A stretch of DNA of 64,000 nucleotides, taken from the NCBI RefSeq assembly GCF_018130695.1, contig NZ_JAFCJX010000001.1, forward strand, positions 496,001 to 560,000, given 5' to 3'. A program made the translations under genes and the position numbers. Positions 1 to 64,000 of the stretch are shown piece after piece (position 1 is the stretch's first letter; every line of letters starts with the position of its first letter). The notes beneath the pieces were generated by a model. The model saw nothing but the letters and a program-made list of their open reading frames with translations. It searched no databases and had not been told where the DNA came from. Source of the DNA: Bradyrhizobium jicamae (GTDB lineage: Bacteria > Pseudomonadota > Alphaproteobacteria > Rhizobiales > Xanthobacteraceae).

Positions 1-49
1 GGACGGAGCCGAATGCCTTGCCGACGGAGGAGAGTTCGAGACGCGCCAT
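1..49 (-). CDS. ABC transporter ATP-binding subunit, N-terminal fragment cut by the window edge
   Basis: Only the first 16 codons are inside the window. They read MARLELSSVGKAFGSV, which matches the opening beta strand of UgpC/MalK-type sugar ABC ATPases (an LS-VGK-FG pattern just ahead of the A-loop). The ATG lies 3 bases beyond the stop of the upstream permease at 53, so it is translationally linked to that transporter. Inferred role: ATPase for the carbohydrate importer at 53-3406. It may also serve the ugp importer further right, which has no ATPase gene of its own. Confidence 0.75.
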   Translation of the reverse strand, partial: MARLELSSVGKAFGSV

Positions 50-52
50 GCT

Positions 53-910
53 TCAACCCTTCACCGCGCCGAGCGACAGGCCCTCGACCAGATAGCGTTG
101 CGCGTAGAGCGCGAGCAGCAAGGTCGGCGTCACCGACAGCACGATCGCCGCCGCGATCTGGCCGTACTGGATGCCCGACGCGGTCACGAAGGCGAGCGCA
201 CCAACCGTCACCGGCTGCTTGTCGGCGGACGCCAGGATCAGCGCGAACACAAAGTTATTCCAGCAGAAGATGAAGGACAGCAGCCCCGCGGCCGCGATCC
301 CCGGCCCTGCCAGCGGCACCGCGATCCGCGTAAACGCCTCGCGCCAGGAATGGCCGGCGAGCCGATAGGCGTGCTCGATGTCGGGGCTGATATCCTCAAA
401 ATAGCCGCGCACGATCCACAGGATCAGCGGCAGCGCGATCAGCTGGTAGACCCAGACGATGCCGAAATAGGTGTCGCTGAGGCCGAGCTGCTGGTAGTAG
501 AGCGACAGCGGCAGCAGCACCAGCAAGGGCGGCGCGAAGCGGAACGACAGCAGCGTGAACGCGATGGTTTCGCCGAGCTTGAACTTGAACCGCGCAAAGG
601 CATAGGCCGCCGGCACACCCAGCAATAACGCCAGCAGCACCGCCGCGCTCGACAGCACAAAACTGTTCATGAGGTTGCGCATGAAGGGAATGTCGATATT
701 GCCGGCCGTGGTGCGCAGTTGGCCCGAGATCAGCGCCTGATAATTGGACAATGTCGGCTCGAACAGAATGCTCGGCGGAATCCGCAGGATCTGCTCGTTG
801 CTCTGGAACGACATCAGGAAGATCCAGACGATCGGAAACATGAAGAAGACGAGCACCAGCGTAAGCGCCACGCCTCGAAAAATCCGACCTGCAAGACTGC
901 TGTGTTCCAT
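53..910 (-). CDS. carbohydrate ABC transporter permease (MalG type)
   Basis: 285-residue inner-membrane permease of the MalG/binding-protein-dependent transport family, with about six hydrophobic segments. The cytoplasmic EAA loop, which docks on the ATPase, is visible as EHAYRLAGHSWREAF about two thirds along. It is last but one in the unit regulator, binding protein, permease, permease, ATPase. The start is taken as ATG at 910; a TTG three bases upstream is less likely. The gap to the preceding permease is 12 bases. Substrate cannot be read from the permease; the neighbouring sugar kinase and aldolase suggest a sugar or polyol. Confidence 0.92.
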   Translation of the reverse strand: MEHSSLAGRIFRGVALTLVLVFFMFPIVWIFLMSFQSNEQILRIPPSILFEPTLSNYQALISGQLRTTAGNIDIPFMRNLMNSFVLSSAAVLLALLLGVPAAYAFARFKFKLGETIAFTLLSFRFAPPLLVLLPLSLYYQQLGLSDTYFGIVWVYQLIALPLILWIVRGYFEDISPDIEHAYRLAGHSWREAFTRIAVPLAGPGIAAAGLLSFIFCWNNFVFALILASADKQPVTVGALAFVTASGIQYGQIAAAIVLSVTPTLLLALYAQRYLVEGLSLGAVKG

Positions 911-922
911 CAACGGCGTCCT

Positions 923-1861
923 TCAGGCGTGGCCGTGCGCGCGCTCGCGCAGCCGCAGCCAGTTCTTGATGAAGATGTTGGAGAGGATGTTGGTGATCAG
1001 CCAGAGGATCATCAACAGCGCCGCCGAGCGGCCGACATTGGTGTACTGGAAGAATTCCAGATAGGCCTGCACCTGGAACACCATCAGCCGGTCACCGGGC
1101 CCGCCCTGCGTCATCGCATAGATGATGTCGAACTGCTGGATCGAATCCAGGAGGCGAAACAGCGAGGCCGTGATGATATAGGGCGCGAGCATCGGCAGCG
1201 TGATGCGGAAGAACACGAAGCTCGCCGGCACGCCGTCGAGCGCCGCCGCCTCGAACGGCTGGCGCGGCAGCGAGCGCAGGCCCGCCAGCAGCAGGATCAT
1301 GATGAAGGGCGTGTAGACCCAGACGTCGACCAGCACCACCGTGAACAGTGCGGTCGAGGGATCCGAGGCCCATTTGAAATCGTGGACGCCGAGCAGGCTG
1401 ACCAGATAGGACAGGATGCCGAAGCCGGGATTGGTCATCAGCTTCCACATCAGCGCGGCGATCGCCGGCGCCGTCATCAACGGCAGCAGCAGCATGATCG
1501 ACACGGCGTTGTGGAAGCGCGTCGGCCGCCGCAGCAGCAAGGCGATGCCGAGGCCGAGCAGCAGCTCCGCGATCACGGTCACCGCGGTGTAGACCAGCGA
1601 TATCTTCAGCGTGTTCCAGAACGCAGGGTCGGTGAGGAAGTCGATGTAATTGTCGACGCCGATGAAGCCGCGCAGGTATGGCAGGTTCAGCCGGTAGCGC
1701 TGCAGCGAATACACCGCGGCGGTCACGAACGGCACCAGGATGGCGATGCAGACCAGCAGGGCCGGCAGGCTCAGCAAATATGGCAGCCAGCGTCCGCGCG
1801 GCCTGGGCCTGGGCTTGGGGCGCGCGGTCGTATCGGTCTGAAGGAGTTGGGCCATGCTCAT
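923..1861 (-). CDS. carbohydrate ABC transporter permease (MalF type)
   Basis: 312-residue permease, partner of the MalG-type protein just downstream. A short basic, proline-rich N-terminus (PKPRPRPRGR) precedes the first membrane segment at about residues 25-48. The EAA loop is EAAALDGVPASFVFF followed by TLPML. No large periplasmic loop like that of enterobacterial MalF is present, which is usual for rhizobial sugar importers. It is separated from the binding-protein gene by 105 bases holding a strong stem-loop. Confidence 0.93.
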   Translation of the reverse strand: MSMAQLLQTDTTARPKPRPRPRGRWLPYLLSLPALLVCIAILVPFVTAAVYSLQRYRLNLPYLRGFIGVDNYIDFLTDPAFWNTLKISLVYTAVTVIAELLLGLGIALLLRRPTRFHNAVSIMLLLPLMTAPAIAALMWKLMTNPGFGILSYLVSLLGVHDFKWASDPSTALFTVVLVDVWVYTPFIMILLLAGLRSLPRQPFEAAALDGVPASFVFFRITLPMLAPYIITASLFRLLDSIQQFDIIYAMTQGGPGDRLMVFQVQAYLEFFQYTNVGRSAALLMILWLITNILSNIFIKNWLRLRERAHGHA

Positions 1862-1893
1862 GATGATACAGGATCAAAGGCTCGCGTGAACAC

Positions 1894-1928
1894 CGCCGGT
1901 TCGGACCGGGTCTCGATCCGAACCGGCG
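1894..1928 (-). promoter_or_regulatory. intercistronic stem-loop after the binding-protein gene
   Basis: Perfect 12-bp inverted repeat (CGCCGGTTCGGA at 1894-1905, complement at 1917-1928) with an 11-base loop, between the binding protein (ends 1967) and the MalF-type permease (starts 1861). No U-run follows, so it is more likely a 3' stabiliser or partial attenuator that keeps binding-protein mRNA in excess over permease mRNA than a full terminator. That role is inferred from other ABC operons. Confidence 0.6.
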
Positions 1929-1966
1929 AGTTGGCGTGGTGCGGAGGAACCGCCATCACGCGTTGG

Positions 1967-3406
1967 TCAGCCGAGCCCCGCCTGTTTGAGCTGGCGGTTG
2001 ATGCTGTCGGCGAGCTTGTCGAGCCCCTCGTCGACGCTGACCTCCTTGGCGACCATCTTCTGAAGCGACGCCGCCCACTCCGTGGTCAGGTCGAAGAACA
2101 GCGGCTGGGCCGTGAAGTAGATCTTGGCGCCGGGCGCCGAGACGTCATGCTGCTCGAGATAGCCCGGATAGGACTTGCCGATCCGGTCGCGGAATTCGGC
2201 GTCCTTCCACACCGACGCCCGCACCGGGTTGACAAAGTCCATCTTCCGCGCGCCGAACAGATCGTGCTCGGTCGAGGTCGCCCATTGCATGAACAGCCAT
2301 GCCGCGTCCTTCTGCTTGGAGAAGCTCGACATTGCGAGCGACCAGATCCAGACGTTCGGCGTCGGCGCTTTCGCCGCGGGGTTCGCCGCGAACGGCGCGT
2401 AGCCGAGATGGCCCCGCTCCTTGTTCTCGCCGCCGTTCATGAAGTAGCCGAGGATGTCGGCGTCGAAGATCATGCCGGAAGCGCCGGCGCCGAGATCGGT
2501 GCCGACCTGGTACCAGGTGTAGGTCGACCAGTTCTTCGGTCCCGAGCCCTGGATCATCTTGACCCACTTCTCGTGGAAATCCTTCGAGGCCTTGGTGTTC
2601 ATCGCGGCCTTCAGCTTGCCGCCCTCCATCACGAAGTCCTTCTGGCCGAAGTTCGAATAGGCCGAGAGGAAGCCGGGATGGATGGTCGCCCAGGAGCGCG
2701 AGCCGCGCACGCCGATGCCGTAGGGACCGCCGGCGTCCTTGGTGATCTTGGCGGAGACCTCGAGCATCTCGTCGAGATTCTTCGGCGGCTTGACGCCGAC
2801 CTTGTCGAAGATGTTGCGGTTGTAGGCAATGTTGTTGAGCTCATAGCCCCAGGGGATGCACCATTGCTTGGCCTTGCCCGAGCCGAGCTCGGAGCCGGCG
2901 ACGCCGTCCCATGCCGTCGAGGCGCGCAGGCCCGGCAGCACGTCATCCCAGGCGAAGGCCGGGTTGGTCTTGGCGGGATCCTTGATGTAGGTGTTGAGGT
3001 CCTCGATCCAGCCGGCCGGACCGTAGGTCCAGGTCATGTAGGCGCCGGTCATGAAGGCGTCGTACTGGTCCGACTTCGACGACAGCGCCGCCGTCACCTT
3101 GTCGAAATAGACGTCCTCCGGGAAGATATCGTAGGTCAGGTTCATGCCCGTCAGGGACTTGAACGCCTCGATGTCGCCGATCATGGCGTCGACGTAGGGA
3201 TGCTTGTTGAGCAGCAGTTTCACCGTCTTGCCGCTCTGGGATTTCCAGTTGAAATCCGCGGCGAGCGCGCGCGACATCGAGGATGCAAAGCCGGCGTTTG
3301 CAGCGGCGCCGGCGATGCCGAGCTTGGCGGCACCATCCAGCAGATCGCGCCGGCTGATGCGTTTGGTGGCGTAGGAGTCGAATAGATTCTTCTCTCGATC
3401 GAACAC
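1967..3406 (-). CDS. extracellular sugar-binding protein of ABC transporter, Tat-type signal
   Basis: 479-residue family-1 extracellular solute-binding protein. The N-terminus carries a twin-arginine motif (SRRDLL, arginines at 19-20) followed by a hydrophobic stretch and an Ala-rich cleavage region near residue 50, so export by Tat is likely. The start is GTG at 3406 with a strong ribosome-binding site (GGGAGG) upstream. It follows the SorC regulator gene by only 21 bases, so transport genes and regulator are probably co-transcribed. Substrate is unknown; the linked kinase and aldolase point to a sugar or polyol. Confidence 0.92.
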   Translation of the reverse strand: MFDREKNLFDSYATKRISRRDLLDGAAKLGIAGAAANAGFASSMSRALAADFNWKSQSGKTVKLLLNKHPYVDAMIGDIEAFKSLTGMNLTYDIFPEDVYFDKVTAALSSKSDQYDAFMTGAYMTWTYGPAGWIEDLNTYIKDPAKTNPAFAWDDVLPGLRASTAWDGVAGSELGSGKAKQWCIPWGYELNNIAYNRNIFDKVGVKPPKNLDEMLEVSAKITKDAGGPYGIGVRGSRSWATIHPGFLSAYSNFGQKDFVMEGGKLKAAMNTKASKDFHEKWVKMIQGSGPKNWSTYTWYQVGTDLGAGASGMIFDADILGYFMNGGENKERGHLGYAPFAANPAAKAPTPNVWIWSLAMSSFSKQKDAAWLFMQWATSTEHDLFGARKMDFVNPVRASVWKDAEFRDRIGKSYPGYLEQHDVSAPGAKIYFTAQPLFFDLTTEWAASLQKMVAKEVSVDEGLDKLADSINRQLKQAGLG

Positions 3407-3427
3407 TTAAACCTCCCTGTTTGAAGC

Positions 3428-4423
3428 TTACTTTTCCTTCCGACCCTTGTTTTTGGTCTTGCCGGATGTGGCCTCCGGCTTGTCGGTTGCGAGTGCGGCC
3501 GCGGTCACCTCATCGATGATGAGGCCGTGAAGCAGGCCGCTTTTCAGCACCGCGCGCAGCGCCGTCACCTTGGCGAGACCGCCGGCGACCGCGACGATGC
3601 GGTGTTTCCTGAGGTCCTCGGGATTCATCGAGGTGGCGCGCGCGGAAAGATCGATGTCGAGCAGCGCACCGTCGGCGCTGAAGAAATGGCCGAGCAGATC
3701 GGCGCAGGCCCCTTCCCGCTTCAGTTCGGTGACCTCGTCGGGGCGGATCATGCCGCTCGACACCAGGAAACCATCGCTGTGGATCTGGCCGATGCCGACG
3801 AACAGCAGCGAGGCCTTGCGCGCCAGCGCAAACACGTCAGCGATGCCGAACTGCTGCATCAGCACGGCGCGGTCCGCCACGGAATTGGCGAACACCGGCA
3901 CCGGCAGCAGATAGGCCTCCGCGCCGGTGCGCTCGGCGAGGCGATGGATGACGTCGAACGGATTGGCGGCGAATTTGCGCGTCAACCCGCCGAGCAGCGA
4001 AACGAACTGCACGTCGCGCGCCGGCGTCTGCGGCAATTGCTCGACCATCGCGGCAAGCGTGCGGCCGTGGCCGACGCCGATCACCTTGTGATCGCCGCGC
4101 TCCAGGATCTGGCGCAGGAAGCTCGCGCCCTCCAGCGCCAGCGCCTTCAACGGCAGATCGCCCTCGCCAAGATCGGGCGCGACGCGACAGAACGACAGGC
4201 CGTAGCGTTCGGCTAAGGTGTTTTCCAGCGCCACGCATTCGGCGACCGGGCCCTCGACGAAGACCCGGATCATGCCTTCGCGGCTGGCGCGGGCGATCAA
4301 CCGGTGCGCTTTCGTGCTCTGGATGTTGAGCCGATCGGCGACCTCGGACTGGGTCAGCCCGGCCGCGAAATAGAGCCACGCGGCGCGCGTCGCGAGCGAC
4401 GCCTCGCCATCGATCACTGACAT
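3428..4423 (-). CDS. SorC/DeoR-family sugar-responsive transcriptional regulator
   Basis: About 331 residues: an N-terminal helix-turn-helix (GLTQSEVADRLNIQ, near residues 22-45) and a large C-terminal sugar-binding domain typical of SorC/CggR proteins, with VIGVGHG and VSLLGG segments. The family senses phosphorylated sugars and binds operators near its own gene. A GTG at 4444 would add seven residues; I prefer the ATG at 4423. It sits at the head of the ABC operon and is divergent from the kinase operon, so it probably controls both through the TTGCAA cluster at 4461-4495. The lysine-rich tail is unusual but short. Confidence 0.9.
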   Translation of the reverse strand: MSVIDGEASLATRAAWLYFAAGLTQSEVADRLNIQSTKAHRLIARASREGMIRVFVEGPVAECVALENTLAERYGLSFCRVAPDLGEGDLPLKALALEGASFLRQILERGDHKVIGVGHGRTLAAMVEQLPQTPARDVQFVSLLGGLTRKFAANPFDVIHRLAERTGAEAYLLPVPVFANSVADRAVLMQQFGIADVFALARKASLLFVGIGQIHSDGFLVSSGMIRPDEVTELKREGACADLLGHFFSADGALLDIDLSARATSMNPEDLRKHRIVAVAGGLAKVTALRAVLKSGLLHGLIIDEVTAAALATDKPEATSGKTKNKGRKEK

Positions 4424-4460
4424 TCTGTCTGGAACTGCAGCCACGCGCGGAAAAGCCCAC

Positions 4461-4495
4461 TTGCAAATTTCTTCACGGCTTGCAAAAAATTGCAG
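4461..4495. promoter_or_regulatory. phased TTGCAA sites, candidate SorC operator
   Basis: Three copies of a 6-bp palindrome: TTGCAA at 4461-4466, TTGCAA at 4480-4485 and TTGCAG at 4490-4495. Spacings of 19 and 10 bases put them on roughly one DNA face. They lie in the divergent region between the SorC gene and the FGGY kinase. Assignment to that regulator is inference from position. Confidence 0.5.
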
Positions 4496-4625
4496 AGGTC
4501 GAACGGGGCGTCAATCCCCCAAACGTGCTGCAGTGCAATCGAGACGTCCCTTGCGCGTGCGGCGCGCGGCGAAAAGATCAGGCGCATCAGGCTTCAAGGC
4601 CGGTTGCGAAGCGATGGTGAATTGA

Positions 4626-5906
4626 ATGGCTGAGATGTTCCTCGGCATCGATGTCGGCACCGGCGGGGTGCGTGCCTGCGCGATCGACGCGCAGGCCGGC
4701 ATCCGGGGCCAGGCGTCGGCCGCGCTGCCGCCGCCGCGCGTCCATGGCGATGCGGTCGACCAGGAGCCCGAGTTGTGGTGGCAGGCGGCGCTGTCGGCGT
4801 TGCGCAAGCTCGGCGAGCGCGTCGATCTCGGCAGCATCGCGCGCATCGTCGTCGACGGCACGTCGGGCACGCTGCTCCTGATCGACGATGCCGGCCGGCC
4901 GTTGACGCCGGGCCTGATGTACAACGATGCCCGCGCCAAGGCCGAAGCCGCGCGCATAGCTGCGGTGGCGCCGGCCGACAGCGGCGCGCATGGCGCCAGC
5001 AGCGCGCTCGCAAAGCTGCTGCATCTCCTCGCCCGTAACGATGCAAGGAACGCACGCCATGCCGTGCACCAGGCCGACTGGATCGCCGGCCGCCTCGCCG
5101 ATCGCCACGGTATCAGCGACGAGAACAATGCGTTGAAGCTCGGCTACGATCCGGTGACGCGCAACTGGCCCGGCTGGCTCGATCAGCTGGGCGTACCCCG
5201 CGCCCTGCTGCCTGAGATCAAGATCCCGGGAACGCCGTTCGCCGACATCGATCGCAACGTCGCGCAAATGCTCGGCCTGTCGCCGCGGGCGAAGATCGCG
5301 GCCGGCACCACCGACGGCGTCGCCGCCTTCATCGCGACCCGCGCGGATACGCCTGGCGATGCCGTCACCTCGCTCGGCACCACGTTGGTGGTGAAGCTGC
5401 TGGCGACGCAGCCGATCTTCGCCGCCAATCAGGGCGTCTATTCGCACCGGCTCGGCGAGCGCTGGCTCGCCGGCGGCGCCTCCAATTCCGGCGGCGCGGC
5501 ACTCTTGATGCATTTCTCCGCCGACGACATGGAGCGCCTGACGCCGCAGCTCGTGCCGGAGCAGCCGACCGGGCTCGACTACTATCCCCTGCCAAAACCC
5601 GGCGAACGCTTTCCGATTGCCGATCCCACGCTCGCGGCACGGATCACACCGCGGCCGACGGAGGATCATCGCTTCTTCCAGGGCCTGCTCGAAGGCATCG
5701 CTTCCGTCGAGGCGCTCGCCTATCGGCAGCTTGCCAGTCTCGGCGCGCCTCCCTTGAGGCGGGTGGTCAGCATCGGCGGCGGCGCGCGGAACGACAAATG
5801 GACCGCAATCCGCCACCGCACGCTTGGCGTCCCCGTCAGCGTTGCCGAACAGACCGAAGCGAGCTTTGGCGCCGCACTGCTCGCACTGAATGGCGGCCCG
5901 CCATGA
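4626..5906 (+). CDS. FGGY-family pentulose/sugar kinase
   Basis: 426-residue carbohydrate kinase of the FGGY family. The N-terminal phosphate-binding motif is GIDVGTGGVRA (residues 7-17); DGTSGT near residue 79 and GTTDGVAAF in the middle are the other family landmarks. It is shorter than typical xylulokinases (about 480-500), closer to the compact D-ribulose kinase group, so a ketopentose is a reasonable substrate guess. First gene of a three-gene operon; its TGA overlaps the ATG of the HAD gene (ATGA). Confidence 0.9.
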   Translation: MAEMFLGIDVGTGGVRACAIDAQAGIRGQASAALPPPRVHGDAVDQEPELWWQAALSALRKLGERVDLGSIARIVVDGTSGTLLLIDDAGRPLTPGLMYNDARAKAEAARIAAVAPADSGAHGASSALAKLLHLLARNDARNARHAVHQADWIAGRLADRHGISDENNALKLGYDPVTRNWPGWLDQLGVPRALLPEIKIPGTPFADIDRNVAQMLGLSPRAKIAAGTTDGVAAFIATRADTPGDAVTSLGTTLVVKLLATQPIFAANQGVYSHRLGERWLAGGASNSGGAALLMHFSADDMERLTPQLVPEQPTGLDYYPLPKPGERFPIADPTLAARITPRPTEDHRFFQGLLEGIASVEALAYRQLASLGAPPLRRVVSIGGGARNDKWTAIRHRTLGVPVSVAEQTEASFGAALLALNGGPP

Positions 5907-6763
5907 CCGCGACCATCTCCGGCCTCAGCATCATCGCCGACCGCTTCGATCACGTGCTGCTCGATCAATGGGGCACGCTGCACGAGGGCATGGCGGTGTT
6001 TCCTGCCGCCCTCGATTGCGTGACGCGGCTGCGCGAGGCCGGCAAGCACATCCTGATCCTGTCCAATTCGGGAAAACGCGCCAGCAGCAACCAGCGCCGT
6101 CTCACCGCGCTCGGCCTGCCCGCCGATATCTATGACGGCGTGCTGTCGTCGGGCGAAGTCACCTGGCGCGGCCTGCACGCGGCAACCCAGCCGCCCTTTG
6201 CCGATCTCGGCAGCGCCTGCTTCCTGATCTCGCGCGACGGCGACCGCTCGATCATCGACGGATTGAAGCTCACCGTCGCCTCCGACATCAGCGACGCCGA
6301 TTTCATCCTGCTTGCCGGCCTCGACGATGCCGCCGCCGAGCCGGAGCAATGGCGCGAACGTCTGCGCGAAGCCGCGCTGAGCGGCCTGCCGATGCTGTGC
6401 GCCAACCCCGATCTCGTGATGTTCGGCGTCACCGGCCTGATCCCGGCGCCGGGCGCGTTGGCGGCCTTCTATCAGTCGCTGGGCGGCACCGTGAGTTTTG
6501 TTGGCAAGCCGCATACGCCGATGTTTTCCGCCGCGCTCGAACGGCTCGGCCATCCTTCGCCGGAGCGCATCCTGGTGATCGGCGATTCGCTGGATCACGA
6601 CATCGCCGGCGGCCGCGCCGCGGGCATGCTGACCCTGCTGATCGGTGCCGGCGCGCATCGGCAAACGCTGGCCGACACGGCCGATGTCGCGCAGGCAATC
6701 CGGAGCGTGGCCGGTGCGGAGGCGCGAATGCCGCACTGGACCATGCAGCATCTCAGCTGGTGA
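5903..6763 (+). CDS. HAD-superfamily hydrolase, class IIA (TIGR01459-like)
   Basis: 286-residue HAD phosphatase-like protein. Motif I reads DQWGTLHEG, where the usual second Asp is Trp, as in the IIA hypothetical subgroup. Motif II is SNSG and motif IV is GDSLDHDIAGG. A C2-type cap lies between motifs II and IV. The start is the ATG at 5903, within the kinase stop; an ATG about 100 bases upstream lies inside the kinase and is out of its frame. Expected role: dephosphorylating a sugar phosphate of the pathway; the substrate is unknown. Confidence 0.88.
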   Translation: MTATISGLSIIADRFDHVLLDQWGTLHEGMAVFPAALDCVTRLREAGKHILILSNSGKRASSNQRRLTALGLPADIYDGVLSSGEVTWRGLHAATQPPFADLGSACFLISRDGDRSIIDGLKLTVASDISDADFILLAGLDDAAAEPEQWRERLREAALSGLPMLCANPDLVMFGVTGLIPAPGALAAFYQSLGGTVSFVGKPHTPMFSAALERLGHPSPERILVIGDSLDHDIAGGRAAGMLTLLIGAGAHRQTLADTADVAQAIRSVAGAEARMPHWTMQHLSW

Positions 6764-6775
6764 GGAACGCGCGTG

Positions 6776-7804
6776 ATGCAACAGCCCAAGATCCTCGACG
6801 AGCTGCGCGCCATGTCGGCGCGCGTCGGCAAGAACATCCTGCTGGTGCAAGGCGCCGGCGGCAATTCCTCGCTCAAGGACGGCGACGTGCTCTGGGTCAA
6901 GGCATCGGGCACCTGGCTCGCCGACGCCGAGCACAAGGACATTTTTGTGCCCGTCGCATTGTCGGCCGCGCGCGCTGCGCTTGCCCGGGGCGACGAGCGC
7001 GTCCCGCTCGCACCTGGCGCCACCACGACATTGCGTGGCTCGATCGAAACCGCGCTGCATGCGCTGATGCCGCACCGGGTCGTGCTGCACGTCCACTCCG
7101 TCAACACCATCGCCTGGGCGGCACGCACCGATGCCGGCGAAGACTTCGCACGCCGTTTACAAGGCTTGTCGTGGCACCGGCTTGGCTATCACCATCCCGG
7201 CCTGCCGCTGGCGCAGGCGGTGAGCGCTGCGATCGCGCAATCGCCCGTCGATGTGCTGATCCTCGGCAATCACGGCCTTGTCGTGGGCGCGGAGACCTGT
7301 GCGGAGGCGGAAGCGCTGGTGTCCGAGGTCGAGGAACGACTTGCCCTTCCCTTGCGGACCGCGCCGCCGGGCAACGAAAAGGCGCTCGCTGGGATCTGCG
7401 AAAACACCGACTATCGCCTGCCGGGCGACCCGCGCTGTCACGGCATCGCCACCGACCGCTATTGCCGGGCTATTGCGACCAGCGGCTCGCTCTATCCCGA
7501 CCACGTCGTCTTCCTCGGCCCGGGCCTGCCGATCCTCGACCAAGACGAACGCCTGCAGGACATGATCGCGCGCACAAAGAGCGAAGGACTGCCGCCGCCT
7601 GTCGCGCTGCTGGTTCACGGCATCGGTAGCCTCATTCGCAAGGATGCCAGCGCCGGCGCCGAGCCGATGCTGAGCTGTCTTGCGCTCGTCACCAGCCGCC
7701 TGCCGCTCAATGCCGAGATCGTCTACCTCTCGGCCGAGAACGAGCAGCGCCTCCTGAACTGGGACGCCGAGCGCTATCGCCAGCAACTCACGGCAAGCCG
7801 CTAG
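6776..7804 (+). CDS. class II aldolase/adducin family protein
   Basis: 342 residues. The N-terminal part is a class II (zinc) aldolase/adducin domain: GAGGNSS near residue 25 and a VVLHVHS zinc-ligand segment near 100. The protein is longer than fuculose-phosphate aldolases (about 215 residues) and has an extra C-terminal domain of about 130 residues, with a late segment on sugar-phosphate handling not recognised by me. An in-frame GTG at 6773 is an alternative start; GAGGA upstream serves either. It ends tail to tail with the dehydrogenase at 7801, sharing the tetramer CTAG. Confidence 0.85.
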   Translation: MQQPKILDELRAMSARVGKNILLVQGAGGNSSLKDGDVLWVKASGTWLADAEHKDIFVPVALSAARAALARGDERVPLAPGATTTLRGSIETALHALMPHRVVLHVHSVNTIAWAARTDAGEDFARRLQGLSWHRLGYHHPGLPLAQAVSAAIAQSPVDVLILGNHGLVVGAETCAEAEALVSEVEERLALPLRTAPPGNEKALAGICENTDYRLPGDPRCHGIATDRYCRAIATSGSLYPDHVVFLGPGLPILDQDERLQDMIARTKSEGLPPPVALLVHGIGSLIRKDASAGAEPMLSCLALVTSRLPLNAEIVYLSAENEQRLLNWDAERYRQQLTASR

Positions 7805-8823
7805 GGATAGATAATCGCCTTGATGATCCCGTTCTCGCGCGCCACCTGCTGCGCGAAGGCGGCAGGCGCCTGATCGAGCGAGAAGCTGTGCGTTGCCAGC
7901 GGCGACAGCTTCACCCGCCCGCTCTGCGCCAGCGCGATCGCGCGCGGATAGACCTCGGGCATCCGCCGCGAGAATTTCACCGACAGCCCTTTGCGACGCG
8001 ATTCCGCGCCGCTCAGGACGTATTCGTTGTTCTCGGGGATGCCGACGATCACCGCGCGGCCGCCGATCCGGGCACAGCGCGCCGCGTGCTCGAAGCCGTG
8101 CGAGGAATCCGTGGCTTCGATCACGAGATCGACGCCCCGTCCGTCCGTAACCTCAGGGACCTCCGCAAAACTGCGGCACGCGATGTCGGCGCCGAGGTCG
8201 CAGGCGAGCTGCCCGCGCGCCACCACCGGATCGATCGCGATGATGTTGCCGACGCCGCACAGCCGCGCCAGTTGCACCAGCAGCAGGCCGACCGGCCCGC
8301 ATCCAAGCACGGCAACGGACTCCAGCAAGCGCGGACGCGCGAGATCGGTGGCGTGGATCGCAACACCGAGCGTTTCCAGGATCGCGGCGCCCGCGGGATC
8401 GATCGTCTCGGGCACGACATGCACCGCCGATTGCGGCACGCAGACGAACTCGGCCATCGCGCCGTTGTGCGGGGCGTAGCCGAGGAAGCGCACGTTCGGG
8501 CAGAGATTGGTGTGGCCGCGATGGCACCACTCGCAATGGCCGCAGGGGATTGCGGGATCGACTGCGACCAGCGCATCCGCCGACAAACCGAGCTTGCGCG
8601 CGGACTCGGGAATCAGGTTGCCGGAGAATTCATGACCGAGCACGAAGGGATCATTGATCCGCGTCGGCCCGGTGGTGCCGCCTTCGAGATAGGAATGCAG
8701 GTCGCTGCCGCAGACCCCGACCGCCTTCACCCGCACGATCACGTCGTCATCGGCCTTGGGCGTCGGCGTCGGGATCTCTGTGACGCGGATGTTCCTGATG
8801 TCCTGCAGTACCGCCGCGCGCAT
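7801..8823 (-). CDS. zinc-dependent medium-chain alcohol (polyol) dehydrogenase
   Basis: 340-residue MDR dehydrogenase close to sorbitol/threonine dehydrogenases. Catalytic zinc ligands are Cys38 (GVCGSD) and His64-Glu65 (GHEF). Structural zinc cysteines are 94, 97, 100 and 108. The NAD-binding glycine motif is GCGPVG near residue 173. It is monocistronic; its upstream region holds a 29-bp palindromic element that recurs before ugpB, so it probably belongs to the regulon of the SorC gene at 9060. Inferred role: oxidation of a polyol released from a transported phosphodiester. The specific substrate is not readable. Confidence 0.92.
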   Translation of the reverse strand: MRAAVLQDIRNIRVTEIPTPTPKADDDVIVRVKAVGVCGSDLHSYLEGGTTGPTRINDPFVLGHEFSGNLIPESARKLGLSADALVAVDPAIPCGHCEWCHRGHTNLCPNVRFLGYAPHNGAMAEFVCVPQSAVHVVPETIDPAGAAILETLGVAIHATDLARPRLLESVAVLGCGPVGLLLVQLARLCGVGNIIAIDPVVARGQLACDLGADIACRSFAEVPEVTDGRGVDLVIEATDSSHGFEHAARCARIGGRAVIVGIPENNEYVLSGAESRRKGLSVKFSRRMPEVYPRAIALAQSGRVKLSPLATHSFSLDQAPAAFAQQVARENGIIKAIIYP

Positions 8824-8865
8824 GGGCGCTTGTTCCTTTATTTGCTGCGAGCTGGACGTGATCGT

Positions 8866-8894
8866 ACATTTGTCATTTTATGATTACAAATGAT
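8866..8894. promoter_or_regulatory. palindromic operator, copy 1 (shared with ugpB)
   Basis: The inverted repeat ATTTGT, 12 bases, ACAAAT (8868-8873 and 8886-8891) lies 43-71 bases upstream of the dehydrogenase start. Read as the reverse complement, 24 of 29 positions match the element at 15719-15747 before ugpB. Candidate binding site for the SorC regulator at 9060-10007 (inference). Confidence 0.6.
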
Positions 8895-8914
8895 TTTTGG
8901 CACAGATGCTGCCT

Positions 8915-9034
8915 CCCCTCATGGTGAGGAGCCCGCGCAGCGGGCGTCTCGAACCATGGGCCCGTCTCGGACCTCGTCCTTCGAGACGCGCTACGCGCTC
9001 CTCAGGATGAGGGGTCAGGCTTCAGGATGAGGGG
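8915..9034. repeat. dispersed Bradyrhizobium-type intergenic repeat
   Basis: The segment pairs CCTCATGGTGAGGAGC near its left end with GCTCCTCAGGATGAGG near its right end, and contains CGTCTCGAACCATGGGC and TTCGAGACGCGCTACGC blocks; it can fold into a long imperfect hairpin. The last 13 bases (TCAGGATGAGGGG) occur twice, at 9002 and 9022. I recognise it as a common Bradyrhizobium intergenic repeat. It fills the gap between the dehydrogenase promoter and the end of the second SorC gene. Confidence 0.7.
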
Positions 9035-9059
9035 ATAGAATTGCCCGTGAAGCGAAACT

Positions 9060-10007
9060 TTACTTCAGCTTCCCGATCAGCTTCAGCGCGCCCTGGGCGG
9101 CCTTCTCGTCGGTCACCAGCACCTTGCCGAGCCGGCTCTGCAGCACCGCGGCGATGATCGGCGCCTTGTTGGTGCCGCCGGCGATCAGCATCGAGGTCGG
9201 CACCTGCGCCAGTTTATCCAGCTGCATCGCGATCGCGCGCGCGTTGATGCCGTGGTCGATCTGCCGGCCGTTCCTGTCGAGGAACTGGCCGAGCACGTCG
9301 CCGACGGCGCCGGCAGCGCGAAGGTCGTCGATCTTCACGTCGGGCGGCAGGCCGTGCCGGACCAGCAGCGAACGCGGCGTCAGGTCGCCCATGCTGAGCA
9401 GCGCGAGATCGATCCGCGCGACGCTGTCGAGCACGTCCTGATAGACCTCCTGCGCCATGAAGGTGTCGCGCGAGCGGCGGCTGGAGGCATAGATCGGCGC
9501 GGCGAGATAGCTGCACTCGGCGTGCAGCCGGTGCGCCAGCTCGCCGGCGATCTCGAAGGTGTTGAGCTCGAGCCCGCGCGACAGCCCGCCCATCATCGAG
9601 ACGATCGAGATGTCGGGATATTCGGCCGGTGTCACGTAGCGGATGGTCTCGCGCAAGGTGGCGCCCCAGCCGATGCCGATGATGCGCGGGCGCTTCTGCT
9701 CCAGGTATTTCGTAAGATAAGCGCCCGCCGCCATGCCGATCAGGCTCGCGGTCAGCTCGGGATTTTCCGGGCTCGGGATCACCACGGCGTCCTGCAGCCC
9801 GCATTGCTCGCGCAGCCGGTGCTCCAGCTCGGTGCAGCTCGCAAAGGACGAGTTGAGGCGGATCGAGACCACCCCGCTCTGCCGCGCATCCGACAGCATG
9901 CGGTTGACGCGCGCCCGGGTCAGGCCGAGCCGCTCGCCGATCTCGGCCTGGGTCAGATTCTCCATGTAATAGAGCCAGGCGACCCGCAGGATGGTCTGGT
10001 CGGTCAA
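9060..10007 (-). CDS. SorC/DeoR-family transcriptional regulator
   Basis: 315-residue SorC-type regulator: N-terminal HTH (NLTQAEIGERLGLTRARVNRM, residues 17-37) and a C-terminal sugar-binding domain with IIGIGWGATL and VSMMGGLS. The start appears to be TTG at 10007, preceded by GGGAGA. It lies downstream of phoD in the ugp direction with a 90-base gap, so it may be the last gene of that operon. It is the obvious candidate to bind the palindromes before ugpB and the dehydrogenase. It is distinct from the SorC at 3428 (low similarity by eye). Confidence 0.9.
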   Translation of the reverse strand: MTDQTILRVAWLYYMENLTQAEIGERLGLTRARVNRMLSDARQSGVVSIRLNSSFASCTELEHRLREQCGLQDAVVIPSPENPELTASLIGMAAGAYLTKYLEQKRPRIIGIGWGATLRETIRYVTPAEYPDISIVSMMGGLSRGLELNTFEIAGELAHRLHAECSYLAAPIYASSRRSRDTFMAQEVYQDVLDSVARIDLALLSMGDLTPRSLLVRHGLPPDVKIDDLRAAGAVGDVLGQFLDRNGRQIDHGINARAIAMQLDKLAQVPTSMLIAGGTNKAPIIAAVLQSRLGKVLVTDEKAAQGALKLIGKLK

Positions 10008-10097
10008 AACGCAATCTCCCGCGGCATCGGCGCAAATGCATTGAGCAAGGCGTCCATTTGAGGCGATCTGATGCGAATCGTCAAACCGCCCGCCATC

Positions 10098-11633
10098 TCA
10101 CGCCGCCTTCGGTCCTCGCGTGCCGTCCTCGACCACGAAGGTCGCCAGCCGCTTCACGCCGCTCTTGATGTCCTTGACGTCGTCGACGGCCTCGAAGCCG
10201 ACCGTGCAGGTTTTGGCATCGAGCTCGACGGTGGCATAGCCGCGTCGGTCGCCGCGCACAAAAGCCAGATTCGGATTGTCCGCCGTCGCCTTTCGCGTCG
10301 TGGTCTCGCCCGGTCCCTCCGAAGTGATGGAGGTGCCGACGAACTCGGTGGCAATGGTCGGCTCGTCGTGCCTGGTGAAATCGCGTTTCAGGCTGGCGGC
10401 ATGGAAGGCATGGCGATCGCCGCCGATCACGATCGGATTTCGGGTCTTGTGCGCGGCAAGTGCATCGAGCAGCCTGCGGCGGGCATTGGGATAGCCGTCC
10501 CAGCCGTCCATCCAGTAACGGTCGCCGTCCTCGGCGCCGCGGCGGTCCTGCGCCATCAGGGTCTGCTGCGCGACGACAGTCCAGCGGGCGCGGCAGTTGC
10601 CGAGGCGATCGTCGAACCATTTTTCCTGCGCGCCCCCCAGCATGGTGCGCGCCTCGTCGAGCCGCTCCGCGCAGGGCACGATCCAGGTCGGCCGCCCGCC
10701 ATTGACGCAGGCCGAGGCCGAGCGAAATTGCCGGTCGTCGAGCAGCAGCACGTCCATCACGTCGCCGAACCGGTAATGCTCGTAGATCGTCGCGTCCGGC
10801 CCGCGCGGCCGCATCGATGATGGCAACGGCATGTGCTCGTAATAAGCCTGATAGGCGGCGGCGCGGATCTTCAGGAATAACTGGGGATCGCGCACCGTGT
10901 AGGAGCGGTCATTGGCGTAGTCGTCCATGACCTCGTGGTCGTCCCAGATCGACAACCACGGAAACGCCGCGTGCGCGGCCTGCAGATCGGCATCGCCCTT
11001 GTAGAGCGCGTAGCGGTTGCGGTACTCGGGCAGCGTGGTCGGGATCCCGACGCCGTGCTCGCGCACGTGATGCGAGCCCCAGGATCGCTCGTAGATGTAG
11101 TCGCCGAGATGCACGACCAGATCGAGGTCGCGCGCGGCCATGTCGCGATAGGCGCTGAACCAGCCCTGCTCATATTGCTGGCAGGAGGCGAAGGCGAACC
11201 GAACCCGCGCCTTGTGCCCGGCCGGCGCAGTGCGCGTGCGCCCGATCGGGCTCACCGCCGTCCCGGCACGGAAGCGGTACCAGTAGACGCGATCGGGCTG
11301 CAGCCCCCTCGCCTCGGCGTGCACGGAATGCGCAAGCTCGGCGGTCGCGCGTTCGGTGCCATGCGCCACGATGCGTGCAAATTTGTCGTCCTCGGCGACC
11401 TGCCATTCGACCTCGACCGGCGCATCGGTCATGCCGCCGTCTTCGAGCGGCCGCGGCGCCAGCCGCGTCCACAGGATCACGCTGTCGGCACGCGGACAGC
11501 CGGAGGCGATGCCGAGCGTATAGGGATCGGCGCTGAAGCCGACAGGCGCACCGCGCACGATGCCGAAGGGCGCGGCGAGCGCGGCGCTCGCCAGCGACGC
11601 AACCAGAAAATGCCGGCGCGGAATTCCCGTCAT
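10098..11633 (-). CDS. phoD: PhoD-like alkaline phosphatase/phosphodiesterase, Tat-exported
   Basis: 511 residues. The twin-arginine signal is IPRRHFLVASL (arginines at 6-7) with an Ala-rich h-region to about residue 28. PhoD metal-site motifs are visible: FAFASCQQYEQGWF, HLGDYIYE, WDDHEVMDDYAND and GGDRHAFHA. PhoD enzymes are calcium/iron phosphodiesterases that act outside the inner membrane. The ATG at 11633 overlaps the stop of the GDPD gene (ATGA). Placed after ugpBAE and GDPD it probably releases phosphate or glycerol-phosphate from diesters in the periplasm. Confidence 0.9.
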   Translation of the reverse strand: MTGIPRRHFLVASLASAALAAPFGIVRGAPVGFSADPYTLGIASGCPRADSVILWTRLAPRPLEDGGMTDAPVEVEWQVAEDDKFARIVAHGTERATAELAHSVHAEARGLQPDRVYWYRFRAGTAVSPIGRTRTAPAGHKARVRFAFASCQQYEQGWFSAYRDMAARDLDLVVHLGDYIYERSWGSHHVREHGVGIPTTLPEYRNRYALYKGDADLQAAHAAFPWLSIWDDHEVMDDYANDRSYTVRDPQLFLKIRAAAYQAYYEHMPLPSSMRPRGPDATIYEHYRFGDVMDVLLLDDRQFRSASACVNGGRPTWIVPCAERLDEARTMLGGAQEKWFDDRLGNCRARWTVVAQQTLMAQDRRGAEDGDRYWMDGWDGYPNARRRLLDALAAHKTRNPIVIGGDRHAFHAASLKRDFTRHDEPTIATEFVGTSITSEGPGETTTRKATADNPNLAFVRGDRRGYATVELDAKTCTVGFEAVDDVKDIKSGVKRLATFVVEDGTRGPKAA

Positions 11634-12385
11634 GCCGGCACGGCCGCGCGCTTGCGGCGGATGTCGACGGCGAGATCCGGCCGGTCCGTCGTGATCTGCC
11701 GCACCGGCTGGGCCAGCCAGTAGCTGATATCCTCCGGCGTATTGGTGACCCAGGCACCGAGCCGCGCGGTACCGAGGATGCCGAGCGCCAGCGGCAACGC
11801 AGGCGTCAGCAGCGTCTTCTCGATCGCCACGATGCAGTCGCGGATTTTCGCCAGCCGCTCCAGCGCAGGCGCGATGCCGCCCATCATCTCGGCCGAGCGG
11901 CGATCGAGCGAGGTCAGCACCCGCGCATCCGGCGCCAGCCGCCGCACCGTCTCGATCACCTCGGGCACGAAGCAGGTGATGATCGCCCGCCGCTCCAGCC
12001 CGCGCCGCTTGATCTCCTCGATCAGCTTCGCCTCCAGCCCCTGATACGCGTTGCCCAAGGCGTCGGTCTTGATCTCGATATGCAGCTCCAGCGCGGTGTC
12101 GGCGAACACGTCGAGCACCTGTGACAGCGTCGGAATGCACTCGTCGCCGGCCTCGCGCAGCCGCGTCGAGGTCAGCCGGTTCAGGCTGCGCTCGCCGACC
12201 GGGCCGGTGTCATGCGTGGTGCGGTCGAGCAAGGGATCGTGGATCACGACGATGCCGCCGTCCGCGCTCTGATGTACGTCGAACTCGACCGCGTCGACGC
12301 CGAGGCCGCACAGATTGCGGAAGCCGAGAATGCTGTTCTCGGCCCAAAGGTCGCGCGCGCCGCGATGTCCGGCGATGAAAACCAT
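11630..12385 (-). CDS. ugpQ: glycerophosphodiester phosphodiesterase (cytoplasmic, UgpQ type)
   Basis: 251-residue GDPD-family TIM barrel without a signal peptide. Catalytic landmarks are GHRGARDLWAENS (His7, Arg8, Glu16), VEFDVH and HDPLLDRTT near the N-terminus, and HIEIKT in the middle. The enzyme hydrolyses glycerophosphodiesters such as glycerophosphocholine to sn-glycerol 3-phosphate plus an alcohol. It follows ugpE by 9 bases and overlaps phoD by 4, so it is part of the ugp operon and acts on the imported diester. Confidence 0.92.
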   Translation of the reverse strand: MVFIAGHRGARDLWAENSILGFRNLCGLGVDAVEFDVHQSADGGIVVIHDPLLDRTTHDTGPVGERSLNRLTSTRLREAGDECIPTLSQVLDVFADTALELHIEIKTDALGNAYQGLEAKLIEEIKRRGLERRAIITCFVPEVIETVRRLAPDARVLTSLDRRSAEMMGGIAPALERLAKIRDCIVAIEKTLLTPALPLALGILGTARLGAWVTNTPEDISYWLAQPVRQITTDRPDLAVDIRRKRAAVPA

Positions 12386-12394
12386 GGTTTCTCC

Positions 12395-13315
12395 TCACTT
12401 GCTGCTGTCGACGAGCCCCTTCAGGAACCAGCGCTGCAGCAGCAGGATCACGAGCGTCGGCGGCAGCATGGTCAGGAGCGCGCCGCTCATGGCGACGTTC
12501 CAGGCCGGCTCGCTGTCCGAGCGCGGGATCAGGTTCTTCAGGGCAATCACGGCCGTTGCCATGTCCTTGTCCGTCGTGAACAGCAGCGGCCAAAGATACT
12601 GGTTCCAGCCGAACAAGAACAGGATGATCGCGAGCGCCACCATGTTCGGGACCGACAGCGGCAGCAGGATGCTCCAGAAGAAGCGCAGCGGCGAAGCGCC
12701 ATCGAGCCGCGCCGCCTCGCAGAGCTCGTCAGGCACGGTCAGGAAGAACTGGCGAAACAGGAAGGTCGCGGTGGCCGAGGCCATCAGCGGCAGGATCAGG
12801 CCGGGATAGGTGTTGACCATGTTCCATTCCAGCGCGATGTCGACGCGGTGGCCGCTGATCCAGCCGAAGAGATCGGCCAGATGCAGCGTATCGGCGAGCC
12901 ATTGCAGCGGCAGCGCGGCATTGGCCACCGCCTCGAAGGTCGGCACGATCCGCACCTCGATCGGCAGCATCAGCGAGACGAAGATCAGCCAGAACGCCAG
13001 CATCCGGTAGCGGAAGCGAAAGTAAGTGATCGCGAACGCCGACAATAGCGACACCGCGATCTTGCCGGCGGTGATGCCGAGCGCCACCACGACCGAATTG
13101 AGGAAGGTGCGGCTGAAATTCGCCTTGACCCAGGCCGCCTGCAGGTTGGCGATGAACTGATCGCCCGGCAGCCACGGCAGCGGCACCTTCTGCACCTCGC
13201 CGATGGTCAGCGAGCCCGCGACGAAGGCAAAATAGAGCGGCACGCACACGGCCAGCGCGCCGGCGATCAGGATCGCGTGGCAGACGAAATTGAGGACCGG
13301 TGCCCGCTCGACCAT
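12395..13315 (-). CDS. ugpE: sn-glycerol-3-phosphate ABC transporter permease UgpE
   Basis: 306-residue MalG-type permease. Long stretches agree with the enterobacterial UgpE family: LMLPIEVRIVPT, LMASATATFLFRQFF, EAARLDGASPLRFF (EAA loop), WNQYLWPLL and a KGLVDS end. It is about 25 residues longer than E. coli UgpE because of an insertion (roughly residues 137-170) ahead of the EAA loop. The ATG at 13315 is separated from the ugpA stop by one base; an upstream in-frame start lies inside ugpA and is rejected. Confidence 0.93.
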   Translation of the reverse strand: MVERAPVLNFVCHAILIAGALAVCVPLYFAFVAGSLTIGEVQKVPLPWLPGDQFIANLQAAWVKANFSRTFLNSVVVALGITAGKIAVSLLSAFAITYFRFRYRMLAFWLIFVSLMLPIEVRIVPTFEAVANAALPLQWLADTLHLADLFGWISGHRVDIALEWNMVNTYPGLILPLMASATATFLFRQFFLTVPDELCEAARLDGASPLRFFWSILLPLSVPNMVALAIILFLFGWNQYLWPLLFTTDKDMATAVIALKNLIPRSDSEPAWNVAMSGALLTMLPPTLVILLLQRWFLKGLVDSSK

Positions 13316-13316
13316 C

Positions 13317-14333
13317 TCAGACCCCGTAATTGACCTTGCGGTCGAAATAGCGGAACTGCAGCAGCGTGCAGAGCAGCGCAAAACTCATCAGCAGCACCGA
13401 TTGCGCGGCCGACGAGCCGAGGTCGAGATTGACGAAGCCGTCGACATAGACCTTGTAGACGAGGATGTTGGTGGCGCCGGCCGGCCCGCCCTTGGTGACG
13501 GCGTCGATGATCGCGAAGGTCTCGAAGAAGCCGTAGATGAAATTCATCACGGCGAGGAAGAACACGGTCGGCCCCAGCATCGGCAGCCCGATCGAGACGA
13601 AGCGCCGGATCGGCCCCGCGCCATCCACCGCCGCCGCCTCCATCAGCGATACCGGCACCGCGAGCAGGCCGACGACCAGGAAGATGTAGTCGTAGCAGAT
13701 GTGCTTCCATGACGCCGCCAGCGTCACCAGGATCAGCGCGTGGTTCGGGTTGAGGTTCGGATCCCAGGCGATGCCGAGCCCGTGCAGCACATGTGCGAGC
13801 GGGCCGACCGCCGGATTGAACAGGAACGCCCAGAGGATGCCGGCAATCGCCGGCGCGATCGCGTAAGGCAACAGAATGATGGTGCGGTAGACCGAGCGCC
13901 CCTTGATGATGTGATCGGTCGCAAAGGCCAGCACCAGCGCGACGGAGAGCGTCAGCGCGTTCTGCCCGACGGTGAACAGGAGCGTCACCCACATCGACTG
14001 GCGATACTCGCCATTGGCGAACAGGGCCTTGAAATTGTCGAACCAGACGAACTGCACGGTGGTGCCGAACGGGTCGGACAGCAGCACCGACTGCGTCAGC
14101 GCCCGCAGCGAGGGAATGAAGAAGAAGAAGAGCAGGATCAGAAGCTGCGGCAGCAGCAGCAAGGTCGGCAGGCCCGGCCCTTCGCCGAAATTCGCCCGCT
14201 TCAGCCCGGCCTCCTGCGCGGGCCGCGCCTTCTTTCGCGCGGCCGCGCGATGCGAGACCGATGCAGCAGCGGAACGTGGCTGAGCGCTCGGCACAGCCAC
14301 GTCACGCCCGATCGCAGACGAACGCACGGCCAT
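13317..14333 (-). CDS. ugpA: sn-glycerol-3-phosphate ABC transporter permease UgpA
   Basis: 338-residue MalF-type permease, UgpA-like by its position between ugpB and ugpE and by segments such as LLPYAIAPAIAGILWAFLF and EAAAVDGAGPIRRF (EAA loop). The first 45 residues are an Ala/Arg/Lys-rich cytoplasmic extension not seen in enterobacterial UgpA; the first membrane segment starts near residue 56. It follows ugpB by 5 bases. Confidence 0.92.
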   Translation of the reverse strand: MAVRSSAIGRDVAVPSAQPRSAAASVSHRAAARKKARPAQEAGLKRANFGEGPGLPTLLLLPQLLILLFFFFIPSLRALTQSVLLSDPFGTTVQFVWFDNFKALFANGEYRQSMWVTLLFTVGQNALTLSVALVLAFATDHIIKGRSVYRTIILLPYAIAPAIAGILWAFLFNPAVGPLAHVLHGLGIAWDPNLNPNHALILVTLAASWKHICYDYIFLVVGLLAVPVSLMEAAAVDGAGPIRRFVSIGLPMLGPTVFFLAVMNFIYGFFETFAIIDAVTKGGPAGATNILVYKVYVDGFVNLDLGSSAAQSVLLMSFALLCTLLQFRYFDRKVNYGV

Positions 14334-14338
14334 CTCCG

Positions 14339-15670
14339 TCAGCGATCGCCGTCGAGGTTCTTCCCGGCATTGAGCTTCTCGAACTGCCGGAGGATCTCGT
14401 TGCCGCGCTTGACCGCATCATCCATCGCCTGTTGCGGCGACTTCTGGCCGGCGAACACCGCCTCGACCTCCTGGCGCTGCGCCAGCATGGTCTGCACGAA
14501 ATTGCCGAAGCGGAAGCCGCGCGAGTTCTCGTTGGGCACTCCGCGCGACAGCTGCAGCACGGCGATCTCCCGCGTCGGATGATCCTTGTAGTAGCCGCGC
14601 TCGCGCGCCAGCTCGTAGGCGCGGTTGGTCGCGGGAACATAGCCGGTTGCGCCATGCCACCACACCTGCGTCTCCGGTTGGGCGACGAAATTGAGGAACG
14701 CCGCCACCGCCTCGTAACGCTCCGGCGTGTGGCCCTTCATCACCCAGATCGCGCCGCCCCCGATCGTGCTGTTGAGCGGCGGATTGATGTCGCTCTCATG
14801 CGGCAGGAACGTGGCGCTCCAGTTGATCGTGGCGTTGCGCTCGATATTGCCGTGCGAGGCAGTCGAATTGACAAAGGTCGAGCAGCGGCCGGAGGTGAAC
14901 AGCTGCTCCGGGCTGAGCCCCTGGCCGGCGATCTGCATGATGCCGTCGTCGAGCCATTTCTTCAGGCGCGCCACCTGCGAGACCACCTTGGTCTTGTTGT
15001 AGACGAACTCGGTGCCGAGCCCGTCAAAGCCGTTGGCGAGCGTGCCATAGGGCTGGTTGTTGATGGCGCTGTAGTTCTCCAGGAGGCTCCAGTAGAAATC
15101 GCCGGGCAGCACGGTGCCGCACTCGCTGATTCCCTTGGCCTTGATGGCGTAGAGCTGCTTCTCCAGCTCCTGCCAGGTGTCGGCCGGTTTATCGAAACCG
15201 GCTTTCTGGAAGTGATCCTTGTTGTACCAGAAGATCGGCGTCGAGGAGTTGAACGGCAGCGCCGACATCCGCCCCTTGTAGCTCCAGAAGCTCGCCACCG
15301 GCTTGATGAAATCGGCGAAGTCGACCTTGTAGCCCTGCTTCTCCAGGAGATCCTGCACGGGAACCACGGCCTCCGACAGCAGCATGGTCATGTAGCCGCG
15401 CTCGGCGATCTGCACCATCTCCGGCGGCCGCTTGGCGCGGTAGGCCGCGATCACGCCGTTGGTCACCTCGTCGTAATTGCCTTTTGCGACGGCAACGACG
15501 GTGTATTTGTCTTGCGACTTGTTGAACTTCTCGACGACCTCGTTGAGGCGGTCGCCCAGCACGCCGCTCATCGCGTGCCACCACTGCACCTCGATTCGCG
15601 CGGCCTGTGCCGGTGCCACAAATGCCAGCATCGCGACGACAAGCGCGAGCAACGCGGTGTTCTGCCTCAT
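14339..15670 (-). CDS. ugpB: sn-glycerol-3-phosphate-binding protein UgpB
   Basis: 443-residue periplasmic binding protein with a 23-residue Sec signal ending APAQA. It matches UgpB along its length: WWHAMSG at the mature start, KGNYDEV, PFNSSTPIFWYNKD, NGFDG, ARERGYYKDHP, KSPQQAMDDAVKRGNEILRQFEK. UgpB binds glycerol 3-phosphate and glycerophosphocholine. First gene of ugpB-A-E-GDPD-phoD. No complete PHO box was found; instead a 29-bp palindromic element lies 49-77 bases upstream, pointing to control by a SorC protein rather than, or in addition to, PhoB. Confidence 0.95.
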   Translation of the reverse strand: MRQNTALLALVVAMLAFVAPAQAARIEVQWWHAMSGVLGDRLNEVVEKFNKSQDKYTVVAVAKGNYDEVTNGVIAAYRAKRPPEMVQIAERGYMTMLLSEAVVPVQDLLEKQGYKVDFADFIKPVASFWSYKGRMSALPFNSSTPIFWYNKDHFQKAGFDKPADTWQELEKQLYAIKAKGISECGTVLPGDFYWSLLENYSAINNQPYGTLANGFDGLGTEFVYNKTKVVSQVARLKKWLDDGIMQIAGQGLSPEQLFTSGRCSTFVNSTASHGNIERNATINWSATFLPHESDINPPLNSTIGGGAIWVMKGHTPERYEAVAAFLNFVAQPETQVWWHGATGYVPATNRAYELARERGYYKDHPTREIAVLQLSRGVPNENSRGFRFGNFVQTMLAQRQEVEAVFAGQKSPQQAMDDAVKRGNEILRQFEKLNAGKNLDGDR

Positions 15671-15718
15671 GGCGATCCCTCCCTGCGGCAGCCCCTCCCC
15701 CTCGGAAAGGCGCCTCTG

Positions 15719-15747
15719 ATCATTTGTAATTCTACAATGACATATGT
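15719..15747. promoter_or_regulatory. palindromic operator, copy 2 (before ugpB)
   Basis: ATTTGT at 15722-15727 and ACATAT at 15740-15745 with the same 12-base spacing as copy 1 at 8866-8894, and 24 of 29 bases identical to the reverse complement of that copy. One half contains TGTCAT, a PHO half-box, but the second half-box is missing. Confidence 0.6.
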
Positions 15748-16054
15748 GTCGGGAGGATGAAAGGGGTCATGCGGAGCATGGGAACCCGCACCGATGCGAC
15801 AAAAGTTCGAGATGTCCAACGGAACTGCCGCGGAATCAGCCGCGGCAAAGATCGATGCTGGCCGCGAGCCCGGCCGATGACGTCACGTGAATTTTCGGAA
15901 GGTTACGCGGTGCTGATGCCGCTGTTCGCGGTCCGGCGTGTTGCGGATCCGTCGCGCGCAATCACTTGCGCTGGCGCCGGAACGGCAACCTTGTCACACC
16001 AGGGCGCAGATCGCGGCCGCCTGCGCATGGGTCACGCCGGGCGTCACCCGCAAA
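15748..16054. other. intergenic region, nothing recognised
   Basis: About 300 bases between the ugpB control region and the porin terminator. Open frames here are short, lack family resemblance and lack a ribosome-binding site. I see no repeat, RNA or clear promoter. Confidence 0.5.
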
Positions 16055-16056
16055 GC

Positions 16057-16088
16057 AAAACCCCCGGCGGTTTCCCGCCGGGGGCTCT
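16057..16088 (-). terminator. intrinsic terminator of the porin gene
   Basis: Perfect 10-bp GC stem (16061-16070 with 16075-16084) and a 4-base loop, followed on the minus strand by TTTTG. It lies 28 bases beyond the porin stop. Confidence 0.85.
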
Positions 16089-16115
16089 GTCAGATATGGA
16101 TCAGATCAACCGGTA

Positions 16116-17657
16116 TTACCAGTTGCGCTGAGCGCGGAGCAGCAGCTGGAAGCTGTCCTGATCCTTGATCTCGTACACCGCAGCCGGCTTGGCGCCAGCG
16201 GCAGCGCCCGGGAATGCAACCGAGCCGGAGTACTTCTGATCGAGCCGGGTCCAGCTGAAGTCACCCGAGAAGGTCAGGTTCTTCACAGGAGTCCAACGGG
16301 TGATGACACCCGCCTGCGCGACGTTGAAGTCCGGGTTACAGGTCGAACCGGCGGTCAGCAGAGCGCCCATGGCTGCGCTGCCGCAGATCATGGCCTTGCT
16401 GGCGTCGTTGAAGCGAACGCCGGCATACGCGCCGTAGATGCCCGTGTTCCAGTAGGGATCCCAGTTGTGGGTGTAGCCACCGCGGAAGCCCCAGGTCGTG
16501 ATGCTCTGCTGCGAACCGCCGGTCGTGTAGACGGTGTCAGGAGCGCTGCCGAAGCCGATGCTCTGGTAGGCACCGGCGAGGCCCGTGCCGCCGAACATGC
16601 TGAACGAGTTCGGTGCGAGAACCTGGATGTTGTACCGGGTCGCGCCGTCGGTGTAGACGCCCTGCACGTTGATCGTGTCACCCGCGCCAGTCGGGATGTT
16701 CTTGATCGACAAGGCCAGCTGAGCAGCCCAGCCCCACTTGTCGTCCGGACGGCCGGTCAACTCGGTGGCGCCGTAGTAGCCAGCGTGGTTGTCATGCGCG
16801 GCGAACGATGCCTGGAACAGGCCCCAGGCCTGGTCGACGCGGAGCGAAGCAACGAGGTCCGGAGCACGCGTGCCACCGATGTCGTTGGTGCCGTACGCGC
16901 CGCCGGCGATGCCGGCCGCGGTAATGCCGGACACGTTGATCAGACCCGACTGATAGTAGGCAACCTGGTCCTGGGCCGACAGAGCCAGCGACACGCCGTT
17001 GCCGAACTGCGCGGTGTAGGTGAACTGGTTGACACCAGTGACCGTGCCGCCGCCGCCGACGAGGCTGTCGAAGTTGTTGGCCGGGTAGTTGTTCCAGGGC
17101 GCGTCGAACTGCGACACGGCCTTACCCATCGTGAAGCCGGCGAACTGGATGAAGGCGTAGTACACGCCAAGCGAACCGGCGTTCGGATTGCCGTCGGTAC
17201 CGTTGACCGAACCGCCGGCAGGGCCGACTGCGCCGGAGTACAGCGTGCCGCCGGTGGCGGAGCCGGTGCCGGCATAGCCGCCGGTGGTCCACGAGAAGGT
17301 CGCATCGAAGAAGGTGCGGACCACGCCGTATTCGGTCGCGGTGCGCGTATCGATGTTGAAGTCTTCGCGGGAACGAGCGGTGTAGTAGTTGTCGTAGGCA
17401 TTTTGACCGCTGGCCGGCAGGCTGGTCTGTGCGCCGTAGACGCTGTTGGTGTTCAGCGCGGTTTCGACGCGCAGATAGCCGCCCAGCTTGATGCAGGTGT
17501 CGGTGCCCGGGATGAAGTAGAATCCGGGACCATACAGGGAGCAAACCTTCACGTACTCGACCGCTTTGGCCTTGACGGGAAGATCGGCTGCCTGAGCTCC
17601 GCCGACTGCGGCGAGAACCGCCGCCGAGCCGAGGATAAGGCTCTTTAGTTGTGTCAT
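16116..17657 (-). CDS. outer-membrane porin (Omp2/Porin_2 family)
   Basis: 513-residue alphaproteobacterial porin. A 22-23-residue signal peptide ends GAQA, followed by ADLPVKAK, the conserved VCSLYGPGFYFIPGTDTCIK block and GGYLRVE, all hallmarks of Bradyrhizobium porins. The rest is Gly/Asn/Thr-rich beta-strand sequence and the C-terminus ends in an aromatic residue plus a basic/Trp tail (RAQRNW). The ATG at 17657 follows TTGGAGG by 8 bases, so the longer upstream frame is rejected. It has its own terminator and a long 5' leader, and a candidate small RNA that can pair with its ribosome-binding site lies upstream. Confidence 0.96.
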   Translation of the reverse strand: MTQLKSLILGSAAVLAAVGGAQAADLPVKAKAVEYVKVCSLYGPGFYFIPGTDTCIKLGGYLRVETALNTNSVYGAQTSLPASGQNAYDNYYTARSREDFNIDTRTATEYGVVRTFFDATFSWTTGGYAGTGSATGGTLYSGAVGPAGGSVNGTDGNPNAGSLGVYYAFIQFAGFTMGKAVSQFDAPWNNYPANNFDSLVGGGGTVTGVNQFTYTAQFGNGVSLALSAQDQVAYYQSGLINVSGITAAGIAGGAYGTNDIGGTRAPDLVASLRVDQAWGLFQASFAAHDNHAGYYGATELTGRPDDKWGWAAQLALSIKNIPTGAGDTINVQGVYTDGATRYNIQVLAPNSFSMFGGTGLAGAYQSIGFGSAPDTVYTTGGSQQSITTWGFRGGYTHNWDPYWNTGIYGAYAGVRFNDASKAMICGSAAMGALLTAGSTCNPDFNVAQAGVITRWTPVKNLTFSGDFSWTRLDQKYSGSVAFPGAAAGAKPAAVYEIKDQDSFQLLLRAQRNW

Positions 17658-17681
17658 GTGTCTAACCTCCAAGTTGCTCTT

Positions 17682-17719
17682 GGGCGGGCCCGTCTCGTGC
17701 TGAGACGACACCTCCGCCC
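17682..17719 (-). promoter_or_regulatory. structured 5' leader of porin mRNA
   Basis: In the leader, GTCTC/GAGAC (17692-17696 with 17702-17706) closes a 5-base loop, nested inside GGGCGG/CCGCCC (17682-17687 with 17714-17719). The ribosome-binding site at 17665-17673 lies just downstream of the stem. This could stabilise the message or present the binding site; function is inferred. Confidence 0.45.
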
Positions 17720-17817
17720 CTCAAATCCGCCGATTGCTCACCATTCGGTCGGATCCCCGACGGAACGACTTCAAGGTGCCCCTGCTCCGTCGTTCGAGAG
17801 ACACATTACTTTTCATA

Positions 17818-17848
17818 ATCAATCACTCAATCAATTGTTTTGATCAAT
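17818..17848. promoter_or_regulatory. three ATCAAT direct repeats in the porin upstream region
   Basis: ATCAAT occurs at 17818, 17830 and 17843, spaced 12 and 13 bases, in an AT-rich island (17805-17852) within GC-rich DNA, about 160-190 bases before the porin start. Likely porin promoter/operator region; the cognate protein is unknown, the MarR gene at 18268 being a candidate. Confidence 0.4.
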
Positions 17849-17942
17849 TATGAGTTCTTCGGATCGTGTTGCGCCGCTGCAACATCCCTTCTGCGCGGCT
17901 TTTTCCTGAAGCAGCAACAGGGCTAATCGACTGTATCCAAAA

Positions 17943-18050
17943 CGAAAAAACCTCCGGGGGGCATCCCGGAGGTTTTCCTTGGAGGTCTAACGTCGCTTGC
18001 GTTACAGGTCTTCCTTCTCTGCCGTTGAACCAGAAGATGCATTCACTCGT
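17943..18050 (-). ncRNA. candidate small RNA facing the porin gene
   Basis: About 105-110 nt predicted from a sigma-70-like promoter (18057-18085) to a strong intrinsic terminator (17945-17976). No good reading frame lies within it: an ATG frame runs through the terminator and lacks a ribosome-binding site. It contains ACCUCCAAG (complement of 17978-17986), an exact 9-nt match to the porin ribosome-binding region CUUGGAGGU (17665-17673). This fits an antisense-type repressor of porin translation; it is prediction only. Confidence 0.45.
17945..17976 (-). terminator. strong intrinsic terminator (usable on both strands)
   Basis: 9-bp stem (ACCTCCGGG at 17950-17958 with its complement at 17965-17973), 6-base loop, six T on the minus strand and TTTT on the plus strand. 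No protein gene ends here on either strand, which is what suggests a small RNA. Confidence 0.8.
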
Positions 18051-18056
18051 GCGATA

Positions 18057-18085
18057 AATATCGGCTCATTAGTTATTTTTGTCAA
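18057..18085 (-). promoter_or_regulatory. sigma-70-like promoter for the candidate small RNA
   Basis: On the minus strand a perfect -35 TTGACA (18080-18085), a 17-base spacer and GATATT as -10 (18057-18062; 4 of 6 matches). The start would fall near 18050. Confidence 0.55.
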
Positions 18086-18099
18086 TTATTTTTCCGAAG

Positions 18100-18116
18100 G
18101 ATTCGTGCAACGAATC
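18100..18116. promoter_or_regulatory. perfect 17-bp palindrome, candidate MarR operator
   Basis: GATTCGT, GCA, ACGAATC: a perfect 7-bp inverted repeat just upstream of the small-RNA -35 element and 150 bases before the marR start. The size and symmetry suit a MarR-family site; assignment is by position only. Confidence 0.45.
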
Positions 18117-18267
18117 GTGTCCGCGATGCTGTCGGCATTGCGACAATCGGCCAGTATCTACTGCTAAAGACATTCGGATCGCGCGAGACTGGCACAGGCG
18201 TTTGCCGCTAAAAGGAGTGAGGCGACGTCCGGGAAACTATCCCCGACGCACAACTCCTGGCGGGACC

Positions 18268-18747
18268 ATGATCGAGAAGAAGCTCGACAAATCTATCAAG
18301 ACCTTCATTTGGAACATCGTCGAGATCCACTCTCAGATCGAGGAGATCCACAAGAGCTGGGCGGAGCTGCTCGGAATCACCGAGCCGCAGTGGCTCATCC
18401 TGTTCGCCATCAACGACCTCGACGGGGGCCGCGGCGTCTCCGGCGTGGATGTCGCAAACAAGCTGCGCATTCATCCCGCCTTCGTCACCAATCAGACCAA
18501 GAGTCTCGAAAAGGCCGGACTGCTTGCACGAGAGCCGTCGCCGGACGACGCCCGCTATGTGCTGATGTCGCTCACATCAAAGGCGCGGACCGAGATCGCA
18601 AAACTGTCCAAGAAGCGGCAATCCCTCAACATGACGATGTTCGGCAATCTGGACGAACAGTCGCTGGACGAGCTCAACACCGTCCTGAGCTCGATCGCCA
18701 AGAATGCGGTCCTCGCCTCCCAGAAGCTGTCGATGGGCATGCTCTGA
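18268..18747 (+). CDS. MarR-family transcriptional regulator
   Basis: 159 residues with the MarR winged-helix layout: a helical dimerisation N-terminus, ITEPQWLILFAI, a recognition helix around IHPAFVTNQTKSLEKAGLL and a wing REPSPDDARYVLMSLT. The ATG at 18268 gives the standard family length; extending upstream adds unsupported sequence. It is divergent from the porin/small-RNA unit, so control of those is plausible. The ligand is unknown. A dispersed repeat begins at the base immediately after its TGA. Confidence 0.9.
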   Translation: MIEKKLDKSIKTFIWNIVEIHSQIEEIHKSWAELLGITEPQWLILFAINDLDGGRGVSGVDVANKLRIHPAFVTNQTKSLEKAGLLAREPSPDDARYVLMSLTSKARTEIAKLSKKRQSLNMTMFGNLDEQSLDELNTVLSSIAKNAVLASQKLSMGML

Positions 18748-18873
18748 AGCATGATCCGGAAAAGTGTGAAGCGGTTTTCCCTCGCGACAAACGCGGAACG
18801 CGTTTGCGCGGAGATCATGCTCAAACAAAGAGCTAAAGCGCGATGACGATTCAACTCAATCTCATCGCGCTTT
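18748..18873. repeat. dispersed repeat with terminal hairpin, copy 1
   Basis: It begins AGCATGATCCGGAAAAG and ends with a perfect 12-bp stem AAAGCGCGATGA (18835-18846) with its complement (18862-18873). The same element occurs at 56004-56102; this copy has an extra segment in the middle (about 18780-18810). It is common in Bradyrhizobium genomes. It may act as a terminator for marR. Confidence 0.8.
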
Positions 18874-18897
18874 GACAGATCGGGCCGCCGCGCGCCG

Positions 18898-20001
18898 TCA
18901 GAGATAGCGCAGGCTCCGCGACGGCCGGCAGGCCTTCATCTTGCGCCCGAGCCAGCCGAAGATGAATTCGTCCGCCGTCAGGAAGTTCTCGATGCCGCCC
19001 AGCGGGGTTTCGACGGTGCGGGAGACCACCAGACTCATGTCGATGCCGGCAGCCTTGCAATCGGCGTGAAGGCTGATGGCCTCCGACAGATCGACGAACT
19101 CACGCGGCCCCGCGACCACGAGAATCGGGCATCGCATCCGACGCACCAGCCGCATCCGGCGTGCCGACGTGGCTTCATCGTCGTCAAGCTCCCCGGCTAC
19201 GCCGGACATGCATTCGATGGACGATCTCGTCCAGGCGAACTGCCAAAGGCCACCGTCGCAGACCGCCGCCGCGATCCGGCGATCCGAGGCCGCCAGGCTG
19301 GTCGCTTCGGCGGCCGCCATCCCTTCTCCGTAGACGCCGATTCGGTCGTGATCGACGTCCGGCCGATCGGATAGATAATCCACGCAGCAGCCGAGCAGGA
19401 TGTCCGATTTGAAGGTCGGATGACCGGCGAGATCTTTCCCTTCGACGACGAGCAGCGACATGCCGCGGCCGACGGCCGTGGGCAGCAGCCGGCCCAGAAA
19501 TTCGCCGATCGACTCGCATGTGTTGCTGATGCAGATGATCGACGGCGCACACGGCGAAGGACCGTCGTGCGGCACGTAATAGGCCGTCAACTCCTGCTCA
19601 CCGCAGCACGCAATTCGAAGCCGCTCGACCGCGCGCGCGTGGTACAACCCAAACTCGTCCACGCAGGCCTGCATTTTCGCGACGATGCGCAGATGGTCGG
19701 GATCGCCGGGATCGACGATCCGCTTCGCGACCTCGAAGCCGGTCATGGCGCAAAGCCATGCCTCGCGCGCCCGTTCGACCGCGCCGCTCCTCATGTCGAG
19801 GTTGGCGAGCGAATGGTAGCTGTCCGCCGTCCTGATCCAGGTGGAAACCCAATGATGGCGGTCGCGGGCCTCGCCGAGATCGGCAATCGGCAGATTGTCG
19901 ATGAACACGGCGGCGGTGCGTCTCGCCGACGCCAGATCGACAGCATTGTCGCATCCGCGCGAGGACACCAGAAAGCGCGCCTCGAGTTCTTGCAAGTCCA
20001 C
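18898..20001 (-). CDS. alpha/beta-hydrolase-like protein (FrsA/DUF1100-like) lacking the catalytic serine
   Basis: 367 residues. An N-terminal helical region (about 1-125) is followed by an alpha/beta-hydrolase-like domain with SIICISNTCESIGEFLGRLL, DRIGVYGEGMAAAEA and CPILVVAG. In active relatives the nucleophile elbow is G-x-S-x-G; here it is GEGMA, with Gly in place of Ser, and no obvious Asp or His appears at the later triad positions (REFVDLSEA, ETPLGGIENF). It may be a pseudoenzyme or binding protein. The start is GTG at 20001 after GGGGA. It stands alone, without an operon partner. Family assignment is by eye. Confidence 0.7.
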   Translation of the reverse strand: MDLQELEARFLVSSRGCDNAVDLASARRTAAVFIDNLPIADLGEARDRHHWVSTWIRTADSYHSLANLDMRSGAVERAREAWLCAMTGFEVAKRIVDPGDPDHLRIVAKMQACVDEFGLYHARAVERLRIACCGEQELTAYYVPHDGPSPCAPSIICISNTCESIGEFLGRLLPTAVGRGMSLLVVEGKDLAGHPTFKSDILLGCCVDYLSDRPDVDHDRIGVYGEGMAAAEATSLAASDRRIAAAVCDGGLWQFAWTRSSIECMSGVAGELDDDEATSARRMRLVRRMRCPILVVAGPREFVDLSEAISLHADCKAAGIDMSLVVSRTVETPLGGIENFLTADEFIFGWLGRKMKACRPSRSLRYL

Positions 20002-20250
20002 AACATTCCCCAGTCGGTCGAGACTTCCCGCTCGATTGAGGCAAATAAGGCATGAGCTATTTGTCGTCGCAAGTTAATGTCCGTTTAGGTCAGCTCACCT
20101 TCAAGCGGATTTGAACGCCTGCATTACGGGGTGATTTCTGATTGTTTCTGAGTCATGTCTGATGGTGGCCATCCGGCCGCGGCGACCGAGCTACGCCTGT
20201 TCGCCCCAGGGCCAATAGGCGACATCTCGGGCTGGGGCTCTTGAGAATGT

Positions 20251-20343
20251 TCAGTCCTCGATGTCAGCAATCCGCGTGAGGACGATCACGACGGCGATGA
20301 CGAAGCCAAGTATGCCGCCAGCGACGCTCCGCTCCCCCCGCAC
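20251..20343 (-). CDS. possible 30-residue single-span membrane peptide
   Basis: A GTG-started frame encodes a short basic/acidic N-end (RGERS), then AGGILGFVIAVVIVL as a convincing membrane span, and TRIADIED as a polar tail. An in-frame stop lies five codons before the GTG. The ribosome-binding site is weak (GGCGG). It is 57 bases downstream of the L,D-transpeptidase stop on the same strand. The hydrophobic pattern is the only support. Confidence 0.3.
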   Translation of the reverse strand: MRGERSVAGGILGFVIAVVIVLTRIADIED

Positions 20344-20400
20344 GATCCGCCGCGCGATCTACCAAGAATGTAGAGCGCCGGCCGTAACGCGCAACCTGGG

Positions 20401-21261
20401 TTACTTGGCCTCGGCGATCTGCGGCCCAGAAGACAGCATCTGCGCGTTAGCTGCCGAGGGCCGGTTCGACGGCGATGCCGGGTCGGGCGATCGCAAAGCG
20501 GCGTCAACCGGCGCTGCCTGGGACGGTCGACGGGCCGCGATTGCCGGAAGCACGATTACTTTCGCTCCGATTTTCACCCGCTCGTACAGATCCGCGATGT
20601 CGTCATTGGTCAGCCGGATACAGCCGGACGACACGCGCTTCCCGATCGTATCGGGCTTGTTGGTGCCGTGAATTCGATATTCGGTCTCGCCGAGATACAT
20701 CGCCCGAGCGCCGAGCGGGTTGCCGGGACCGCCTGCCATGAAGCGCGGCAGATAGGGCTGCCGCACAAGCATCTCTGCAGGCGGACGCCAATCCGGCCAT
20801 TCTGTCTTGCGGGCCACAGTCTGCTCACCGGACCATGTGAAACCTTCGCGGCCAACGCCGATGCCGTAGCGCATGGCCTGCCTGTCGTTCAGAACGAAGT
20901 AAAGGAATGTGTTCCTGGTATCGATGATCACGGTGCCCGGCGTCTGGTGGCTGGCGTAATCAACCACCTGCCGAACAAATGCACCGGGACCGTCAGCGGC
21001 TTTGGGTGCTTCGACCTGAGGCTCCGGAACCGGAACCGGAGCCCGAGATGGCGCTGGGGCATGAACAGGCGTTGACACGTAAACCGGAGTTGACGACGCC
21101 ATCGCCTGGTGTGTCGAGGGCTTTCGTATCGGCTGCACGTTCGTCGTGCGAAACAGCAAACAGTACCCCAATCCGGCGACGGCTACGGCACCAATTGCAA
21201 CTCGTCCGGCCATTGGGAGTGCGAGCGCCTCCGCCCTTCCGCGTTTCGCCCGCTTGCTCAT
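20401..21261 (-). CDS. L,D-transpeptidase (YkuD domain)
   Basis: 286 residues: a basic cytoplasmic end, one membrane anchor (about 18-37), a Pro/Ala/Val-rich linker (about 60-95), then a YkuD domain. The catalytic signature reads HGTN followed about 10 residues later by SSGCIRL, with the nucleophilic Cys near residue 211. These enzymes form 3-3 crosslinks in peptidoglycan or attach proteins to it, in the periplasm. The C-terminal 45 residues are low-complexity Ala/Pro/Ser. The ATG at 21261 is chosen over an ATG 14 codons upstream because the charged anchor then starts properly. Confidence 0.9.
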   Translation of the reverse strand: MSKRAKRGRAEALALPMAGRVAIGAVAVAGLGYCLLFRTTNVQPIRKPSTHQAMASSTPVYVSTPVHAPAPSRAPVPVPEPQVEAPKAADGPGAFVRQVVDYASHQTPGTVIIDTRNTFLYFVLNDRQAMRYGIGVGREGFTWSGEQTVARKTEWPDWRPPAEMLVRQPYLPRFMAGGPGNPLGARAMYLGETEYRIHGTNKPDTIGKRVSSGCIRLTNDDIADLYERVKIGAKVIVLPAIAARRPSQAAPVDAALRSPDPASPSNRPSAANAQMLSSGPQIAEAK

Positions 21262-21730
21262 ATCTTTCCCCAGGTCACCATGCCTGGATGGGTAACCCGG
21301 CAAGATTTAAGAAACTTCGAAGCGATTTCGCTCAGATTGGAATCGTTAGCGGTGGTTAACGCCGAACTCTGGTCCGGCAACATGGAAATCGGGAGCACCG
21401 CTTGATATCTGGCTGGCGGCGTGGACGACACGCCTCTCATCGCGGAGCGGATCGAGGCCTCAATCGCCCGGTGGACTGCACACGCGCGGCTGTTTCATCG
21501 ACGGCGGCTTCGGGCCACGAGCGGACCTGCCTGAGAAGCAGGACTGGCCGCGGCGACCTGCTCTCAGAAGCGTTGATCATGGTGACGACCCATCGATCGC
21601 TACGCTGCCTTCCCGATAGCTATCGGCAAAACAAAAGGTCGCGATGGGCCAAGAGCGGAACCAGCCCTTCGCCAAAGAACCGACCATTGTGGATAAGATA
21701 AAGGGTCGGGTGATCACTCCGATCCGCGGC
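21262..21730. other. intergenic region, no confident gene
   Basis: About 470 bases between the transpeptidase start and the end of the next minus-strand gene. Short frames exist on both strands but none has family resemblance. GTTAGCGGTGGTTAAC at 21348 is an imperfect palindrome resembling a CtrA half-site; too weak to call. Confidence 0.4.
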
Positions 21731-22534
21731 CTAAGCCGACGCGGGGTCGAACCCGCCGACCATGGGACGGGACACTCGCGCAGAACGTCCGCCGCGCTTT
21801 GCAATTGCCACGCTCTGCCAAGCTGTCATGAGTTGAACTAGCTCCTCTGCTCGCAGGCCGTATGTTCCAGATAGCTGCCCGTCGCGCCCACCCGCCATGT
21901 AGGCATTCATTCTGGACCAATAGTTTCGATCGGGCTTCGTCGTTTTGAAAACTACGCTGGCATTGCCCTTATGCTGGAAAACACCGAAGTCGCTGACCTC
22001 GCTCCACTGATATCGTCGCCTAAAAAGGCCAAAGAACTCAAAGCCGTCCAAGTCCAGAAGGAGTGAGGGATGTCGAAGCAGTCGCACTGCCTTAACAATA
22101 CATAGTCCAAAGAAGCACGTGCCTAGTACCGACATTGCTAAACCAATACCGGCCCCAGCTTGTCCAGCATGTAAGCCGGCGAATGCCAGAATGCCGACGA
22201 ATGTCGACGCGGCAGTCATTCCAGCCCCCAACACGGTCATTAGCAACCACTTGGCCCGCGACCCGTTCAGAGTGACGGGTGCGGGAAATTTGCCGAGCAA
22301 GTCTTCACCCTGAGGGCTCAGCGGCGCAAGGCTTGCGCTTTGGCTGCGAAGAGCAGTTGTGCGAGATCGCCAGACCACGATGACAAAGCACACGCCCATA
22401 CAGGCCAACGCTGCGGCTGTCCCGAGCCAGAACGATTGATGAAACAAGCGCCCAAGGCCAAATTTCAAGAATCCGATGAGCAGCGCTGCTGCGATCATCG
22501 CGGCTAGAAGCATGAGCAGTCGGACAATCTTCAT
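21731..22534 (-). CDS. membrane protein with PH-like C-terminal domain, function unknown
   Basis: 267 residues. Two membrane segments near the N-terminus (about 3-25 and 35-56), two more in the middle (about 95-120 and 128-150), then a soluble C-terminal part. DLDGFEFFGLFRRRYQWSEVSDFGVF has the pattern of bacterial PH-like domains (YdbT/STM3941 type). The ATG at 22534 is chosen; an upstream TTG adds five residues. Base composition is lower in GC than its neighbours, suggesting a variable or acquired gene. No operon partner. Confidence 0.7.
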   Translation of the reverse strand: MKIVRLLMLLAAMIAAALLIGFLKFGLGRLFHQSFWLGTAAALACMGVCFVIVVWRSRTTALRSQSASLAPLSPQGEDLLGKFPAPVTLNGSRAKWLLMTVLGAGMTAASTFVGILAFAGLHAGQAGAGIGLAMSVLGTCFFGLCIVKAVRLLRHPSLLLDLDGFEFFGLFRRRYQWSEVSDFGVFQHKGNASVVFKTTKPDRNYWSRMNAYMAGGRDGQLSGTYGLRAEELVQLMTAWQSVAIAKRGGRSARVSRPMVGGFDPASA

Positions 22535-22685
22535 GTTCGCAAACCACAAAGCGGCAATAAATAATCTTGCTTCACTGATTCACTTTGCGGATTAGCATAA
22601 TTGGGTTAGCCGCACACGTACAGCGGGTATCGAGTCTTAATACTCAATTGCCCGCCCTCGGAAGTGAGGAGGTTGGCTGCGGGGC

Positions 22686-22713
22686 GGCGGATTACGCCTT
22701 CGGCTAATCCGCC
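22686..22713. repeat. hairpin repeat GGCGGATTA / TAATCCGCC
   Basis: A perfect 9-bp inverted repeat around CGCCTTCGGC. This is a widespread proteobacterial intergenic hairpin, often seen near gene ends. The surrounding stretch (22535-22800) holds no recognisable gene. Confidence 0.7.
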
Positions 22714-22799
22714 CTACGATAAACGGAAGTTTTGTTCGGAATAGGAGAATAATACTTGACATCCGACCCAAATCAGATGTTTAATGCACCCGTCTCACC

Positions 22800-23140
22800 C
22801 GACACGAGGGGCGCTCGCGAACGCCACGAACGTGGGTGCAGATGCGGTGGCCGCAGGGCGTGCGACAGGCGTGTGCGCGCACGGCGGACGATGAAGTCGT
22901 GTGGGCCTGCCGCCCCGATGTTGGTGGCAAGTACGCGAGAGGTCCAAAGCCGATCGCTGACGATGGTGGCACAAAAGCAGAGTCTCACCAGGGCGAGCAC
23001 GTATAAGCCGTAAGACCATCGCGCAGGGAAGGCCGGCGTGCCTCCGCTGCATTTGTATGCCCGTGTGCGCCACTTCCTACCCATTGCGCACGGGACCTCG
23101 GGTGCAGCGTGCACCCGGTCTTCCCTGCGCCCTCACTCAA
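22800..23140. repeat. dispersed Bradyrhizobium-type repeat with long inverted arms
   Basis: Contains ACGTATAAGCCGTAAGACC and the arms GCGCAGGGAAGGCCGG (23021-23036) and its near-perfect complement (23115-23130; 15 of 16). I recognise it as a repeat found many times in Bradyrhizobium chromosomes. Frames inside it are not credible genes. Confidence 0.7.
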
Positions 23141-23230
23141 GAGAGAGGGCGGAACGAGATGGAAAACTCGGACAAATCATGTCGCGAGAATGCGAAACTG
23201 TGCTTGTAGTTTGACCGCGCAACAAACTCA

Positions 23231-23356
23231 CCGTCGTCCTGGCGAACGCCAGGACCCATTACCCCAAATGCCAATCATTGCGCGACGCTGGGGCCACGAT
23301 CCCGTTCACAATCAAATGCGGTGGTTATGGATCCTGGCTTTCGCCAGGATGGCGAC
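23231..23356. repeat. dispersed repeat with TCCTGGCG...CGCCAGGA arms
   Basis: The arms TCGTCCTGGCGAACGCCAGG (from 23234) and TCCTGGCTTTCGCCAGGA (from 23332) flank a conserved-looking core (CCATTACCCCAAATGCCAA). It is another recurrent element of this genus. With 22686 and 22800 it makes a repeat-dense spacer of about 1 kb upstream of the large operon; no promoter could be fixed between 23357 and 23603. Confidence 0.7.
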
Positions 23357-23603
23357 GTGGAGACAGCGTAAGGGCATGGCCCACATCGCGCATGCGGCAA
23401 CACGCGGCCGGCCTTCCCCATGCGTCATCCCACCGCGCCCTGCATTGCGGCGCAGCAATCAAAATGAGACTGCCGGTCAAGGAACCGAGGGGTTGAGGTG
23501 TCCGCGATGTCACTGCCTTACGCTAGCTTTCCTCGCGACGTCCAAGGGGCGGGATCGCTTGCGTTTCCGCTGCAAAACATTTGGCGACACAGGGAGGAGA
23601 GCA

Positions 23604-24854
23604 ATGTTGAAAGGCAGTGTGGGATTGATCGCGCTGGGCAGCCTGTTGCTTTCAGGCACGGCGTTCGCGCAGGAGAAGATCAAGGTCGGCGTCACCGCGA
23701 CCCTGGAAGGCACCTACACGGTGCTCGGCGAGGACGGCATGCGCGGCCACCAGACCGCACTCAACGTGCTCGGCAAGAAGATCGGCGACAAGGAGCTGGA
23801 ATTCGTCGTGGCCTCGACGGATGCGACGCCGGATTCCGCGGTGCGCGCGGTGCGCAAGCTGATCGAGCAGGACAAGGTGCAGATCCTGCTGTCGCCGCTG
23901 TCCGGCGACGAAGGCATCGCGGTGAAGAACTTTGCCAAGACCCATCCCGAACTGACGTTCATCAACGCCGCGTCGGGCGCGCAGGAAACCACCTATGTCG
24001 ACCCTGCCCCGAACTTCTTCCGCTACAACATGGACGGCGCGCAGTGGCAGGTCGGCCTCGGCAAATACGCCTATGAGACCAAGAAGTATCGCAAGATCGC
24101 GACCGTCGGCGAAGACTACTCCTTCATCTACACCCAGGTGTTCGGCCTGGTGCTGGAGTTCTGCGGCGCGGGCGGCCAGGTCACAAACCGGCAATGGGTG
24201 CCGCTCGGCACCAAGGATTTTGCCTCGGTCATCGCGGCCCTGCCCGACGATGTCGATGCGATCTATCTAGGCTTAGGCGGCGCGGACGCCGTCAACTTCC
24301 TCAACCAGTATCAGCAGGCCGGCGGCAAGGCGCATCTGATGGGCGGTTCCATCATGATCGACCAGACCATCCTGTCCTCAAAGGGCAACGCCAAGAACGC
24401 GCTGATCGGCACCATCGCTGCCAGCGGCCAGGCCGACACCTGGGAGGATCCGGGTTGGCAGAAGTTTGTGAAGGCCTATCAGGACGCGTTCCCGCCGGCC
24501 AAGCGCTTCCCGAGCCCGTCGCTGCTTGCGACCAATTATTACGACTCGACCATGGCGCTGATCCTGGCGCTGCGGCAGGTCAACGGCGATCTCTCCAATA
24601 ACCAGGCCAAGTTCAGGGAAGCGCTGGCGAAAATCGAGCTCGACGCGCCGAACGGCAAGATCAAGCTCGACTCCAACCGGCAGGCGATCGGCACCAATTT
24701 CGTCACCGAAGTGGTCGATGACGGCAAGGGCGCGCTGTTCTCGAAGGTCGTGAAGGTGATCCCGAACGTCAACCAGACGCTCGGCTACGATCCGGCGGTG
24801 TTTTCCAAGATCGGCCTGCCGAGCCGGACGGTTCCGGAGTGCAAGAAATACTGA
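23604..24854 (+). CDS. branched-chain amino-acid/amide-type ABC substrate-binding protein
   Basis: 416-residue type-1 periplasmic binding protein. Signal peptide of about 22 residues (LLLSGTAFA). The mature part starts EKIKVGVTATLEGTYTVLGEDGMRG, typical of the LivJ/amide-binding group. The ATG at 23604 follows AGGGAGGAG; longer upstream frames run into repeat DNA. It ends with a Cys near the C-terminus (VPECKKY). First gene of the 22-kb plus-strand unit. The ligand is unknown; the linked molybdenum hydroxylase suggests an aromatic or heterocyclic acid or amide. Confidence 0.93.
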   Translation: MLKGSVGLIALGSLLLSGTAFAQEKIKVGVTATLEGTYTVLGEDGMRGHQTALNVLGKKIGDKELEFVVASTDATPDSAVRAVRKLIEQDKVQILLSPLSGDEGIAVKNFAKTHPELTFINAASGAQETTYVDPAPNFFRYNMDGAQWQVGLGKYAYETKKYRKIATVGEDYSFIYTQVFGLVLEFCGAGGQVTNRQWVPLGTKDFASVIAALPDDVDAIYLGLGGADAVNFLNQYQQAGGKAHLMGGSIMIDQTILSSKGNAKNALIGTIAASGQADTWEDPGWQKFVKAYQDAFPPAKRFPSPSLLATNYYDSTMALILALRQVNGDLSNNQAKFREALAKIELDAPNGKIKLDSNRQAIGTNFVTEVVDDGKGALFSKVVKVIPNVNQTLGYDPAVFSKIGLPSRTVPECKKY

Positions 24855-24883
24855 CGTATTTTTCGCAGGTGCGAGCCAACCCG

Positions 24884-24912
24884 TTGCAAGGGCGAAATTG
24901 CCGCCCTTGCAA
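24884..24912 (+). promoter_or_regulatory. intercistronic stem-loop after the binding-protein gene
   Basis: Perfect 11-bp inverted repeat TTGCAAGGGCG (24884-24894) with its complement (24902-24912) and a 7-base loop, no U-run. It sits between the binding protein and the AraC gene, like the hairpin at 1894-1928 in the sugar operon. Probable mRNA stabiliser or attenuator. Confidence 0.6.
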
Positions 24913-24971
24913 TCTCCGCGCGGATGTTGAACGCTGTTGAAAAGACAAGAACATCCCGCGGGAGGGAGGGC

Positions 24972-25799
24972 ATGAGCAAGGCGCTTGCCGTCTTCCACGG
25001 CCGGTTCGGCCGCGCAACGGTCTATCAGTTGAACCGCCCCTTCAACGTGCATGCGCATCGCGAAGGGCATCTGATCTTTCATGTCGGCGGCACACCGGCG
25101 CAGATCGACGTCTCCGAGCAGCGCTGGCTGCTGAGCGAAGACTCCGTTGTCGCGGTCAACCCGTGGGAGCCACACAATTTTCTCCCCACCGACATGGACC
25201 ATGGCGCGATCTTTTTCGTGCTCTATGTCAACGCCGAATGGTTCGCTCCCGAAAACGCGACGGCGCAAAGCCTGCGCTTCGGGCGCACCCACTTCAAGCG
25301 CACCGAGGCGCTGGAGAAACACATCCGCCGCACCGCGGCATTGGTGTGCGGCGCACCGTCGCTGCGCAGCCTCGATTGCGAGCTGCGGCAGCTGATCGAC
25401 AGCTGCTATGAGCAGAGCTGGCAGCAATCGGAGGCCGCGCTCGAGGCGCGCGCGATTGCCGCGATCACCGATTTCCGGGTCCGCAAGTCGATCAAGCTGA
25501 TGTCGGAAAGCCCCGGCGCCGAGATCGAGCTGGATTCGATTGCCCGCGAGTCCGGGCTGTCGCGGCCGCATTTCTATCGGCTGTTCCGGACGCAAACCGG
25601 CGTCACGCCGCACCTCTACATGAACACGCTGATCATGGAGCAGGCGCTCGATGCGCTGGTCGCGACCGAAGCGCCGATCGCCGACATCAGCGTCGATCTC
25701 GGCTTCACCTCGCAGAGCGGCTTCACCCGTTTCTTCGCCGCCAATGTCGGCATGGCCCCGACCGATTACCGCCGCGCCGCCAAGGTGTTGCGGCCGTGA
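24972..25799 (+). CDS. AraC-family transcriptional regulator
   Basis: 275 residues: an N-terminal cupin-like ligand domain (HAHREGHLIFHVGG, VNPWEPHNF) and two C-terminal helix-turn-helix units (SIARESGLSRPHFYRLFRTQTG and ISVDLGFTSQSGFTRFFAANVG, residues about 200-265). The ATG at 24972 follows GGGAGGGAGGGC. Placement between the binding protein and the permeases is unusual and suggests auto-linked activation of the same operon in response to the transported compound or a metabolite. Confidence 0.92.
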   Translation: MSKALAVFHGRFGRATVYQLNRPFNVHAHREGHLIFHVGGTPAQIDVSEQRWLLSEDSVVAVNPWEPHNFLPTDMDHGAIFFVLYVNAEWFAPENATAQSLRFGRTHFKRTEALEKHIRRTAALVCGAPSLRSLDCELRQLIDSCYEQSWQQSEAALEARAIAAITDFRVRKSIKLMSESPGAEIELDSIARESGLSRPHFYRLFRTQTGVTPHLYMNTLIMEQALDALVATEAPIADISVDLGFTSQSGFTRFFAANVGMAPTDYRRAAKVLRP

Positions 25800-25917
25800 A
25801 AGGAGGTGTGACTCGACGATAAAAGATACTGTCGGTCAAATCCGTTTGCCCGGCCCTCGTTAGGATACCCGTGACGCGGCCCGCCAGATGGTCGCGCAGG
25901 GAGGACGACAAACTGCG

Positions 25918-26928
25918 ATGGCCAGGTTCATCGAACGCCATCCGGCCTGGGCGCTGATCGCGATCGTCGCGATCGCGGTGTTGCTGTGGCTGGTGTTTGC
26001 GATCTGGCCGCCGGGGCTGGAGCAGGCGATCGGCCGCAAGCGAGTGTTCCTCAATGCCGTGTTCAACGGCATCACGCTCGGCGGGCTGTATTTCCTGGTC
26101 GCCAGCGGCTTCACGCTGATCTTCGGGTTGATGCGCAACGTCAACCTGGCGCACGGCTCGCTCTATCTGTTCGGCGGCTATATCGGCTACGCCATCAGCA
26201 CCTGGACCGGCTCGTGGCTCTTGAGCTTTATCGTCGCCTTCATCGGCGTGGCGCTCGTCGGCGTGATCCTGCAGATCGTGGTGTTCCGCCGGATGGAGGG
26301 CCAGGATCTGCGCCAGACCATGGTGACGATCGGCCTGTCGATCGTGTTCGCGGATCTGATGCTCTGGGTGTTCGGCGGCGACTTTTACCAGATCCAGACC
26401 CCGGCCTGGCTGATCGGCCCGATCCAGCTGCCGCTGGTCACCGCGATCAAATCGTCGGGCGAGCCGGTGTATCTGGGATACCCACTGGTGCGGCTGGTGA
26501 TTTTCGCAGCTTCCGTCGTGATCGGCATCGCGATGTGGCTGGCGCTGAACCGGACGCGGGTCGGCATGATCGTGCGCGCCGGCGTCGATGATCGCGACAT
26601 CCTCGCAGCGACCGGCGTGCGCATCCAGCTGGTGTTCGTGCTGGTGTTCGCGCTCGGCGCGGGCCTGGCCGGAATCGCGGGCGTGGTCGGCGGCACCTTC
26701 CAGTCGCTGTCGCCGGGCGAGGATACAAGATTCCTGCTGGCGTCATTGGTGGTCGTGATCGTCGGCGGCATGGGCTCGATCCCGGGCGCTGCGCTCGGCG
26801 CCATCATCATCGGCCTCGCCGAGCAGCTCGGCTCGGTCTACATCCCGACCTACGCCATCGTCGTCACCTTCCTGATCATGGTGCTGGTGCTGGCGCTCCG
26901 CCCGCAGGGCCTGCTCGCGAGGCGATGA
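25918..26928 (+). CDS. branched-chain-type ABC permease (LivH)
   Basis: 336 residues. Eight or so membrane spans; LivH landmarks NGITLGGLYFLVASGFTLIFG and MRNVNLAHGSLYLFGGY, and later GLAGIAGVVGG and VVVIVGGMGSIPGAALGA. The ATG at 25918 is chosen (GGGAGG 12 bases upstream); an ATG at 25888 would add ten polar residues. It stops one base before the livM start. Confidence 0.92.
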   Translation: MARFIERHPAWALIAIVAIAVLLWLVFAIWPPGLEQAIGRKRVFLNAVFNGITLGGLYFLVASGFTLIFGLMRNVNLAHGSLYLFGGYIGYAISTWTGSWLLSFIVAFIGVALVGVILQIVVFRRMEGQDLRQTMVTIGLSIVFADLMLWVFGGDFYQIQTPAWLIGPIQLPLVTAIKSSGEPVYLGYPLVRLVIFAASVVIGIAMWLALNRTRVGMIVRAGVDDRDILAATGVRIQLVFVLVFALGAGLAGIAGVVGGTFQSLSPGEDTRFLLASLVVVIVGGMGSIPGAALGAIIIGLAEQLGSVYIPTYAIVVTFLIMVLVLALRPQGLLARR

Positions 26929-26929
26929 G

Positions 26930-28015
26930 ATGTCGTTGATGCAGGGCACCCAGCTACGCAGCACTCCGCCCACCTCGGCCGCCCGCCGCGCCTTCATCCG
27001 CGCCTGGCCGGAATTCGAGAACCCGGTCGCCTGGTTCGTGGCGCTGATCCTCGTCATCATGCCGCTGATCGCGAACGGATTCTTCCTGATCGAGATCTTC
27101 GGCACCACCCTGATCCTCGGCACCATCGCCCTCAGCCTGATGTTCCTCGCAGGCTACGGCGGCATGGTGAGCCTGATGCAGCTGACCATCGCCGGCTTCT
27201 CGGCCTACATGGTCGCCGTGTTCGGCGTCAGCGCCAACACCAATATCAGCCTCGGCTGGCCGTGGTGGCTGGCAACCCCGATGGCGCTGGCGCTGGCGAC
27301 CGCGTTCGGCACGCTTGGCGGCGCGCTCGCGGTGCGCACCGAAGGCATCTACACCATCATGATCACGCTGGCGATCGGCGCTGCCTTCTACTACTTCACC
27401 AACCAGAACTGGGCGATCTTCGGCGGCCACACCGGCATCAACACCGTCGCCACCCCGCATATCTGGGGCATCGACTGGCGCAACGACGTCGCGTTTTATT
27501 ACGTGGCGCTCGGCGTCGCCGCGATCTGCTACTTCGCGGTCCAGTACGTCTCGCGCGCGCCGTTCGGTCTCGCGCTGCAGGGCGTGCGCGACAATCCGCG
27601 CCGGATGGCCGCGCTCGGCTTCAACGTCAATGCGCATCGCGTCGCGGCCTACGCCTTCGCCTCCTTCATCGCCGCCCTCGGCGGCGTGCTGCAGGTCTGG
27701 AACTACCGGCAGATCTCGCCGGGCTCGGTCAGCGTCAACGCCTGCATCGACATCCTGATCATCGCGGTCGTCGGCGGGATCACGCGGCCGGTCGGCCCCT
27801 ATATCGGCGCCTTCGTGTTCGTGATCCTGCGCACTTTTGCGCTCGATCTGCTGGTCAAATTCGGCCTCGACGGCAACCGTTTTCGTCTCCTGATCGGGCT
27901 CGGCTTCCTCGCCATCGTGTTCTGGTCGTCCGACGGCATGATCGGCCTGTGGGAGCGCTGGCGCCGCCGCAACACCACTGCATCGCCGCGTACACGCAGA
28001 GGCGGCCATGGATAG
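26930..28015 (+). CDS. branched-chain-type ABC permease (LivM)
   Basis: 361 residues with a 45-residue hydrophilic N-terminus, then the LivM core: LSLMFLAGYGGMVSLMQLT, TEGIYTIMITLAIGAAFYY and GVRDNPRRMAALGFNV (cytoplasmic coupling loop). It forms the heteromeric channel with the LivH protein. The 3' end overlaps livG by 8 bases. The Arg-rich tail (RTRRGGHG) comes from that overlap. Confidence 0.92.
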   Translation: MSLMQGTQLRSTPPTSAARRAFIRAWPEFENPVAWFVALILVIMPLIANGFFLIEIFGTTLILGTIALSLMFLAGYGGMVSLMQLTIAGFSAYMVAVFGVSANTNISLGWPWWLATPMALALATAFGTLGGALAVRTEGIYTIMITLAIGAAFYYFTNQNWAIFGGHTGINTVATPHIWGIDWRNDVAFYYVALGVAAICYFAVQYVSRAPFGLALQGVRDNPRRMAALGFNVNAHRVAAYAFASFIAALGGVLQVWNYRQISPGSVSVNACIDILIIAVVGGITRPVGPYIGAFVFVILRTFALDLLVKFGLDGNRFRLLIGLGFLAIVFWSSDGMIGLWERWRRRNTTASPRTRRGGHG

Positions 28016-28790
28016 CGTCGCGCAGCGTCTCTCCGCAGTCGGCGCCGGCGCAGCTTTGGAGCTACGCGGGGTGACGCGGCTGTTCGGCGCGCTCGCAGCG
28101 CTGACCGACATCACCATCACGGTGCGGCCGGGCGAACGGCGCGCGGTGCTCGGCTCCAACGGCGCCGGCAAGACCACGCTGTTCAACTGCATCACCGGCG
28201 ACTTCCCGCCCTCCTCCGGCACGATCCGATTCTTCGGCGAGGACATCACCCACTTTCCACCTTACGAGCGGATCCGCCGCGGCCTGCGCCGCACCTACCA
28301 GATTTCGGCACTGTTCCCCGGCCTCACCGTGCATGACAACGTTTACCTCGCCTGCCGCGGCGTCTCGCGCGGACGCTTCTCGTTCCTGCGGCCGGGACAG
28401 AACGACGCGCTGATGCACGCCACCGAAACGCTGGTGCAGGCGGTGCATCTCACATCGGTGAAGGACCAGCGCGTCGCCGAGCTCGCCCATGGCCAGCAGC
28501 GCCAGCTCGAGATCGCGCTTGCGCTCGCCGGTGCGCCGCGATTCATCCTGTTCGACGAGCCCGCCGCAGGCCTGTCGCCGACCGAGCGGCGCGAGCTGAT
28601 CGAGATCCTGACTTCGCTGCCGGCGCATATCGGCTACATCATTATCGAGCACGACATGGACGTCGCGCTGCGCGTCGTCGAGAGCGTGACGATGATGCAC
28701 AACGGCCGCATCTTCAAGGAAGGCTTGCCGCGCGACATCGAGTCCGATCCCGAGGTGCAGGAACTTTATCTCGGAGGCGGCCATGGCTGA
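28008..28790 (+). CDS. ABC transporter ATP-binding protein (LivG)
   Basis: 260 residues. Walker A GSNGAGKTT (about 49-57), a degenerate signature LAHGQQRQLEIALALA in place of LSGGQ, which is usual for LivG, and Walker B FILFDEPAAGLSP. It energises LivH/LivM together with the LivF domain of the next protein. It overlaps both neighbours by 8 bases, so expression is coupled. Confidence 0.93.
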   Translation: MDSVAQRLSAVGAGAALELRGVTRLFGALAALTDITITVRPGERRAVLGSNGAGKTTLFNCITGDFPPSSGTIRFFGEDITHFPPYERIRRGLRRTYQISALFPGLTVHDNVYLACRGVSRGRFSFLRPGQNDALMHATETLVQAVHLTSVKDQRVAELAHGQQRQLEIALALAGAPRFILFDEPAAGLSPTERRELIEILTSLPAHIGYIIIEHDMDVALRVVESVTMMHNGRIFKEGLPRDIESDPEVQELYLGGGHG

Positions 28791-30993
28791 CCGCCGCAGC
28801 GCGCCCGCCCTCGAGGTGAAAGGCCTCGACGTCTATTATGGCCATTCGCACGCGCTGCAGGGCGTCGACCTCACGCTCGATAGCGGCGTGTTCTCGGTGG
28901 TCGGCCGCAATGGCATGGGCAAGACCACGCTGTGCAAGACCATCATGGGCCTGGTCCGCGCCAGCGGCGGCTCGGTGCGGATCCGCGGCGAGGACGTCAC
29001 GCAGCAGAGCCCGGCCCGCATCGCGCGACTTGGCGTCGGCTATGTGCCGCAAGGCCGCCGCCTGTGGCGCTCGCTCACCGTCGACGAACACCTCGCGCTC
29101 GCCGCCGGGCTGCGGCGCGGTCCCTGGACCGTCGAGCGCGTCTACGACACGTTTCCGCGCCTTGCCGAACGCAAGGGCCATGGCGGCAGCCAGCTCTCCG
29201 GCGGCGAGCAGCAGATGCTGGCCATCTCGCGCGCGCTGCTGACCAATCCGCAGCTGCTGATCATGGACGAGCCGACCGAGGGTCTCGCGCCCGTCATCGT
29301 CGCCCAGGTCGAGGAGATGCTGGTCCGGCTCGGCGACGACGGCGACATGTCGGTGCTGGTGATCGAGCAGAACATCGGCGTCGCCACTGCGATCTCGCGC
29401 AACGTCGCGATCATGGTCAACGGCCGGATCAACCGCATCATCGATTCCGCGCGGCTATCCGCCGACCGCGATCTGCAGCAACGCCTCCTCGGCGTCGGCA
29501 TGCATGGCGATCTCGATGCCGATGTTGAGGCCGGCCCGGCAAAGGCGACGTCCGACGCCGCGCCTCAGCCCGCGCGCAAGGGACCGGTCCGCATCTATGT
29601 CTCCAATCCCGTGCTGCCGACACGCTGGTCACAACCGGTGCCAATCGCGCGCATCGAAGCCGCTGCCCGCACGCAATCGGCGGGCGTGACGCGGCTCGAA
29701 GAGGCCCCGCGGGCACGGCGCGAGCAGGCCGTGACACAAACGTCCGGGCCACCGGTCGTGCTGGTCGTCGGCACGCTCGACACCAAAGGCGCAGAACTGC
29801 GCTACATCCGCGACATCATTGTCGAGAGCGGCCTGCGCGCCCGTCTCGTCGACGTCTCCACCAGCGGCAAGGCTGCGACCTGCGACGTCACGGCGCAGGA
29901 GATCGCACTCAATCACGGCCGTGGCGGCTCCGGCGTATTTGGTTCCGACCGCGGTGCATCGGTGGCTGCGATGGCTGACGCATTCGAGCGATGGCTGCGG
30001 CGCCAGGGCAATGTCGCCGGGATCATCTCGGCAGGCGGCTCAGGCGGCGCCTCGCTGGTTGCGCCCGCCATGCGCGCCCTTCCCGTCGGCGTGCCCAAGA
30101 TCATCATCTCCTCCGTTGCCTCGGGCGATATCGGCCCTTACGTCGGCCCGGCCGACATCATGATGATGTATTCGGTCACCGACGTGCAGGGCCTCAACTC
30201 GATCTCCCGCGCGGTGCTCGCCAACGGTGCGAACGCGCTGGCTGGCATGATCAAGGCACGGCTTGACGAGCGCGCGACCAGGCAACGCGAGGCGGCGAGC
30301 AACCTGCCCGCGATCGGCATCACCATGTTCGGCGTGACGACGCCGGCGGTGCAGAAGATCGCCGCTGAGCTGCGCGAAGATGTCGAGTGCCTGGTGTTCC
30401 ACGCCACCGGCGTCGGCGGACGCTCGATGGAGAAGCTGGTGGATTCCGGCCAGCTTGCCGGCGTCATCGACCTCACCACGACAGAGGTCTGCGACCTCCT
30501 GATGGGCGGCGTGTTTCCGGCGACCGATGATCGCTTCGGCGCAGTCGTTCGCAGCCGCGTGCCCTATGTCGGGTCGGTCGGCGCGCTCGACATGGTGAAC
30601 TTCGGCGCGCCCGACACCATCCCCGAGCGCTATCGCAACCGAAAATTCCACGTCCACAATCCGCAGGTCACGTTGATGCGGACCACGCCGGAGGAGAACG
30701 AGCGGATCGGCCGCTGGATCGGCGAAAAGCTGAACCAGATGGACGGGCCGGTGCGATTTGTCCTGCCCGAAGGTGGCGTCTCCGCGCTCGATGCGCCCGG
30801 CCAGCCGTTCTGGGATCCGGATGCCGACGCCGCGCTGTTCCGTTCGCTGGAGCACACGGTGCGCGCGACCAGCAACCGCCAGATCATTCGCGTCAAGCGC
30901 AACATCAACGATCCCGAGTTCACCGCCGCCATCGTCAGCGCGTTCCGTCCCCTGCTCGGACGCGCCGGCGGACGGCGGAGAGTGGCGAGGTGA
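28783..30993 (+). CDS. LivF ATPase fused to UPF0261/Tm-1-like ATP-binding domain
   Basis: 736 residues in two parts. Residues 1-240 are a complete LivF ATPase: Walker A GRNGMGKTT (41-49), signature LSGGEQQ and Walker B LLIMDEPTEGLAP. A linker of about 80 residues follows. Residues about 323-730 are a UPF0261/Tm-1-like domain, opening VVLVVGTLDTKGAELRYIRD, with GGSGGASLVAPAMRALPVG, ATGVGGRSMEKLVDSGQLAGV and a late LPEGGVSALD. In most genomes these are separate proteins. The next gene encodes the TIM-barrel partner that plant Tm-1 carries in the same chain. No frameshift is visible at the junction. The biochemical role of UPF0261 here is unknown. Confidence 0.92.
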   Translation: MADRRSAPALEVKGLDVYYGHSHALQGVDLTLDSGVFSVVGRNGMGKTTLCKTIMGLVRASGGSVRIRGEDVTQQSPARIARLGVGYVPQGRRLWRSLTVDEHLALAAGLRRGPWTVERVYDTFPRLAERKGHGGSQLSGGEQQMLAISRALLTNPQLLIMDEPTEGLAPVIVAQVEEMLVRLGDDGDMSVLVIEQNIGVATAISRNVAIMVNGRINRIIDSARLSADRDLQQRLLGVGMHGDLDADVEAGPAKATSDAAPQPARKGPVRIYVSNPVLPTRWSQPVPIARIEAAARTQSAGVTRLEEAPRARREQAVTQTSGPPVVLVVGTLDTKGAELRYIRDIIVESGLRARLVDVSTSGKAATCDVTAQEIALNHGRGGSGVFGSDRGASVAAMADAFERWLRRQGNVAGIISAGGSGGASLVAPAMRALPVGVPKIIISSVASGDIGPYVGPADIMMMYSVTDVQGLNSISRAVLANGANALAGMIKARLDERATRQREAASNLPAIGITMFGVTTPAVQKIAAELREDVECLVFHATGVGGRSMEKLVDSGQLAGVIDLTTTEVCDLLMGGVFPATDDRFGAVVRSRVPYVGSVGALDMVNFGAPDTIPERYRNRKFHVHNPQVTLMRTTPEENERIGRWIGEKLNQMDGPVRFVLPEGGVSALDAPGQPFWDPDADAALFRSLEHTVRATSNRQIIRVKRNINDPEFTAAIVSAFRPLLGRAGGRRRVAR

Positions 30994-30996
30994 CCC

Positions 30997-31830
30997 ATGC
31001 CCAGGTTTGAACGCGCGGTGTTGTTGAAGAAGTTTCGCGACATGGTCGCGCGTGGCGAGCCGATCGTCGGCGGCGGCGCCGGCACCGGGCTGTCGGCGAA
31101 ATGCGAAGAGGCCGGCGGCGTCGATCTGATCGTGATCTACAATTCCGGCCGCTACCGCATGGCCGGCCGCGGCTCGCTCGCAGGCCTGATGCCCTATGGC
31201 GATGCCAATGCGATCGTGGTCGAGATGGCCGGCGAAGTGCTGCCGGTCGTGACCAAAACGCCCGTGCTCGCCGGCGTCAACGGCACCGATCCGTTCCGCG
31301 ACATGGACGTGTTCCTCGATCAGCTCAAGGCACTCGGCTTCGCCGGCGTGCAGAACTTTCCGACCGTCGGCCTGATCGACGGCACCTTCCGCGCCAATCT
31401 CGAAGAGACCGGCATGTCCTATGCGCTGGAGATCGACATGATCGCGCGTGCCCATGACAAGGACATGCTGACGACGCCTTACGTGTTCAGCGAACAGGAG
31501 GCCGCCGCGATGGCGATCGCCGGCGCCGACATCATCGTCTGCCATATGGGCCTGACCACAGGCGGCACGATCGGCGCGCAGACCGCGCCCAAGCTCGCTG
31601 ACTGCCCTGCCCGCATCGAGGCCTGGGCGGACGCGGCGCTCAGCATCAATCCGAACATCCTGGTGCTCGCGCATGGCGGTCCGATCGCGGACCCCGCGGA
31701 TGCCGATTTCATCATGAAGAAAACGCGCAACTGCCACGGCTTCTACGGCGCCTCCTCGATGGAGCGCCTGCCAGTGGAGCGTGCGCTGACGGATCAGGTT
31801 CGCAAATTCAAGGCGATCGGCGCGCGTTAG
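30997..31830 (+). CDS. TIM-barrel protein of the Tm-1 C-terminal/PEP-hydrolase-like family
   Basis: 277 residues, starting 3 bases after the fusion gene. Landmarks: [22 protein letters not shown] at the N-terminus, [21 protein letters not shown], a central [13 protein letters not shown] and [14 protein letters not shown] followed by [13 protein letters not shown]. These mark the phosphoenolpyruvate-hydrolase-like TIM barrel (PF09370) that forms the C-terminal half of plant Tm-1. UPF0261 and this barrel commonly co-occur in bacteria, so the two products probably act together. The reaction is not known. Confidence 0.88.
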
Positions 31831-31855
31831 CGCGCCGTGACCAAGGGAGGAAGAG

Positions 31856-34753
31856 ATGTCGGGGATGCTGGTCGGTGAATTGATCCTCTGGCTCATCGTC
31901 GCAATCGTCGCGATCGTCATCATCGTATACGTCGTGAACTGGCTGTATCACCGCTCGTCGAAGGAAGTGTCCTTCGTCCGGACCGGCTTCCTCGGCGAAC
32001 GCGTGGTGATCAACGGCGGCGCCTTCGTGCTGCCGTTCATCCACGACTACACGCCAGTGAACATGAACGTGCTGCCGATGGGGATCACCCGCTCCCGGCA
32101 GGACGCCGTGATCACCCGCGACCGGATGCGCGTCGACGTCGAGGCCGATTTCTACGTCCGCGTTCAGCCGATCCGCGAAGCCGTCTCGATCGCCGCCGCC
32201 ACCCTCGGCCGCCGCACCATGGAGCCCGAGCAGTTGCACACCCTGCTCTCCGGCAAGTTCATCTCCGCGATCCGCTCGGTCGCCGCCGAAATGACCATGG
32301 AGCAGATGCACGAGCAGCGCGGCGAATATGTCGCACGCGTCAAGGCCAACGCCGCCGAGGCGCTGGCGCAGAACGGCCTCGAGCTGGAATCGGTCGCGAT
32401 CACGGATCTGGACCAGACCGACCTCGAATTCTTCAACCCCTCGAACCGCTTCGACGCCGAAGGTCTGACGCGCCTGATGGAGGATATCGAGGCCAAGCGG
32501 AAGCTGCGCAACGACATCGAGCAGGACTCGATGATCAAGATCCGCACCCGCAACCTCGAAGCCGAGCGGCAGGCGCTGGAGATCGAGCGCGAGAGCGAAA
32601 CCGCGCGCCTGGAGCAGGAACGCGACATCGAGATGCGCCGCGCGCTACAGCGCACCGAGGTCGCTCGCGAGCGCGCGTTGCGCGAGACCGAGGCCGAGCA
32701 GGCCCAGATCACCGCGCGCGAAGCGATCGAGAAGGCCCGCATCTCCAATGAGCAGGCCATCACCGAGGCCCGCATCGCCTCCGAGCGTGAGACGCGGCAG
32801 AAGGAGATTGAGCGGACGCGCGTGGTCGAGGAGAAAGAGTTGCTGGCCCGCGAGGAGATCGAGAAAGCGCGGATCGCCAATCAGCGATCGATCGACACCA
32901 CGCGCATTGCCTCCGAGCGCGAGGTCCGCCAGCGCGAGATCGAGCGCATGCGCACGGTGGAGGAAGCCGAGATTTCTGCCCGCGAGGCGGTCGAGAAGGC
33001 GCGCATCCAGCAGGATCGCGTCGTCACCGACGCCCGCATCGCCAACGAGGAAGAGACCCGCCGGCGCGAGATCGAGCGCACCCGCGCGGTCGAGGAAGCC
33101 GAGATCGCCGCGCGCGAGGCGACCGAGAAGGCGCGCATCAGCCAGACCATGACCGTCAACGTCGAGCGCATCACTTCCGACGAGCGCACCCGCGCGCTGG
33201 AAATCCAGCAGGTCCGCACCATCCAGGAGGCCGAGATCGAGGCGCAGAAGGCGGTCGAGGCCGCCCGCATCGTGCGCGAGAAGACGCTGGCCGCCGAGCG
33301 GATCAGCGCCGACCACTCCACCCGCAAGCTGGAGATCGATCGCAACCAGGCGATCGAGATCGCCGGCATTTCCGCGCGCGAGGCCACCGAAGCCTCGCGT
33401 ATCGCGCAGGAAGAGCGGGTCCGGGCGCTGGAGATCGCGCGCAATCGTACGGTCGAGGAAGCCGATATCGCCTCGCGCGAGGCGATTGAGGCCGCCCGCA
33501 TCACCCAGGAGAAGACGGTCGCCGCCCAGCGCATCCGCGCCGAGAAGGAAACCCGGAGTCTCGAGATCGAGCGCACCGAGGCCGTGGAAGCCGCCGACCT
33601 CAAGCGACGCGACGCGATCGAGCGGCAGCGTATCGATGTCGAGCTCGCGCTGGAGAGCGAGCGGATCGCCTCCTCCCGCACCCGCGAGGTGCTCAACATC
33701 GACCAGAAGAAGACGATCGAGCTGGCCGACGAGGAACGCGTCATCGCGCTCGCCGCCAAGCGCGCGGCGCGGATCGACGCCGACCGGCAGGTCAAGCAGG
33801 CCGAGATCGTCGCCCGCAAGGATGTCGAGACCACGGACGTCTCACGCGAACAGGCGCTGGAAGCCGCCCGGATCGAGCGCCGCCGCGCCATCGAGCAGCT
33901 CGAGGTCGCCCGTACGCAATCGTTGCAAGAGGCCGAGATCGTCGCCCGCGAGGAAGTCGAGCGCGCGCGTATTGCTTCGGACCGTGGCCTCGACGAAGCC
34001 CGGATCGGCCGCGAGCGCGATCTGCGCAAGCTGGAGGTCAACCGCGAGAAGGACGTCGAGACGGCGCTGATGGAGAAGGCCATCGCGCTCTATCAGAAAT
34101 CGCTGGAAGAATCCGCCGCCAAGGTCAGCGCGGAAGATGCCCGCGTCCGCGCCACGGAAGCTGCCGAGCGCGTGATTACCGCCCGTGAAAGCGAGATCGC
34201 AAAGCGGCGCAAGACGGTCGAGGTGCTGATCGCCGAGAAGCAAGCCGAGGAGACAAGGATCGCGGCGGAGGCCGAGCGGGTCCGCGCCGCGGTCGAGGCC
34301 GAGGCGCAGCGGCTGCTCAACGAGGCCGAGAACGTGCTCACCGACCAGGCCCGCTACTCGCTGTTCCGCCGCAAGCTGCTGGACCGAATCGAGGGCATCG
34401 TGCGCGAGAGCGTCAAGCCGATGGAGAAGATCGAGGGCATCCGCATCCTCCAGGTCGACGGCCTCAACGGCAATGGCGGGGGTGGCGGCAGCGGCCGCAG
34501 CGCCACCGACGAGGTGATCGATTCTGCCCTGCGCTACCGCGTGCAGGCGCCGCTGATCGACTCAATCCTGTCGGATATCGGCGTCGAAGGCGGCAGCCTC
34601 GCAAAAATGCCCGGCCTGATCCGCGAGGCCCGCGACATGCAGGGCATCAAGGATTCCACCCGCAAGAGCGGCGGTGGCGGCGAGAAACCCGCGGCCTCGC
34701 CGGAAGGCTCCGCCGAGCCGCGGCCGGAACGCACGCCGCGCAAGAAGGACTAA
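31856..34753 (+). CDS. SPFH/flotillin-like membrane protein with very long hendecad coiled coil
   Basis: 965 residues. One N-terminal membrane span (about 8-28), an SPFH/Band-7 domain (about 35-210), then an enormous charged helix. From residue 286 a 44-residue unit repeats: units at 286, 330, 374, 418, 462, a shortened 33-residue unit at 506, then 539 and 583. Hydrophobic residues recur at 5/6-residue spacing, so each unit is four 11-residue hendecads and the short one is three. Related but irregular repeats continue to about 780. The C-terminus has a Gly-rich hinge (NGNGGGGGSG) and a charged tail. Flotillins are usually 450-700 residues. It likely forms a membrane scaffold; position within a catabolic operon is unusual. 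Confidence 0.9.
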   Translation: MSGMLVGELILWLIVAIVAIVIIVYVVNWLYHRSSKEVSFVRTGFLGERVVINGGAFVLPFIHDYTPVNMNVLPMGITRSRQDAVITRDRMRVDVEADFYVRVQPIREAVSIAAATLGRRTMEPEQLHTLLSGKFISAIRSVAAEMTMEQMHEQRGEYVARVKANAAEALAQNGLELESVAITDLDQTDLEFFNPSNRFDAEGLTRLMEDIEAKRKLRNDIEQDSMIKIRTRNLEAERQALEIERESETARLEQERDIEMRRALQRTEVARERALRETEAEQAQITAREAIEKARISNEQAITEARIASERETRQKEIERTRVVEEKELLAREEIEKARIANQRSIDTTRIASEREVRQREIERMRTVEEAEISAREAVEKARIQQDRVVTDARIANEEETRRREIERTRAVEEAEIAAREATEKARISQTMTVNVERITSDERTRALEIQQVRTIQEAEIEAQKAVEAARIVREKTLAAERISADHSTRKLEIDRNQAIEIAGISAREATEASRIAQEERVRALEIARNRTVEEADIASREAIEAARITQEKTVAAQRIRAEKETRSLEIERTEAVEAADLKRRDAIERQRIDVELALESERIASSRTREVLNIDQKKTIELADEERVIALAAKRAARIDADRQVKQAEIVARKDVETTDVSREQALEAARIERRRAIEQLEVARTQSLQEAEIVAREEVERARIASDRGLDEARIGRERDLRKLEVNREKDVETALMEKAIALYQKSLEESAAKVSAEDARVRATEAAERVITARESEIAKRRKTVEVLIAEKQAEETRIAAEAERVRAAVEAEAQRLLNEAENVLTDQARYSLFRRKLLDRIEGIVRESVKPMEKIEGIRILQVDGLNGNGGGGGSGRSATDEVIDSALRYRVQAPLIDSILSDIGVEGGSLAKMPGLIREARDMQGIKDSTRKSGGGGEKPAASPEGSAEPRPERTPRKKD

Positions 34754-34762
34754 GAGCGCACC

Positions 34763-35200
34763 ATGGCCAGGGTTTACGTCTCAACTGTCGTGAATGCGCG
34801 CAACGACCGCGTCTGGGCCCGCGTGCGCGATTTCAACGGGCTGCCGAACTGGCATCCCGCGATCGCCGAAAGCCGCATCGAGGGCGGCGAGCCCTCCGAC
34901 AAGATCGGTTGCGTCAGGGATTTTCGCCTGCGCAACGGCGACCGCATCCGCGAAAAGCTGCTCGGGCTGTCCGACTACGACATGTTTTGCACCTACTCGA
35001 TCCTGGAATCGCCAATGGGAGTCGAAAACTATGTCGCGACGCTCCGGCTGACGCCGGTCACCGACGGCGACCAGACCTTTATGGAATGGACTGCAGAATT
35101 CGACTGCGCGCCGGAACGCGAAACGGAGCTGGTCAACAACATCGGTGGCGGCGTGTTTCAGGGCGGCTTCGACGCGCTGAAACGGGCTTTTGGAGGCTAG
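34763..35200 (+). CDS. SRPBCC (START-like/polyketide-cyclase) family protein, copy 1
   Basis: 145 residues, helix-grip fold pattern: VWARVRDFNGLPNWHPAI near the N-terminus, SDKIGCVRDFRL and VTDGDQTFMEWTAEFDC. It is a clear paralogue of the next gene (shared RDFNG, WHPA, DKIGCVR, LPVTDGD-type segments). Proteins of this fold bind hydrophobic ligands; CoxG, which accompanies molybdenum hydroxylases, is of the same superfamily. It follows the SPFH gene by 9 bases. Confidence 0.88.
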   Translation: MARVYVSTVVNARNDRVWARVRDFNGLPNWHPAIAESRIEGGEPSDKIGCVRDFRLRNGDRIREKLLGLSDYDMFCTYSILESPMGVENYVATLRLTPVTDGDQTFMEWTAEFDCAPERETELVNNIGGGVFQGGFDALKRAFGG

Positions 35201-35202
35201 CC

Positions 35203-35646
35203 GTGCCGCATATCGTCAAGAGCACGATCCTGGACGCATCCACGGATGCGGTGTGGAATGTGCTGCGCGATTTCAACGGCCATGACCGCTGGCACCCGGC
35301 TGTCGCGACCAGCGCGATCGAGCGCGCGCAATCCGCCGACAAGATCGGCTGCGTCAGGCGGTTCAAGCTGAAGGACGGTCCGGAGCTACGCGAGCAGTTG
35401 CTGGCGCTGTCCGACCTCGAGCAATCCTTTAGCTACTGCCTGCTCGATACGCCGATCCCGATGTTCAACTATGTCGCGCATGTGCGCCTGCTGCCGGTCA
35501 CCGACGGCGACCGCACCTTCTGGCACTGGGAGTCGCGCTTCACGACCAGGCCGGAAGATCGCGACAGCATCACGCAGATGGTTTCCGAAGACATCTATCA
35601 AGCCGGATTTGAAGCCATTCGCCGGCATCTCAAGGAGGCCGCGTAA
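35203..35646 (+). CDS. SRPBCC (START-like) family protein, copy 2
   Basis: 147 residues from GTG at 35203, with GGAGG 6 bases upstream inside the end of the previous gene. Segments VLRDFNGHDRWHPAVATS, DKIGCVRRFKL and LPVTDGDRTFWHWESRF mirror copy 1, so it is a tandem duplicate that has diverged. Pairing of two copies suggests a heterodimer or two ligands. Possible chaperone or anchor for the hydroxylase encoded next (inference from CoxG). Confidence 0.87.
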   Translation: MPHIVKSTILDASTDAVWNVLRDFNGHDRWHPAVATSAIERAQSADKIGCVRRFKLKDGPELREQLLALSDLEQSFSYCLLDTPIPMFNYVAHVRLLPVTDGDRTFWHWESRFTTRPEDRDSITQMVSEDIYQAGFEAIRRHLKEAA

Positions 35647-35660
35647 CCGCGGAAAGATCC

Positions 35661-36479
35661 ATGCCCGTCACGGTGAGGACGTTTACAAGCTCGGGTGACG
35701 CGGCGGCAGCGCTGTCGTCGGACCGCAGCGCGCGCTATCTCGGCGGCGGCACGCTGGTAATGCGGGCGCTCAACGAGGGCGACATCTCGATCTCGACCAT
35801 CGTGCGTGCCAGCGACCACGCGTTGTCGCGGATCGAGGCGACGGGCTCTCGGGTCACGATCGGTGCCGGCGTCACCTTTGCGCGAATCCTGGCTGAGCGC
35901 GACCTCGCCTTCCTGCACGCCCCTGCCCGCTCGATCGGCGGACCGGCGGTGCGCAACATGGGCACCGTCGGCGGCAACCTGTTTGCGCCCAATCCATACG
36001 GCGACTTCACCGTCGCGCTGCTCGCGCTTGATGCCATGGTCTCCGTGCAAGGCGGGCTCGGCAGCCGCGACATTCCGATCGAGGAATTTTTGCAAGGACG
36101 CGAGCGGCAGACCGGCACGCTGGTGCTATCGATCTCCTGCCAGAAGCCGGGCCAGACCGACGCGTTCCGCTATCGCAAGATCGCGCGGATCAAGCCGAAG
36201 GGCGGCTCGGTGATCACACTCGCCGCGCACCTGCCTGTCAACGGCAACCGCATCGTCGGCGCGCGGATCGCGCTGGGCTCGATGGCGCCGACGCAAATTC
36301 GCGCCCGCGCCGCCGAGCGGGCGCTGGAGGGCCGCTCGCTCGATGCCGCGACCATCAGCGCTGCCGCAGCGGCCGCGGCAGAGGGAACCGCGCCCGGCGA
36401 CAATGCGCTCGGCAGCGCCTGGTATCGCCGCGAGATCGTCGGCGTGCATCTGCGCCGCCTGCTCTCCGGTCAGGAATAG
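35661..36479 (+). CDS. molybdenum hydroxylase FAD-binding subunit (CoxM/XdhB type)
   Basis: 272 residues. FAD-binding motifs of the CO/xanthine dehydrogenase medium subunit: YLGGGTLVMRA (about 26-36) and SIGGPAVRNMGTVGGNL (about 91-107). The C-terminal CO-dehydrogenase flavoprotein domain includes ARIALGSMAPTQIRA. It passes electrons from the 2Fe-2S subunit to FAD and an acceptor. Gene order is medium, small, large(N), large(C). Confidence 0.92.
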   Translation: MPVTVRTFTSSGDAAAALSSDRSARYLGGGTLVMRALNEGDISISTIVRASDHALSRIEATGSRVTIGAGVTFARILAERDLAFLHAPARSIGGPAVRNMGTVGGNLFAPNPYGDFTVALLALDAMVSVQGGLGSRDIPIEEFLQGRERQTGTLVLSISCQKPGQTDAFRYRKIARIKPKGGSVITLAAHLPVNGNRIVGARIALGSMAPTQIRARAAERALEGRSLDAATISAAAAAAAEGTAPGDNALGSAWYRREIVGVHLRRLLSGQE

Positions 36480-36486
36480 GATCGTC

Positions 36487-36966
36487 ATGGCCAAGACCGC
36501 GCTTCAATTCCGACACAACGGCCGCGACGTCGCGATCTTCGTCGACGGCGGCACCAATCTGCTGGTCGCGCTGCGCGAGCTGATCGGCGACATGACGCCG
36601 AAATTCGGCTGCGGCCAGGGTGGCTGCGGCGCCTGCAGCGTGCTGGTCGACGGCGAGTTGCATCTGTCCTGCCTGACCTTGGCCGAGACGGTCGCCGGCC
36701 GCTCGGTCGAGACGCTCGACGGCATCAAGGACGGCCCCAACCTGCATCCCCTGCAACGCGCCTTCGCCGACAATTTCGCCGCCCAGTGTGGCTATTGCAC
36801 CCCGGGCATGCTGATGGCCGCCAAGGCGCTGCTCGACCGCAATCCATCGCCGAGCCGTGACGAGGTCGTCGAAGCGATCTCGGGCAACATCTGCCGCTGC
36901 ACCGGTTACGAACCCATCATCAACGCCGTGCTCGCAGCCGCCTCCGGCGGCCGAGCGCGGGCGTAA
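36487..36966 (+). CDS. molybdenum hydroxylase 2Fe-2S subunit (CoxS/XdhC type)
   Basis: 159 residues, standard length. Plant-ferredoxin-type cluster ligands CGQGGCGAC (Cys42, 47, 50) and Cys62; second cluster CGYCTPG (near 101 and 104) and CRCTGY (near 136 and 138). All eight cysteines are present. The ATG at 36487 follows the FAD-subunit stop by 7 bases. Confidence 0.95.
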   Translation: MAKTALQFRHNGRDVAIFVDGGTNLLVALRELIGDMTPKFGCGQGGCGACSVLVDGELHLSCLTLAETVAGRSVETLDGIKDGPNLHPLQRAFADNFAAQCGYCTPGMLMAAKALLDRNPSPSRDEVVEAISGNICRCTGYEPIINAVLAAASGGRARA

Positions 36967-36976
36967 AGGACAGGCC

Positions 36977-38563
36977 ATGCTGGAACTGCGCAAGGACATC
37001 TTCGCCGACGAGCGCGACGATAACCTCAAGGAGATCGGCAAACCCACGCAACGTCAGGACATGCTCGGCCATGTCACGGGCACCTCGCCCTATTTCAACG
37101 ATCACATGCTGCAGGGCATGCTGCATCTGAAGGTCGTGCGCAGCACGCATTCGCATGCGCGGCTGCGCCGCATCGACACCTCGGAGGCCGAACGCGCGCA
37201 AGGCGTGCGGCGGATCATCCGCGGCGCCGACGTGCCGGTCAATCTCAACACGCTGCTGAGCCTGATCAATTTCGGCAAGGACGACGAGCCATCGCTTGCG
37301 GTGGACAAGGTCCGCTACAAGGGCGAGCCGATCGTCGCCATCGTCGCCGACAGCGAGCGCGAGGCCTTCGAAGCAATAGCAAAAGTCAAGATCGACTACG
37401 AGCCGCTGGCGACCGTGTTCGACGTCGAGGACGCGCTGAAGCCCGGTGCGCCCGTGGTCAACGAGGTCTATCCCAGAAACACCTTCACCTATCACGAGAC
37501 CTACGACCGTCAGCAGCTGCGCTTCGGCGACGCCGATCGGGCGCTTGCCACCGCGGATCACGTGCTGGAACAACGCTACCAGATGTCGCCGATCGAGCAC
37601 GCGCCGACCGAGACCAACGGCTCGATCGCCGCTCCCGACACCAACGGCCGCTACATCGTCTACACTTCGACCCAGGCGCTGTTCTTCTCGGTCGACACCT
37701 GCGCAAAAATCCTCGACGTCCCTTCCAATACTTTTCACTTCATCGGCGGCACGGTCGGCGGCGGGTTTGGCGGCAAGGTCGACACGCTGACCGAACCGCT
37801 CTGCATCCTCGGCGCCATGCTGACTGGACGTCCCGTCCGCTATGTGTTCGGGCGCGAGGAGGAGATGCAATACGGCCCGCCACGCGGCGCCGAGCGCATC
37901 TACATCAAGGACGGCGTGATGCGCGACGGCCGGATCGTGGCGCGCAATATCCGCGCCTATTTCGATAGCGGCGCCTATACGCGATTGTCGAGCTACGCCG
38001 CGGTGAAATGCGCCGCGCATCTGCCCGGGCCCTACACCATCCCGAACGTTCATGGCGACGTCTATTGCGTCTTCACCAACCGCACGCCGGCAACCGCGAT
38101 GCGCGGCTTCGGGGTGACCGCGATGGATTTTGCGATTGAGTGCCAGATGGACAAGCTGGCCCATCTCGTCGGCATGGATCCGATGGAGTTCCGCATCCTC
38201 AATGCCTATCGCGACGGTGACATGAAGGCGCATCGCCGCGAGGCCAAGAACACCGCGCTGATCGAATGCGTCCAGGTCGCGGCCGAGAAAGCAAAATGGC
38301 CGATCCGCGAGGAGTTTCGGCGGATGTCCTCGCGCAAGGATGGTGGCGGCGCCCGTGCCGCTATCCCTGCGACCCCGCCCGAGTCCCACGCGCCGGTGGC
38401 GGCACCGTCCCAGCAGCGCACGACCTATGACCGCGCCCCCGTCGCGACACGAGAGCCGCCGCCACCGCCTCCTCCGCCGTCGTCACCGACGCCGCCGCGG
38501 CCGAACGCGCCGTCGCACGGCGCCACCCGCTTCTCCTCCGTCTTCGGCACCAGGAGGCGCTGA
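36977..38563 (+). CDS. molybdenum hydroxylase catalytic subunit, N-terminal half with Pro-rich tail
   Basis: 528 residues. Contains the hammerhead domain and first molybdopterin-binding half of a xanthine-dehydrogenase-type large subunit: GHVTGTSPYFNDHM, VGGGFGGK (about 260-267) and the AMRGFG motif near 374. After SSRKDGGG (about 455) homology stops and a tail of about 75 residues rich in Pro, Ala and Arg begins (a run of eight Pro) and then a TGA. The remainder of the large subunit starts two bases later as a separate gene. Both halves look intact, so a natural split rather than decay is likely. Confidence 0.9.
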   Translation: MLELRKDIFADERDDNLKEIGKPTQRQDMLGHVTGTSPYFNDHMLQGMLHLKVVRSTHSHARLRRIDTSEAERAQGVRRIIRGADVPVNLNTLLSLINFGKDDEPSLAVDKVRYKGEPIVAIVADSEREAFEAIAKVKIDYEPLATVFDVEDALKPGAPVVNEVYPRNTFTYHETYDRQQLRFGDADRALATADHVLEQRYQMSPIEHAPTETNGSIAAPDTNGRYIVYTSTQALFFSVDTCAKILDVPSNTFHFIGGTVGGGFGGKVDTLTEPLCILGAMLTGRPVRYVFGREEEMQYGPPRGAERIYIKDGVMRDGRIVARNIRAYFDSGAYTRLSSYAAVKCAAHLPGPYTIPNVHGDVYCVFTNRTPATAMRGFGVTAMDFAIECQMDKLAHLVGMDPMEFRILNAYRDGDMKAHRREAKNTALIECVQVAAEKAKWPIREEFRRMSSRKDGGGARAAIPATPPESHAPVAAPSQQRTTYDRAPVATREPPPPPPPPSSPTPPRPNAPSHGATRFSSVFGTRRR

Positions 38564-38564
38564 C

Positions 38565-39587
38565 ATGACCCGGCATCGCGGACGCGGCATCGCGTCGATC
38601 AACTATCCCATCGGCATGAATCTCGGCGGCGATCCGAGCCAGGCGCTGGTGCATTCGAACCCAAGCGGCAAGTTCACGGTTGCGCTGTCGTCGATCGATC
38701 TCGGCCAGGGCATGAAGTCGGTGACGCGGCAGATCTGCGCGGAGACGCTCGGCGTCCCCGTCGAGGATGTCTATGTCGACACCGCCGATTCCGATACCGG
38801 CCCGCACTGCATGGGCTCGTTCGCCTCGCGCGGCACGCATCGTGTCGGCAACGCCGTGATGGCGGCGGCCCGCGAGGCACGTGGTGTGATGATGGAGGCT
38901 GCCGCCGAGGAGTTGGAAGTCAATGCCGCCGATCTCGAAACCGACGGCCGCGGCAACATCCATGTCAAGGGCGCGCCGCACCGATCAATTTCAACCAAGG
39001 ACGTCGCGATCGCCGCCCAGTTCAAGCAGGGCAAGACCATCTCCGGCCGCGGCATCTTCCTGGTGCCGCTGTCCAACGTCGATCCTGAGACCGGCGAGAT
39101 GTCGCCGGCGACGTGCTATGCGCATGCCTGCATGGTCGCCGAGGTCGAGGTCGACGACGAGACCGGCGAGGTTGCGATGGTGCGGATGGACTCGGCCTAC
39201 GAGCTCGGCCGCGCGCTCAACCCGCGGCTGGTCGAGCAGCAACTGGTCGGCGGCGCCTGGATGGGCGTCAGCCACGCGCTGTACGAGACGCCCGAGCCTT
39301 ATTATCCGGATCCCTCGCACGGGCCGCGCGACTTCGTCGAATATTTGATGCCCGGCCCGGGCGACATCTGCCCACACGACATCGCGGTGCTGGAGCGCCC
39401 TGCTCCGGATGGCCCGTTCGGCGCCAAGGGTCCGGGCGAGATGTGCGCCAATCCGGTGCTGCCGGCGGTCGCGAATGCGATCTTCAACGCCGTCGGCGTG
39501 CGCATCGACGATCTGCCGATCACGCCGGAAAAGGTGCTGCGCGCGATCAAGGCGCAGGGCGGCGCGCGGCCGCAGGCGCGGCGCTGA
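38565..39587 (+). CDS. molybdenum hydroxylase catalytic subunit, C-terminal half
   Basis: 340 residues. It begins with a plausible continuation of the large subunit (RGRGIASINYPIG) and holds the second molybdopterin-binding half: LGQGMKSV (GQG at 47-49), GSFASRGTHRVGNAVM and the C-terminal GAKGPGEM with the catalytic Glu near residue 292. The active site would therefore be assembled from two polypeptides. With the N-terminal half it totals 868 residues, against about 770-800 for single-chain relatives; the excess is the Pro-rich tail. Confidence 0.9.
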   Translation: MTRHRGRGIASINYPIGMNLGGDPSQALVHSNPSGKFTVALSSIDLGQGMKSVTRQICAETLGVPVEDVYVDTADSDTGPHCMGSFASRGTHRVGNAVMAAAREARGVMMEAAAEELEVNAADLETDGRGNIHVKGAPHRSISTKDVAIAAQFKQGKTISGRGIFLVPLSNVDPETGEMSPATCYAHACMVAEVEVDDETGEVAMVRMDSAYELGRALNPRLVEQQLVGGAWMGVSHALYETPEPYYPDPSHGPRDFVEYLMPGPGDICPHDIAVLERPAPDGPFGAKGPGEMCANPVLPAVANAIFNAVGVRIDDLPITPEKVLRAIKAQGGARPQARR

Positions 39588-39594
39588 GGTCGAC

Positions 39595-40476
39595 ATGCCG
39601 GTCCGCAGCAACATCGTCGGCATCGACAGCCCGGAGGCGCTGGAGAAGGCGCTGCGTGCGGCCTATTACCTCGCCGACGACAGCATCGCCACCGCCTCCT
39701 ATCTCTCGCTCGCACTCGGCAAGCCGCTGCTGCTGGAGGGCGCGCCCGGCGTCGGCAAGACCGAGGCTGCAAAGGCGATCGCCGCCGTGCTCGGCCGCAA
39801 GCTGATCCGCCTGCAATGCTACGAAGGCATCGATGCGTCCGCCGCGCTCTACGAGTGGAACTATCCGCGCCAGATGCTCGCAATCCGGCAAGCCGGCGAG
39901 GAAACCATCGACATCTACGGCGAGTCATTTTTGATCGAGCGTCCGATGCTCGCGGCATTGCGCGCGCCTGATGCCACCGTGCTGCTGATCGACGAAATCG
40001 ACCGCGCCGACCAGGAGTTCGAGGCTTTCCTGCTCGAATTTCTCTCCGACTTCCAGATCTCGATCCCCGAGCGCGGCACGATCCGCGCGGCCGAGCATCC
40101 GGTGGTGGTGCTGACCTCGAACCGGACGCGCGATTTGCACGAGGCGCTGCGGCGGCGCTGCGTCTACCACTGGATCGACTATCCGACCGCCGATCGCGAA
40201 GCACGCATCGTGATGATGCGGGCCTCCAGCGTCGCCGAGGCCACCGCGCGCGCGGTCGTCGCGGCCGTTGGCCGGCTCCGCCGTGAACCGCTGAGCAAGG
40301 CGCCCGGCATCGCCGAGGCCGTCGACTGGGCGGAGGCCGCCACCCTGCTCTACAACGGCGGCGCGCGCTGGCCGGATGCGTTCAAGCGCTCGATCGGTGT
40401 CGCGCTGAAGGACGAGGAGGACCTGCACTACATCTCGCCGCGGCTCGACGCCATCATTGCGGAGGCAGCCGCGTGA
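39595..40476 (+). CDS. MoxR-type AAA ATPase (CoxD-like)
   Basis: 293 residues. Walker A GAPGVGKT (about 46-53), Walker B LLIDEIDRAD (about 126), sensor LTSNRTRDLHEALRRRC. MoxR ATPases paired with VWA proteins mature metallo-enzymes; CoxD does so for the active site of CO dehydrogenase. It overlaps the VWA gene (GTGA). Likely role: maturation of the split hydroxylase encoded just upstream. Confidence 0.92.
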   Translation: MPVRSNIVGIDSPEALEKALRAAYYLADDSIATASYLSLALGKPLLLEGAPGVGKTEAAKAIAAVLGRKLIRLQCYEGIDASAALYEWNYPRQMLAIRQAGEETIDIYGESFLIERPMLAALRAPDATVLLIDEIDRADQEFEAFLLEFLSDFQISIPERGTIRAAEHPVVVLTSNRTRDLHEALRRRCVYHWIDYPTADREARIVMMRASSVAEATARAVVAAVGRLRREPLSKAPGIAEAVDWAEAATLLYNGGARWPDAFKRSIGVALKDEEDLHYISPRLDAIIAEAAA

Positions 40477-41594
40477 GCGACGATCCGAAGCTGCCGCGCG
40501 CGGCGCAAATTTTCGTCACCTTCGTCGCGCTGCTGCGCGCCAACGGCTTTTCGGTCGCGCCGGAGCAGACGACCTCGTTCCTGGCCGCGGTCGAACTGCT
40601 CGGCCCGCGCAGCATGGAGCACATCCGACAGGCCGGGCTCGCCACGCTGGCGCCGCCGCCGGAGCGGCGCGCCACCTACGATCGGCTGTTCGACCTCCAT
40701 TTCCGCGGTAGCGAAGCGATCGAGTACGGCGAGGGTGAGGATGACGAGGTCGTCCGCCTGCAGGAGGAAGGCCGTGGCGACGGCGAGCCGCCGCTCGCCG
40801 ACGAGACCAATGAATCCGGCCTCGCCGCCGCCCGCGCGGAAGCCCTGGTCGAGCGCCGCTTCGCCCAGCCATCCACCAGCGATGCGTTGCGGCGTCTCGC
40901 GCGCGAAGCGCCGACCCGATTGCCGCGGCGGCGCGGTCACCGGCGGCGGCGCGCGCGGCGTGGCCCGTTCGCCGATCTGCGCCGGACTCTGCGCGAGAGC
41001 GTGCGCAATGACGGCGAAGTGCTGAAGCTCGGACGGCTCCGCCGGCGCCAGCGCCCGCGAAAAATGCTGCTGCTGATCGACGTCTCTGGCTCGATGAAGG
41101 CGCGCACCGAGGAGAACATGAAGCTCGCGCATGCGCTGGCGCAGGCGGCGGGCAGTGTCGAGATCTTCACCTTCGGCACCCGCCTGACCCGGATCACCCG
41201 GCCGATGCGGCTGAAGCGGCGCGAGCAGGCGCTGAACGCGGCCGCCTTCATCGTCAGCGATTGGGATGGCGGCACGAGGATCGGTGATGCGCTGCAGGCC
41301 TTCCTCGCCGTGCCCCGGTTCGGCGGTTACGCGCGCGGCGCGGCCGTCGTGATCGTCTCCGACGGGCTGGAGCGCGGCGATCCCGCAGCGCTGCGCGATG
41401 CCGTGGCAAAACTGTCGCGGCGGGCGTGGCGCGTGAGCTGGCTGACGCCGCTCGCCACCACGCCCGGCTTCAAGCCGCAGACCGAGGCGCTGGTCGCGAT
41501 CCAACGCTTCGTCGATGACATCGTGGACGGCGGATCGAGCGCGGCCGTGGTCGCGCACCTGCTGTCGCTCGGAAGACTCAGGAGAGCTGCGTGA
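40473..41594 (+). CDS. VWA-domain protein (CoxE-like)
   Basis: 373 residues from GTG at 40473. An N-terminal helical region, a highly basic patch (PRRRGHRRRRARRG, about 150) and a C-terminal VWA domain with MIDAS motif LLIDVSGSMKART, then GGTRIGDALQ and VVIVSDGLERGD. CoxE-family partner of MoxR ATPases. Stop and next start overlap (GTGA), so the genes are translationally coupled. Confidence 0.92.
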   Translation: MSDDPKLPRAAQIFVTFVALLRANGFSVAPEQTTSFLAAVELLGPRSMEHIRQAGLATLAPPPERRATYDRLFDLHFRGSEAIEYGEGEDDEVVRLQEEGRGDGEPPLADETNESGLAAARAEALVERRFAQPSTSDALRRLAREAPTRLPRRRGHRRRRARRGPFADLRRTLRESVRNDGEVLKLGRLRRRQRPRKMLLLIDVSGSMKARTEENMKLAHALAQAAGSVEIFTFGTRLTRITRPMRLKRREQALNAAAFIVSDWDGGTRIGDALQAFLAVPRFGGYARGAAVVIVSDGLERGDPAALRDAVAKLSRRAWRVSWLTPLATTPGFKPQTEALVAIQRFVDDIVDGGSSAAVVAHLLSLGRLRRAA

Positions 41595-42481
41595 CTGACA
41601 TCGTCGACGGACATCATCACATCTGGCGTCAGGCCGATCTCGCCTGGCTGTCCGGCCCGATGCAGCCGCGCATCTTCGGCCCCTATGAGCCGATCCGCCG
41701 TGACTATCCGATCGAAGAGTATCTCGACGACCTCAAGGGCACCGGCGTCACCCGCTCGGTCTATGTCCAGACCAACTGGCCGAACGACAGGTTCGAGGAC
41801 GAGGCGGCCTGGGTGCAGCACACCGCCGACAAGCACGGCTGGCCCCACGCGATCGTCGCTTACGCTGATTTCAGCGTTGACGATGTCCGTCCGCAGCTCG
41901 ACCGCCTCAAGCGCTATCCGCTGATGCGCGGCGTGCGGATGCAGCTGCACTGGCACGAGAACCCGCTCTATCGCTTCGCCGCCCGTCCCGACCTGTGCAC
42001 CGATCCGAAGATCAAACGCAACGTCGCCCGCCTCGCCGACTACGGCTGGAGCTTTGACCTGCAGGTGTTCGCGCCGCAGATGGCCGACGCGGCGGGCCTT
42101 GCCGAAGCCAGCCCTGATGTCACCTTCGTCCTGCAGCACGCTGGCATGCTCGAGGATCTGTCGCCGCAGGGCCGCTCAGCCTGGCGCACCGGCATGGCGC
42201 GGCTGGCGCAATGCCCGAACGTGGTCTCGAAGCTGTCGGGGCTCGGCACCTTCATCCATCGCAACGATGCCACGCATATCGGCGACATCATGTCAGACAC
42301 GGTGGCGATCTTCGGCGCCGAACGCTGCCTGTTCGGCTCCAACTTTCCGATCGAAAAGCTCTGGACCAGCTATCGCGATCTGATCGACGCCTTCCGTACC
42401 GCCGCCGCGCGGCTGACGCCGGAACAGCGCGAAGCGATTTTCAACAGGACCGCATCACGCGTCTATCGCCTCGGGACGTGA
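41591..42481 (+). CDS. amidohydrolase-2 family metal-dependent hydrolase
   Basis: 296 residues from a GTG overlapping the VWA stop. The metal-binding DGHHHIW lies at the N-terminus, and VRMQLHWHENP, FVLQHAGM and FGSNFPIEKLW are positions typical of TIM-barrel lactonases/decarboxylases of PF04909. Likely hydrolyses a lactone or ring-opened product of the pathway; the substrate is not readable. Confidence 0.9.
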   Translation: MTDIVDGHHHIWRQADLAWLSGPMQPRIFGPYEPIRRDYPIEEYLDDLKGTGVTRSVYVQTNWPNDRFEDEAAWVQHTADKHGWPHAIVAYADFSVDDVRPQLDRLKRYPLMRGVRMQLHWHENPLYRFAARPDLCTDPKIKRNVARLADYGWSFDLQVFAPQMADAAGLAEASPDVTFVLQHAGMLEDLSPQGRSAWRTGMARLAQCPNVVSKLSGLGTFIHRNDATHIGDIMSDTVAIFGAERCLFGSNFPIEKLWTSYRDLIDAFRTAAARLTPEQREAIFNRTASRVYRLGT

Positions 42482-42523
42482 CGGCGATGCGACAGACGAT
42501 AACAGGGAATTGGGAGGGATGAG

Positions 42524-43372
42524 ATGCCGCTGGAGATCAAGATCCTGGACTATGGCGATATCGAGCTGGAATCGAGCTTCCTGGTACTCGGGCGCGATTG
42601 CGGCCGCACCCGGCGTGTGCTGACGCTCGGCTTCCTGATCACCGGTGGCGCCTACCCGATCGTGATCGATACCGGCTACCGCTCGAACCAGATCATGGAG
42701 ACGCTCGGCATGCGCGGCCTCCAGTTCCACGAGAACATGATCGAGAACCAGCTGGCACGTCACGGCGTGCGGATGGGCGATGTCCGCTACGTCTGCCACA
42801 CCCATCTGCATATCGACCACGCCGGCAAGGACGACCTGTTCCCGATGAACACGACCGTCGTGCTCAACCGCAAAGAGCTGGAATATTCCGTCTCCGGCCT
42901 GATGCATCCGCAATATCCGGCACCCGACATCAAGCATCTAATCGACCGCCTGCACACCAAGAGCGCGTTGCGCTTCCTCGACCTGGAAATCACAGGCATG
43001 GTCGAGCTGATCCCCGGCGTCTATTGCGAGGCGGCGAATGCGCATACCGAAGGCTCGATGAACATCCACGTCCACACCGCCGACGGAATCGCGACGATCT
43101 GCGGCGACGTGATCTATGATTTCAACGACCAGATCGTGACGCCCTTCAACGAGATCCACGATTCCGAGCCGCGCACCACGGGCAATCACGGCACCAGCAA
43201 GCGCGCCGAGAAGGCCGCGATCAAGAAGCTGCTGTCGAGCTCGCGCTATCTGCTGCCGGTGCATGATCGCCCGGCCAAGATCGAGGGCGGCAATGTGGTG
43301 GGACGGTTGCACGACCAGGTGCCCGGCCCGGTCGTGCAGAGCCTGCCGCAGCGCAACTGGTTCCCGGCGTAA
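42524..43372 (+). CDS. metallo-beta-lactamase-fold hydrolase (AHL-lactonase-like)
   Basis: 282 residues. Zinc motif HTHLHIDHAG (about 92-101), with further ligands at AHTEGSM and CGDVIYDF. Similar overall to N-acyl-homoserine-lactonase-family proteins, but in a catabolic operon a pathway lactone is a likelier substrate than a quorum signal. The ATG at 42524 follows GGGAGGGATGAG. Confidence 0.88.
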   Translation: MPLEIKILDYGDIELESSFLVLGRDCGRTRRVLTLGFLITGGAYPIVIDTGYRSNQIMETLGMRGLQFHENMIENQLARHGVRMGDVRYVCHTHLHIDHAGKDDLFPMNTTVVLNRKELEYSVSGLMHPQYPAPDIKHLIDRLHTKSALRFLDLEITGMVELIPGVYCEAANAHTEGSMNIHVHTADGIATICGDVIYDFNDQIVTPFNEIHDSEPRTTGNHGTSKRAEKAAIKKLLSSSRYLLPVHDRPAKIEGGNVVGRLHDQVPGPVVQSLPQRNWFPA

Positions 43373-43386
43373 CGCGGGAGGCTCCG

Positions 43387-44955
43387 ATGACCCACGTCAC
43401 CCTGCGCAAGGAATTCGAAGACCTGATCGATCCCTACGCACCGGTCGGCCAGGTGGGGACGGGCTTCGACTTCACGGAGGGACCGATCTGGCATCCGCAG
43501 GATCACTTCCTGCTGTTCTCCGACATGCCCGGCGACGTGCGGCGGCGCTGGGATGCGCGGCGCGGCGTGGTCGAGGTCAAGCGTCCAGCGAATAAATGCA
43601 ACGGCTTGACGTATGATGCGGACCTCAATCTGATCGTCTGCGAGCATGCGACCTCCTCGCTGATTCGCGAGCGGCCGGACGGACGGCGTGAGGTCATCGC
43701 CTCGCATTACGAGAATCAGGAGCTCAACAGCCCAAACGACGTCTGCGTCCATTCCTCCGGCGCGATCTATTTCTCAGATCCCTGGTACGGCCGCATGCCG
43801 GTCTATGGCGTCGAGCGGCCGCGGCAGCTCGGCTTCCAGGGCGTCTATCGCGTGCCACCCGGCGGCGGCGCGCCGAAGCTCGTGGTCGATCGCCACATGT
43901 TCGAGCAGCCGAACGGGCTGTGCTTCTCGCCGGACGAGCGCATCCTCTATGTCAACGACACCGTGCAGACGCTGATCCGCGCCTTCGATGTCAGCGCCGA
44001 TGGCTCGCTGACCAATCCGCGCGTGTTCGCCTCAGGCATCACCTCCGAGCTGCAGGCCGGCGTCCCCGACGGCATGAAGTGCGACCAGCGCGGCAATGTC
44101 TGGGTCACCGCACCCGGCGGCGTCTGGGTCTATTCGCCCGCCGGCGACCTGCTCGGCAAGGTGCGGCTGCCCGAGCTCGTCGCCAACCTCACCTGGGGCG
44201 GACCCGATTTCCGTACGCTCTATCTCACCGCGACGCATTCGGTCTATGCGATCCCGACCAAGGTCGGGCCGCGTCACGAGCCCTATATGAGCGGCCGGCG
44301 CAGCAGCGGCGCCACCTCATCCGTGCCGGCGCCGAACCTGTCGGCCGGCGACATGCAGCTCGATCCGCAGCGCTGCGCGATGATCATCCAGGATCTGCAG
44401 AACGACGTCATCATGGATGGCGGGGCGTTCGCGGATTCCGGCGCGCCCGCGCATGCCAAGCAGCAGCGCGTCGTCGACAATGTGCGGCGGCTCGCCGAAG
44501 TCGCGCGCGCCCGCGGCGTCGCCATCATCCATGTCTGGTTCGTCGTCGAGGCCGGCGCGCCCGGCGTCACCTTGAACGCGCCGCTGTTCGAGGGTCTCGT
44601 CGACAGCAAGGCGATGGTCCGCGGCAGCTGGGGCGCGGCGCCGGTCTCGGGACTCGAGCCTCGCGCGGGTGATTTCATCGTCGAGAAGATGCGGATGAGC
44701 GCCTGGGAAGGCACGCGGCTGGAGACCATTTTGAAGGCCACCGGCCGCGACATGATCATCAACACCGGCGCCTGGACCAACATGTCGGTCGAGCACACCG
44801 CGCGCACCGGCGCCGACAAGGGCTATTTCATGATCGTGCCGGAGGACTGCTGCTCGACCATGAATGCAGACTGGCACAACGCCTCCGTCAACTTCGCGAT
44901 GCAGAACGTCGCCGTCGTCACCAACGCCGATACCGTGATCAAGGCGCTCGGGTGA
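43387..44955 (+). CDS. fusion of SMP-30/gluconolactonase and isochorismatase-like hydrolase
   Basis: 522 residues. Residues 1-300 form an SMP-30 beta-propeller with metal ligands FTEGPIW, NSPNDV and GVPDGM. After a linker (SGRRSSGATSS) residues 330-522 form a cysteine-hydrolase/isochorismatase-like domain: MIIQDLQNDV (Asp), VEKMRMSAWEGT (Lys). The nucleophile position, usually Cys in TN-x-CV-x-xTA, reads WTNMSVEHTA, with Ser. The first domain hydrolyses sugar-type lactones in known cases; the second normally cleaves amides. A two-step enzyme for a lactone/amide intermediate is inferred. Confidence 0.9.
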   Translation: MTHVTLRKEFEDLIDPYAPVGQVGTGFDFTEGPIWHPQDHFLLFSDMPGDVRRRWDARRGVVEVKRPANKCNGLTYDADLNLIVCEHATSSLIRERPDGRREVIASHYENQELNSPNDVCVHSSGAIYFSDPWYGRMPVYGVERPRQLGFQGVYRVPPGGGAPKLVVDRHMFEQPNGLCFSPDERILYVNDTVQTLIRAFDVSADGSLTNPRVFASGITSELQAGVPDGMKCDQRGNVWVTAPGGVWVYSPAGDLLGKVRLPELVANLTWGGPDFRTLYLTATHSVYAIPTKVGPRHEPYMSGRRSSGATSSVPAPNLSAGDMQLDPQRCAMIIQDLQNDVIMDGGAFADSGAPAHAKQQRVVDNVRRLAEVARARGVAIIHVWFVVEAGAPGVTLNAPLFEGLVDSKAMVRGSWGAAPVSGLEPRAGDFIVEKMRMSAWEGTRLETILKATGRDMIINTGAWTNMSVEHTARTGADKGYFMIVPEDCCSTMNADWHNASVNFAMQNVAVVTNADTVIKALG

Positions 44956-44962
44956 ACGGCAG

Positions 44963-45589
44963 ATGCCAAAGCTGTTCCACCTGAGCTGCTCGCCGCGGGC
45001 GGATTCGGAATCGGCCGCCGGCGCGCGCGTCTTCGTCGAACGCTTCGTGCAAGCGCATCAGGATTGGGACATCGACGCCATGAATCTCTGGCGCGATCCG
45101 CTGCCCGATTTCGAGGGTTATGTGCTGGAGGCCAAATACGCCCGGATCGGCGGCAAGCCCTTCACGCCGTCGCAGCGCGACGCCTTTTCGATGGTCGAGC
45201 GAATCGCGCTGCGGCTGTCGCTCGCCGATCGCGTGCTGATCTCGACACCGATGTGGAACTTCGGCATCCCCTACAAGCTGAAGCAGTGGATCGACGTCAT
45301 CACCCAGCCCGGGCTGACGTTCCGATACGATCCGGCGCAGGGTTATCTGCCGCTGCTGAAGGACCGGCCGACCGTCGTCATCATCGCCAGCGGCAGCGAT
45401 TTCGTCACGGGGATGAACCGCGGCCGCATCGACATGGCGACGCCTTACTTGCGCGAGGCTTTGCGCTTCATCGGCATCGGCAACGTCAGATTCGTGCCGA
45501 TCGGGCCGACGACGGGACCAGCCGATCCAATCCGCGTCGCCCGCGAGACGGCGCATCGCCGCCTCACCGAGATCGCCGCCAGCTTTTGA
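44963..45589 (+). CDS. FMN-dependent NADH-quinone/azo reductase (AzoR type)
   Basis: 208 residues of flavodoxin-like fold: LSCSPRADSESA phosphate-binding loop, STPMWNFGIPYKLKQWID (AzoR signature) and IASGSDF. These reduce quinones or azo compounds in the cytoplasm. Last gene of the plus-strand unit, 7 bases after the fusion gene and 6 bases short of a convergent gene. Confidence 0.92.
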   Translation: MPKLFHLSCSPRADSESAAGARVFVERFVQAHQDWDIDAMNLWRDPLPDFEGYVLEAKYARIGGKPFTPSQRDAFSMVERIALRLSLADRVLISTPMWNFGIPYKLKQWIDVITQPGLTFRYDPAQGYLPLLKDRPTVVIIASGSDFVTGMNRGRIDMATPYLREALRFIGIGNVRFVPIGPTTGPADPIRVARETAHRRLTEIAASF

Positions 45590-45595
45590 TCGCGA

Positions 45596-46735
45596 CTACG
45601 TCGGATGCCACCAGCGGCCGCCGATGACGACGCCCTCGGACACGATCTTGCGATCGCCGATCAGATGCTCGCCGACCACGTCGACATAGTCGAACTGCCC
45701 CTGCTTCACCGAAATCAGCGTCGCATCTCCTGCGCAGCCCGGCTTCAGGCTGCCGAGCTCGGGCCGCCGCAGCGCCATCGCGGCGTTGACGGTCGAGGCC
45801 GCGATCACGTCCGGCAGCGACATGCCCATGCAGAGGAATTTCGACATCGTCGTCACCTGGTCGAACGCCGGCCCATCGATGCACAGCGCATGGACGTCGG
45901 ACGAGATCGTGTCCGGATAGAAACCGTTCGCCAGCATCGCCCGCGCCGTCTTGAACGCGAACGAGCCCTTGCCGTGGCCGATGTCGAACAGAACGCCGCG
46001 CTCGCGCGCCTCCAGCACGACCTTTTTCACCGTGCCCTGTGCAGTCGCCGGCGTGTTGGGGAACGGCCGGAAGGCGTGGGTCAGCACGTCGCCCGGCCGC
46101 AGCCGCGCCAACACCTCCTCATAGCTCGGCGGCGGGTGATCGATATGCGCCATCAGGGGCATGCCGACCTCTTCGGCCACCTCGAGCGCGATCTCCAGCG
46201 GCACGATCCCCGAGGTGCCCGAGGCATGCAGGCCGACCCGCACCTTGATGCCGACGATGAGATCGCGGTTCTCGTCCGCGACGCGGGCGGCGTCGATCGG
46301 ATTCATCAGCCGCATCTCCTCGCTTTCCCCGACCATGACGCGATCAGAGAAGCCGAAGATGCCGGCATGCGAGACGTGCAGATAGGCGAGGATGCGCACC
46401 TGGCTCGGCTCGATCACATGCTTGCGGAAGCCCGCGAAATTGCCCGGCCCGGCGCTGCCGGTATCGACCGAGGTGGTGACGCCGGAGGTGCGGCAAAACT
46501 CCTCGGCATCGATGCCGAGCGATGTGCCACCCCAGTAAACGTGGGTGTGGAGGTCGATGATGCCAGGTGAAACGATCAGGCCGGAGACGTCGCGCACCTC
46601 GGTTCCGGGATCGGGCCTGAGGCCGTTGCCGACCGCCGCCACCTTGCCGGCGGCAAACGCGACATCCGTCACGGCGTCGAGCTTCTGGGAGGGGTCGACC
46701 ACCCGGCCGCCGCGCAGGATCAAATCGAAAGGCAT
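45596..46735 (-). CDS. amidohydrolase/deacetylase family metallohydrolase
   Basis: 379 residues of the dihydroorotase-like amidohydrolase fold: DLILRGGRVVDPSQ, GIIDLHTHVYWGG (metal pair), GIKVRVG (likely carboxylated Lys), HIDHPP, THAFRPFPN, FDIGHG and SSDVHALCID. It follows the LacI gene on the same strand with a 117-base gap. Relatives act on N-acetyl or lactone/amide sugars; the substrate is unknown. Confidence 0.88.
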   Translation of the reverse strand: MPFDLILRGGRVVDPSQKLDAVTDVAFAAGKVAAVGNGLRPDPGTEVRDVSGLIVSPGIIDLHTHVYWGGTSLGIDAEEFCRTSGVTTSVDTGSAGPGNFAGFRKHVIEPSQVRILAYLHVSHAGIFGFSDRVMVGESEEMRLMNPIDAARVADENRDLIVGIKVRVGLHASGTSGIVPLEIALEVAEEVGMPLMAHIDHPPPSYEEVLARLRPGDVLTHAFRPFPNTPATAQGTVKKVVLEARERGVLFDIGHGKGSFAFKTARAMLANGFYPDTISSDVHALCIDGPAFDQVTTMSKFLCMGMSLPDVIAASTVNAAMALRRPELGSLKPGCAGDATLISVKQGQFDYVDVVGEHLIGDRKIVSEGVVIGGRWWHPT

Positions 46736-46852
46736 TCTCTGGGTCTCCGAACGTCATTGACGGGGCCATCATCGCCCGTTCACGACCATTGTGTCTGCCA
46801 GATCAAGCCGACACAAGCGAGAGTGCGGCAGCGTCGGTATGCGCCGAATGTG

Positions 46853-47908
46853 TCAGCTGCCGAGCGGCGGAATGTTCTCGCGGAAGATGATCTCGCTGCG
46901 CGATGCCTCGATTCCTTGCATCGCGTCCCGCCCCGCCCGCAGATTGTTGAAGATGCCGATGCAGCTCATGACCGTCGCCAGCTGATTCTGGGTGATCACG
47001 GCGTCCATGGTGCCATCGATCAGGAGGCCGCGCGTGTCCGACGTCAGGCCGTGGCCGACGAACACGACGTCACGGGCGCGATTCATCTCCTTGAGCGCTC
47101 GCCCGACGCCGTCGGCCGCGCCGCCGATGTTGTAGATTCCGGCGAGATCCGGATGCTGGCCGAGCAGCATGCGGGTCTGCCGGTAGTTGCGGTCGGCATC
47201 GTCATGGCCTTCGCGCAGACCGACCACCTTGATCGCCGGAAACAGTTCCTCGAACAGATGCAGAAAGCCCATCTCGCGCTCCTCATGCGCGCGATAGCTC
47301 AGGCTGCCCGCGATCATCGCGACTTTCGCCGGTCGCGGCCCGATGAAGCGGGCGATCATGAAGCCGGCGGTGCGCCCGGCGGCGCGATTGTCGAGCCCGA
47401 CATAGGCGGCGCGGCGGGCGTTGAGGATGTCCGAGATCAGCGTGACGGTCGGCACGCCGCGCGCGGCGAGCATGTCGACGGCTTCCCGCACCGCCGGATG
47501 CTCCAGCGCCATGAAGGCGATTCCATCCACCTTGTCGCGATGATGCCAGAGCCGCTGCGCCAGCAATTCCGGATTGAAGCTCTTGATGTGGTCGACCTGG
47601 CAGCGGACGTTGAACGGCGCGAGCCGCACATCCGAATGCGCGATCAGCTGGCCGAGCGTCGAGAGAAAGCGGTTGGTGCCGGCCGGCAGCACGAACAACA
47701 GCCGCATCGGTTTCGGCGTCATCGCCGCCTGCAGCTCCTCGGCCGGCATGTAATTCAGCTCGGATGCCGCCGCGAATACGCGCTGCTTGGTGATGGCGCG
47801 CACGCCGGGCCGGCGATTGAGCACGCGGTCCACCGTCGCCGTCGAGACGCCCGCGCGTCGCGCGACGTCGACGATGCGGCTCAGGCCGGGCGTTGTCAGC
47901 TTATCCAT
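46853..47908 (-). CDS. LacI-family transcriptional regulator
   Basis: 351 residues: N-terminal HTH (IVDVARRAGVSTATVDRVLN, residues 12-31) and a periplasmic-binding-protein-like sensor domain (LLFVLPAGTNRFL, AYVGLDNRAAGRTAG, IYNIGGAADGVGRAL). The ATG at 47908 follows GAGGG; in-frame upstream starts at 47935 and 47962 are less likely. It is divergent from the TRAP transporter, so it probably represses the acid-sugar operon. Confidence 0.92.
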   Translation of the reverse strand: MDKLTTPGLSRIVDVARRAGVSTATVDRVLNRRPGVRAITKQRVFAAASELNYMPAEELQAAMTPKPMRLLFVLPAGTNRFLSTLGQLIAHSDVRLAPFNVRCQVDHIKSFNPELLAQRLWHHRDKVDGIAFMALEHPAVREAVDMLAARGVPTVTLISDILNARRAAYVGLDNRAAGRTAGFMIARFIGPRPAKVAMIAGSLSYRAHEEREMGFLHLFEELFPAIKVVGLREGHDDADRNYRQTRMLLGQHPDLAGIYNIGGAADGVGRALKEMNRARDVVFVGHGLTSDTRGLLIDGTMDAVITQNQLATVMSCIGIFNNLRAGRDAMQGIEASRSEIIFRENIPPLGS

Positions 47909-47967
47909 CGCGCCCTCAAAACCATCAAAAACCATCATTCTTAGGGTTTGACACTGCAGCAATATCA

Positions 47968-47992
47968 GATGTTTTTAGCACGGAAAGACATC
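47968..47992. promoter_or_regulatory. inverted repeat GATGT-n15-ACATC, candidate LacI operator
   Basis: It lies midway between the divergent LacI and TRAP genes. A plus-strand TTGACA at 47948 may be the -35 of the TRAP promoter. The spacing is longer than most LacI operators, so the call is tentative. Confidence 0.3.
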
Positions 47993-48032
47993 AAGCCAAT
48001 CAAATAACATCAGAATACCGCGGAGGAAACCC

Positions 48033-49049
48033 ATGAGCCTGTCTCGTCGCCGCGCCCTGCAGGCGCTCTCGATCATTCCGGCCGCCGGCCTCATTGGCGC
48101 GCTGCCGCGTCCCGCACGCGCCGCCGAGTTCTCGCTGAAATACGGCAACAACCTGCCGATGACGCATCCGCTCAACATCCGCGCGCAGGAAGCCGCCGAG
48201 CGCATCGCCAGGGAGAGCAAGGGCCGCGCGGAACTGGCGATCTTCCCGAACAACCAGCTCGGCGGCGACACCGACATGCTGGCGCAGGTGCGTAGCGGCG
48301 CCATCAATTTCTTCACGCCGTCGGCGCTCGTCGTCGCGACGCTGGTGCCGGTCGCCGCGATCAACGCGGTCGGTTTTGCGTTTGCCGATTACGACCAGGT
48401 CTGGAAGGCGATGGACGGCAGCCTCGGCGCGCATGTCCGCGCCGCGATGGCCAAGGTCGGGCTCTACGCCTTCGAGAAGATGTGGGACAACGGTTTTCGC
48501 CAGATCACCAGCGGCGCCAAGCCGATCGAGAGCGCCAAGGACATGGACGGGCTGAAGATCCGCGTGCCCGTCAGCCCGCTCAGCATCTCCATGTTCAAGG
48601 CGCTGTCGGCCTCGCCGACCAGCCTGCAATTCAGCGAAGTCTACTCCTCGCTGCAGACCCGCATCGTCGACGCACAGGAAAATCCGCTGCCGATCATCCA
48701 GGTGGCAAAGCTCTACGAGGTGCAGAAATACTGCGCCATCAGCAACCACATCTGGGACGGTTTCTGGTTCGTCGCCAACGGCCGCGCGTTCGACGCACTG
48801 CCCGCCGACATCAAGGCCATCGTGTCAAATGCGATCAATGATGCCGGCCTGAAGCAGCGCGAGGACATCAAGGCCTTCAACGCGACGGTGCAGGCCGATT
48901 TGCAGGCAAAGGGCCTGGCGTTCTCGAAGCCCACGCCCGATTCGTTCCGCGCCAAGCTGCGCGACGCCGGCTTCTACGGCGAGTGGAAGGGCCGCTTCGG
49001 CGAGGAAGCCTGGGGCTTGCTCGAAAGCGCCGTCGGCAAGCTGGCCTGA
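48033..49049 (+). CDS. TRAP transporter solute-binding protein (DctP type)
   Basis: 338 residues. N-terminus SRRRALQAL with an Ala-rich cleavage region (ARA) near residue 31, possibly Tat. TRAP landmarks: NLPMTHPLNIRAQEAAERI, NNQLGGDTDMLAQVRSG, GLKIRVP and LQTRIVDAQENP (with the substrate-carboxylate-binding Arg in the conserved IRVP region). The ligand is expected to be a carboxylate; an acid sugar fits the neighbours. Confidence 0.94.
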   Translation: MSLSRRRALQALSIIPAAGLIGALPRPARAAEFSLKYGNNLPMTHPLNIRAQEAAERIARESKGRAELAIFPNNQLGGDTDMLAQVRSGAINFFTPSALVVATLVPVAAINAVGFAFADYDQVWKAMDGSLGAHVRAAMAKVGLYAFEKMWDNGFRQITSGAKPIESAKDMDGLKIRVPVSPLSISMFKALSASPTSLQFSEVYSSLQTRIVDAQENPLPIIQVAKLYEVQKYCAISNHIWDGFWFVANGRAFDALPADIKAIVSNAINDAGLKQREDIKAFNATVQADLQAKGLAFSKPTPDSFRAKLRDAGFYGEWKGRFGEEAWGLLESAVGKLA

Positions 49050-49056
49050 GGGCACG

Positions 49057-50961
49057 ATGACGGTCGCTGAACATCAGCTCGCGGGCGTGGAGAGCGTTCG
49101 CGTCTCCGCCGGCTCGGCGCCGCGGAGCATCCTGAACGCCTGCGCAGCGTTCGACCGTTGGCTCGGCGCGACCGTCGAAACGGTCGCCGCCGGTCTGGTG
49201 CTGGTCGAGATCGGCATCCTGCTCGCCGGTGTCGTCAGCCGTTACGTGTTGCATCGCCCGCTGGTGTGGTCGGACGAGCTGGCGTCGATCCTGTTCCTCT
49301 GGCTATCGATGCTTGGCGCGGTGATCGCACTGCGCCGCGGCGAGCACATGCGGATGACCGGGTTGATCAGCCATGCCGGCCCGGCCGCGCGCGCCTTCCT
49401 CGAGACGATGGCGACCATGGCTCCGCTGGCGCTGCTGTTGCTGATCCTGCATCCGGCCTTCGACTATGCCAGCGAGGAAGCCGTCATCGTGACGCCGGCG
49501 CTCGAGATCAGCAACGCCTGGCGCGCCGCGGCGATCCCGGTCGGATTGACGTTGATGGTGATCACATCGGTCATCCGTCTGCTGCAGCGCCATCGCCCCA
49601 CACTGCTTCTCGCCGCCCTGCTCACGACAGCCGCGCTGATCGCCGCCTTCTGGCTCGCCGGACCGATCCTGCAGCCGCTCGGACGCTATAACCTCATCAT
49701 CTTTTTCGTCGGCGTCGTCGCAGCCAACGTGTTCGCCGGCGTGCCGATCGCCTTCTCCTTTGCACTCGCGACCTTCGGCTATCTCGCGCTGACCACGACC
49801 ACGCCGATGATGGTGATGGTCGGCCGCCTCGACGAAGGCATGTCGCATCTGATCCTGCTCGCGGTGCCGCTGTTCATCTTCCTCGGTGCGCTGATCGAGA
49901 TGACCGGCATGGCGCGCGCCATGATCCAGTTCCTCGCGAGCCTGCTCGGCCATGTCAGAGGCGGACTGTCCTACGTCCTGATCGGCGCGATGTATCTGGT
50001 CTCGGGCATCTCGGGCTCGAAAATCGCCGACATGGCCGCGATCGCGCCGGTGCTGTTTCCGGAAATGCAGCGGCGCGGCGCCAAGCCCGGCGATCTCGTC
50101 GCGCTGCTGTCGGCGACCGGCGCGCAGACCGAAACCATTCCGCCGAGCATCGTGCTGATCACCATCGGCTCGGTGACGGGCATCTCGATCGCCGCGCTGT
50201 TCACGGGCGGCCTGCTGCCGGCGCTGGTGCTCGGCGCGGCACTCTGCGCCGTCGTGTGGTGGCGCTACCGGCGCGAGGATCTCAGCCATGTGCAGCGCTA
50301 CAGCAAGCGTGAGATCGCGAAACTTACCCTGATTGCGCTGCCCGGCATCCTCTTGCCCTTCCTGATCCGCACCGCGATCGTCGAGGGCGTCGCCACCGCG
50401 ACCGAGGTCTCGACCATCGGCATCGTCTATGCGGTGCTGGCAGGCCTCTTGATCTATCGCCAGTTTCCGTGGCGGCGGCTGAAGCCGATGCTGGTCGAGA
50501 CGGCGTCGCTGACCGGCGCAATCATCTTCATCATCGGCTGCGCCACCGCGATGGCCTGGGGCCTGACCCAATCCGGCTTCTCGCAACAGCTGGCCTCCGC
50601 GATGGCGAAGATGCCGGGCGGCGCTTACGGCTTCCTCGCGATTTCGATCCCGGCCTTCGTGATCCTCGGCAGCGTGCTCGAGGGCATTCCGGCGATCGTG
50701 CTGTTCGGCCCGCTGCTGTTTCCGATCGCGCGGCAGGCCGGCGTGCATGAGGTGCACTACGCGATGGTCGTGATCCTCGCCATGGGCATCGGCCTGTTCG
50801 CGCCGCCATTCGGCGTCGGCTATTACGGCGCCTGCGCCATCAGCAAGATCTCGCCCGACGAAGGCTTGAAGCACATGTGGGGCTACGTCGCCGCCCTGTT
50901 CCTCGGCCTTGCCGTCGTCGCCGCCGTGCCGTGGCTGTCGACCGGCTTCCTCAAATTCTAG
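49057..50961 (+). CDS. TRAP transporter fused small and large permease (DctQM)
   Basis: 634 residues. The N-terminal 175 residues form the four-helix DctQ unit (RYVLHRPLVWSDELASILFLWLS region), the rest the DctM unit with VPIAFSFALATFGY, GALIEMTGMARAM and GSVLEGIPAIVLFGPLLFP. Fusion of Q and M is known in this family. It follows the binding protein by 7 bases. Transport is sodium- or proton-driven across the inner membrane. Confidence 0.94.
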   Translation: MTVAEHQLAGVESVRVSAGSAPRSILNACAAFDRWLGATVETVAAGLVLVEIGILLAGVVSRYVLHRPLVWSDELASILFLWLSMLGAVIALRRGEHMRMTGLISHAGPAARAFLETMATMAPLALLLLILHPAFDYASEEAVIVTPALEISNAWRAAAIPVGLTLMVITSVIRLLQRHRPTLLLAALLTTAALIAAFWLAGPILQPLGRYNLIIFFVGVVAANVFAGVPIAFSFALATFGYLALTTTTPMMVMVGRLDEGMSHLILLAVPLFIFLGALIEMTGMARAMIQFLASLLGHVRGGLSYVLIGAMYLVSGISGSKIADMAAIAPVLFPEMQRRGAKPGDLVALLSATGAQTETIPPSIVLITIGSVTGISIAALFTGGLLPALVLGAALCAVVWWRYRREDLSHVQRYSKREIAKLTLIALPGILLPFLIRTAIVEGVATATEVSTIGIVYAVLAGLLIYRQFPWRRLKPMLVETASLTGAIIFIIGCATAMAWGLTQSGFSQQLASAMAKMPGGAYGFLAISIPAFVILGSVLEGIPAIVLFGPLLFPIARQAGVHEVHYAMVVILAMGIGLFAPPFGVGYYGACAISKISPDEGLKHMWGYVAALFLGLAVVAAVPWLSTGFLKF

Positions 50962-50980
50962 AACAAACGGAGTTGACCGT

Positions 50981-51520
50981 ATGAGCCGCTTCTTCGGCGA
51001 GATCAGGCAGGCCGGCTATGTCGTCAAAGACATCGAGCAGGCCATGGACTATTGGAGCCGCGAGCTCGGCGTTGGACCGTGGTTCTACAATCCGCGCGTG
51101 CCGATCGTGAACTACCGCTATCGTGGCGGGGCCTACGAGCCGCACAATTCGGTGGCGCTGGCGAATTCCGGCTCGCTGCAGATGGAGCTGATCCAGATCC
51201 GCAACGAGGTGCCGTCGATGTATGCCGATTTCCTCAAGGCCGGACATACCGGACTGCAGCATGTCGCCTACTGGACCGAGGATTACGATTCCGATCTGAC
51301 CCGGCTGGAAGCCCAAGGGTTCAAAGCCGTGATGAGCGGCGAAGTCGGCACACGCGGCCGCTTCGTCTATTTCGACACCGAGTATCATCCGGGAACCGTG
51401 ATCGAATTGTCGGAGGTTGCCGGCCCCAAGGGCAGGATGTTTGACCTGATCCGCGAAGCAGCCAAGAATTGGGACGGCAAGGATCCCGTGCGTCCGTTCC
51501 CGGACCTTGCGAAACTCTGA
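50981..51520 (+). CDS. VOC-family (glyoxalase/bleomycin-resistance fold) protein
   Basis: 179 residues: RQAGYVVKDIEQAMDYWS at the N-terminus, LQHVAYWTEDYD and TEYHPGTVIELSE, the paired beta-alpha-beta-beta-beta modules and metal ligands (His, Glu) of the VOC superfamily. Probable isomerase, lyase or epimerase step on the imported acid. The ATG at 50981 follows GGAG. Confidence 0.88.
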   Translation: MSRFFGEIRQAGYVVKDIEQAMDYWSRELGVGPWFYNPRVPIVNYRYRGGAYEPHNSVALANSGSLQMELIQIRNEVPSMYADFLKAGHTGLQHVAYWTEDYDSDLTRLEAQGFKAVMSGEVGTRGRFVYFDTEYHPGTVIELSEVAGPKGRMFDLIREAAKNWDGKDPVRPFPDLAKL

Positions 51521-51544
51521 CCTCCCGGCGGCACCGGTCACGTG

Positions 51545-52747
51545 ATGACAAGTCCTGTTCGCATCGAAGCTGATTACCTGATCGAAACCTCCGTCGATCC
51601 GCGCCTTGCCGCGGAAACGATGGCGGGCGAGCAGTCGAGCGGGACCTTCGTCGCCGTGCCCGGCGAGACGCCGGAGCTGAAACAGCGCGCCGCCGCGCGC
51701 GTCGAGGCGATCGAGCTGCTCGATGCGGTGGCGACGCCGTCCTTGCCGGTGGCCCGGCCGATCGATGCCGGCGGCTCCTGGCGCCGCGCGCGGGTCACGC
51801 TGTCATGGCCATCAGACAATATCGGCGCGTCGCTGCCGAACCTGATGGCCACGATCGCCGGCAATCTCTGGGAATTGCGCCAGCTCACCGGGCTTCGGCT
51901 GCTCGACCTGCGGCTGCCCCGCACCTTCGCGGATGCGTATCCCGGCCCGAAATTCGGTGTCGCCGGGACGCGCAAGCTTGCTTGCGTGAACGGCCGGCCG
52001 CTGATCGGCACCATCATCAAGCCGAGCATCGGCATGAGCCCGGACGAGACGGCAAGCCTCGTCGCCACGCTGTGCGAAGCCGGCATCGACTTCATCAAGG
52101 ATGACGAGCTGCAATCGGACGGTGCCTACTGCCCGTTCGATGCGCGGGTGCGCGCCATAATGCGCGTCGTCAACGACAACGCCGAGCGAACCGGCAAGAA
52201 GGTGATGATCGCCTTCAACCTGACCGGCGAGATCGACCAGATGCGCCGCCGCCACGACCTCGTGTTGAGCGAAGGCGGCAGCTGCGTGATGGCAAGCATC
52301 AATTCGGTCGGGCTGGTTGGCATGATCGAGCTCGGCCGTCATACGCAACTGCCTGTTCACGCGCATCGCAATGGCTGGGGTGCGCTGAATCGTCATCCCG
52401 CGCTCGGTTGGGAATTCACGGCCTGGCAGAAGATCTGGCGGCTCGCCGGTGCCGACCACATGCACGTCAACGGCATCGGCAACAAGTTCAGCGAGACCGA
52501 TGACAGCGTGGTGAGATCGGCACGGGCCGCGCTGACGCCGCTATACGATGACAAACCGTGCATCGCGATGCCGGTGTTCTCGTCCGGACAGACCGCCGCG
52601 CAGGCCGCCCCCACCTATCGGGCCTTGCGTTCACCCGACCTGATTTTTGCAGCTGGCGGCGGCATCCTCGCGCATCCCGATGGACCCGCGGCCGGCGTCA
52701 CCGAGCTGCGCTCGGCATGGGACGCCGCGATGAAGGCATCGGCATGA
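51545..52747 (+). CDS. RuBisCO-like protein (form IV)
   Basis: 400 residues. RuBisCO large-chain landmarks: GTIIKPSIGMSP (Lys175 equivalent kept, Lys177 replaced by Ser), DFIKDDELQSDG (the carbamylated Lys and Asp/Glu metal ligands kept), VHAHRNGWG (His294/Arg295), MHVNGIGNKF (His327 and a loop-6 Lys) and AAGGGILAHPDG. It is followed at once by a DUF1537 kinase. RuBisCO-like proteins next to such kinases act on 3-oxo-isoapionate 4-phosphate in D-apionate catabolism, so that role (OiaX-like) is the best guess. A GTG at 51542 is an alternative start. Confidence 0.92.
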   Translation: MTSPVRIEADYLIETSVDPRLAAETMAGEQSSGTFVAVPGETPELKQRAAARVEAIELLDAVATPSLPVARPIDAGGSWRRARVTLSWPSDNIGASLPNLMATIAGNLWELRQLTGLRLLDLRLPRTFADAYPGPKFGVAGTRKLACVNGRPLIGTIIKPSIGMSPDETASLVATLCEAGIDFIKDDELQSDGAYCPFDARVRAIMRVVNDNAERTGKKVMIAFNLTGEIDQMRRRHDLVLSEGGSCVMASINSVGLVGMIELGRHTQLPVHAHRNGWGALNRHPALGWEFTAWQKIWRLAGADHMHVNGIGNKFSETDDSVVRSARAALTPLYDDKPCIAMPVFSSGQTAAQAAPTYRALRSPDLIFAAGGGILAHPDGPAAGVTELRSAWDAAMKASA

Positions 52748-54114
52748 GCCGTCCCCTGCGTCTTCCCGACGGTCCGTTGATCGCCTTCTATGGCGACGAC
52801 TACACCGGCTCGTCCGCGGCGATGGAGGCCCTCACCTTCGCCGGCCTGCCGACGATCCTGTTCCTCGAACTGCCGACGGCGGAGCGCCTCGCCGCATCGC
52901 TGCACTTCCGCGGCATCGGCATTGCCGGCGTTGCGCGGTCGAAGGACCCGGCATGGATGGACCAAAACCTCCCGCCGGTGTTCGAGACGATCGGCAACGT
53001 CGGCGCGCCGATCTCGCACTACAAGGTCTGCTCGACGTTCGATTCCTCGCCGCAGATCGGTTCGATCGGTCGCGCGATCGACCTTGCGGTGCCGCGTCTC
53101 GGCGGCACATGGCATCCGCTGCTGGTGGGATCGCCGGCGATGGGCCGCTACCAGGCGTTCGGACATTTGTTCGCGACCGTCAACGGCGTCGGCCACCGCC
53201 TCGACCGCCATCCGACCATGTCGCGTCATCCCGTCACGCCGATGGATGAGGCCGATCTCGGCCGCCACCTCGCGCGCCAGACCGCGCGGCGGATCGGGCT
53301 GGTGGATTTCGTCACGATGGCCAGCGGACGCGCCGACCGCTTCCTCGCAAAGGCGATCGGCAATGGCGACGAGATCATCTCGCTCGACGTGCTCGATCAG
53401 GCATCGCTGGTCGCAGCCGGCCGCCTGATCTGGGAACACCGCGGCGCCCGGCTGTTCGCCGTCGGATCGCAAGGCGTGGAGCAGGCGCTGGTCGCTTACT
53501 GGCAATCGGAAGGCCTGATCCCGAACACGAAGGCGAGCCAGACGCTCACGCCCGCGAAACGGATCGCCTGCGTCTCCGGCTCCTGCTCGCCTGTCACGGC
53601 CGAGCAGATCGCGCACGCCGCGCGGCACGGCTTTGAGATCGTGCGGCTCGACGCAGCGCGCGCGGTCGATCAAGCCGAATGGGCCAAGGAAATTGGCCGC
53701 GCTGCCGAGCACGGGCTTGCCGCGATCTCCACCGGACGCGATCCGCTGTTGATCACCGCCAGCGGTCCCGACGATCCCGCAATCGCCGCGCTCAACGCGG
53801 CCATCGAGGCGAGCGGCTCGACGATGGCCGCGGTGAACGACCAGATCGGCACCGGGCTCGGCCAGGCGCTCGATCGCATCCTGCAGGCGGCACGGCTTGA
53901 ACGCACTGTCGTTGCCGGCGGCGACACCTCCGGCCGCGCCCTGCCGGCGATGGAGATCTACGCCCTGACGGCGATCGCGCCCCTGGCCTCGGGCGCACCG
54001 CTGTGCCGTGCATCCTCGGACCGCGCGCATGCACAGATCGAGATCACGCTGAAGGGCGGCCAGGTCGGCGGTGCCGACTTCTTCTGCCTCGCCCGCGACG
54101 GCAAGGCATTCTGA
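52744..54114 (+). CDS. four-carbon acid sugar kinase family protein (DUF1537)
   Basis: 456 residues. N-terminal DUF1537 domain with IAFYGDDYTGSSAAMEAL (about 14-31) and C-terminal nucleotide-binding domain with VSGSCSPVTAEQI, VVAGGDTSGRAL and KGGQVGGADFF. The ATG at 52744 overlaps the RuBisCO-like stop (ATGA). Family members phosphorylate acid sugars (OtnK, DtnK, OiaK). Paired with the RuBisCO-like protein, a 3-oxo-isoapionate-type kinase is likely, by analogy only. Confidence 0.9.
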   Translation: MSRPLRLPDGPLIAFYGDDYTGSSAAMEALTFAGLPTILFLELPTAERLAASLHFRGIGIAGVARSKDPAWMDQNLPPVFETIGNVGAPISHYKVCSTFDSSPQIGSIGRAIDLAVPRLGGTWHPLLVGSPAMGRYQAFGHLFATVNGVGHRLDRHPTMSRHPVTPMDEADLGRHLARQTARRIGLVDFVTMASGRADRFLAKAIGNGDEIISLDVLDQASLVAAGRLIWEHRGARLFAVGSQGVEQALVAYWQSEGLIPNTKASQTLTPAKRIACVSGSCSPVTAEQIAHAARHGFEIVRLDAARAVDQAEWAKEIGRAAEHGLAAISTGRDPLLITASGPDDPAIAALNAAIEASGSTMAAVNDQIGTGLGQALDRILQAARLERTVVAGGDTSGRALPAMEIYALTAIAPLASGAPLCRASSDRAHAQIEITLKGGQVGGADFFCLARDGKAF

Positions 54115-54115
54115 A

Positions 54116-55294
54116 CTAGCGCGGCTTCAGCAGTTCGCGCGCGACGATCAGCTTCTGCACCTCGGTCGCGCCCTCATAGATGCGCAGTGCGCGGATTTCG
54201 CGGTACAGGCTCTCGACCACCTCACCGGAGCGGACGCCGCGGCCGCCGAACATCTGCACGGCGCGATCGATGACGCGCTGCGCGGTCTCGGTCGCCGACA
54301 GCTTTGCCATCGCGGCTTCCCGCGTGGTCGGCAGTTTTTGGACGTCACGGCGCCAGGCCGCGCGGTAGGTCAAAAGCGCAGCCGCGTCGGTCTCGGTCGC
54401 CATGTCGCCGAGCGCGGCCTGCGTCAGCTGCAGATCGCCAAGCGTCGCGCCGAACATGCGCCGGCTGCGCGCATGCGCCAGTGCCTCGTGGATGGCGCGG
54501 CGGGCAAAGCCGAGCGAGGCAGCCGCCACCGAAGCGCGGAAGATATCGAGCGTCTGCATCGCCAGCTTGAAGCCGCCGCCGGCCGCACCGAGCCGACGGC
54601 TTGCCGGGATCCGGCAGTTGTCGAAACGCAGCGTCGCCAGCGGATGCGGCGCGATCACGTCGATCCGTTCGGCAATGCCAAAGCCGGGATCATCGGGAAA
54701 CACGACGAAGGCCGAGATGCCGCGCGCGCCCGGCGCCTCGCCGGTGCGCGCAAACAGCGTGTAGACATCGGCAATGCCGCCATTGGAGATCCAGGTCTTC
54801 TCGCCGTTGATGACATAGGCATCGCCATCCTCGCGCGCCGAACACGCCATCGCGGCAACGTCGGAGCCTGCGTCCTTCTCCGACAGCGCGAAGGCCGAAA
54901 GCCATTCGCCGGATCGCACCTTCGGCAGCACCGCCTGGCGCAGCTCCTTTGAGCCGCCCAGCGCGATCGCGCCGGAGCCGAGGCCTTGCATCGCAAAGGC
55001 GAAATCGGCAAGGCCGTCGGCATAAGCGAGCGACTCCCGCGACAGGCAGATCGAGCGGGAATCGATCATGGCGGCATCGCCATCGGGCGCGGCGACCGCG
55101 CAGTCGAGCAGGCCCGCCTGCCCCATCGCGCGCACCAGCTTGCGGCAGGCGGTGTCGACGTCTTGATGATCGATCGCATCGAGCGCGCCCGATCCGACGA
55201 AGCGATCGAGCGCGTCGCCGATCGCGCGGTGGCGCGGCTCGAAGAACGGCCAGTCGATCCAGTCGCGGGTGATGACTTTCGCAGCGCTGCTCAT
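54116..55294 (-). CDS. acyl-CoA dehydrogenase
   Basis: 392 residues, standard length. FAD/substrate motifs [13 protein letters not shown] and [32 protein letters not shown], and the C-terminal [14 protein letters not shown] with the catalytic Glu of the short-chain group. It stops one base from the convergent DUF1537 gene. Its promoter carries 24-bp site A (55354-55377), so it belongs to the MarR regulon. Substrate is probably the acyl-CoA made by the ligase at 56101. Confidence 0.94.
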
Positions 55295-55353
55295 GGGCTC
55301 GCCTCCTCGGCTGATGGCACGGTGGCCGCGGGAGGCGGCCGCCGTCGACCCTA

Positions 55354-55377
55354 AATTATTTTATACTTAAACTATTT
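55354..55377. promoter_or_regulatory. 24-bp palindromic MarR site A
   Basis: AATTATTTTA, TACT, TAAACTATTT: one mismatch to AATTAnTTTA-n4-TAAAnTAATT. It lies 60-83 bases before the acyl-CoA dehydrogenase start. Confidence 0.7.
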
Positions 55378-55440
55378 GGTCGACGAGCGCCCGTCAAGAC
55401 GGTCGCGCGCAGGCGTCGTGCGTGACCGAGGCGCGCTTGA

Positions 55441-55464
55441 ATTTACTTTTGGCCTCAACTATCT
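55441..55464. promoter_or_regulatory. 24-bp palindromic MarR site B (degenerate)
   Basis: ATTTACTTTT, GGCC, TCAACTATCT. It is a weaker match to the same 24-bp pattern, 33-56 bases before the marR start; likely autoregulatory. Confidence 0.5.
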
Positions 55465-55496
55465 TGCATTGATGATCGCAGGCCGGGAGATTTGAT

Positions 55497-56003
55497 TTGG
55501 CACTCGTGAAGGAGCCCTCGCCGGTTACGGCCAAGGACGGGCCGGACCAGGATGGCGAATACCGGGCACAAACGAGGCTGTGGCTCCGCCTGCTGGCCTG
55601 CACCACCCTGATCGAGGGCGAGCTGCGGCGCCGGTTCCGCGAGGAATTCGATTTCACGATGCCGCGCTTCGACGTGCTGGCCCAGCTCGACCGCGAGCCG
55701 AGCGGGCTCGTGCTCGGCGAACTGCCGAAGCGGCTGATGGTCTCCGCCGGTAACCTCACCCCGATCGTCGATCGTCTGGTCGAGGACGGCTACATCACCC
55801 GTACGCCCTCCACGCTCGATCGCCGCGTCCAGATCGTCTGCATGACCGTCGAGGGCCGCAAGGCGTTCCGCCGCATGGCCAAGAGCCATGGCTCGTGGCT
55901 TGCATCGCTGCTGGCTGATGTGCCGCAGGAGCGGGTCAACGGATTGATCGAAGAGCTCGACGAGCTCAAAGGCGCCGTCCGCGACGCCCTGCAAAAGAGC
56001 TAG
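55497..56003 (+). CDS. MarR-family transcriptional regulator of the CoA-linked regulon
   Basis: 168 residues: FTMPRFDVLAQLDREPSGLVLGELPKRLMVS, then the recognition helix AGNLTPIVDRLVEDGYI and wing RTPSTLDRRVQIVCMT. The start is TTG at 55497 with GGGAGA six bases upstream. It is divergent from the acyl-CoA dehydrogenase and surrounded by 24-bp palindromes that recur before the CoA ligase and racemase genes. Relatives (BadR, CouR, HcaR types) respond to aromatic-CoA or aromatic acids; the ligand here is unknown. A dispersed repeat begins right after its TAG. Confidence 0.9.
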   Translation: MALVKEPSPVTAKDGPDQDGEYRAQTRLWLRLLACTTLIEGELRRRFREEFDFTMPRFDVLAQLDREPSGLVLGELPKRLMVSAGNLTPIVDRLVEDGYITRTPSTLDRRVQIVCMTVEGRKAFRRMAKSHGSWLASLLADVPQERVNGLIEELDELKGAVRDALQKS

Positions 56004-56102
56004 AGCATGATCCGGAAAAGTGTGAAGCGGTTTTCCGAAAAGATCATGCTCAAACAAAGACCTAAAGCGCGATGACGATTCAACCCAATCTCATCGCGCT
56101 TT
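56004..56102. repeat. dispersed repeat with terminal hairpin, copy 2
   Basis: Same element as 18748-18873 without the mid insertion: AGCATGATC/GATCATGCT arms, then AAAGCGCGATGA (56064-56075) with its complement (56091-56102). It fills the convergent gap between marR and the CoA ligase, and its last two bases are part of the ligase stop codon. Confidence 0.85.
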
Positions 56103-57735
56103 AGCGCTTCACACGATAGCCGGCTTTGTCACGATCCCACGTGTCGCCAGTCACGCCCGCGTCACGAAGTGACCCCTTCTTGATCTTGCCATTCTCCGTC
56201 AGCGGCATCTGGCTTAGGAAGCGCACGTAACGGGGAATCGCGAAATAGGCCATCTTGCCCTCGCAATGCCTGACGATGTCGATCGCCTCCAGCGCCTGCC
56301 CGGCTTCCAGCTTGATTGCGGCAGCGACCTCGTCCTCGCCAAGCTCCGACGGCAGCGGATAGATCGCGCAGGCCTCGACGGCGGGATGCGCCATCAGCAC
56401 CTGCTCGACCTCCCAGGACGAGACGTTCTCGCCACGGCGGCGGATCGAGTCCTTCATGCGGTCGATGAAGCGATAGTGCCCGTCCGCGTCCCGCACCACG
56501 CGGTCGCCGGAGTGGAACCAGAGATTCTTCCAGGCCTCGACCGTCTTCTCCGCCATGCCGAAATAGCCCGTGGCGAAGGCGAACGGCTCCCTCGGGCGCA
56601 GCACCAGCTCACCCGCCTGCCCGTCCGGCAGCACCGAGTCGTCGGCATCGACGATCCGCGCCTCCACGCCGTCGGCGAGATAGCCCATCGTGCCCGGGCG
56701 ATCGGCCGGGATCGTGCCCGCGAAAACGAAGTTGGTTTCGGTCGATCCATAGCCGTCGACCAGCGGCACGCCGAAACGCTCCAGGAACGGTGCGTGGATT
56801 TGCGCCGGCACGCCGCCGCCGAGCGCGACGCGGACGCGATGCGCGGAATCGTCAATGCCCTTCGGCTGCGCCAGCAGCATCGTCGCCATCGCCCCGAGCA
56901 GATAGGCGACCGTTGCCTCATGGCGCTTCGCGGCGGACCAGAAGCCCGAGGCGGAGAATTTCGACTCCAGCACGTAGGTGCAGCCGTTCAGGATCGCCTG
57001 ATAGAACGCGTTCAGCGCGTTGGTGTGAAACAGCGGCAGCGTCGTGAACAGCACATCGCCCTCGCGGATGCCGAGCGCGCGCGCCGAGTAGACGCCCCAC
57101 CAGTACAGCTGCGCCTGTGGGCAGCAGACGCCCTTGGCCGGGCCCGTGGTGCCCGACGTGTAGAGAATGGCGACGGTGTCGCCGGGGCGCGTTGCGCCGG
57201 CTTCCAGCTTGGCGCCGAGAGAGGGCAACGGCATCAACCGCCGCTTCGCATCAGCAACCTCGGCGATGTCGCCGATGATCCATGTCAGCGCCGGCAGCGC
57301 GACGTCGCTCTCCACAGTATCGAACGCGCCGAGCATCGGCGCCTCGACGACGAGCAGCGAGGGCTGCGAGTTGCGCAGGATGTGCGAGAGCTGAAAGCCG
57401 CGCAACGCGGTGTTAACAGGGACGACAATGGCGCCGAGCCAGGCGCAGCCGAGATAGACCTGCAGGAATTCCGGACGGTTCGAGCACATCAGCGCGACGC
57501 GGTCGCCCGGCCGGATGCCGGCGTCGTGCAGCGTCCGCGCTGACGCTGCCGCGATGTCGGCGGTCTCCGCGTAAGTCCAGCGCGTCTCGCCGGAGACCAA
57601 CAGCACGCGATCACCATAGCGCGCGGCCTGCCGTGTCAGGATCGTGGACAAGATCCGATCCGACGGTGGAAACGCTTCGATCGCGCGCGCCCAGGCGGGT
57701 GCGGCTCCGACGGCTTCGCTGGCGTTGTGCGGCAC
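56101..57735 (-). CDS. AMP-dependent acyl-CoA synthetase/ligase
   Basis: 544 residues. Adenylate-forming motifs YTSGTTGPAKGV, DGYGSTETNFV, WFHSGDRVVRDADGHYRFIDR and KDSIRRRGENVSSWEVE, and the catalytic Lys in LTENGKIKKG. It resembles carnitine/crotonobetaine-type ligases (CaiC group). The start is taken as GTG at 57735 (GGAGGAG just upstream), which puts site C at the same distance (45-68) as site D from its gene; a TTG at 57765 is the alternative. It activates a carboxylic acid as the first committed step of the cluster. Confidence 0.92.
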   Translation of the reverse strand: MPHNASEAVGAAPAWARAIEAFPPSDRILSTILTRQAARYGDRVLLVSGETRWTYAETADIAAASARTLHDAGIRPGDRVALMCSNRPEFLQVYLGCAWLGAIVVPVNTALRGFQLSHILRNSQPSLLVVEAPMLGAFDTVESDVALPALTWIIGDIAEVADAKRRLMPLPSLGAKLEAGATRPGDTVAILYTSGTTGPAKGVCCPQAQLYWWGVYSARALGIREGDVLFTTLPLFHTNALNAFYQAILNGCTYVLESKFSASGFWSAAKRHEATVAYLLGAMATMLLAQPKGIDDSAHRVRVALGGGVPAQIHAPFLERFGVPLVDGYGSTETNFVFAGTIPADRPGTMGYLADGVEARIVDADDSVLPDGQAGELVLRPREPFAFATGYFGMAEKTVEAWKNLWFHSGDRVVRDADGHYRFIDRMKDSIRRRGENVSSWEVEQVLMAHPAVEACAIYPLPSELGEDEVAAAIKLEAGQALEAIDIVRHCEGKMAYFAIPRYVRFLSQMPLTENGKIKKGSLRDAGVTGDTWDRDKAGYRVKR

Positions 57736-57779
57736 ACTCTCCTCCGTCAGGCCGGGCGCGGGCAACAGGGCGGCGCGCC

Positions 57780-57803
57780 AATTACTTTAAATATAAAATA
57801 ATT
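57780..57803. promoter_or_regulatory. 24-bp palindromic MarR site C (best match)
   Basis: AATTACTTTA, AATA, TAAAATAATT: all fixed positions of the pattern match. It lies in the 85-base gap between the binding-protein stop and the ligase start. Confidence 0.75.
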
Positions 57804-57820
57804 GACGATCCCCCGGTTGG

Positions 57821-58978
57821 TCAAGGCAGCAGCTTGTATTTGCCGTCCTCGATCTGGACCATGATGCGCGAGCGTGCGTCGACGCCGTGCCGATCCGCCG
57901 GCGTGTAGGAATAGACGCCCTGGGTGCCGACCACGTCCTTGGTCGTGAACAGCGCCTGGCGCAACGCGAGGCGAAACTCCGGCGTGCCCGGCTTGGCGCC
58001 GGTCGCAAGCGCGCGCTTGGCGGCATCGGCCAGCACCAGCCAGCCGTCGAACGAATAGGACGAGAACGAGTCGGTCGGCGGCTCGCCGCTCGCCTTCTCG
58101 AACGCCGCGCGGAACGCCAGCGCCACCTTCTGAATCGGATTGCTGTCAGGCAGTTGCTCCGCCGCCGTCACCGGCCCGGTCGGGCAGATGATGCCGTTCG
58201 CCGCCTTGCCGGCGAGGCGCAGGAAGTCGGCGCTGATCATGCCGTGGTTGCCGTAGAGCGGCCCCTTGTAGCCGCGCTCGGACAGCGCGATGACGGGCAG
58301 CGCGCCGGGCGTGCCGGTGCCGCCCAGCATGATCGCATCGGGCTTCGAGGCGACGACGCGCAGCACCTGCGCGGTCACCGAGGAATCCGATCGCGCGTAG
58401 CGCTCATTGGCGACCACTTTGATGTCGGTGCCCTTGGCCGCCTCCACCAGCGAATTGTACATGAGATCGCCGAACGCGTCGGAGAAGCCGAGGAAGGCGA
58501 CGGTCTTCAGGCCCTTCGCCTTCATGTGGTCGACGATGCCCTGCACCAGGAGCGGCGTCGGCTGCGGCGTTTGCACCACCCACGGCCCGCCCTCGCCTGC
58601 CGGCACCGGCGCGATCGGCGACACCGCGATCATCGGCACCTTCATTTCGATCGCGGCGGTTGCCATCGCCAGCGTCTGCGGCGCGCCGGAGGTGCCCATC
58701 AGGATGTCGACCTTGTCCTGTTCGACGAGCTTGCGCGCATTCCGCGTCGACGCGGTCGCGTCGGACGCATCGTCAAGCTGGATGACCCTGAACTTCTCGC
58801 CGCCGATCTCGCCGATATAGGCCTGCCCGGCCGCAATGCCCTTGCCGTTGGGAATCCCGATCGACGACACCGGTCCGCTGAGCGCGGTGACGAAGCCAAC
58901 GAGGATTTCCGCATGCGCGAGCGAGGGAATGGCGACGAGCAGGACAGTTGAGGTCAGCAGGCGCTTGATCAGGGTCAT
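57821..58978 (-). CDS. branched-chain-type ABC substrate-binding protein
   Basis: 385 residues with a 22-23-residue signal (LAHA). Periplasmic binding protein type 1: GFVTALSGPVSSIGIPNGKGIAAG, LMGTSGAPQTLAMATAAIE, and GYKGPLYGNHG. No permease or ATPase genes accompany it, so it must use a shared importer. It is in the minus-strand operon that begins with the racemase gene, and supplies the substrate of the neighbouring CoA pathway (inference). Confidence 0.92.
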   Translation of the reverse strand: MTLIKRLLTSTVLLVAIPSLAHAEILVGFVTALSGPVSSIGIPNGKGIAAGQAYIGEIGGEKFRVIQLDDASDATASTRNARKLVEQDKVDILMGTSGAPQTLAMATAAIEMKVPMIAVSPIAPVPAGEGGPWVVQTPQPTPLLVQGIVDHMKAKGLKTVAFLGFSDAFGDLMYNSLVEAAKGTDIKVVANERYARSDSSVTAQVLRVVASKPDAIMLGGTGTPGALPVIALSERGYKGPLYGNHGMISADFLRLAGKAANGIICPTGPVTAAEQLPDSNPIQKVALAFRAAFEKASGEPPTDSFSSYSFDGWLVLADAAKRALATGAKPGTPEFRLALRQALFTTKDVVGTQGVYSYTPADRHGVDARSRIMVQIEDGKYKLLP

Positions 58979-59024
58979 GTCACTTTTCTTCTTGAGGAGT
59001 TTGGTTGTCAGGCGTCGTGTCAGC

Positions 59025-59804
59025 TCACGACGCCACCAGCGCGATGACCCGGAGCGGACTGCCCGAGCCGTTCTGGATCTTCAGCGGCGCCGCGACGATC
59101 ACCGCACCGGTCGGTGGCAGCTGATCGAGATTGCACAGGCACTGCAGACCATAACGCCCGCCGCCATGCAGGAAGTGGTGCGCCGGATACGGCGGATCGA
59201 GATGACCGGCCTGACCGGCATCGGTGCCAATGGTCTCGGTGCCGAAGCCGATGATGCCGCGCTCCTCCACCAGCCACTTCATCACCGCCGGATTCGGCCC
59301 CGGCGTATGCGCGCCGTCGTCGCGCAGATTGGCGTAGTCGCGCCAGCCCTTCTTGGACCAGTCGGTGCGCAGCAACACCCAGTGACGCGCGGGAATCTTG
59401 CCGTGCTTGGCTTCCCACGCCTCGACATCCGCGATCGACAGCAGGAAGTCTGGGTCCTTCGCAGCCTGTGCCGAGCAGTCGATCACGCAGGCCGGCGCCA
59501 TCATGTCCCGCGTCGGCATGGTGTCGACGGCGTTGTTGGCGAGATCCTTGCCGGTGAACCAGTGGATTGGCGCATCGAAATGCGTCCCCGTATGCTCGCC
59601 GAAGGTGACGTTGTTCCAGTACCAGGCCGGCCCACGGCCGTCATAGCGCGAGATCTCCTGGATGCGCACCGGCGCGGCCTGGCCGAACTCCGGCGGCAGC
59701 ACGATGACCGGGAAATCCGGACTGAGCGTGAAGGTCAGGTCGACGACGCGCACCGCGCCGGATGAAATCGCACTCGCCAGCTCCAGGAGATTCTTGCTTT
59801 GCAT
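59025..59804 (-). CDS. cyclase-family protein (kynurenine-formamidase-like metal hydrolase)
   Basis: 259 residues. The signature HTGTHFDAPIHW (His/Asp metal ligands, about 72-83), VDLTFTLSPDFPVI at the N-terminus and FGTETIGTDAG in the C-terminal part. Family members hydrolyse amides, lactones or isatin. GGAGG lies 8 bases before the ATG. Likely a ring-opening or amide-cleaving step in the regulon. Confidence 0.9.
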   Translation of the reverse strand: MQSKNLLELASAISSGAVRVVDLTFTLSPDFPVIVLPPEFGQAAPVRIQEISRYDGRGPAWYWNNVTFGEHTGTHFDAPIHWFTGKDLANNAVDTMPTRDMMAPACVIDCSAQAAKDPDFLLSIADVEAWEAKHGKIPARHWVLLRTDWSKKGWRDYANLRDDGAHTPGPNPAVMKWLVEERGIIGFGTETIGTDAGQAGHLDPPYPAHHFLHGGGRYGLQCLCNLDQLPPTGAVIVAAPLKIQNGSGSPLRVIALVAS

Positions 59805-59837
59805 GTTGTCGTCCTCCGGCTTGGTTGCAGTTTGATT

Positions 59838-61079
59838 TTATCGGTCGAGCTCGCGCTCGAGCGCTTTGGGATTGGCCGCCAAGCGCTGCCTGATCTCTTC
59901 GGCGACGTCGCCGACGTAGACGTCTTCAAGCCCGTTCTTCAGCGCCGAGACGATCGCGGACGCCACCGCGCGCGGTGCGACCTTCGGCGGCGGCACGGTC
60001 TGGAACCACTCATTGTCGACCGGCCCCGTGAAGAGATTGACCACCTTGACGCCGCCCGGCCGCAGTTCGGCGCGCAGGCAATGCGACAGCGACAGGCACG
60101 CGGCCTGCGACGCGGAATACGCGCCGAACGCCGGCCAGTTCGCCAGCGCATAGACCGAGAGCACATTGACCCAGGCCGCCGCGTTGTTGACGCCGTCGGC
60201 ACCGCGCATCCGCATCGCCGGCCCAAAGCCCTGCGCGAGATTGACGAAGCCGAGATAGGCCTGGTCGATCTCGTCGCGCATCACGCTGGTACCCCTGCGA
60301 TCGAGCAGACCGCCGGCGCGGACATATTCCGTGGTGTTGACGAGGATATCGACCTTGCCGCCGATGTCGGCCGCGAGATCGTTCACCGACTTCTCGTCAG
60401 CAGCATCGAGCGCCACGATCTCGATACCCTCGTGCCCGCGCAGCGCGCTCTCGCCGGGGAACGGACGCCACGGCTCGGCGATACCGACGAACACGGTCTT
60501 GGCGCCGGCCGCCTTCAGCGCCATCGCGGCTTCCTGTCCGACCACGCTGCGGCCATTGGTGACGAGCACGCGGCGGAATTTCGGATCGGCGGTCAGTTCG
60601 CGCCACTGCCGGTCGTCTGCCATGTTGGGCGTCTCCCCTTCGGGTCGGGCAAAGGCCACGGCCTGACCGCTCTTGTCGAGCTGGAACGACATCAGGACGG
60701 CTGCGGTCTCCACGCAGTCGGCATGCAGATGCGCGATGATGATGGGGCCACAGTCCATCTTGATGAGGCCGGCGCGCCAGGGCGCGCGCTCGCGGAAATA
60801 GACGTCGCTCGGCACCCGCGCCGTCGTCTCCGACAGCAGCGTCCCGCGCCGCGGCGCGTCGACGAAGGCAAGCCCCGACGACAGGCATGATGGGCATGCC
60901 TCGCGCGCTGGATAACAGAACGTGCCGCAGGCCTCGCAACACTGCAGCATGAAGCGGCCTTCGGCGGCGGCGCGCGTGAAGCCGTGCGATTTGCGGCTGC
61001 GCGGCCGCGGCGGCGCGGTCGGCAGCCGCGTCCGCAGCAGCGGGTTCTTACGCCCCGGCGGTTTGATCGGCTCGATCAT
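59838..61079 (-). CDS. DUF35 zinc-ribbon/OB-fold domain fused to an SDR-like domain
   Basis: 413 residues. Residues about 40-140 are a DUF35 protein: a zinc ribbon CEACGTFCYPAREACPSC followed by an OB fold. Residues about 165-400 are short-chain-dehydrogenase-like: VLVTNGRSVVGQEAAMAL in place of the usual TGxxxGIG, NVLSVYALANWPAFGAYSASQ where the catalytic YxxxK has Gln for Lys. DUF35 proteins pair with thiolase-like proteins; the partner gene is directly upstream with an ATGA overlap. The SDR half may be structural or have altered chemistry. Confidence 0.9.
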   Translation of the reverse strand: MIEPIKPPGRKNPLLRTRLPTAPPRPRSRKSHGFTRAAAEGRFMLQCCEACGTFCYPAREACPSCLSSGLAFVDAPRRGTLLSETTARVPSDVYFRERAPWRAGLIKMDCGPIIIAHLHADCVETAAVLMSFQLDKSGQAVAFARPEGETPNMADDRQWRELTADPKFRRVLVTNGRSVVGQEAAMALKAAGAKTVFVGIAEPWRPFPGESALRGHEGIEIVALDAADEKSVNDLAADIGGKVDILVNTTEYVRAGGLLDRRGTSVMRDEIDQAYLGFVNLAQGFGPAMRMRGADGVNNAAAWVNVLSVYALANWPAFGAYSASQAACLSLSHCLRAELRPGGVKVVNLFTGPVDNEWFQTVPPPKVAPRAVASAIVSALKNGLEDVYVGDVAEEIRQRLAANPKALERELDR

Positions 61080-62257
61080 CGCGAAGGCCCTGCAAAGATC
61101 GCAGCCCCGGAGGCGAGGCCGCGGTCATAATTGATCATGCCGAAGCCGGAGGCGAGCGCGAGTTTCGCATCCTTGACCTGCGTCGGCCCGGCGGTTCCCA
61201 GCACCTGCCGTAGTCCCTCGACGAGTCCGAGATAGGCGCCGGCAGCACCGGCCTGACCGACCGACAGTTGCCCGCCCGAAACGTTATGCGGGAAATCGCC
61301 GCCGATGGTGAGATCATGCTGCCGCACGAAGTCGGCGCCCTCGCCCTTCCTGCAGAAACCGAGATCCTCGAACTGCATCATCACAATGACGGGATAGTCG
61401 TCATAGGTCTGCACCACGTCGAGATCGTCCGGCTTCACGCCGGCCATTGCATAGAGCTCGTCGATATCCATCGCCCAGCCGCCGCGGACCTGCATCGGGT
61501 CTTCGGCGAAAGCATTGTAGCGCTCGATGGTCGACAGCAGCTTGGCCGCCGGCAGCCCGAGCGACTTCGCGGTGTCGTCGCGCATCACCAGGAACGCCTC
61601 GGCGCCGGCACAGGGCATCACGCAATCGAAGAGATGGATGGGATCGGAGATCGGCCGCGCCGCAAGGTATTGCTCCATGGTCAGCGGCGACTTCATCAGC
61701 GCATGCGGATTGCGCAGCGCATTGGCGCGCTGGGAGACCGCGATCTTGCCGAGATCCTCGCGCGTGACGCCGTAGGTCCGCATGTAATTGCGCGCGATCA
61801 GCGCGAAACTCGAATTGGCCCCGCCGGCGCCGTAGGGATAGACGGCGTCCTGGTTGAAGCGGGAGAAATTCTCCAGCGTCAGCCGGAAGGAATCGACGTG
61901 GTTGGCATCGCCGGCGACGCAGGCGACGATGTCGGCGTCATGCGCCTGCACCGCGCGTGCGGCACGGCGGAGCGCTGCGATCGCGCTGGCGCCGCCGAGC
62001 GGAATCGTATCCAGCCAGCGCACACAGAGCCCGAAATGCTGGGTCAGGCCGACGCCAGAGTCCGGTCCCATCGTAAAACTCGAGACACAAAGCCCGTCGA
62101 TGTCGGAGACCTTGATTCCGGCCTGCGTCACCAGTTCACGGATCGCCTGGCCGATCCACCATTGCGCGCTCTCGACGGAGTAGCGCACATAGGGAATCGT
62201 GACCGGCGCGGCCATCACGATTCCGTCGTAGGGTGCGCGCAGGGTCTTTGTCACCAT
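61076..62257 (-). CDS. thiolase-like (SCP2/Ltp2-type) protein
   Basis: 393 residues with the thiolase fold pattern, yet the nucleophilic Cys region reads IPLGGASAIAAL, the C-terminal GHP motif reads VGQAGAAG, and the second catalytic Cys near the end is missing (ALASGFGMIN). It is therefore unlikely to be a true thiolase. The partner DUF35 suggests a retro-aldolase of the Ltp2/ChsH2 type acting on a CoA thioester (inference). It stops within the start of the DUF35-SDR gene. Confidence 0.88.
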   Translation of the reverse strand: MVTKTLRAPYDGIVMAAPVTIPYVRYSVESAQWWIGQAIRELVTQAGIKVSDIDGLCVSSFTMGPDSGVGLTQHFGLCVRWLDTIPLGGASAIAALRRAARAVQAHDADIVACVAGDANHVDSFRLTLENFSRFNQDAVYPYGAGGANSSFALIARNYMRTYGVTREDLGKIAVSQRANALRNPHALMKSPLTMEQYLAARPISDPIHLFDCVMPCAGAEAFLVMRDDTAKSLGLPAAKLLSTIERYNAFAEDPMQVRGGWAMDIDELYAMAGVKPDDLDVVQTYDDYPVIVMMQFEDLGFCRKGEGADFVRQHDLTIGGDFPHNVSGGQLSVGQAGAAGAYLGLVEGLRQVLGTAGPTQVKDAKLALASGFGMINYDRGLASGAAIFAGPSR

Positions 62258-62263
62258 GCCGCC

Positions 62264-62692
62264 TCAGACCACGGTCAGCTTGACGTCGATGTTGCCGCGC
62301 GTCGCGTTCGAATAAGGGCAGCGCTCATGCGCGCCGGCGACGATCTCTTCGGCGACCGACTTCTCGACGCCGGGCAAAGTCACCTGCAGCTCGACCGCGA
62401 GCGCATATCCGACCGGCACGGGACCCATCGCGACCTTCGCGGTCACCGACGGCTCGGCCGTCGGCACGATCTTGCGCGTGCGGGCAACGAGCTTCACGGC
62501 GCCGAGGAAGCACGACGCGTAGCCGGCGGCAAACAGCTGCTCCGGATTGGTGCCCTCGCCGCCGGGACCGCCCAGCGACTTCGGAACCGACAGCGACACG
62601 TTCAGCAGCCCATCGACGCTCGCGGCCTTGCCGTCACGGCCGCCATTCGCCGTCACCTCAGTCTCGTAAAGGATCTTCTCGGGCTTCATCAT
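62264..62692 (-). CDS. ohr: organic hydroperoxide resistance protein (Ohr/OsmC family)
   Basis: 142 residues. Both catalytic cysteines are present in Ohr context: GYASCFLGAV and HERCPYSNATRGNI. LYETEVTANGGRDG is the usual opening. Thiol peroxidase acting on organic hydroperoxides. The ATG at 62692 follows GGGAGA; a second ATG is one codon later. It is placed within a catabolic operon rather than beside ohrR. Confidence 0.93.
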   Translation of the reverse strand: MMKPEKILYETEVTANGGRDGKAASVDGLLNVSLSVPKSLGGPGGEGTNPEQLFAAGYASCFLGAVKLVARTRKIVPTAEPSVTAKVAMGPVPVGYALAVELQVTLPGVEKSVAEEIVAGAHERCPYSNATRGNIDVKLTVV

Positions 62693-62711
62693 GCCGTTCT
62701 CTCCCAAATTC

Positions 62712-63494
62712 TCAGCGTTTGTTGCGCGCCAGCAGGGCGCGGAAATCGTTGCGCGCCATGTCGCTGGCGCGCTTGAAGCTCGGGCCGCGGCTCGGCTCGG
62801 TGCCGTTGATGGCGCGCAGCTGCACCCACATCTCGGCGCTCTTCAGCGCCACCGCCGCGCAATTCACCACCGGCGCATGGCCGACCTTCAGGCCGCGCTC
62901 GCGCCCGAGCAGCAGGCCCGGCAGCACGCCGGCCGGGATCACGACGTCGGCGCCCTTCTCCACCAGCGGCTGCGCGCAACTGACAAAATCCTTCACCATG
63001 CGCGCATGCGCATCCTGATTGCCGGCAAACGCGTCGGCAAAGTCCTCCGGCTTGCAGCCGAGGCCGGTGATGTGAACAACGCGATCGCCGAGGCCGTAAC
63101 GGTCGGCCTGCTCGTAGTGCCAGACCTCGAAGCAGGGATCGAGCGTAACCAGGCCCAGGCGCCGGCCGAGCTGCGAAGCCGCCAGCATCGTGGATTCGCC
63201 CGCGCCGATCACGGGAATGTCGAGCGCCGAGCGCAGCTCATAGAGTCCGGGATCCTGGAAGTGTCCCATGACGAAGGCGTCGAAGCCGTTTTCCTCGGCG
63301 GCGATGCCATTGTCGATCGCCTGCACCGCGCAACGGAATTCGGCGAGCCGCCCGAACTCGCGATCCGGCGGCGAGATGCCTTCGACGTGCACGGTCGTGC
63401 CCGGCGCTGCGATGCCGTTGAGATACTCGGCAAGCCGCGCCATGTACGGCGCGTTCACGCTCGCGTCGACAAAGCTTTGCCAGAAGATGCGCAT
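62712..63494 (-). CDS. Asp/Glu/hydantoin racemase family protein
   Basis: 260 residues. The paired-cysteine alpha/beta fold of the racemase superfamily: FDAFVMGHFQDPGLYELR and DIPVIGAGESTMLAASQLG in the first half, KGADVVIPAGVLPGLLLG and PVVNCAAVALKSAEMWV in the second (the last holding one Cys; the first-half position is Gly/His rather than Cys). First gene of the minus-strand operon with site D 44-67 bases upstream. It may be a maleate-isomerase-like or racemase activity; not decidable here. Confidence 0.88.
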   Translation of the reverse strand: MRIFWQSFVDASVNAPYMARLAEYLNGIAAPGTTVHVEGISPPDREFGRLAEFRCAVQAIDNGIAAEENGFDAFVMGHFQDPGLYELRSALDIPVIGAGESTMLAASQLGRRLGLVTLDPCFEVWHYEQADRYGLGDRVVHITGLGCKPEDFADAFAGNQDAHARMVKDFVSCAQPLVEKGADVVIPAGVLPGLLLGRERGLKVGHAPVVNCAAVALKSAEMWVQLRAINGTEPSRGPSFKRASDMARNDFRALLARNKR

Positions 63495-63537
63495 CGTCCC
63501 GCTCCTGCAACAATCATGGGAGATCGCCGGTGGACGA

Positions 63538-63561
63538 ATATATTTCAACCATAAACTAATT
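63538..63561. promoter_or_regulatory. 24-bp palindromic MarR site D
   Basis: ATATATTTCA, ACCA, TAAACTAATT. The right half matches perfectly and the left half at 6 of 9 positions. Control site of the operon that starts at 63494. Confidence 0.65.
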
Positions 63562-63729
63562 CACGCGTCAAATGCGCACACGCTGTGCCGCTTTCGGCGG
63601 ACCGCGGCCAACCGCCAGCCCGGCCTTTTCCGTCCATCCAATGAGTCGATTTCGGGCAGAAGGCCGCCCCGATCTATGGAAATGAATATTTTTCGGATGG
63701 CCCCGTCACACGGTTGACGCACGCCCCGG

Positions 63730-63753
63730 AAATACTTTAGGCTTTAAATAATT
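63730..63753. promoter_or_regulatory. 24-bp palindromic MarR site E
   Basis: AAATACTTTA, GGCT, TTAAATAATT: two mismatches to the shared pattern. It is 170 bases from site D and faces sequence to its right in which I recognise no gene; it may serve a promoter reaching past the window edge. Confidence 0.6.
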
Positions 63754-64000
63754 CCGCAGAGGCATCAGCCCGCGGGTTTGTGACGACGACGTTGCAAGGC
63801 ACTTGGGATGGTTACGATCGTGTGGACAGTCATCGTGCCGGACGCGCCCCTTGCCGCGCATCGCATCGCTGTCGTGCCTGTTTTTCCAGACATTGCCGCC
63901 GCGCGCGGCACCGGTCGGCGGCGCCATGGCTGCTGACCCCCTACGAAGCGGATTCCCCTTTGTAGCACCGCGCTTTGCGCGGGGTCGCACGCTCCCTGAT
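63754..64000. other. window end, no recognised gene
   Basis: A 42-codon plus-strand frame (63808-63936) and a 94-codon minus-strand frame (63706-63990) exist but neither resembles a known family, and the latter crosses site E. Between sites D and E (63562-63729) nothing is seen either. Confidence 0.4.

Follow-up and report, generated by a model that had tools for sequence, protein, structure and literature searches.

Do the genes of a 22-kb run in the soil bacterium Bradyrhizobium jicamae, which brings together an importer, a Tm-1-like protein and its TIM-barrel partner, an SPFH protein, START proteins and a molybdenum hydroxylase, constitute a single system, and if so, what would such a system do? 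The run occupies positions 23604-45589 of the window, i.e., the entire 64,000-nucleotide stretch of DNA that was analyzed.

Gene content and layout

The region contains 20 genes, all on the plus strand and in frame, and each carries the domain for which it was named earlier. The initial annotation described a co-directional run with mostly short gaps and several overlaps, and this description was confirmed: from the gene of permease 1 to the last gene, the gaps (computed with the most plausible gene starts) were 1, -8, -8, 3, 25, 9, 2, 14, 7, 10, 1, 7, -4, -4, 42, 14 and 7 bases, such that 15 out of 17 were below 20 bases and four were overlaps. Larger gaps of about 70-120 bases, depending on the choice of start, were located one on either side of the AraC gene. 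The features are listed below, with E-values in parentheses.

23604..24854, +, periplasmic solute-binding protein of the importer (Peripla_BP_6, Pfam 8.8e-49; in 73 of 73 named loci able to contain the gene)
24972..25799 (alternative start 24924), +, AraC-family regulator (HTH_18, 3.5e-22; in 74 of 74 named loci)
25918..26928 (alternative start 25888), +, importer permease 1 (BPD_transp_2, Pfam 2.8e-32)
26930..28015, +, importer permease 2 (BPD_transp_2, Pfam 8e-28)
28008..28790, +, importer ATPase 1 (ABC_tran, 5.2e-29; Walker A GSNGAGKT)
28783..30993, +, importer ATPase 2 fused to UPF0261 (Tm-1-like), 736 residues (ABC_tran, 2e-27; UPF0261, 9.5e-59; UPF0261_C, 4.7e-93; Walker A and LSGGE)
30997..31830, +, PF09370 TIM-barrel partner (Pfam 5e-131; PDB 2p10, 2.1e-119)
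31856..34753, +, SPFH/flotillin-like protein, 965 residues (Band_7, 2.5e-17; Flot, 1e-38)
34763..35200, +, START1, SRPBCC domain protein (Polyketide_cyc2, 2.5e-29)
35203..35646, +, START2, SRPBCC domain protein (Polyketide_cyc2, 1.8e-16; AlphaFold model pLDDT 84.7)
35661..36479, +, hydroxylase FAD subunit (FAD_binding_5, 5.5e-32)
36487..36966, +, hydroxylase [2Fe-2S] subunit (Fer2_2, 1.1e-31)
36977..38563, +, molybdopterin subunit part 1, hammerhead and MoCoBD_1 (MoCoBD_1, 1.4e-69; PDB 3hrd chain A, 3.9e-60)
38565..39587, +, molybdopterin subunit part 2 (MoCoBD_2, 1.2e-59; PDB 3hrd chain B, 2.8e-47)
39595..40476, +, MoxR-type AAA ATPase, CoxD-like (AAA, 1.3e-13; Walker A and B)
40473..41594, +, VWA_CoxE protein (7.1e-49; DVSGSM metal site)
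41591..42481, +, Amidohydro_2 hydrolase, L-fuconolactonase-like (Pfam 2.3e-48)
42524..43372, +, metallo-beta-lactamase-fold protein, lactonase-like (HLHIDH motif)
43387..44955, +, SGL (gluconolactonase-like) fused to isochorismatase (SGL, 2e-55; Isochorismatase, 3.1e-46)
44963..45589, +, Flavodoxin_2, azoreductase-like (Pfam 9.2e-36)

Uptake followed by oxidation and then by hydrolysis is the natural reading of these parts. The Liv-type importer set is complete according to Pfam (binding protein, two BPD_transp_2 permeases and two ATPases), as is the set of xanthine oxidase-family parts, which comprises an FAD subunit, an iron-sulfur subunit with eight cysteines for two [2Fe-2S] clusters, and the molybdopterin domains. 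The latter are divided between two proteins, whose best PDB matches were chains A and B of 3hrd, with most of each chain aligned. The molybdenum site is marked by an AMRGFG loop in part 1 and by GAKGPGE in part 2; we take the RGF/YG loop to be an active-site motif and the Glu of GAKGxGE to be catalytic. In CoxL of form I aerobic CO dehydrogenase, the active-site loop presumably carries a cysteine, and the AMRGFG loop, which lacks it, does not match an enzyme of this form. Genes similar to CoxD and CoxE were found, and no CoxF-like (XdhC-type) match was obtained among the 20 genes.

Both the Amidohydro_2 protein and the metallo-beta-lactamase-fold protein scored far below the cut-offs of the models with which they were compared (the NCBIfam L-fucono-1,5-lactonase and the AHL-lactonase models, respectively), and the gene of the latter protein was not seen in two divergent hydroxylase-bearing (variant A, see below) loci, L187 and L210. 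The SGL and isochorismatase domains are parts of one protein. Amide hydrolysis, previously proposed for the isochorismatase domain, was not borne out: the nucleophile of isochorismatase-fold amidohydrolases is, we assume, a cysteine at this alignment position, but both the window protein and each of the 17 orthologues read have serine there, which does not match an amidohydrolase of the cysteine type.

Conservation, inheritance and the two versions of the cluster

The order of the genes is identical in all 80 of the named Bradyrhizobium loci, for every gene that fits the fetched stretch, and the block is therefore not a product of chance. All of the loci that span at least 18 genes, from the binding protein to the metallo-beta-lactamase-fold protein, are complete (65 of 65). 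In addition to its own family, the cluster was found in at least 11 others, and in Shinella and Yoonia it is located on plasmids. The pairwise distances of four gene sets correlate with one another (r 0.78-0.88; none of 2000 permutations was as high). Moreover, three Bradyrhizobium genomes contain a divergent copy of the cluster, which the trees of all four gene sets join to a genome from another family with a support of 1.0; this copy came in as a whole. The conserved order and the correlated distances thus uphold the earlier proposal that importer, Tm-1-like pair, SPFH protein, START proteins and hydroxylase are united in one co-inherited system, a conclusion that is well supported. The Flavodoxin_2 gene follows the SGL-isochorismatase gene in 9 of 10 further loci of the genus, the tenth being a locus of the foreign copy that is without it, and it was not seen beside the cluster outside the genus in the loci that extend past SGL-isochorismatase (L199-L201, L206, L208 and L210). 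It is regarded as a genus-level addition, and the conserved block therefore comprises 19 genes (23604-44955).

The cluster occurs in two versions. Variant A carries the split molybdenum hydroxylase, while in variant B START2 is fused to a quinone-reductase-like MDR enzyme (in 12 of the 12 loci not cut at that gene) and the hydrolases are different. Because variant B contains another oxidoreductase-hydrolase set in its place, the hydroxylase block is considered an exchangeable module, a point not noted in the initial annotation; in midpoint-rooted trees, the hydroxylase version forms a derived clade. None of the loci read combines the split hydroxylase with the START2-MDR fusion, and no AraC match was found in variant B loci. 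Two of the variant B clusters, L227 and L228, lack an adjacent PF09370 gene, although each of these genomes encodes one elsewhere. Independent movement of the blocks had been named earlier as an observation that would speak against one system. The SPFH and fused Tm-1-like genes were never apart (14 of 14 class-sample genomes), whereas the hydroxylase block is swapped in the other version.

The fused importer ATPase and the SPFH protein

The second importer ATPase and UPF0261 form a single protein of 736 residues, a feature missed in the initial annotation. The fused frame is open over at least 700 codons in all 78 named loci able to contain the gene (L115 and L118, whose stretches begin behind or inside it, being omitted) and exceeds 760 codons in 13 other class-level genomes; together with the window genome, the fusion was thus detected in 14 of 337. 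Both UPF0261 domains exceed the Pfam cut-off (198.7 and 310.9 bits versus 27). Fourteen unfused UPF0261 proteins share 33 invariant residues, of which 24 are retained by all 29 fused ones and nine are not.

PDB entry 9mpy represents Saro_1862 from N. aromaticivorans, which belongs to UPF0261 and was solved with the plant phenol acetovanillone bound, and its UPF0261 fold extends across the whole window domain (Z 21.4, rmsd 11.6, 335 aligned). The catabolism of acetovanillone in Novosphingobium begins with a single-component kinase, and Saro_1862 is probably the aromatic kinase MarK. The window domain matches tomato Tm-1 (E 1.5e-100) better than it matches 9mpy (2.3e-54; identity about 28%), and kinase activity may therefore not carry over. 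A kinase role for UPF0261 had not been considered initially. Elsewhere, the neighbors of unfused UPF0261 include sugar importers, cupin and Gfo/Idh/MocA genes, so that the substrate range is wide; among 14 genomes whose UPF0261 is more distant, none had a biotin carboxylase on the same contig. According to the accessible part of PMC5028733, UPF0261 and the TIM barrel (TBST) occur together in 491 of the 504 bacterial genomes that contain TBST; the word "ABC" is absent from that part of the text on the pair.

The SPFH protein contains SPFH and Flot C-terminal domains, a hydrophobic N-terminal segment and a coil of 44-residue repeats (period 44), and the divergent variant A orthologues read total 872-1165 residues. 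Its gene lies at most about 950 bases from the fused UPF0261 gene in 14 of 14 genomes (own genome included), as opposed to none of the 25 in which UPF0261 occurs exclusively in unfused form (Fisher 6.6e-11). From this co-occurrence, the protein is proposed as a possible platform for the pathway.

A possible inner-membrane pathway, its alternatives and known systems

In the reading that we prefer, at a probability of about 0.45, uptake, phosphorylation by UPF0261 at the importer, START-docked oxidation on an SPFH platform and lactone opening are combined in one inner-membrane catabolic system. The compound would come in through the Liv-type importer, and the UPF0261 domain would phosphorylate a hydroxyl or enol of the substrate at the importer exit, by analogy with the Novosphingobium protein if the latter is MarK. 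PF09370 would then act on the phosphorylated product or sense it. The oxidoreductase would dock at the membrane via START2 onto the SPFH assembly and be reoxidised there, perhaps by quinone, and the lactone hydrolases would open its product. The likeliest substrate would be a cyclic, lactone-forming compound, possibly aromatic. The steps are tied together by domain fusions, i.e., ATPase-UPF0261, START2-MDR and the plant UPF0261-TIM protein (accessible part of PMC5028733). A more specific proposal, in which an ABC importer with a built-in UPF0261 kinase (non-PTS group translocation) is combined with a flotillin-like chassis for START-docked exchangeable modules (molybdenum hydroxylase or MDR), is unlikely.

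Other explanations concern the individual parts. UPF0261 and PF09370 may represent a sensing pair rather than catalysts, whereby the fused domain would gate or report uptake and ligand binding by PF09370 would control expression or transport. In locus L183 a sigma-54 activator has PF09370 as its N-terminal domain, long PF09370-containing proteins adjoin variant B importers (L171 and L204) and, by annotation, unfused UPF0261 (L215 and L216), and a suggested signal-recognition role for the domain is mentioned in the accessible part of PMC5028733. However, the acetovanillone bound by the UPF0261 protein of an organism whose pathway begins with a single-component kinase, together with the largely retained invariant core of the fused form, argues for catalysis, and a sensing pair appears rather improbable. 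The START proteins could carry quinone in the manner of CoxG; START2 would extract it from the membrane and pass it to the hydroxylase or the fused MDR, while the SPFH protein would merely organise a membrane patch. The accessible part of PMC11962113 describes CoxG-like proteins that anchor other dehydrogenases, and the MDR fusion partner of variant B locus L172 best matches an NADPH:quinone reductase model, with a score below the cut-off. Nevertheless, in Pfam both START proteins match Polyketide_cyc2 and not the COXG family, the 50 structural matches listed for the START2 model (predicted SRPBCC fold) are mostly ABA receptors and do not include CoxG, and START homologues also occur in small SPFH-free clusters (L183-L185, L190 and L191, whose other neighbors were identified only in part). 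We regard this role as doubtful.

The SPFH protein could also be a membrane-protection protein that accompanies importers of membrane-active compounds and plays no part as a pathway scaffold. It belongs to a general family (eight copies in its own genome), and 19 further genomes of the 337 at class level contain SPFH relatives (42-57% identity) and no fused UPF0261. The invariable proximity to fused UPF0261 in 14 genomes speaks against this explanation, as does the single SPFH group common to variants A and B (with a weak support of 0.29), and it seems a questionable alternative. That the blocks have separate functions and spread jointly, as a mobile or selfish cluster, is very improbable: the plasmid locations, the whole-cluster move into three Bradyrhizobium genomes and the exchangeable oxidoreductase block would be in keeping with such spread, but a nearly gapless, overlapping order is maintained across many families, the fusions join steps, and the two oxidoreductases were never read in the same locus.

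If the preferred reading of one inner-membrane catabolic system is correct, a function would be indicated for the UPF0261/PF09370 pair, which occurs in bacteria, in fungi and, as Tm-1, across diverse land plants, transport and substrate activation would be joined in one protein, and a concrete example of a flotillin-type protein in a defined metabolic path would be provided. The two exchangeable versions render the scaffold idea testable, in that two unrelated oxidoreductases would be expected on one and the same chassis, each recruited via the same START2 domain.

No description of this arrangement, including the ATPase-UPF0261 fusion, was found in the literature, and its parts can be compared with several known systems. 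Liv-type branched-chain importers share the binding protein, two permeases and two ATPases, but here the second ATPase carries UPF0261. Likewise, both domains of the Tm-1 (UPF0261 and TBST) pair are adjacent here, with UPF0261 fused to the importer ATPase. Saro_1862 has the same UPF0261 fold but is a single stand-alone protein. The aromatic dikinase HpeHI, described in the accessible part of PMC12167813, would share phenol phosphorylation as the first catabolic step if UPF0261 is a kinase; it is built from ATP-grasp and swivel domains and has a catalytic His, whereas UPF0261 and PF09370 were matched here instead. Flotillins and YqiK-type proteins share the SPFH and Flot domains and the hydrophobic N-terminus, to which the coil of 44-residue repeats is added here. 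The coxMSLDEFG cluster of aerobic CO dehydrogenase similarly encodes FAD, iron-sulfur and molybdenum subunits, an AAA ATPase, VWA_CoxE and SRPBCC-type proteins, in contrast to the AMRGFG loop, the lack of a recognised CoxF-like gene and the START proteins without a COXG match observed here. Nicotinate dehydrogenase NdhFSLM (3hrd) is likewise a four-gene molybdenum hydroxylase with its large subunit cut at the same domain boundary, to which the present cluster adds MoxR/VWA factors, START proteins, an SPFH protein and a fused importer.

Organization and limits of the gene block

The window covers positions 496001-560000 of contig 1 in a genome of 8.68 Mb, and the closest named relatives of the locus are from Bradyrhizobium. 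The co-directional run described in the initial annotation was borne out, and comprises 20 plus-strand genes (23604-45589), arranged as follows.

Genes of the cluster in order (23604-45589)
Genes 1-4, plus strand: binding protein, AraC regulator, two Liv-type permeases
Genes 5-8, plus strand: importer ATPase 1, ATPase 2 fused to UPF0261, PF09370 TIM barrel, SPFH/flotillin-like protein
Genes 9-14, plus strand: START1, START2, FAD subunit, [2Fe-2S] subunit, molybdopterin subunit part 1, molybdopterin subunit part 2
Genes 15-18, plus strand: MoxR ATPase, VWA_CoxE protein, Amidohydro_2 protein, metallo-beta-lactamase-fold protein
Genes 19-20, plus strand: SGL-isochorismatase fusion, Flavodoxin_2 protein

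Next on the 3' side come an amidohydrolase gene in convergent orientation and a gene for a LacI regulator. Neither gene turned up in ten further loci of the genus that were read past the cluster (L217-L226), and the boundary of the cluster therefore looks real. The Flavodoxin_2 gene was located directly after the cluster in nine of these ten loci (the tenth, a foreign copy, lacks it), and was not seen adjoining clusters outside the genus (L199-L201, L206, L208 and L210); it is a lineage addition. A sigma-70 promoter scan of positions 23000-27000 gave no match. At 48033-54114, genes for a TRAP transporter, a glyoxalase-like protein, a RuBisCO-like protein and an SBD_N/NBD_C kinase stand in a row, an arrangement that resembles a sugar-acid pathway distinct from the cluster.

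Conservation and transfer of the block

The 80 named loci examined are the best of 373 that were confirmed; in all of them the gene order was kept and every gene that fits the stretch was present, and the cluster was complete in each of the 65 long enough to hold at least 18 genes. Within the genus, the cluster-type SPFH occurred in 73 of 89 genomes, as counted from a table of matches. The same gene arrangement was observed, within reach of each stretch, in 11 other families: seven belong to the order of the window genome (L127-L130, L132-L134) and four lie outside that order (L186-L189, L229). This count of 11 families leaves out Shinella and Yoonia (Rhodobacterales), in which the cluster is carried on plasmids (L210 and L211, respectively). 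The metallo-beta-lactamase gene was not seen on the Shinella plasmid, and is also lacking in genome G306 (L187). Identity by gene was approximately 36-85% in loci outside the genus.

Three genomes of the same genus (G085, G012 and G075) carry a copy that is only ∼63% identical in SPFH. In all four gene-set trees (importer/SPFH, hydroxylase, START and hydrolase genes) these copies cluster with that of G107, a genome from another family, with a support of 1.0, and the block has therefore moved as a whole. The distances between the four gene sets correlate at r 0.78-0.88 (17 sequences), to which shared species history also contributes. Genome G125, whose contig contains almost no hydrolase sequence, was dropped from all four trees; when it was kept, the hydrolase set gave r values of -0.13 to 0.08 versus the others, and the remaining pairs 0.63-0.82. 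Part of the gene calls came from a simple caller, which misses some genes that tblastn finds.

The UPF0261 fusion, SPFH and two versions of the cluster

The tie between SPFH and the fused UPF0261 was analyzed further in 337 class-level genomes, the same set being searched with UPF0261, molybdopterin part 2 and SPFH. UPF0261 matches (E 1e-25) were detected in 39 of them, including the window's own genome. In 14, again including our own, UPF0261 was fused to the ATPase, and SPFH was located within ∼950 bases in every case. In contrast, SPFH matches at E 1e-70 adjoined the gene in none of the 25 genomes with unfused UPF0261 only, in a scoring that took two candidates per genome and that a divergent neighbour could escape (Fisher 6.6e-11 for fusion versus SPFH adjacency, a guide only, the genomes being related). 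SPFH was likewise not seen in 15 unfused UPF0261 loci (L179-L185, L190-L193, L230-L233), some of which are cut by contig ends. Since 19 further genomes have SPFH matches without the fused protein, SPFH is the more widespread partner. Molybdopterin part 2 lay inside the cluster in our own genome and in 4 of the 13 other fused genomes. In the gene-neighbourhood check of the single system proposed initially, SPFH stayed with the fused UPF0261 throughout the class-level sample, and the hydroxylase block proved exchangeable, being replaced in 13 loci.

These 13 loci (L135, L170-L178, L212, L227 and L228) constitute variant B; the window type, with the split molybdenum hydroxylase, is termed variant A. 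Variant B keeps the ATPase-UPF0261 fusion, SPFH, START1 and the importer genes within reach. In all 12 loci that extend far enough, its START2 forms one protein with a medium-chain oxidoreductase, as judged by protein comparison (9 loci) or one shared open frame (11 loci); L175 is truncated where its contig stops. The fusion partner of L172 has NADPH:quinone reductase as its best NCBIfam model (273.7 bits, under the cut-off of 348). The companions of variant B are an FAA hydrolase, an alpha/beta hydrolase and an Amidohydro_1 protein, and all three were found in 9 of the 13 loci; no FAA hydrolase was detected in L171 or in L178 (the latter runs to its contig end), Amidohydro_1 alone appears at the margin of L176, and L175 is truncated. 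The L172 alpha/beta hydrolase is nearest to 3-oxoadipate enol-lactonase models, under cut-off. PF09370 is present in 11 of the 13 clusters, while L227 and L228 carry one elsewhere in the genome.

The fused UPF0261 domains form one group in the tree (support 0.71). With midpoint rooting, variant A forms a clade inside the fused group, with supports of 0.90 for UPF0261, 0.96 for SPFH, 0.95 for START2 and 0.68 for PF09370. The two versions group together at a support of only 0.29 in the SPFH tree, and do not form one group in the PF09370 tree. The simplest reading of these sequences would be one fusion event, the molybdenum module having been acquired later and having displaced an older oxidoreductase. 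In smaller relatives (L183-L185, L190 and L191), the importer is accompanied by a START protein, PF09370 and a UPF0261 that is not fused, and SPFH is missing.

Several individual features were also apparent. The coil of the SPFH protein (gene at 31856-34753) shows repeats of a 44-residue period (four times eleven), and orthologues of the protein measure 872-1165 residues in the divergent loci of variant A, as against 564-738 in those of variant B. One variant B cluster is directly adjoined, on the opposite strand, by a molybdenum hydroxylase set of the ordinary, unsplit kind (L178:2760-6394, plus strand), and another variant B cluster, of rearranged order, encodes one protein with two START-type stretches (L177:2616-3536, plus strand).

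Proposed pathway and its component enzymes

The cluster, whose gene content, order, fusions, co-occurrence and intact motifs were observed directly, is called here a catabolic import-oxidation cluster. Its kinase activity, docking, electron route and substrate we infer. The substrate would be imported through the importer and phosphorylated there by UPF0261; PF09370 would then act on, or sense, the phosphorylated product, an enzyme docked via START2 on an SPFH assembly would carry out the oxidation, and lactone opening would follow.

The best PDB matches of the window UPF0261 are tomato Tm-1 (E 1.5e-100) and 9mpy (E 2.3e-54), the latter entitled as Saro_1862, a UPF0261 domain protein of Novosphingobium aromaticivorans with bound acetovanillone. 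The structural model is weak (pLDDT 58.3) and was used solely to retrieve its family (9mpy: Z 21.4, rmsd 11.6, 335 aligned). The link to a kinase is drawn from just this title and a citation (2025) of MarK, the Novosphingobium aromatic kinase, which is presumably Saro_1862. Against the kinase idea, the contigs that carry distant UPF0261 genes in 14 genomes, of which several are fragmented, contained no biotin carboxylase. Among the residues invariant in 14 unfused UPF0261 proteins, 24 of 33 are kept in all 29 fused proteins, and the fused domain therefore looks functional. HpeHI was ruled out as a UPF0261 and TIM-barrel pair, being an ATP-grasp/swivel dikinase according to an excerpt of PMC12167813.

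A second UPF0261 in our own genome (L203, contig 34) is slightly closer to 9mpy (E 4.3e-49) than to Tm-1 (E 1.4e-43); the gene adjoining it encodes a HAD-family hydrolase, and genes for a copper amine oxidase and an amidase lie nearby. The locus also contains genes for an importer, an aminotransferase and an aldehyde dehydrogenase. The fusion of PF09370 to a sigma-54 activator (L183:2459-4246, minus strand; Pfam-tested in L183 only) and long PF09370 proteins in similar places (L171, L204, L215 and L216) suggest that PF09370 is a ligand sensor. By annotation, UPF0261 and PF09370 are accompanied by a cupin, a Gfo/Idh/MocA protein and a sigma-54 regulator on the Sinorhizobium fredii NGR234 symbiosis plasmid and Mesorhizobium japonicum plasmid pMLa (L213 and L214).

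Both molybdopterin parts gave nicotinate dehydrogenase (3hrd) as best match, and the AMRGFG and GAKGPGE motifs are present, as in hydroxylases. The large subunit of CO dehydrogenase has a cysteine active-site loop; such an identity was rejected, as this loop is absent and no CoxF-like gene was recognised among the 20. In CO dehydrogenase, sulfuration of the molybdenum site requires CoxD, and the copper step that comes afterwards requires CoxE (PMC4240915); by analogy the MoxR and VWA genes may mature the site in a similar way. The genes around the closest free-standing split hydroxylases (L194-L196) offered no clue to the substrate.

START2 has a predicted SRPBCC fold of fair confidence (pLDDT 84.7). 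Its nearest structures are 7tmu, an SRPBCC protein that is itself uncharacterised (Z 20.8, rmsd 1.6, 141 aligned), along with many plant ABA receptors; a fold in common shows no function. CoxG was not among the structural matches listed, and may still be related. CoxG is described as quinone-binding (PMC13240472). In PMC11962113, CoxG-like proteins are described as anchoring glycerol-3-phosphate dehydrogenase to the membrane, and a comparable proposal for 3-hydroxypyridine dehydrogenase is cited. By analogy, the position of START2, either beside the molybdenum enzyme or joined in one protein with an enzyme resembling quinone reductase, would fit a quinone-binding or anchor role.

The best models of the Amidohydro_2 and metallo-beta-lactamase-fold proteins are lactonases, far under cut-off, and the third hydrolase carries an SGL (gluconolactonase-like) domain. 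Amide hydrolysis was among the steps proposed initially. For the isochorismatase half of this protein it is unlikely, because Ser replaces the nucleophilic Cys of Cys hydrolases, both in the window and in all 17 orthologues read.

A full-text literature search of partial coverage yielded no description of the ATPase-UPF0261 fusion or of the cluster. All of the parts are members of known families, and the large subunit of nicotinate dehydrogenase 3hrd is split at the same point as the window enzyme; a built-in kinase, if true, would be the larger step in novelty.
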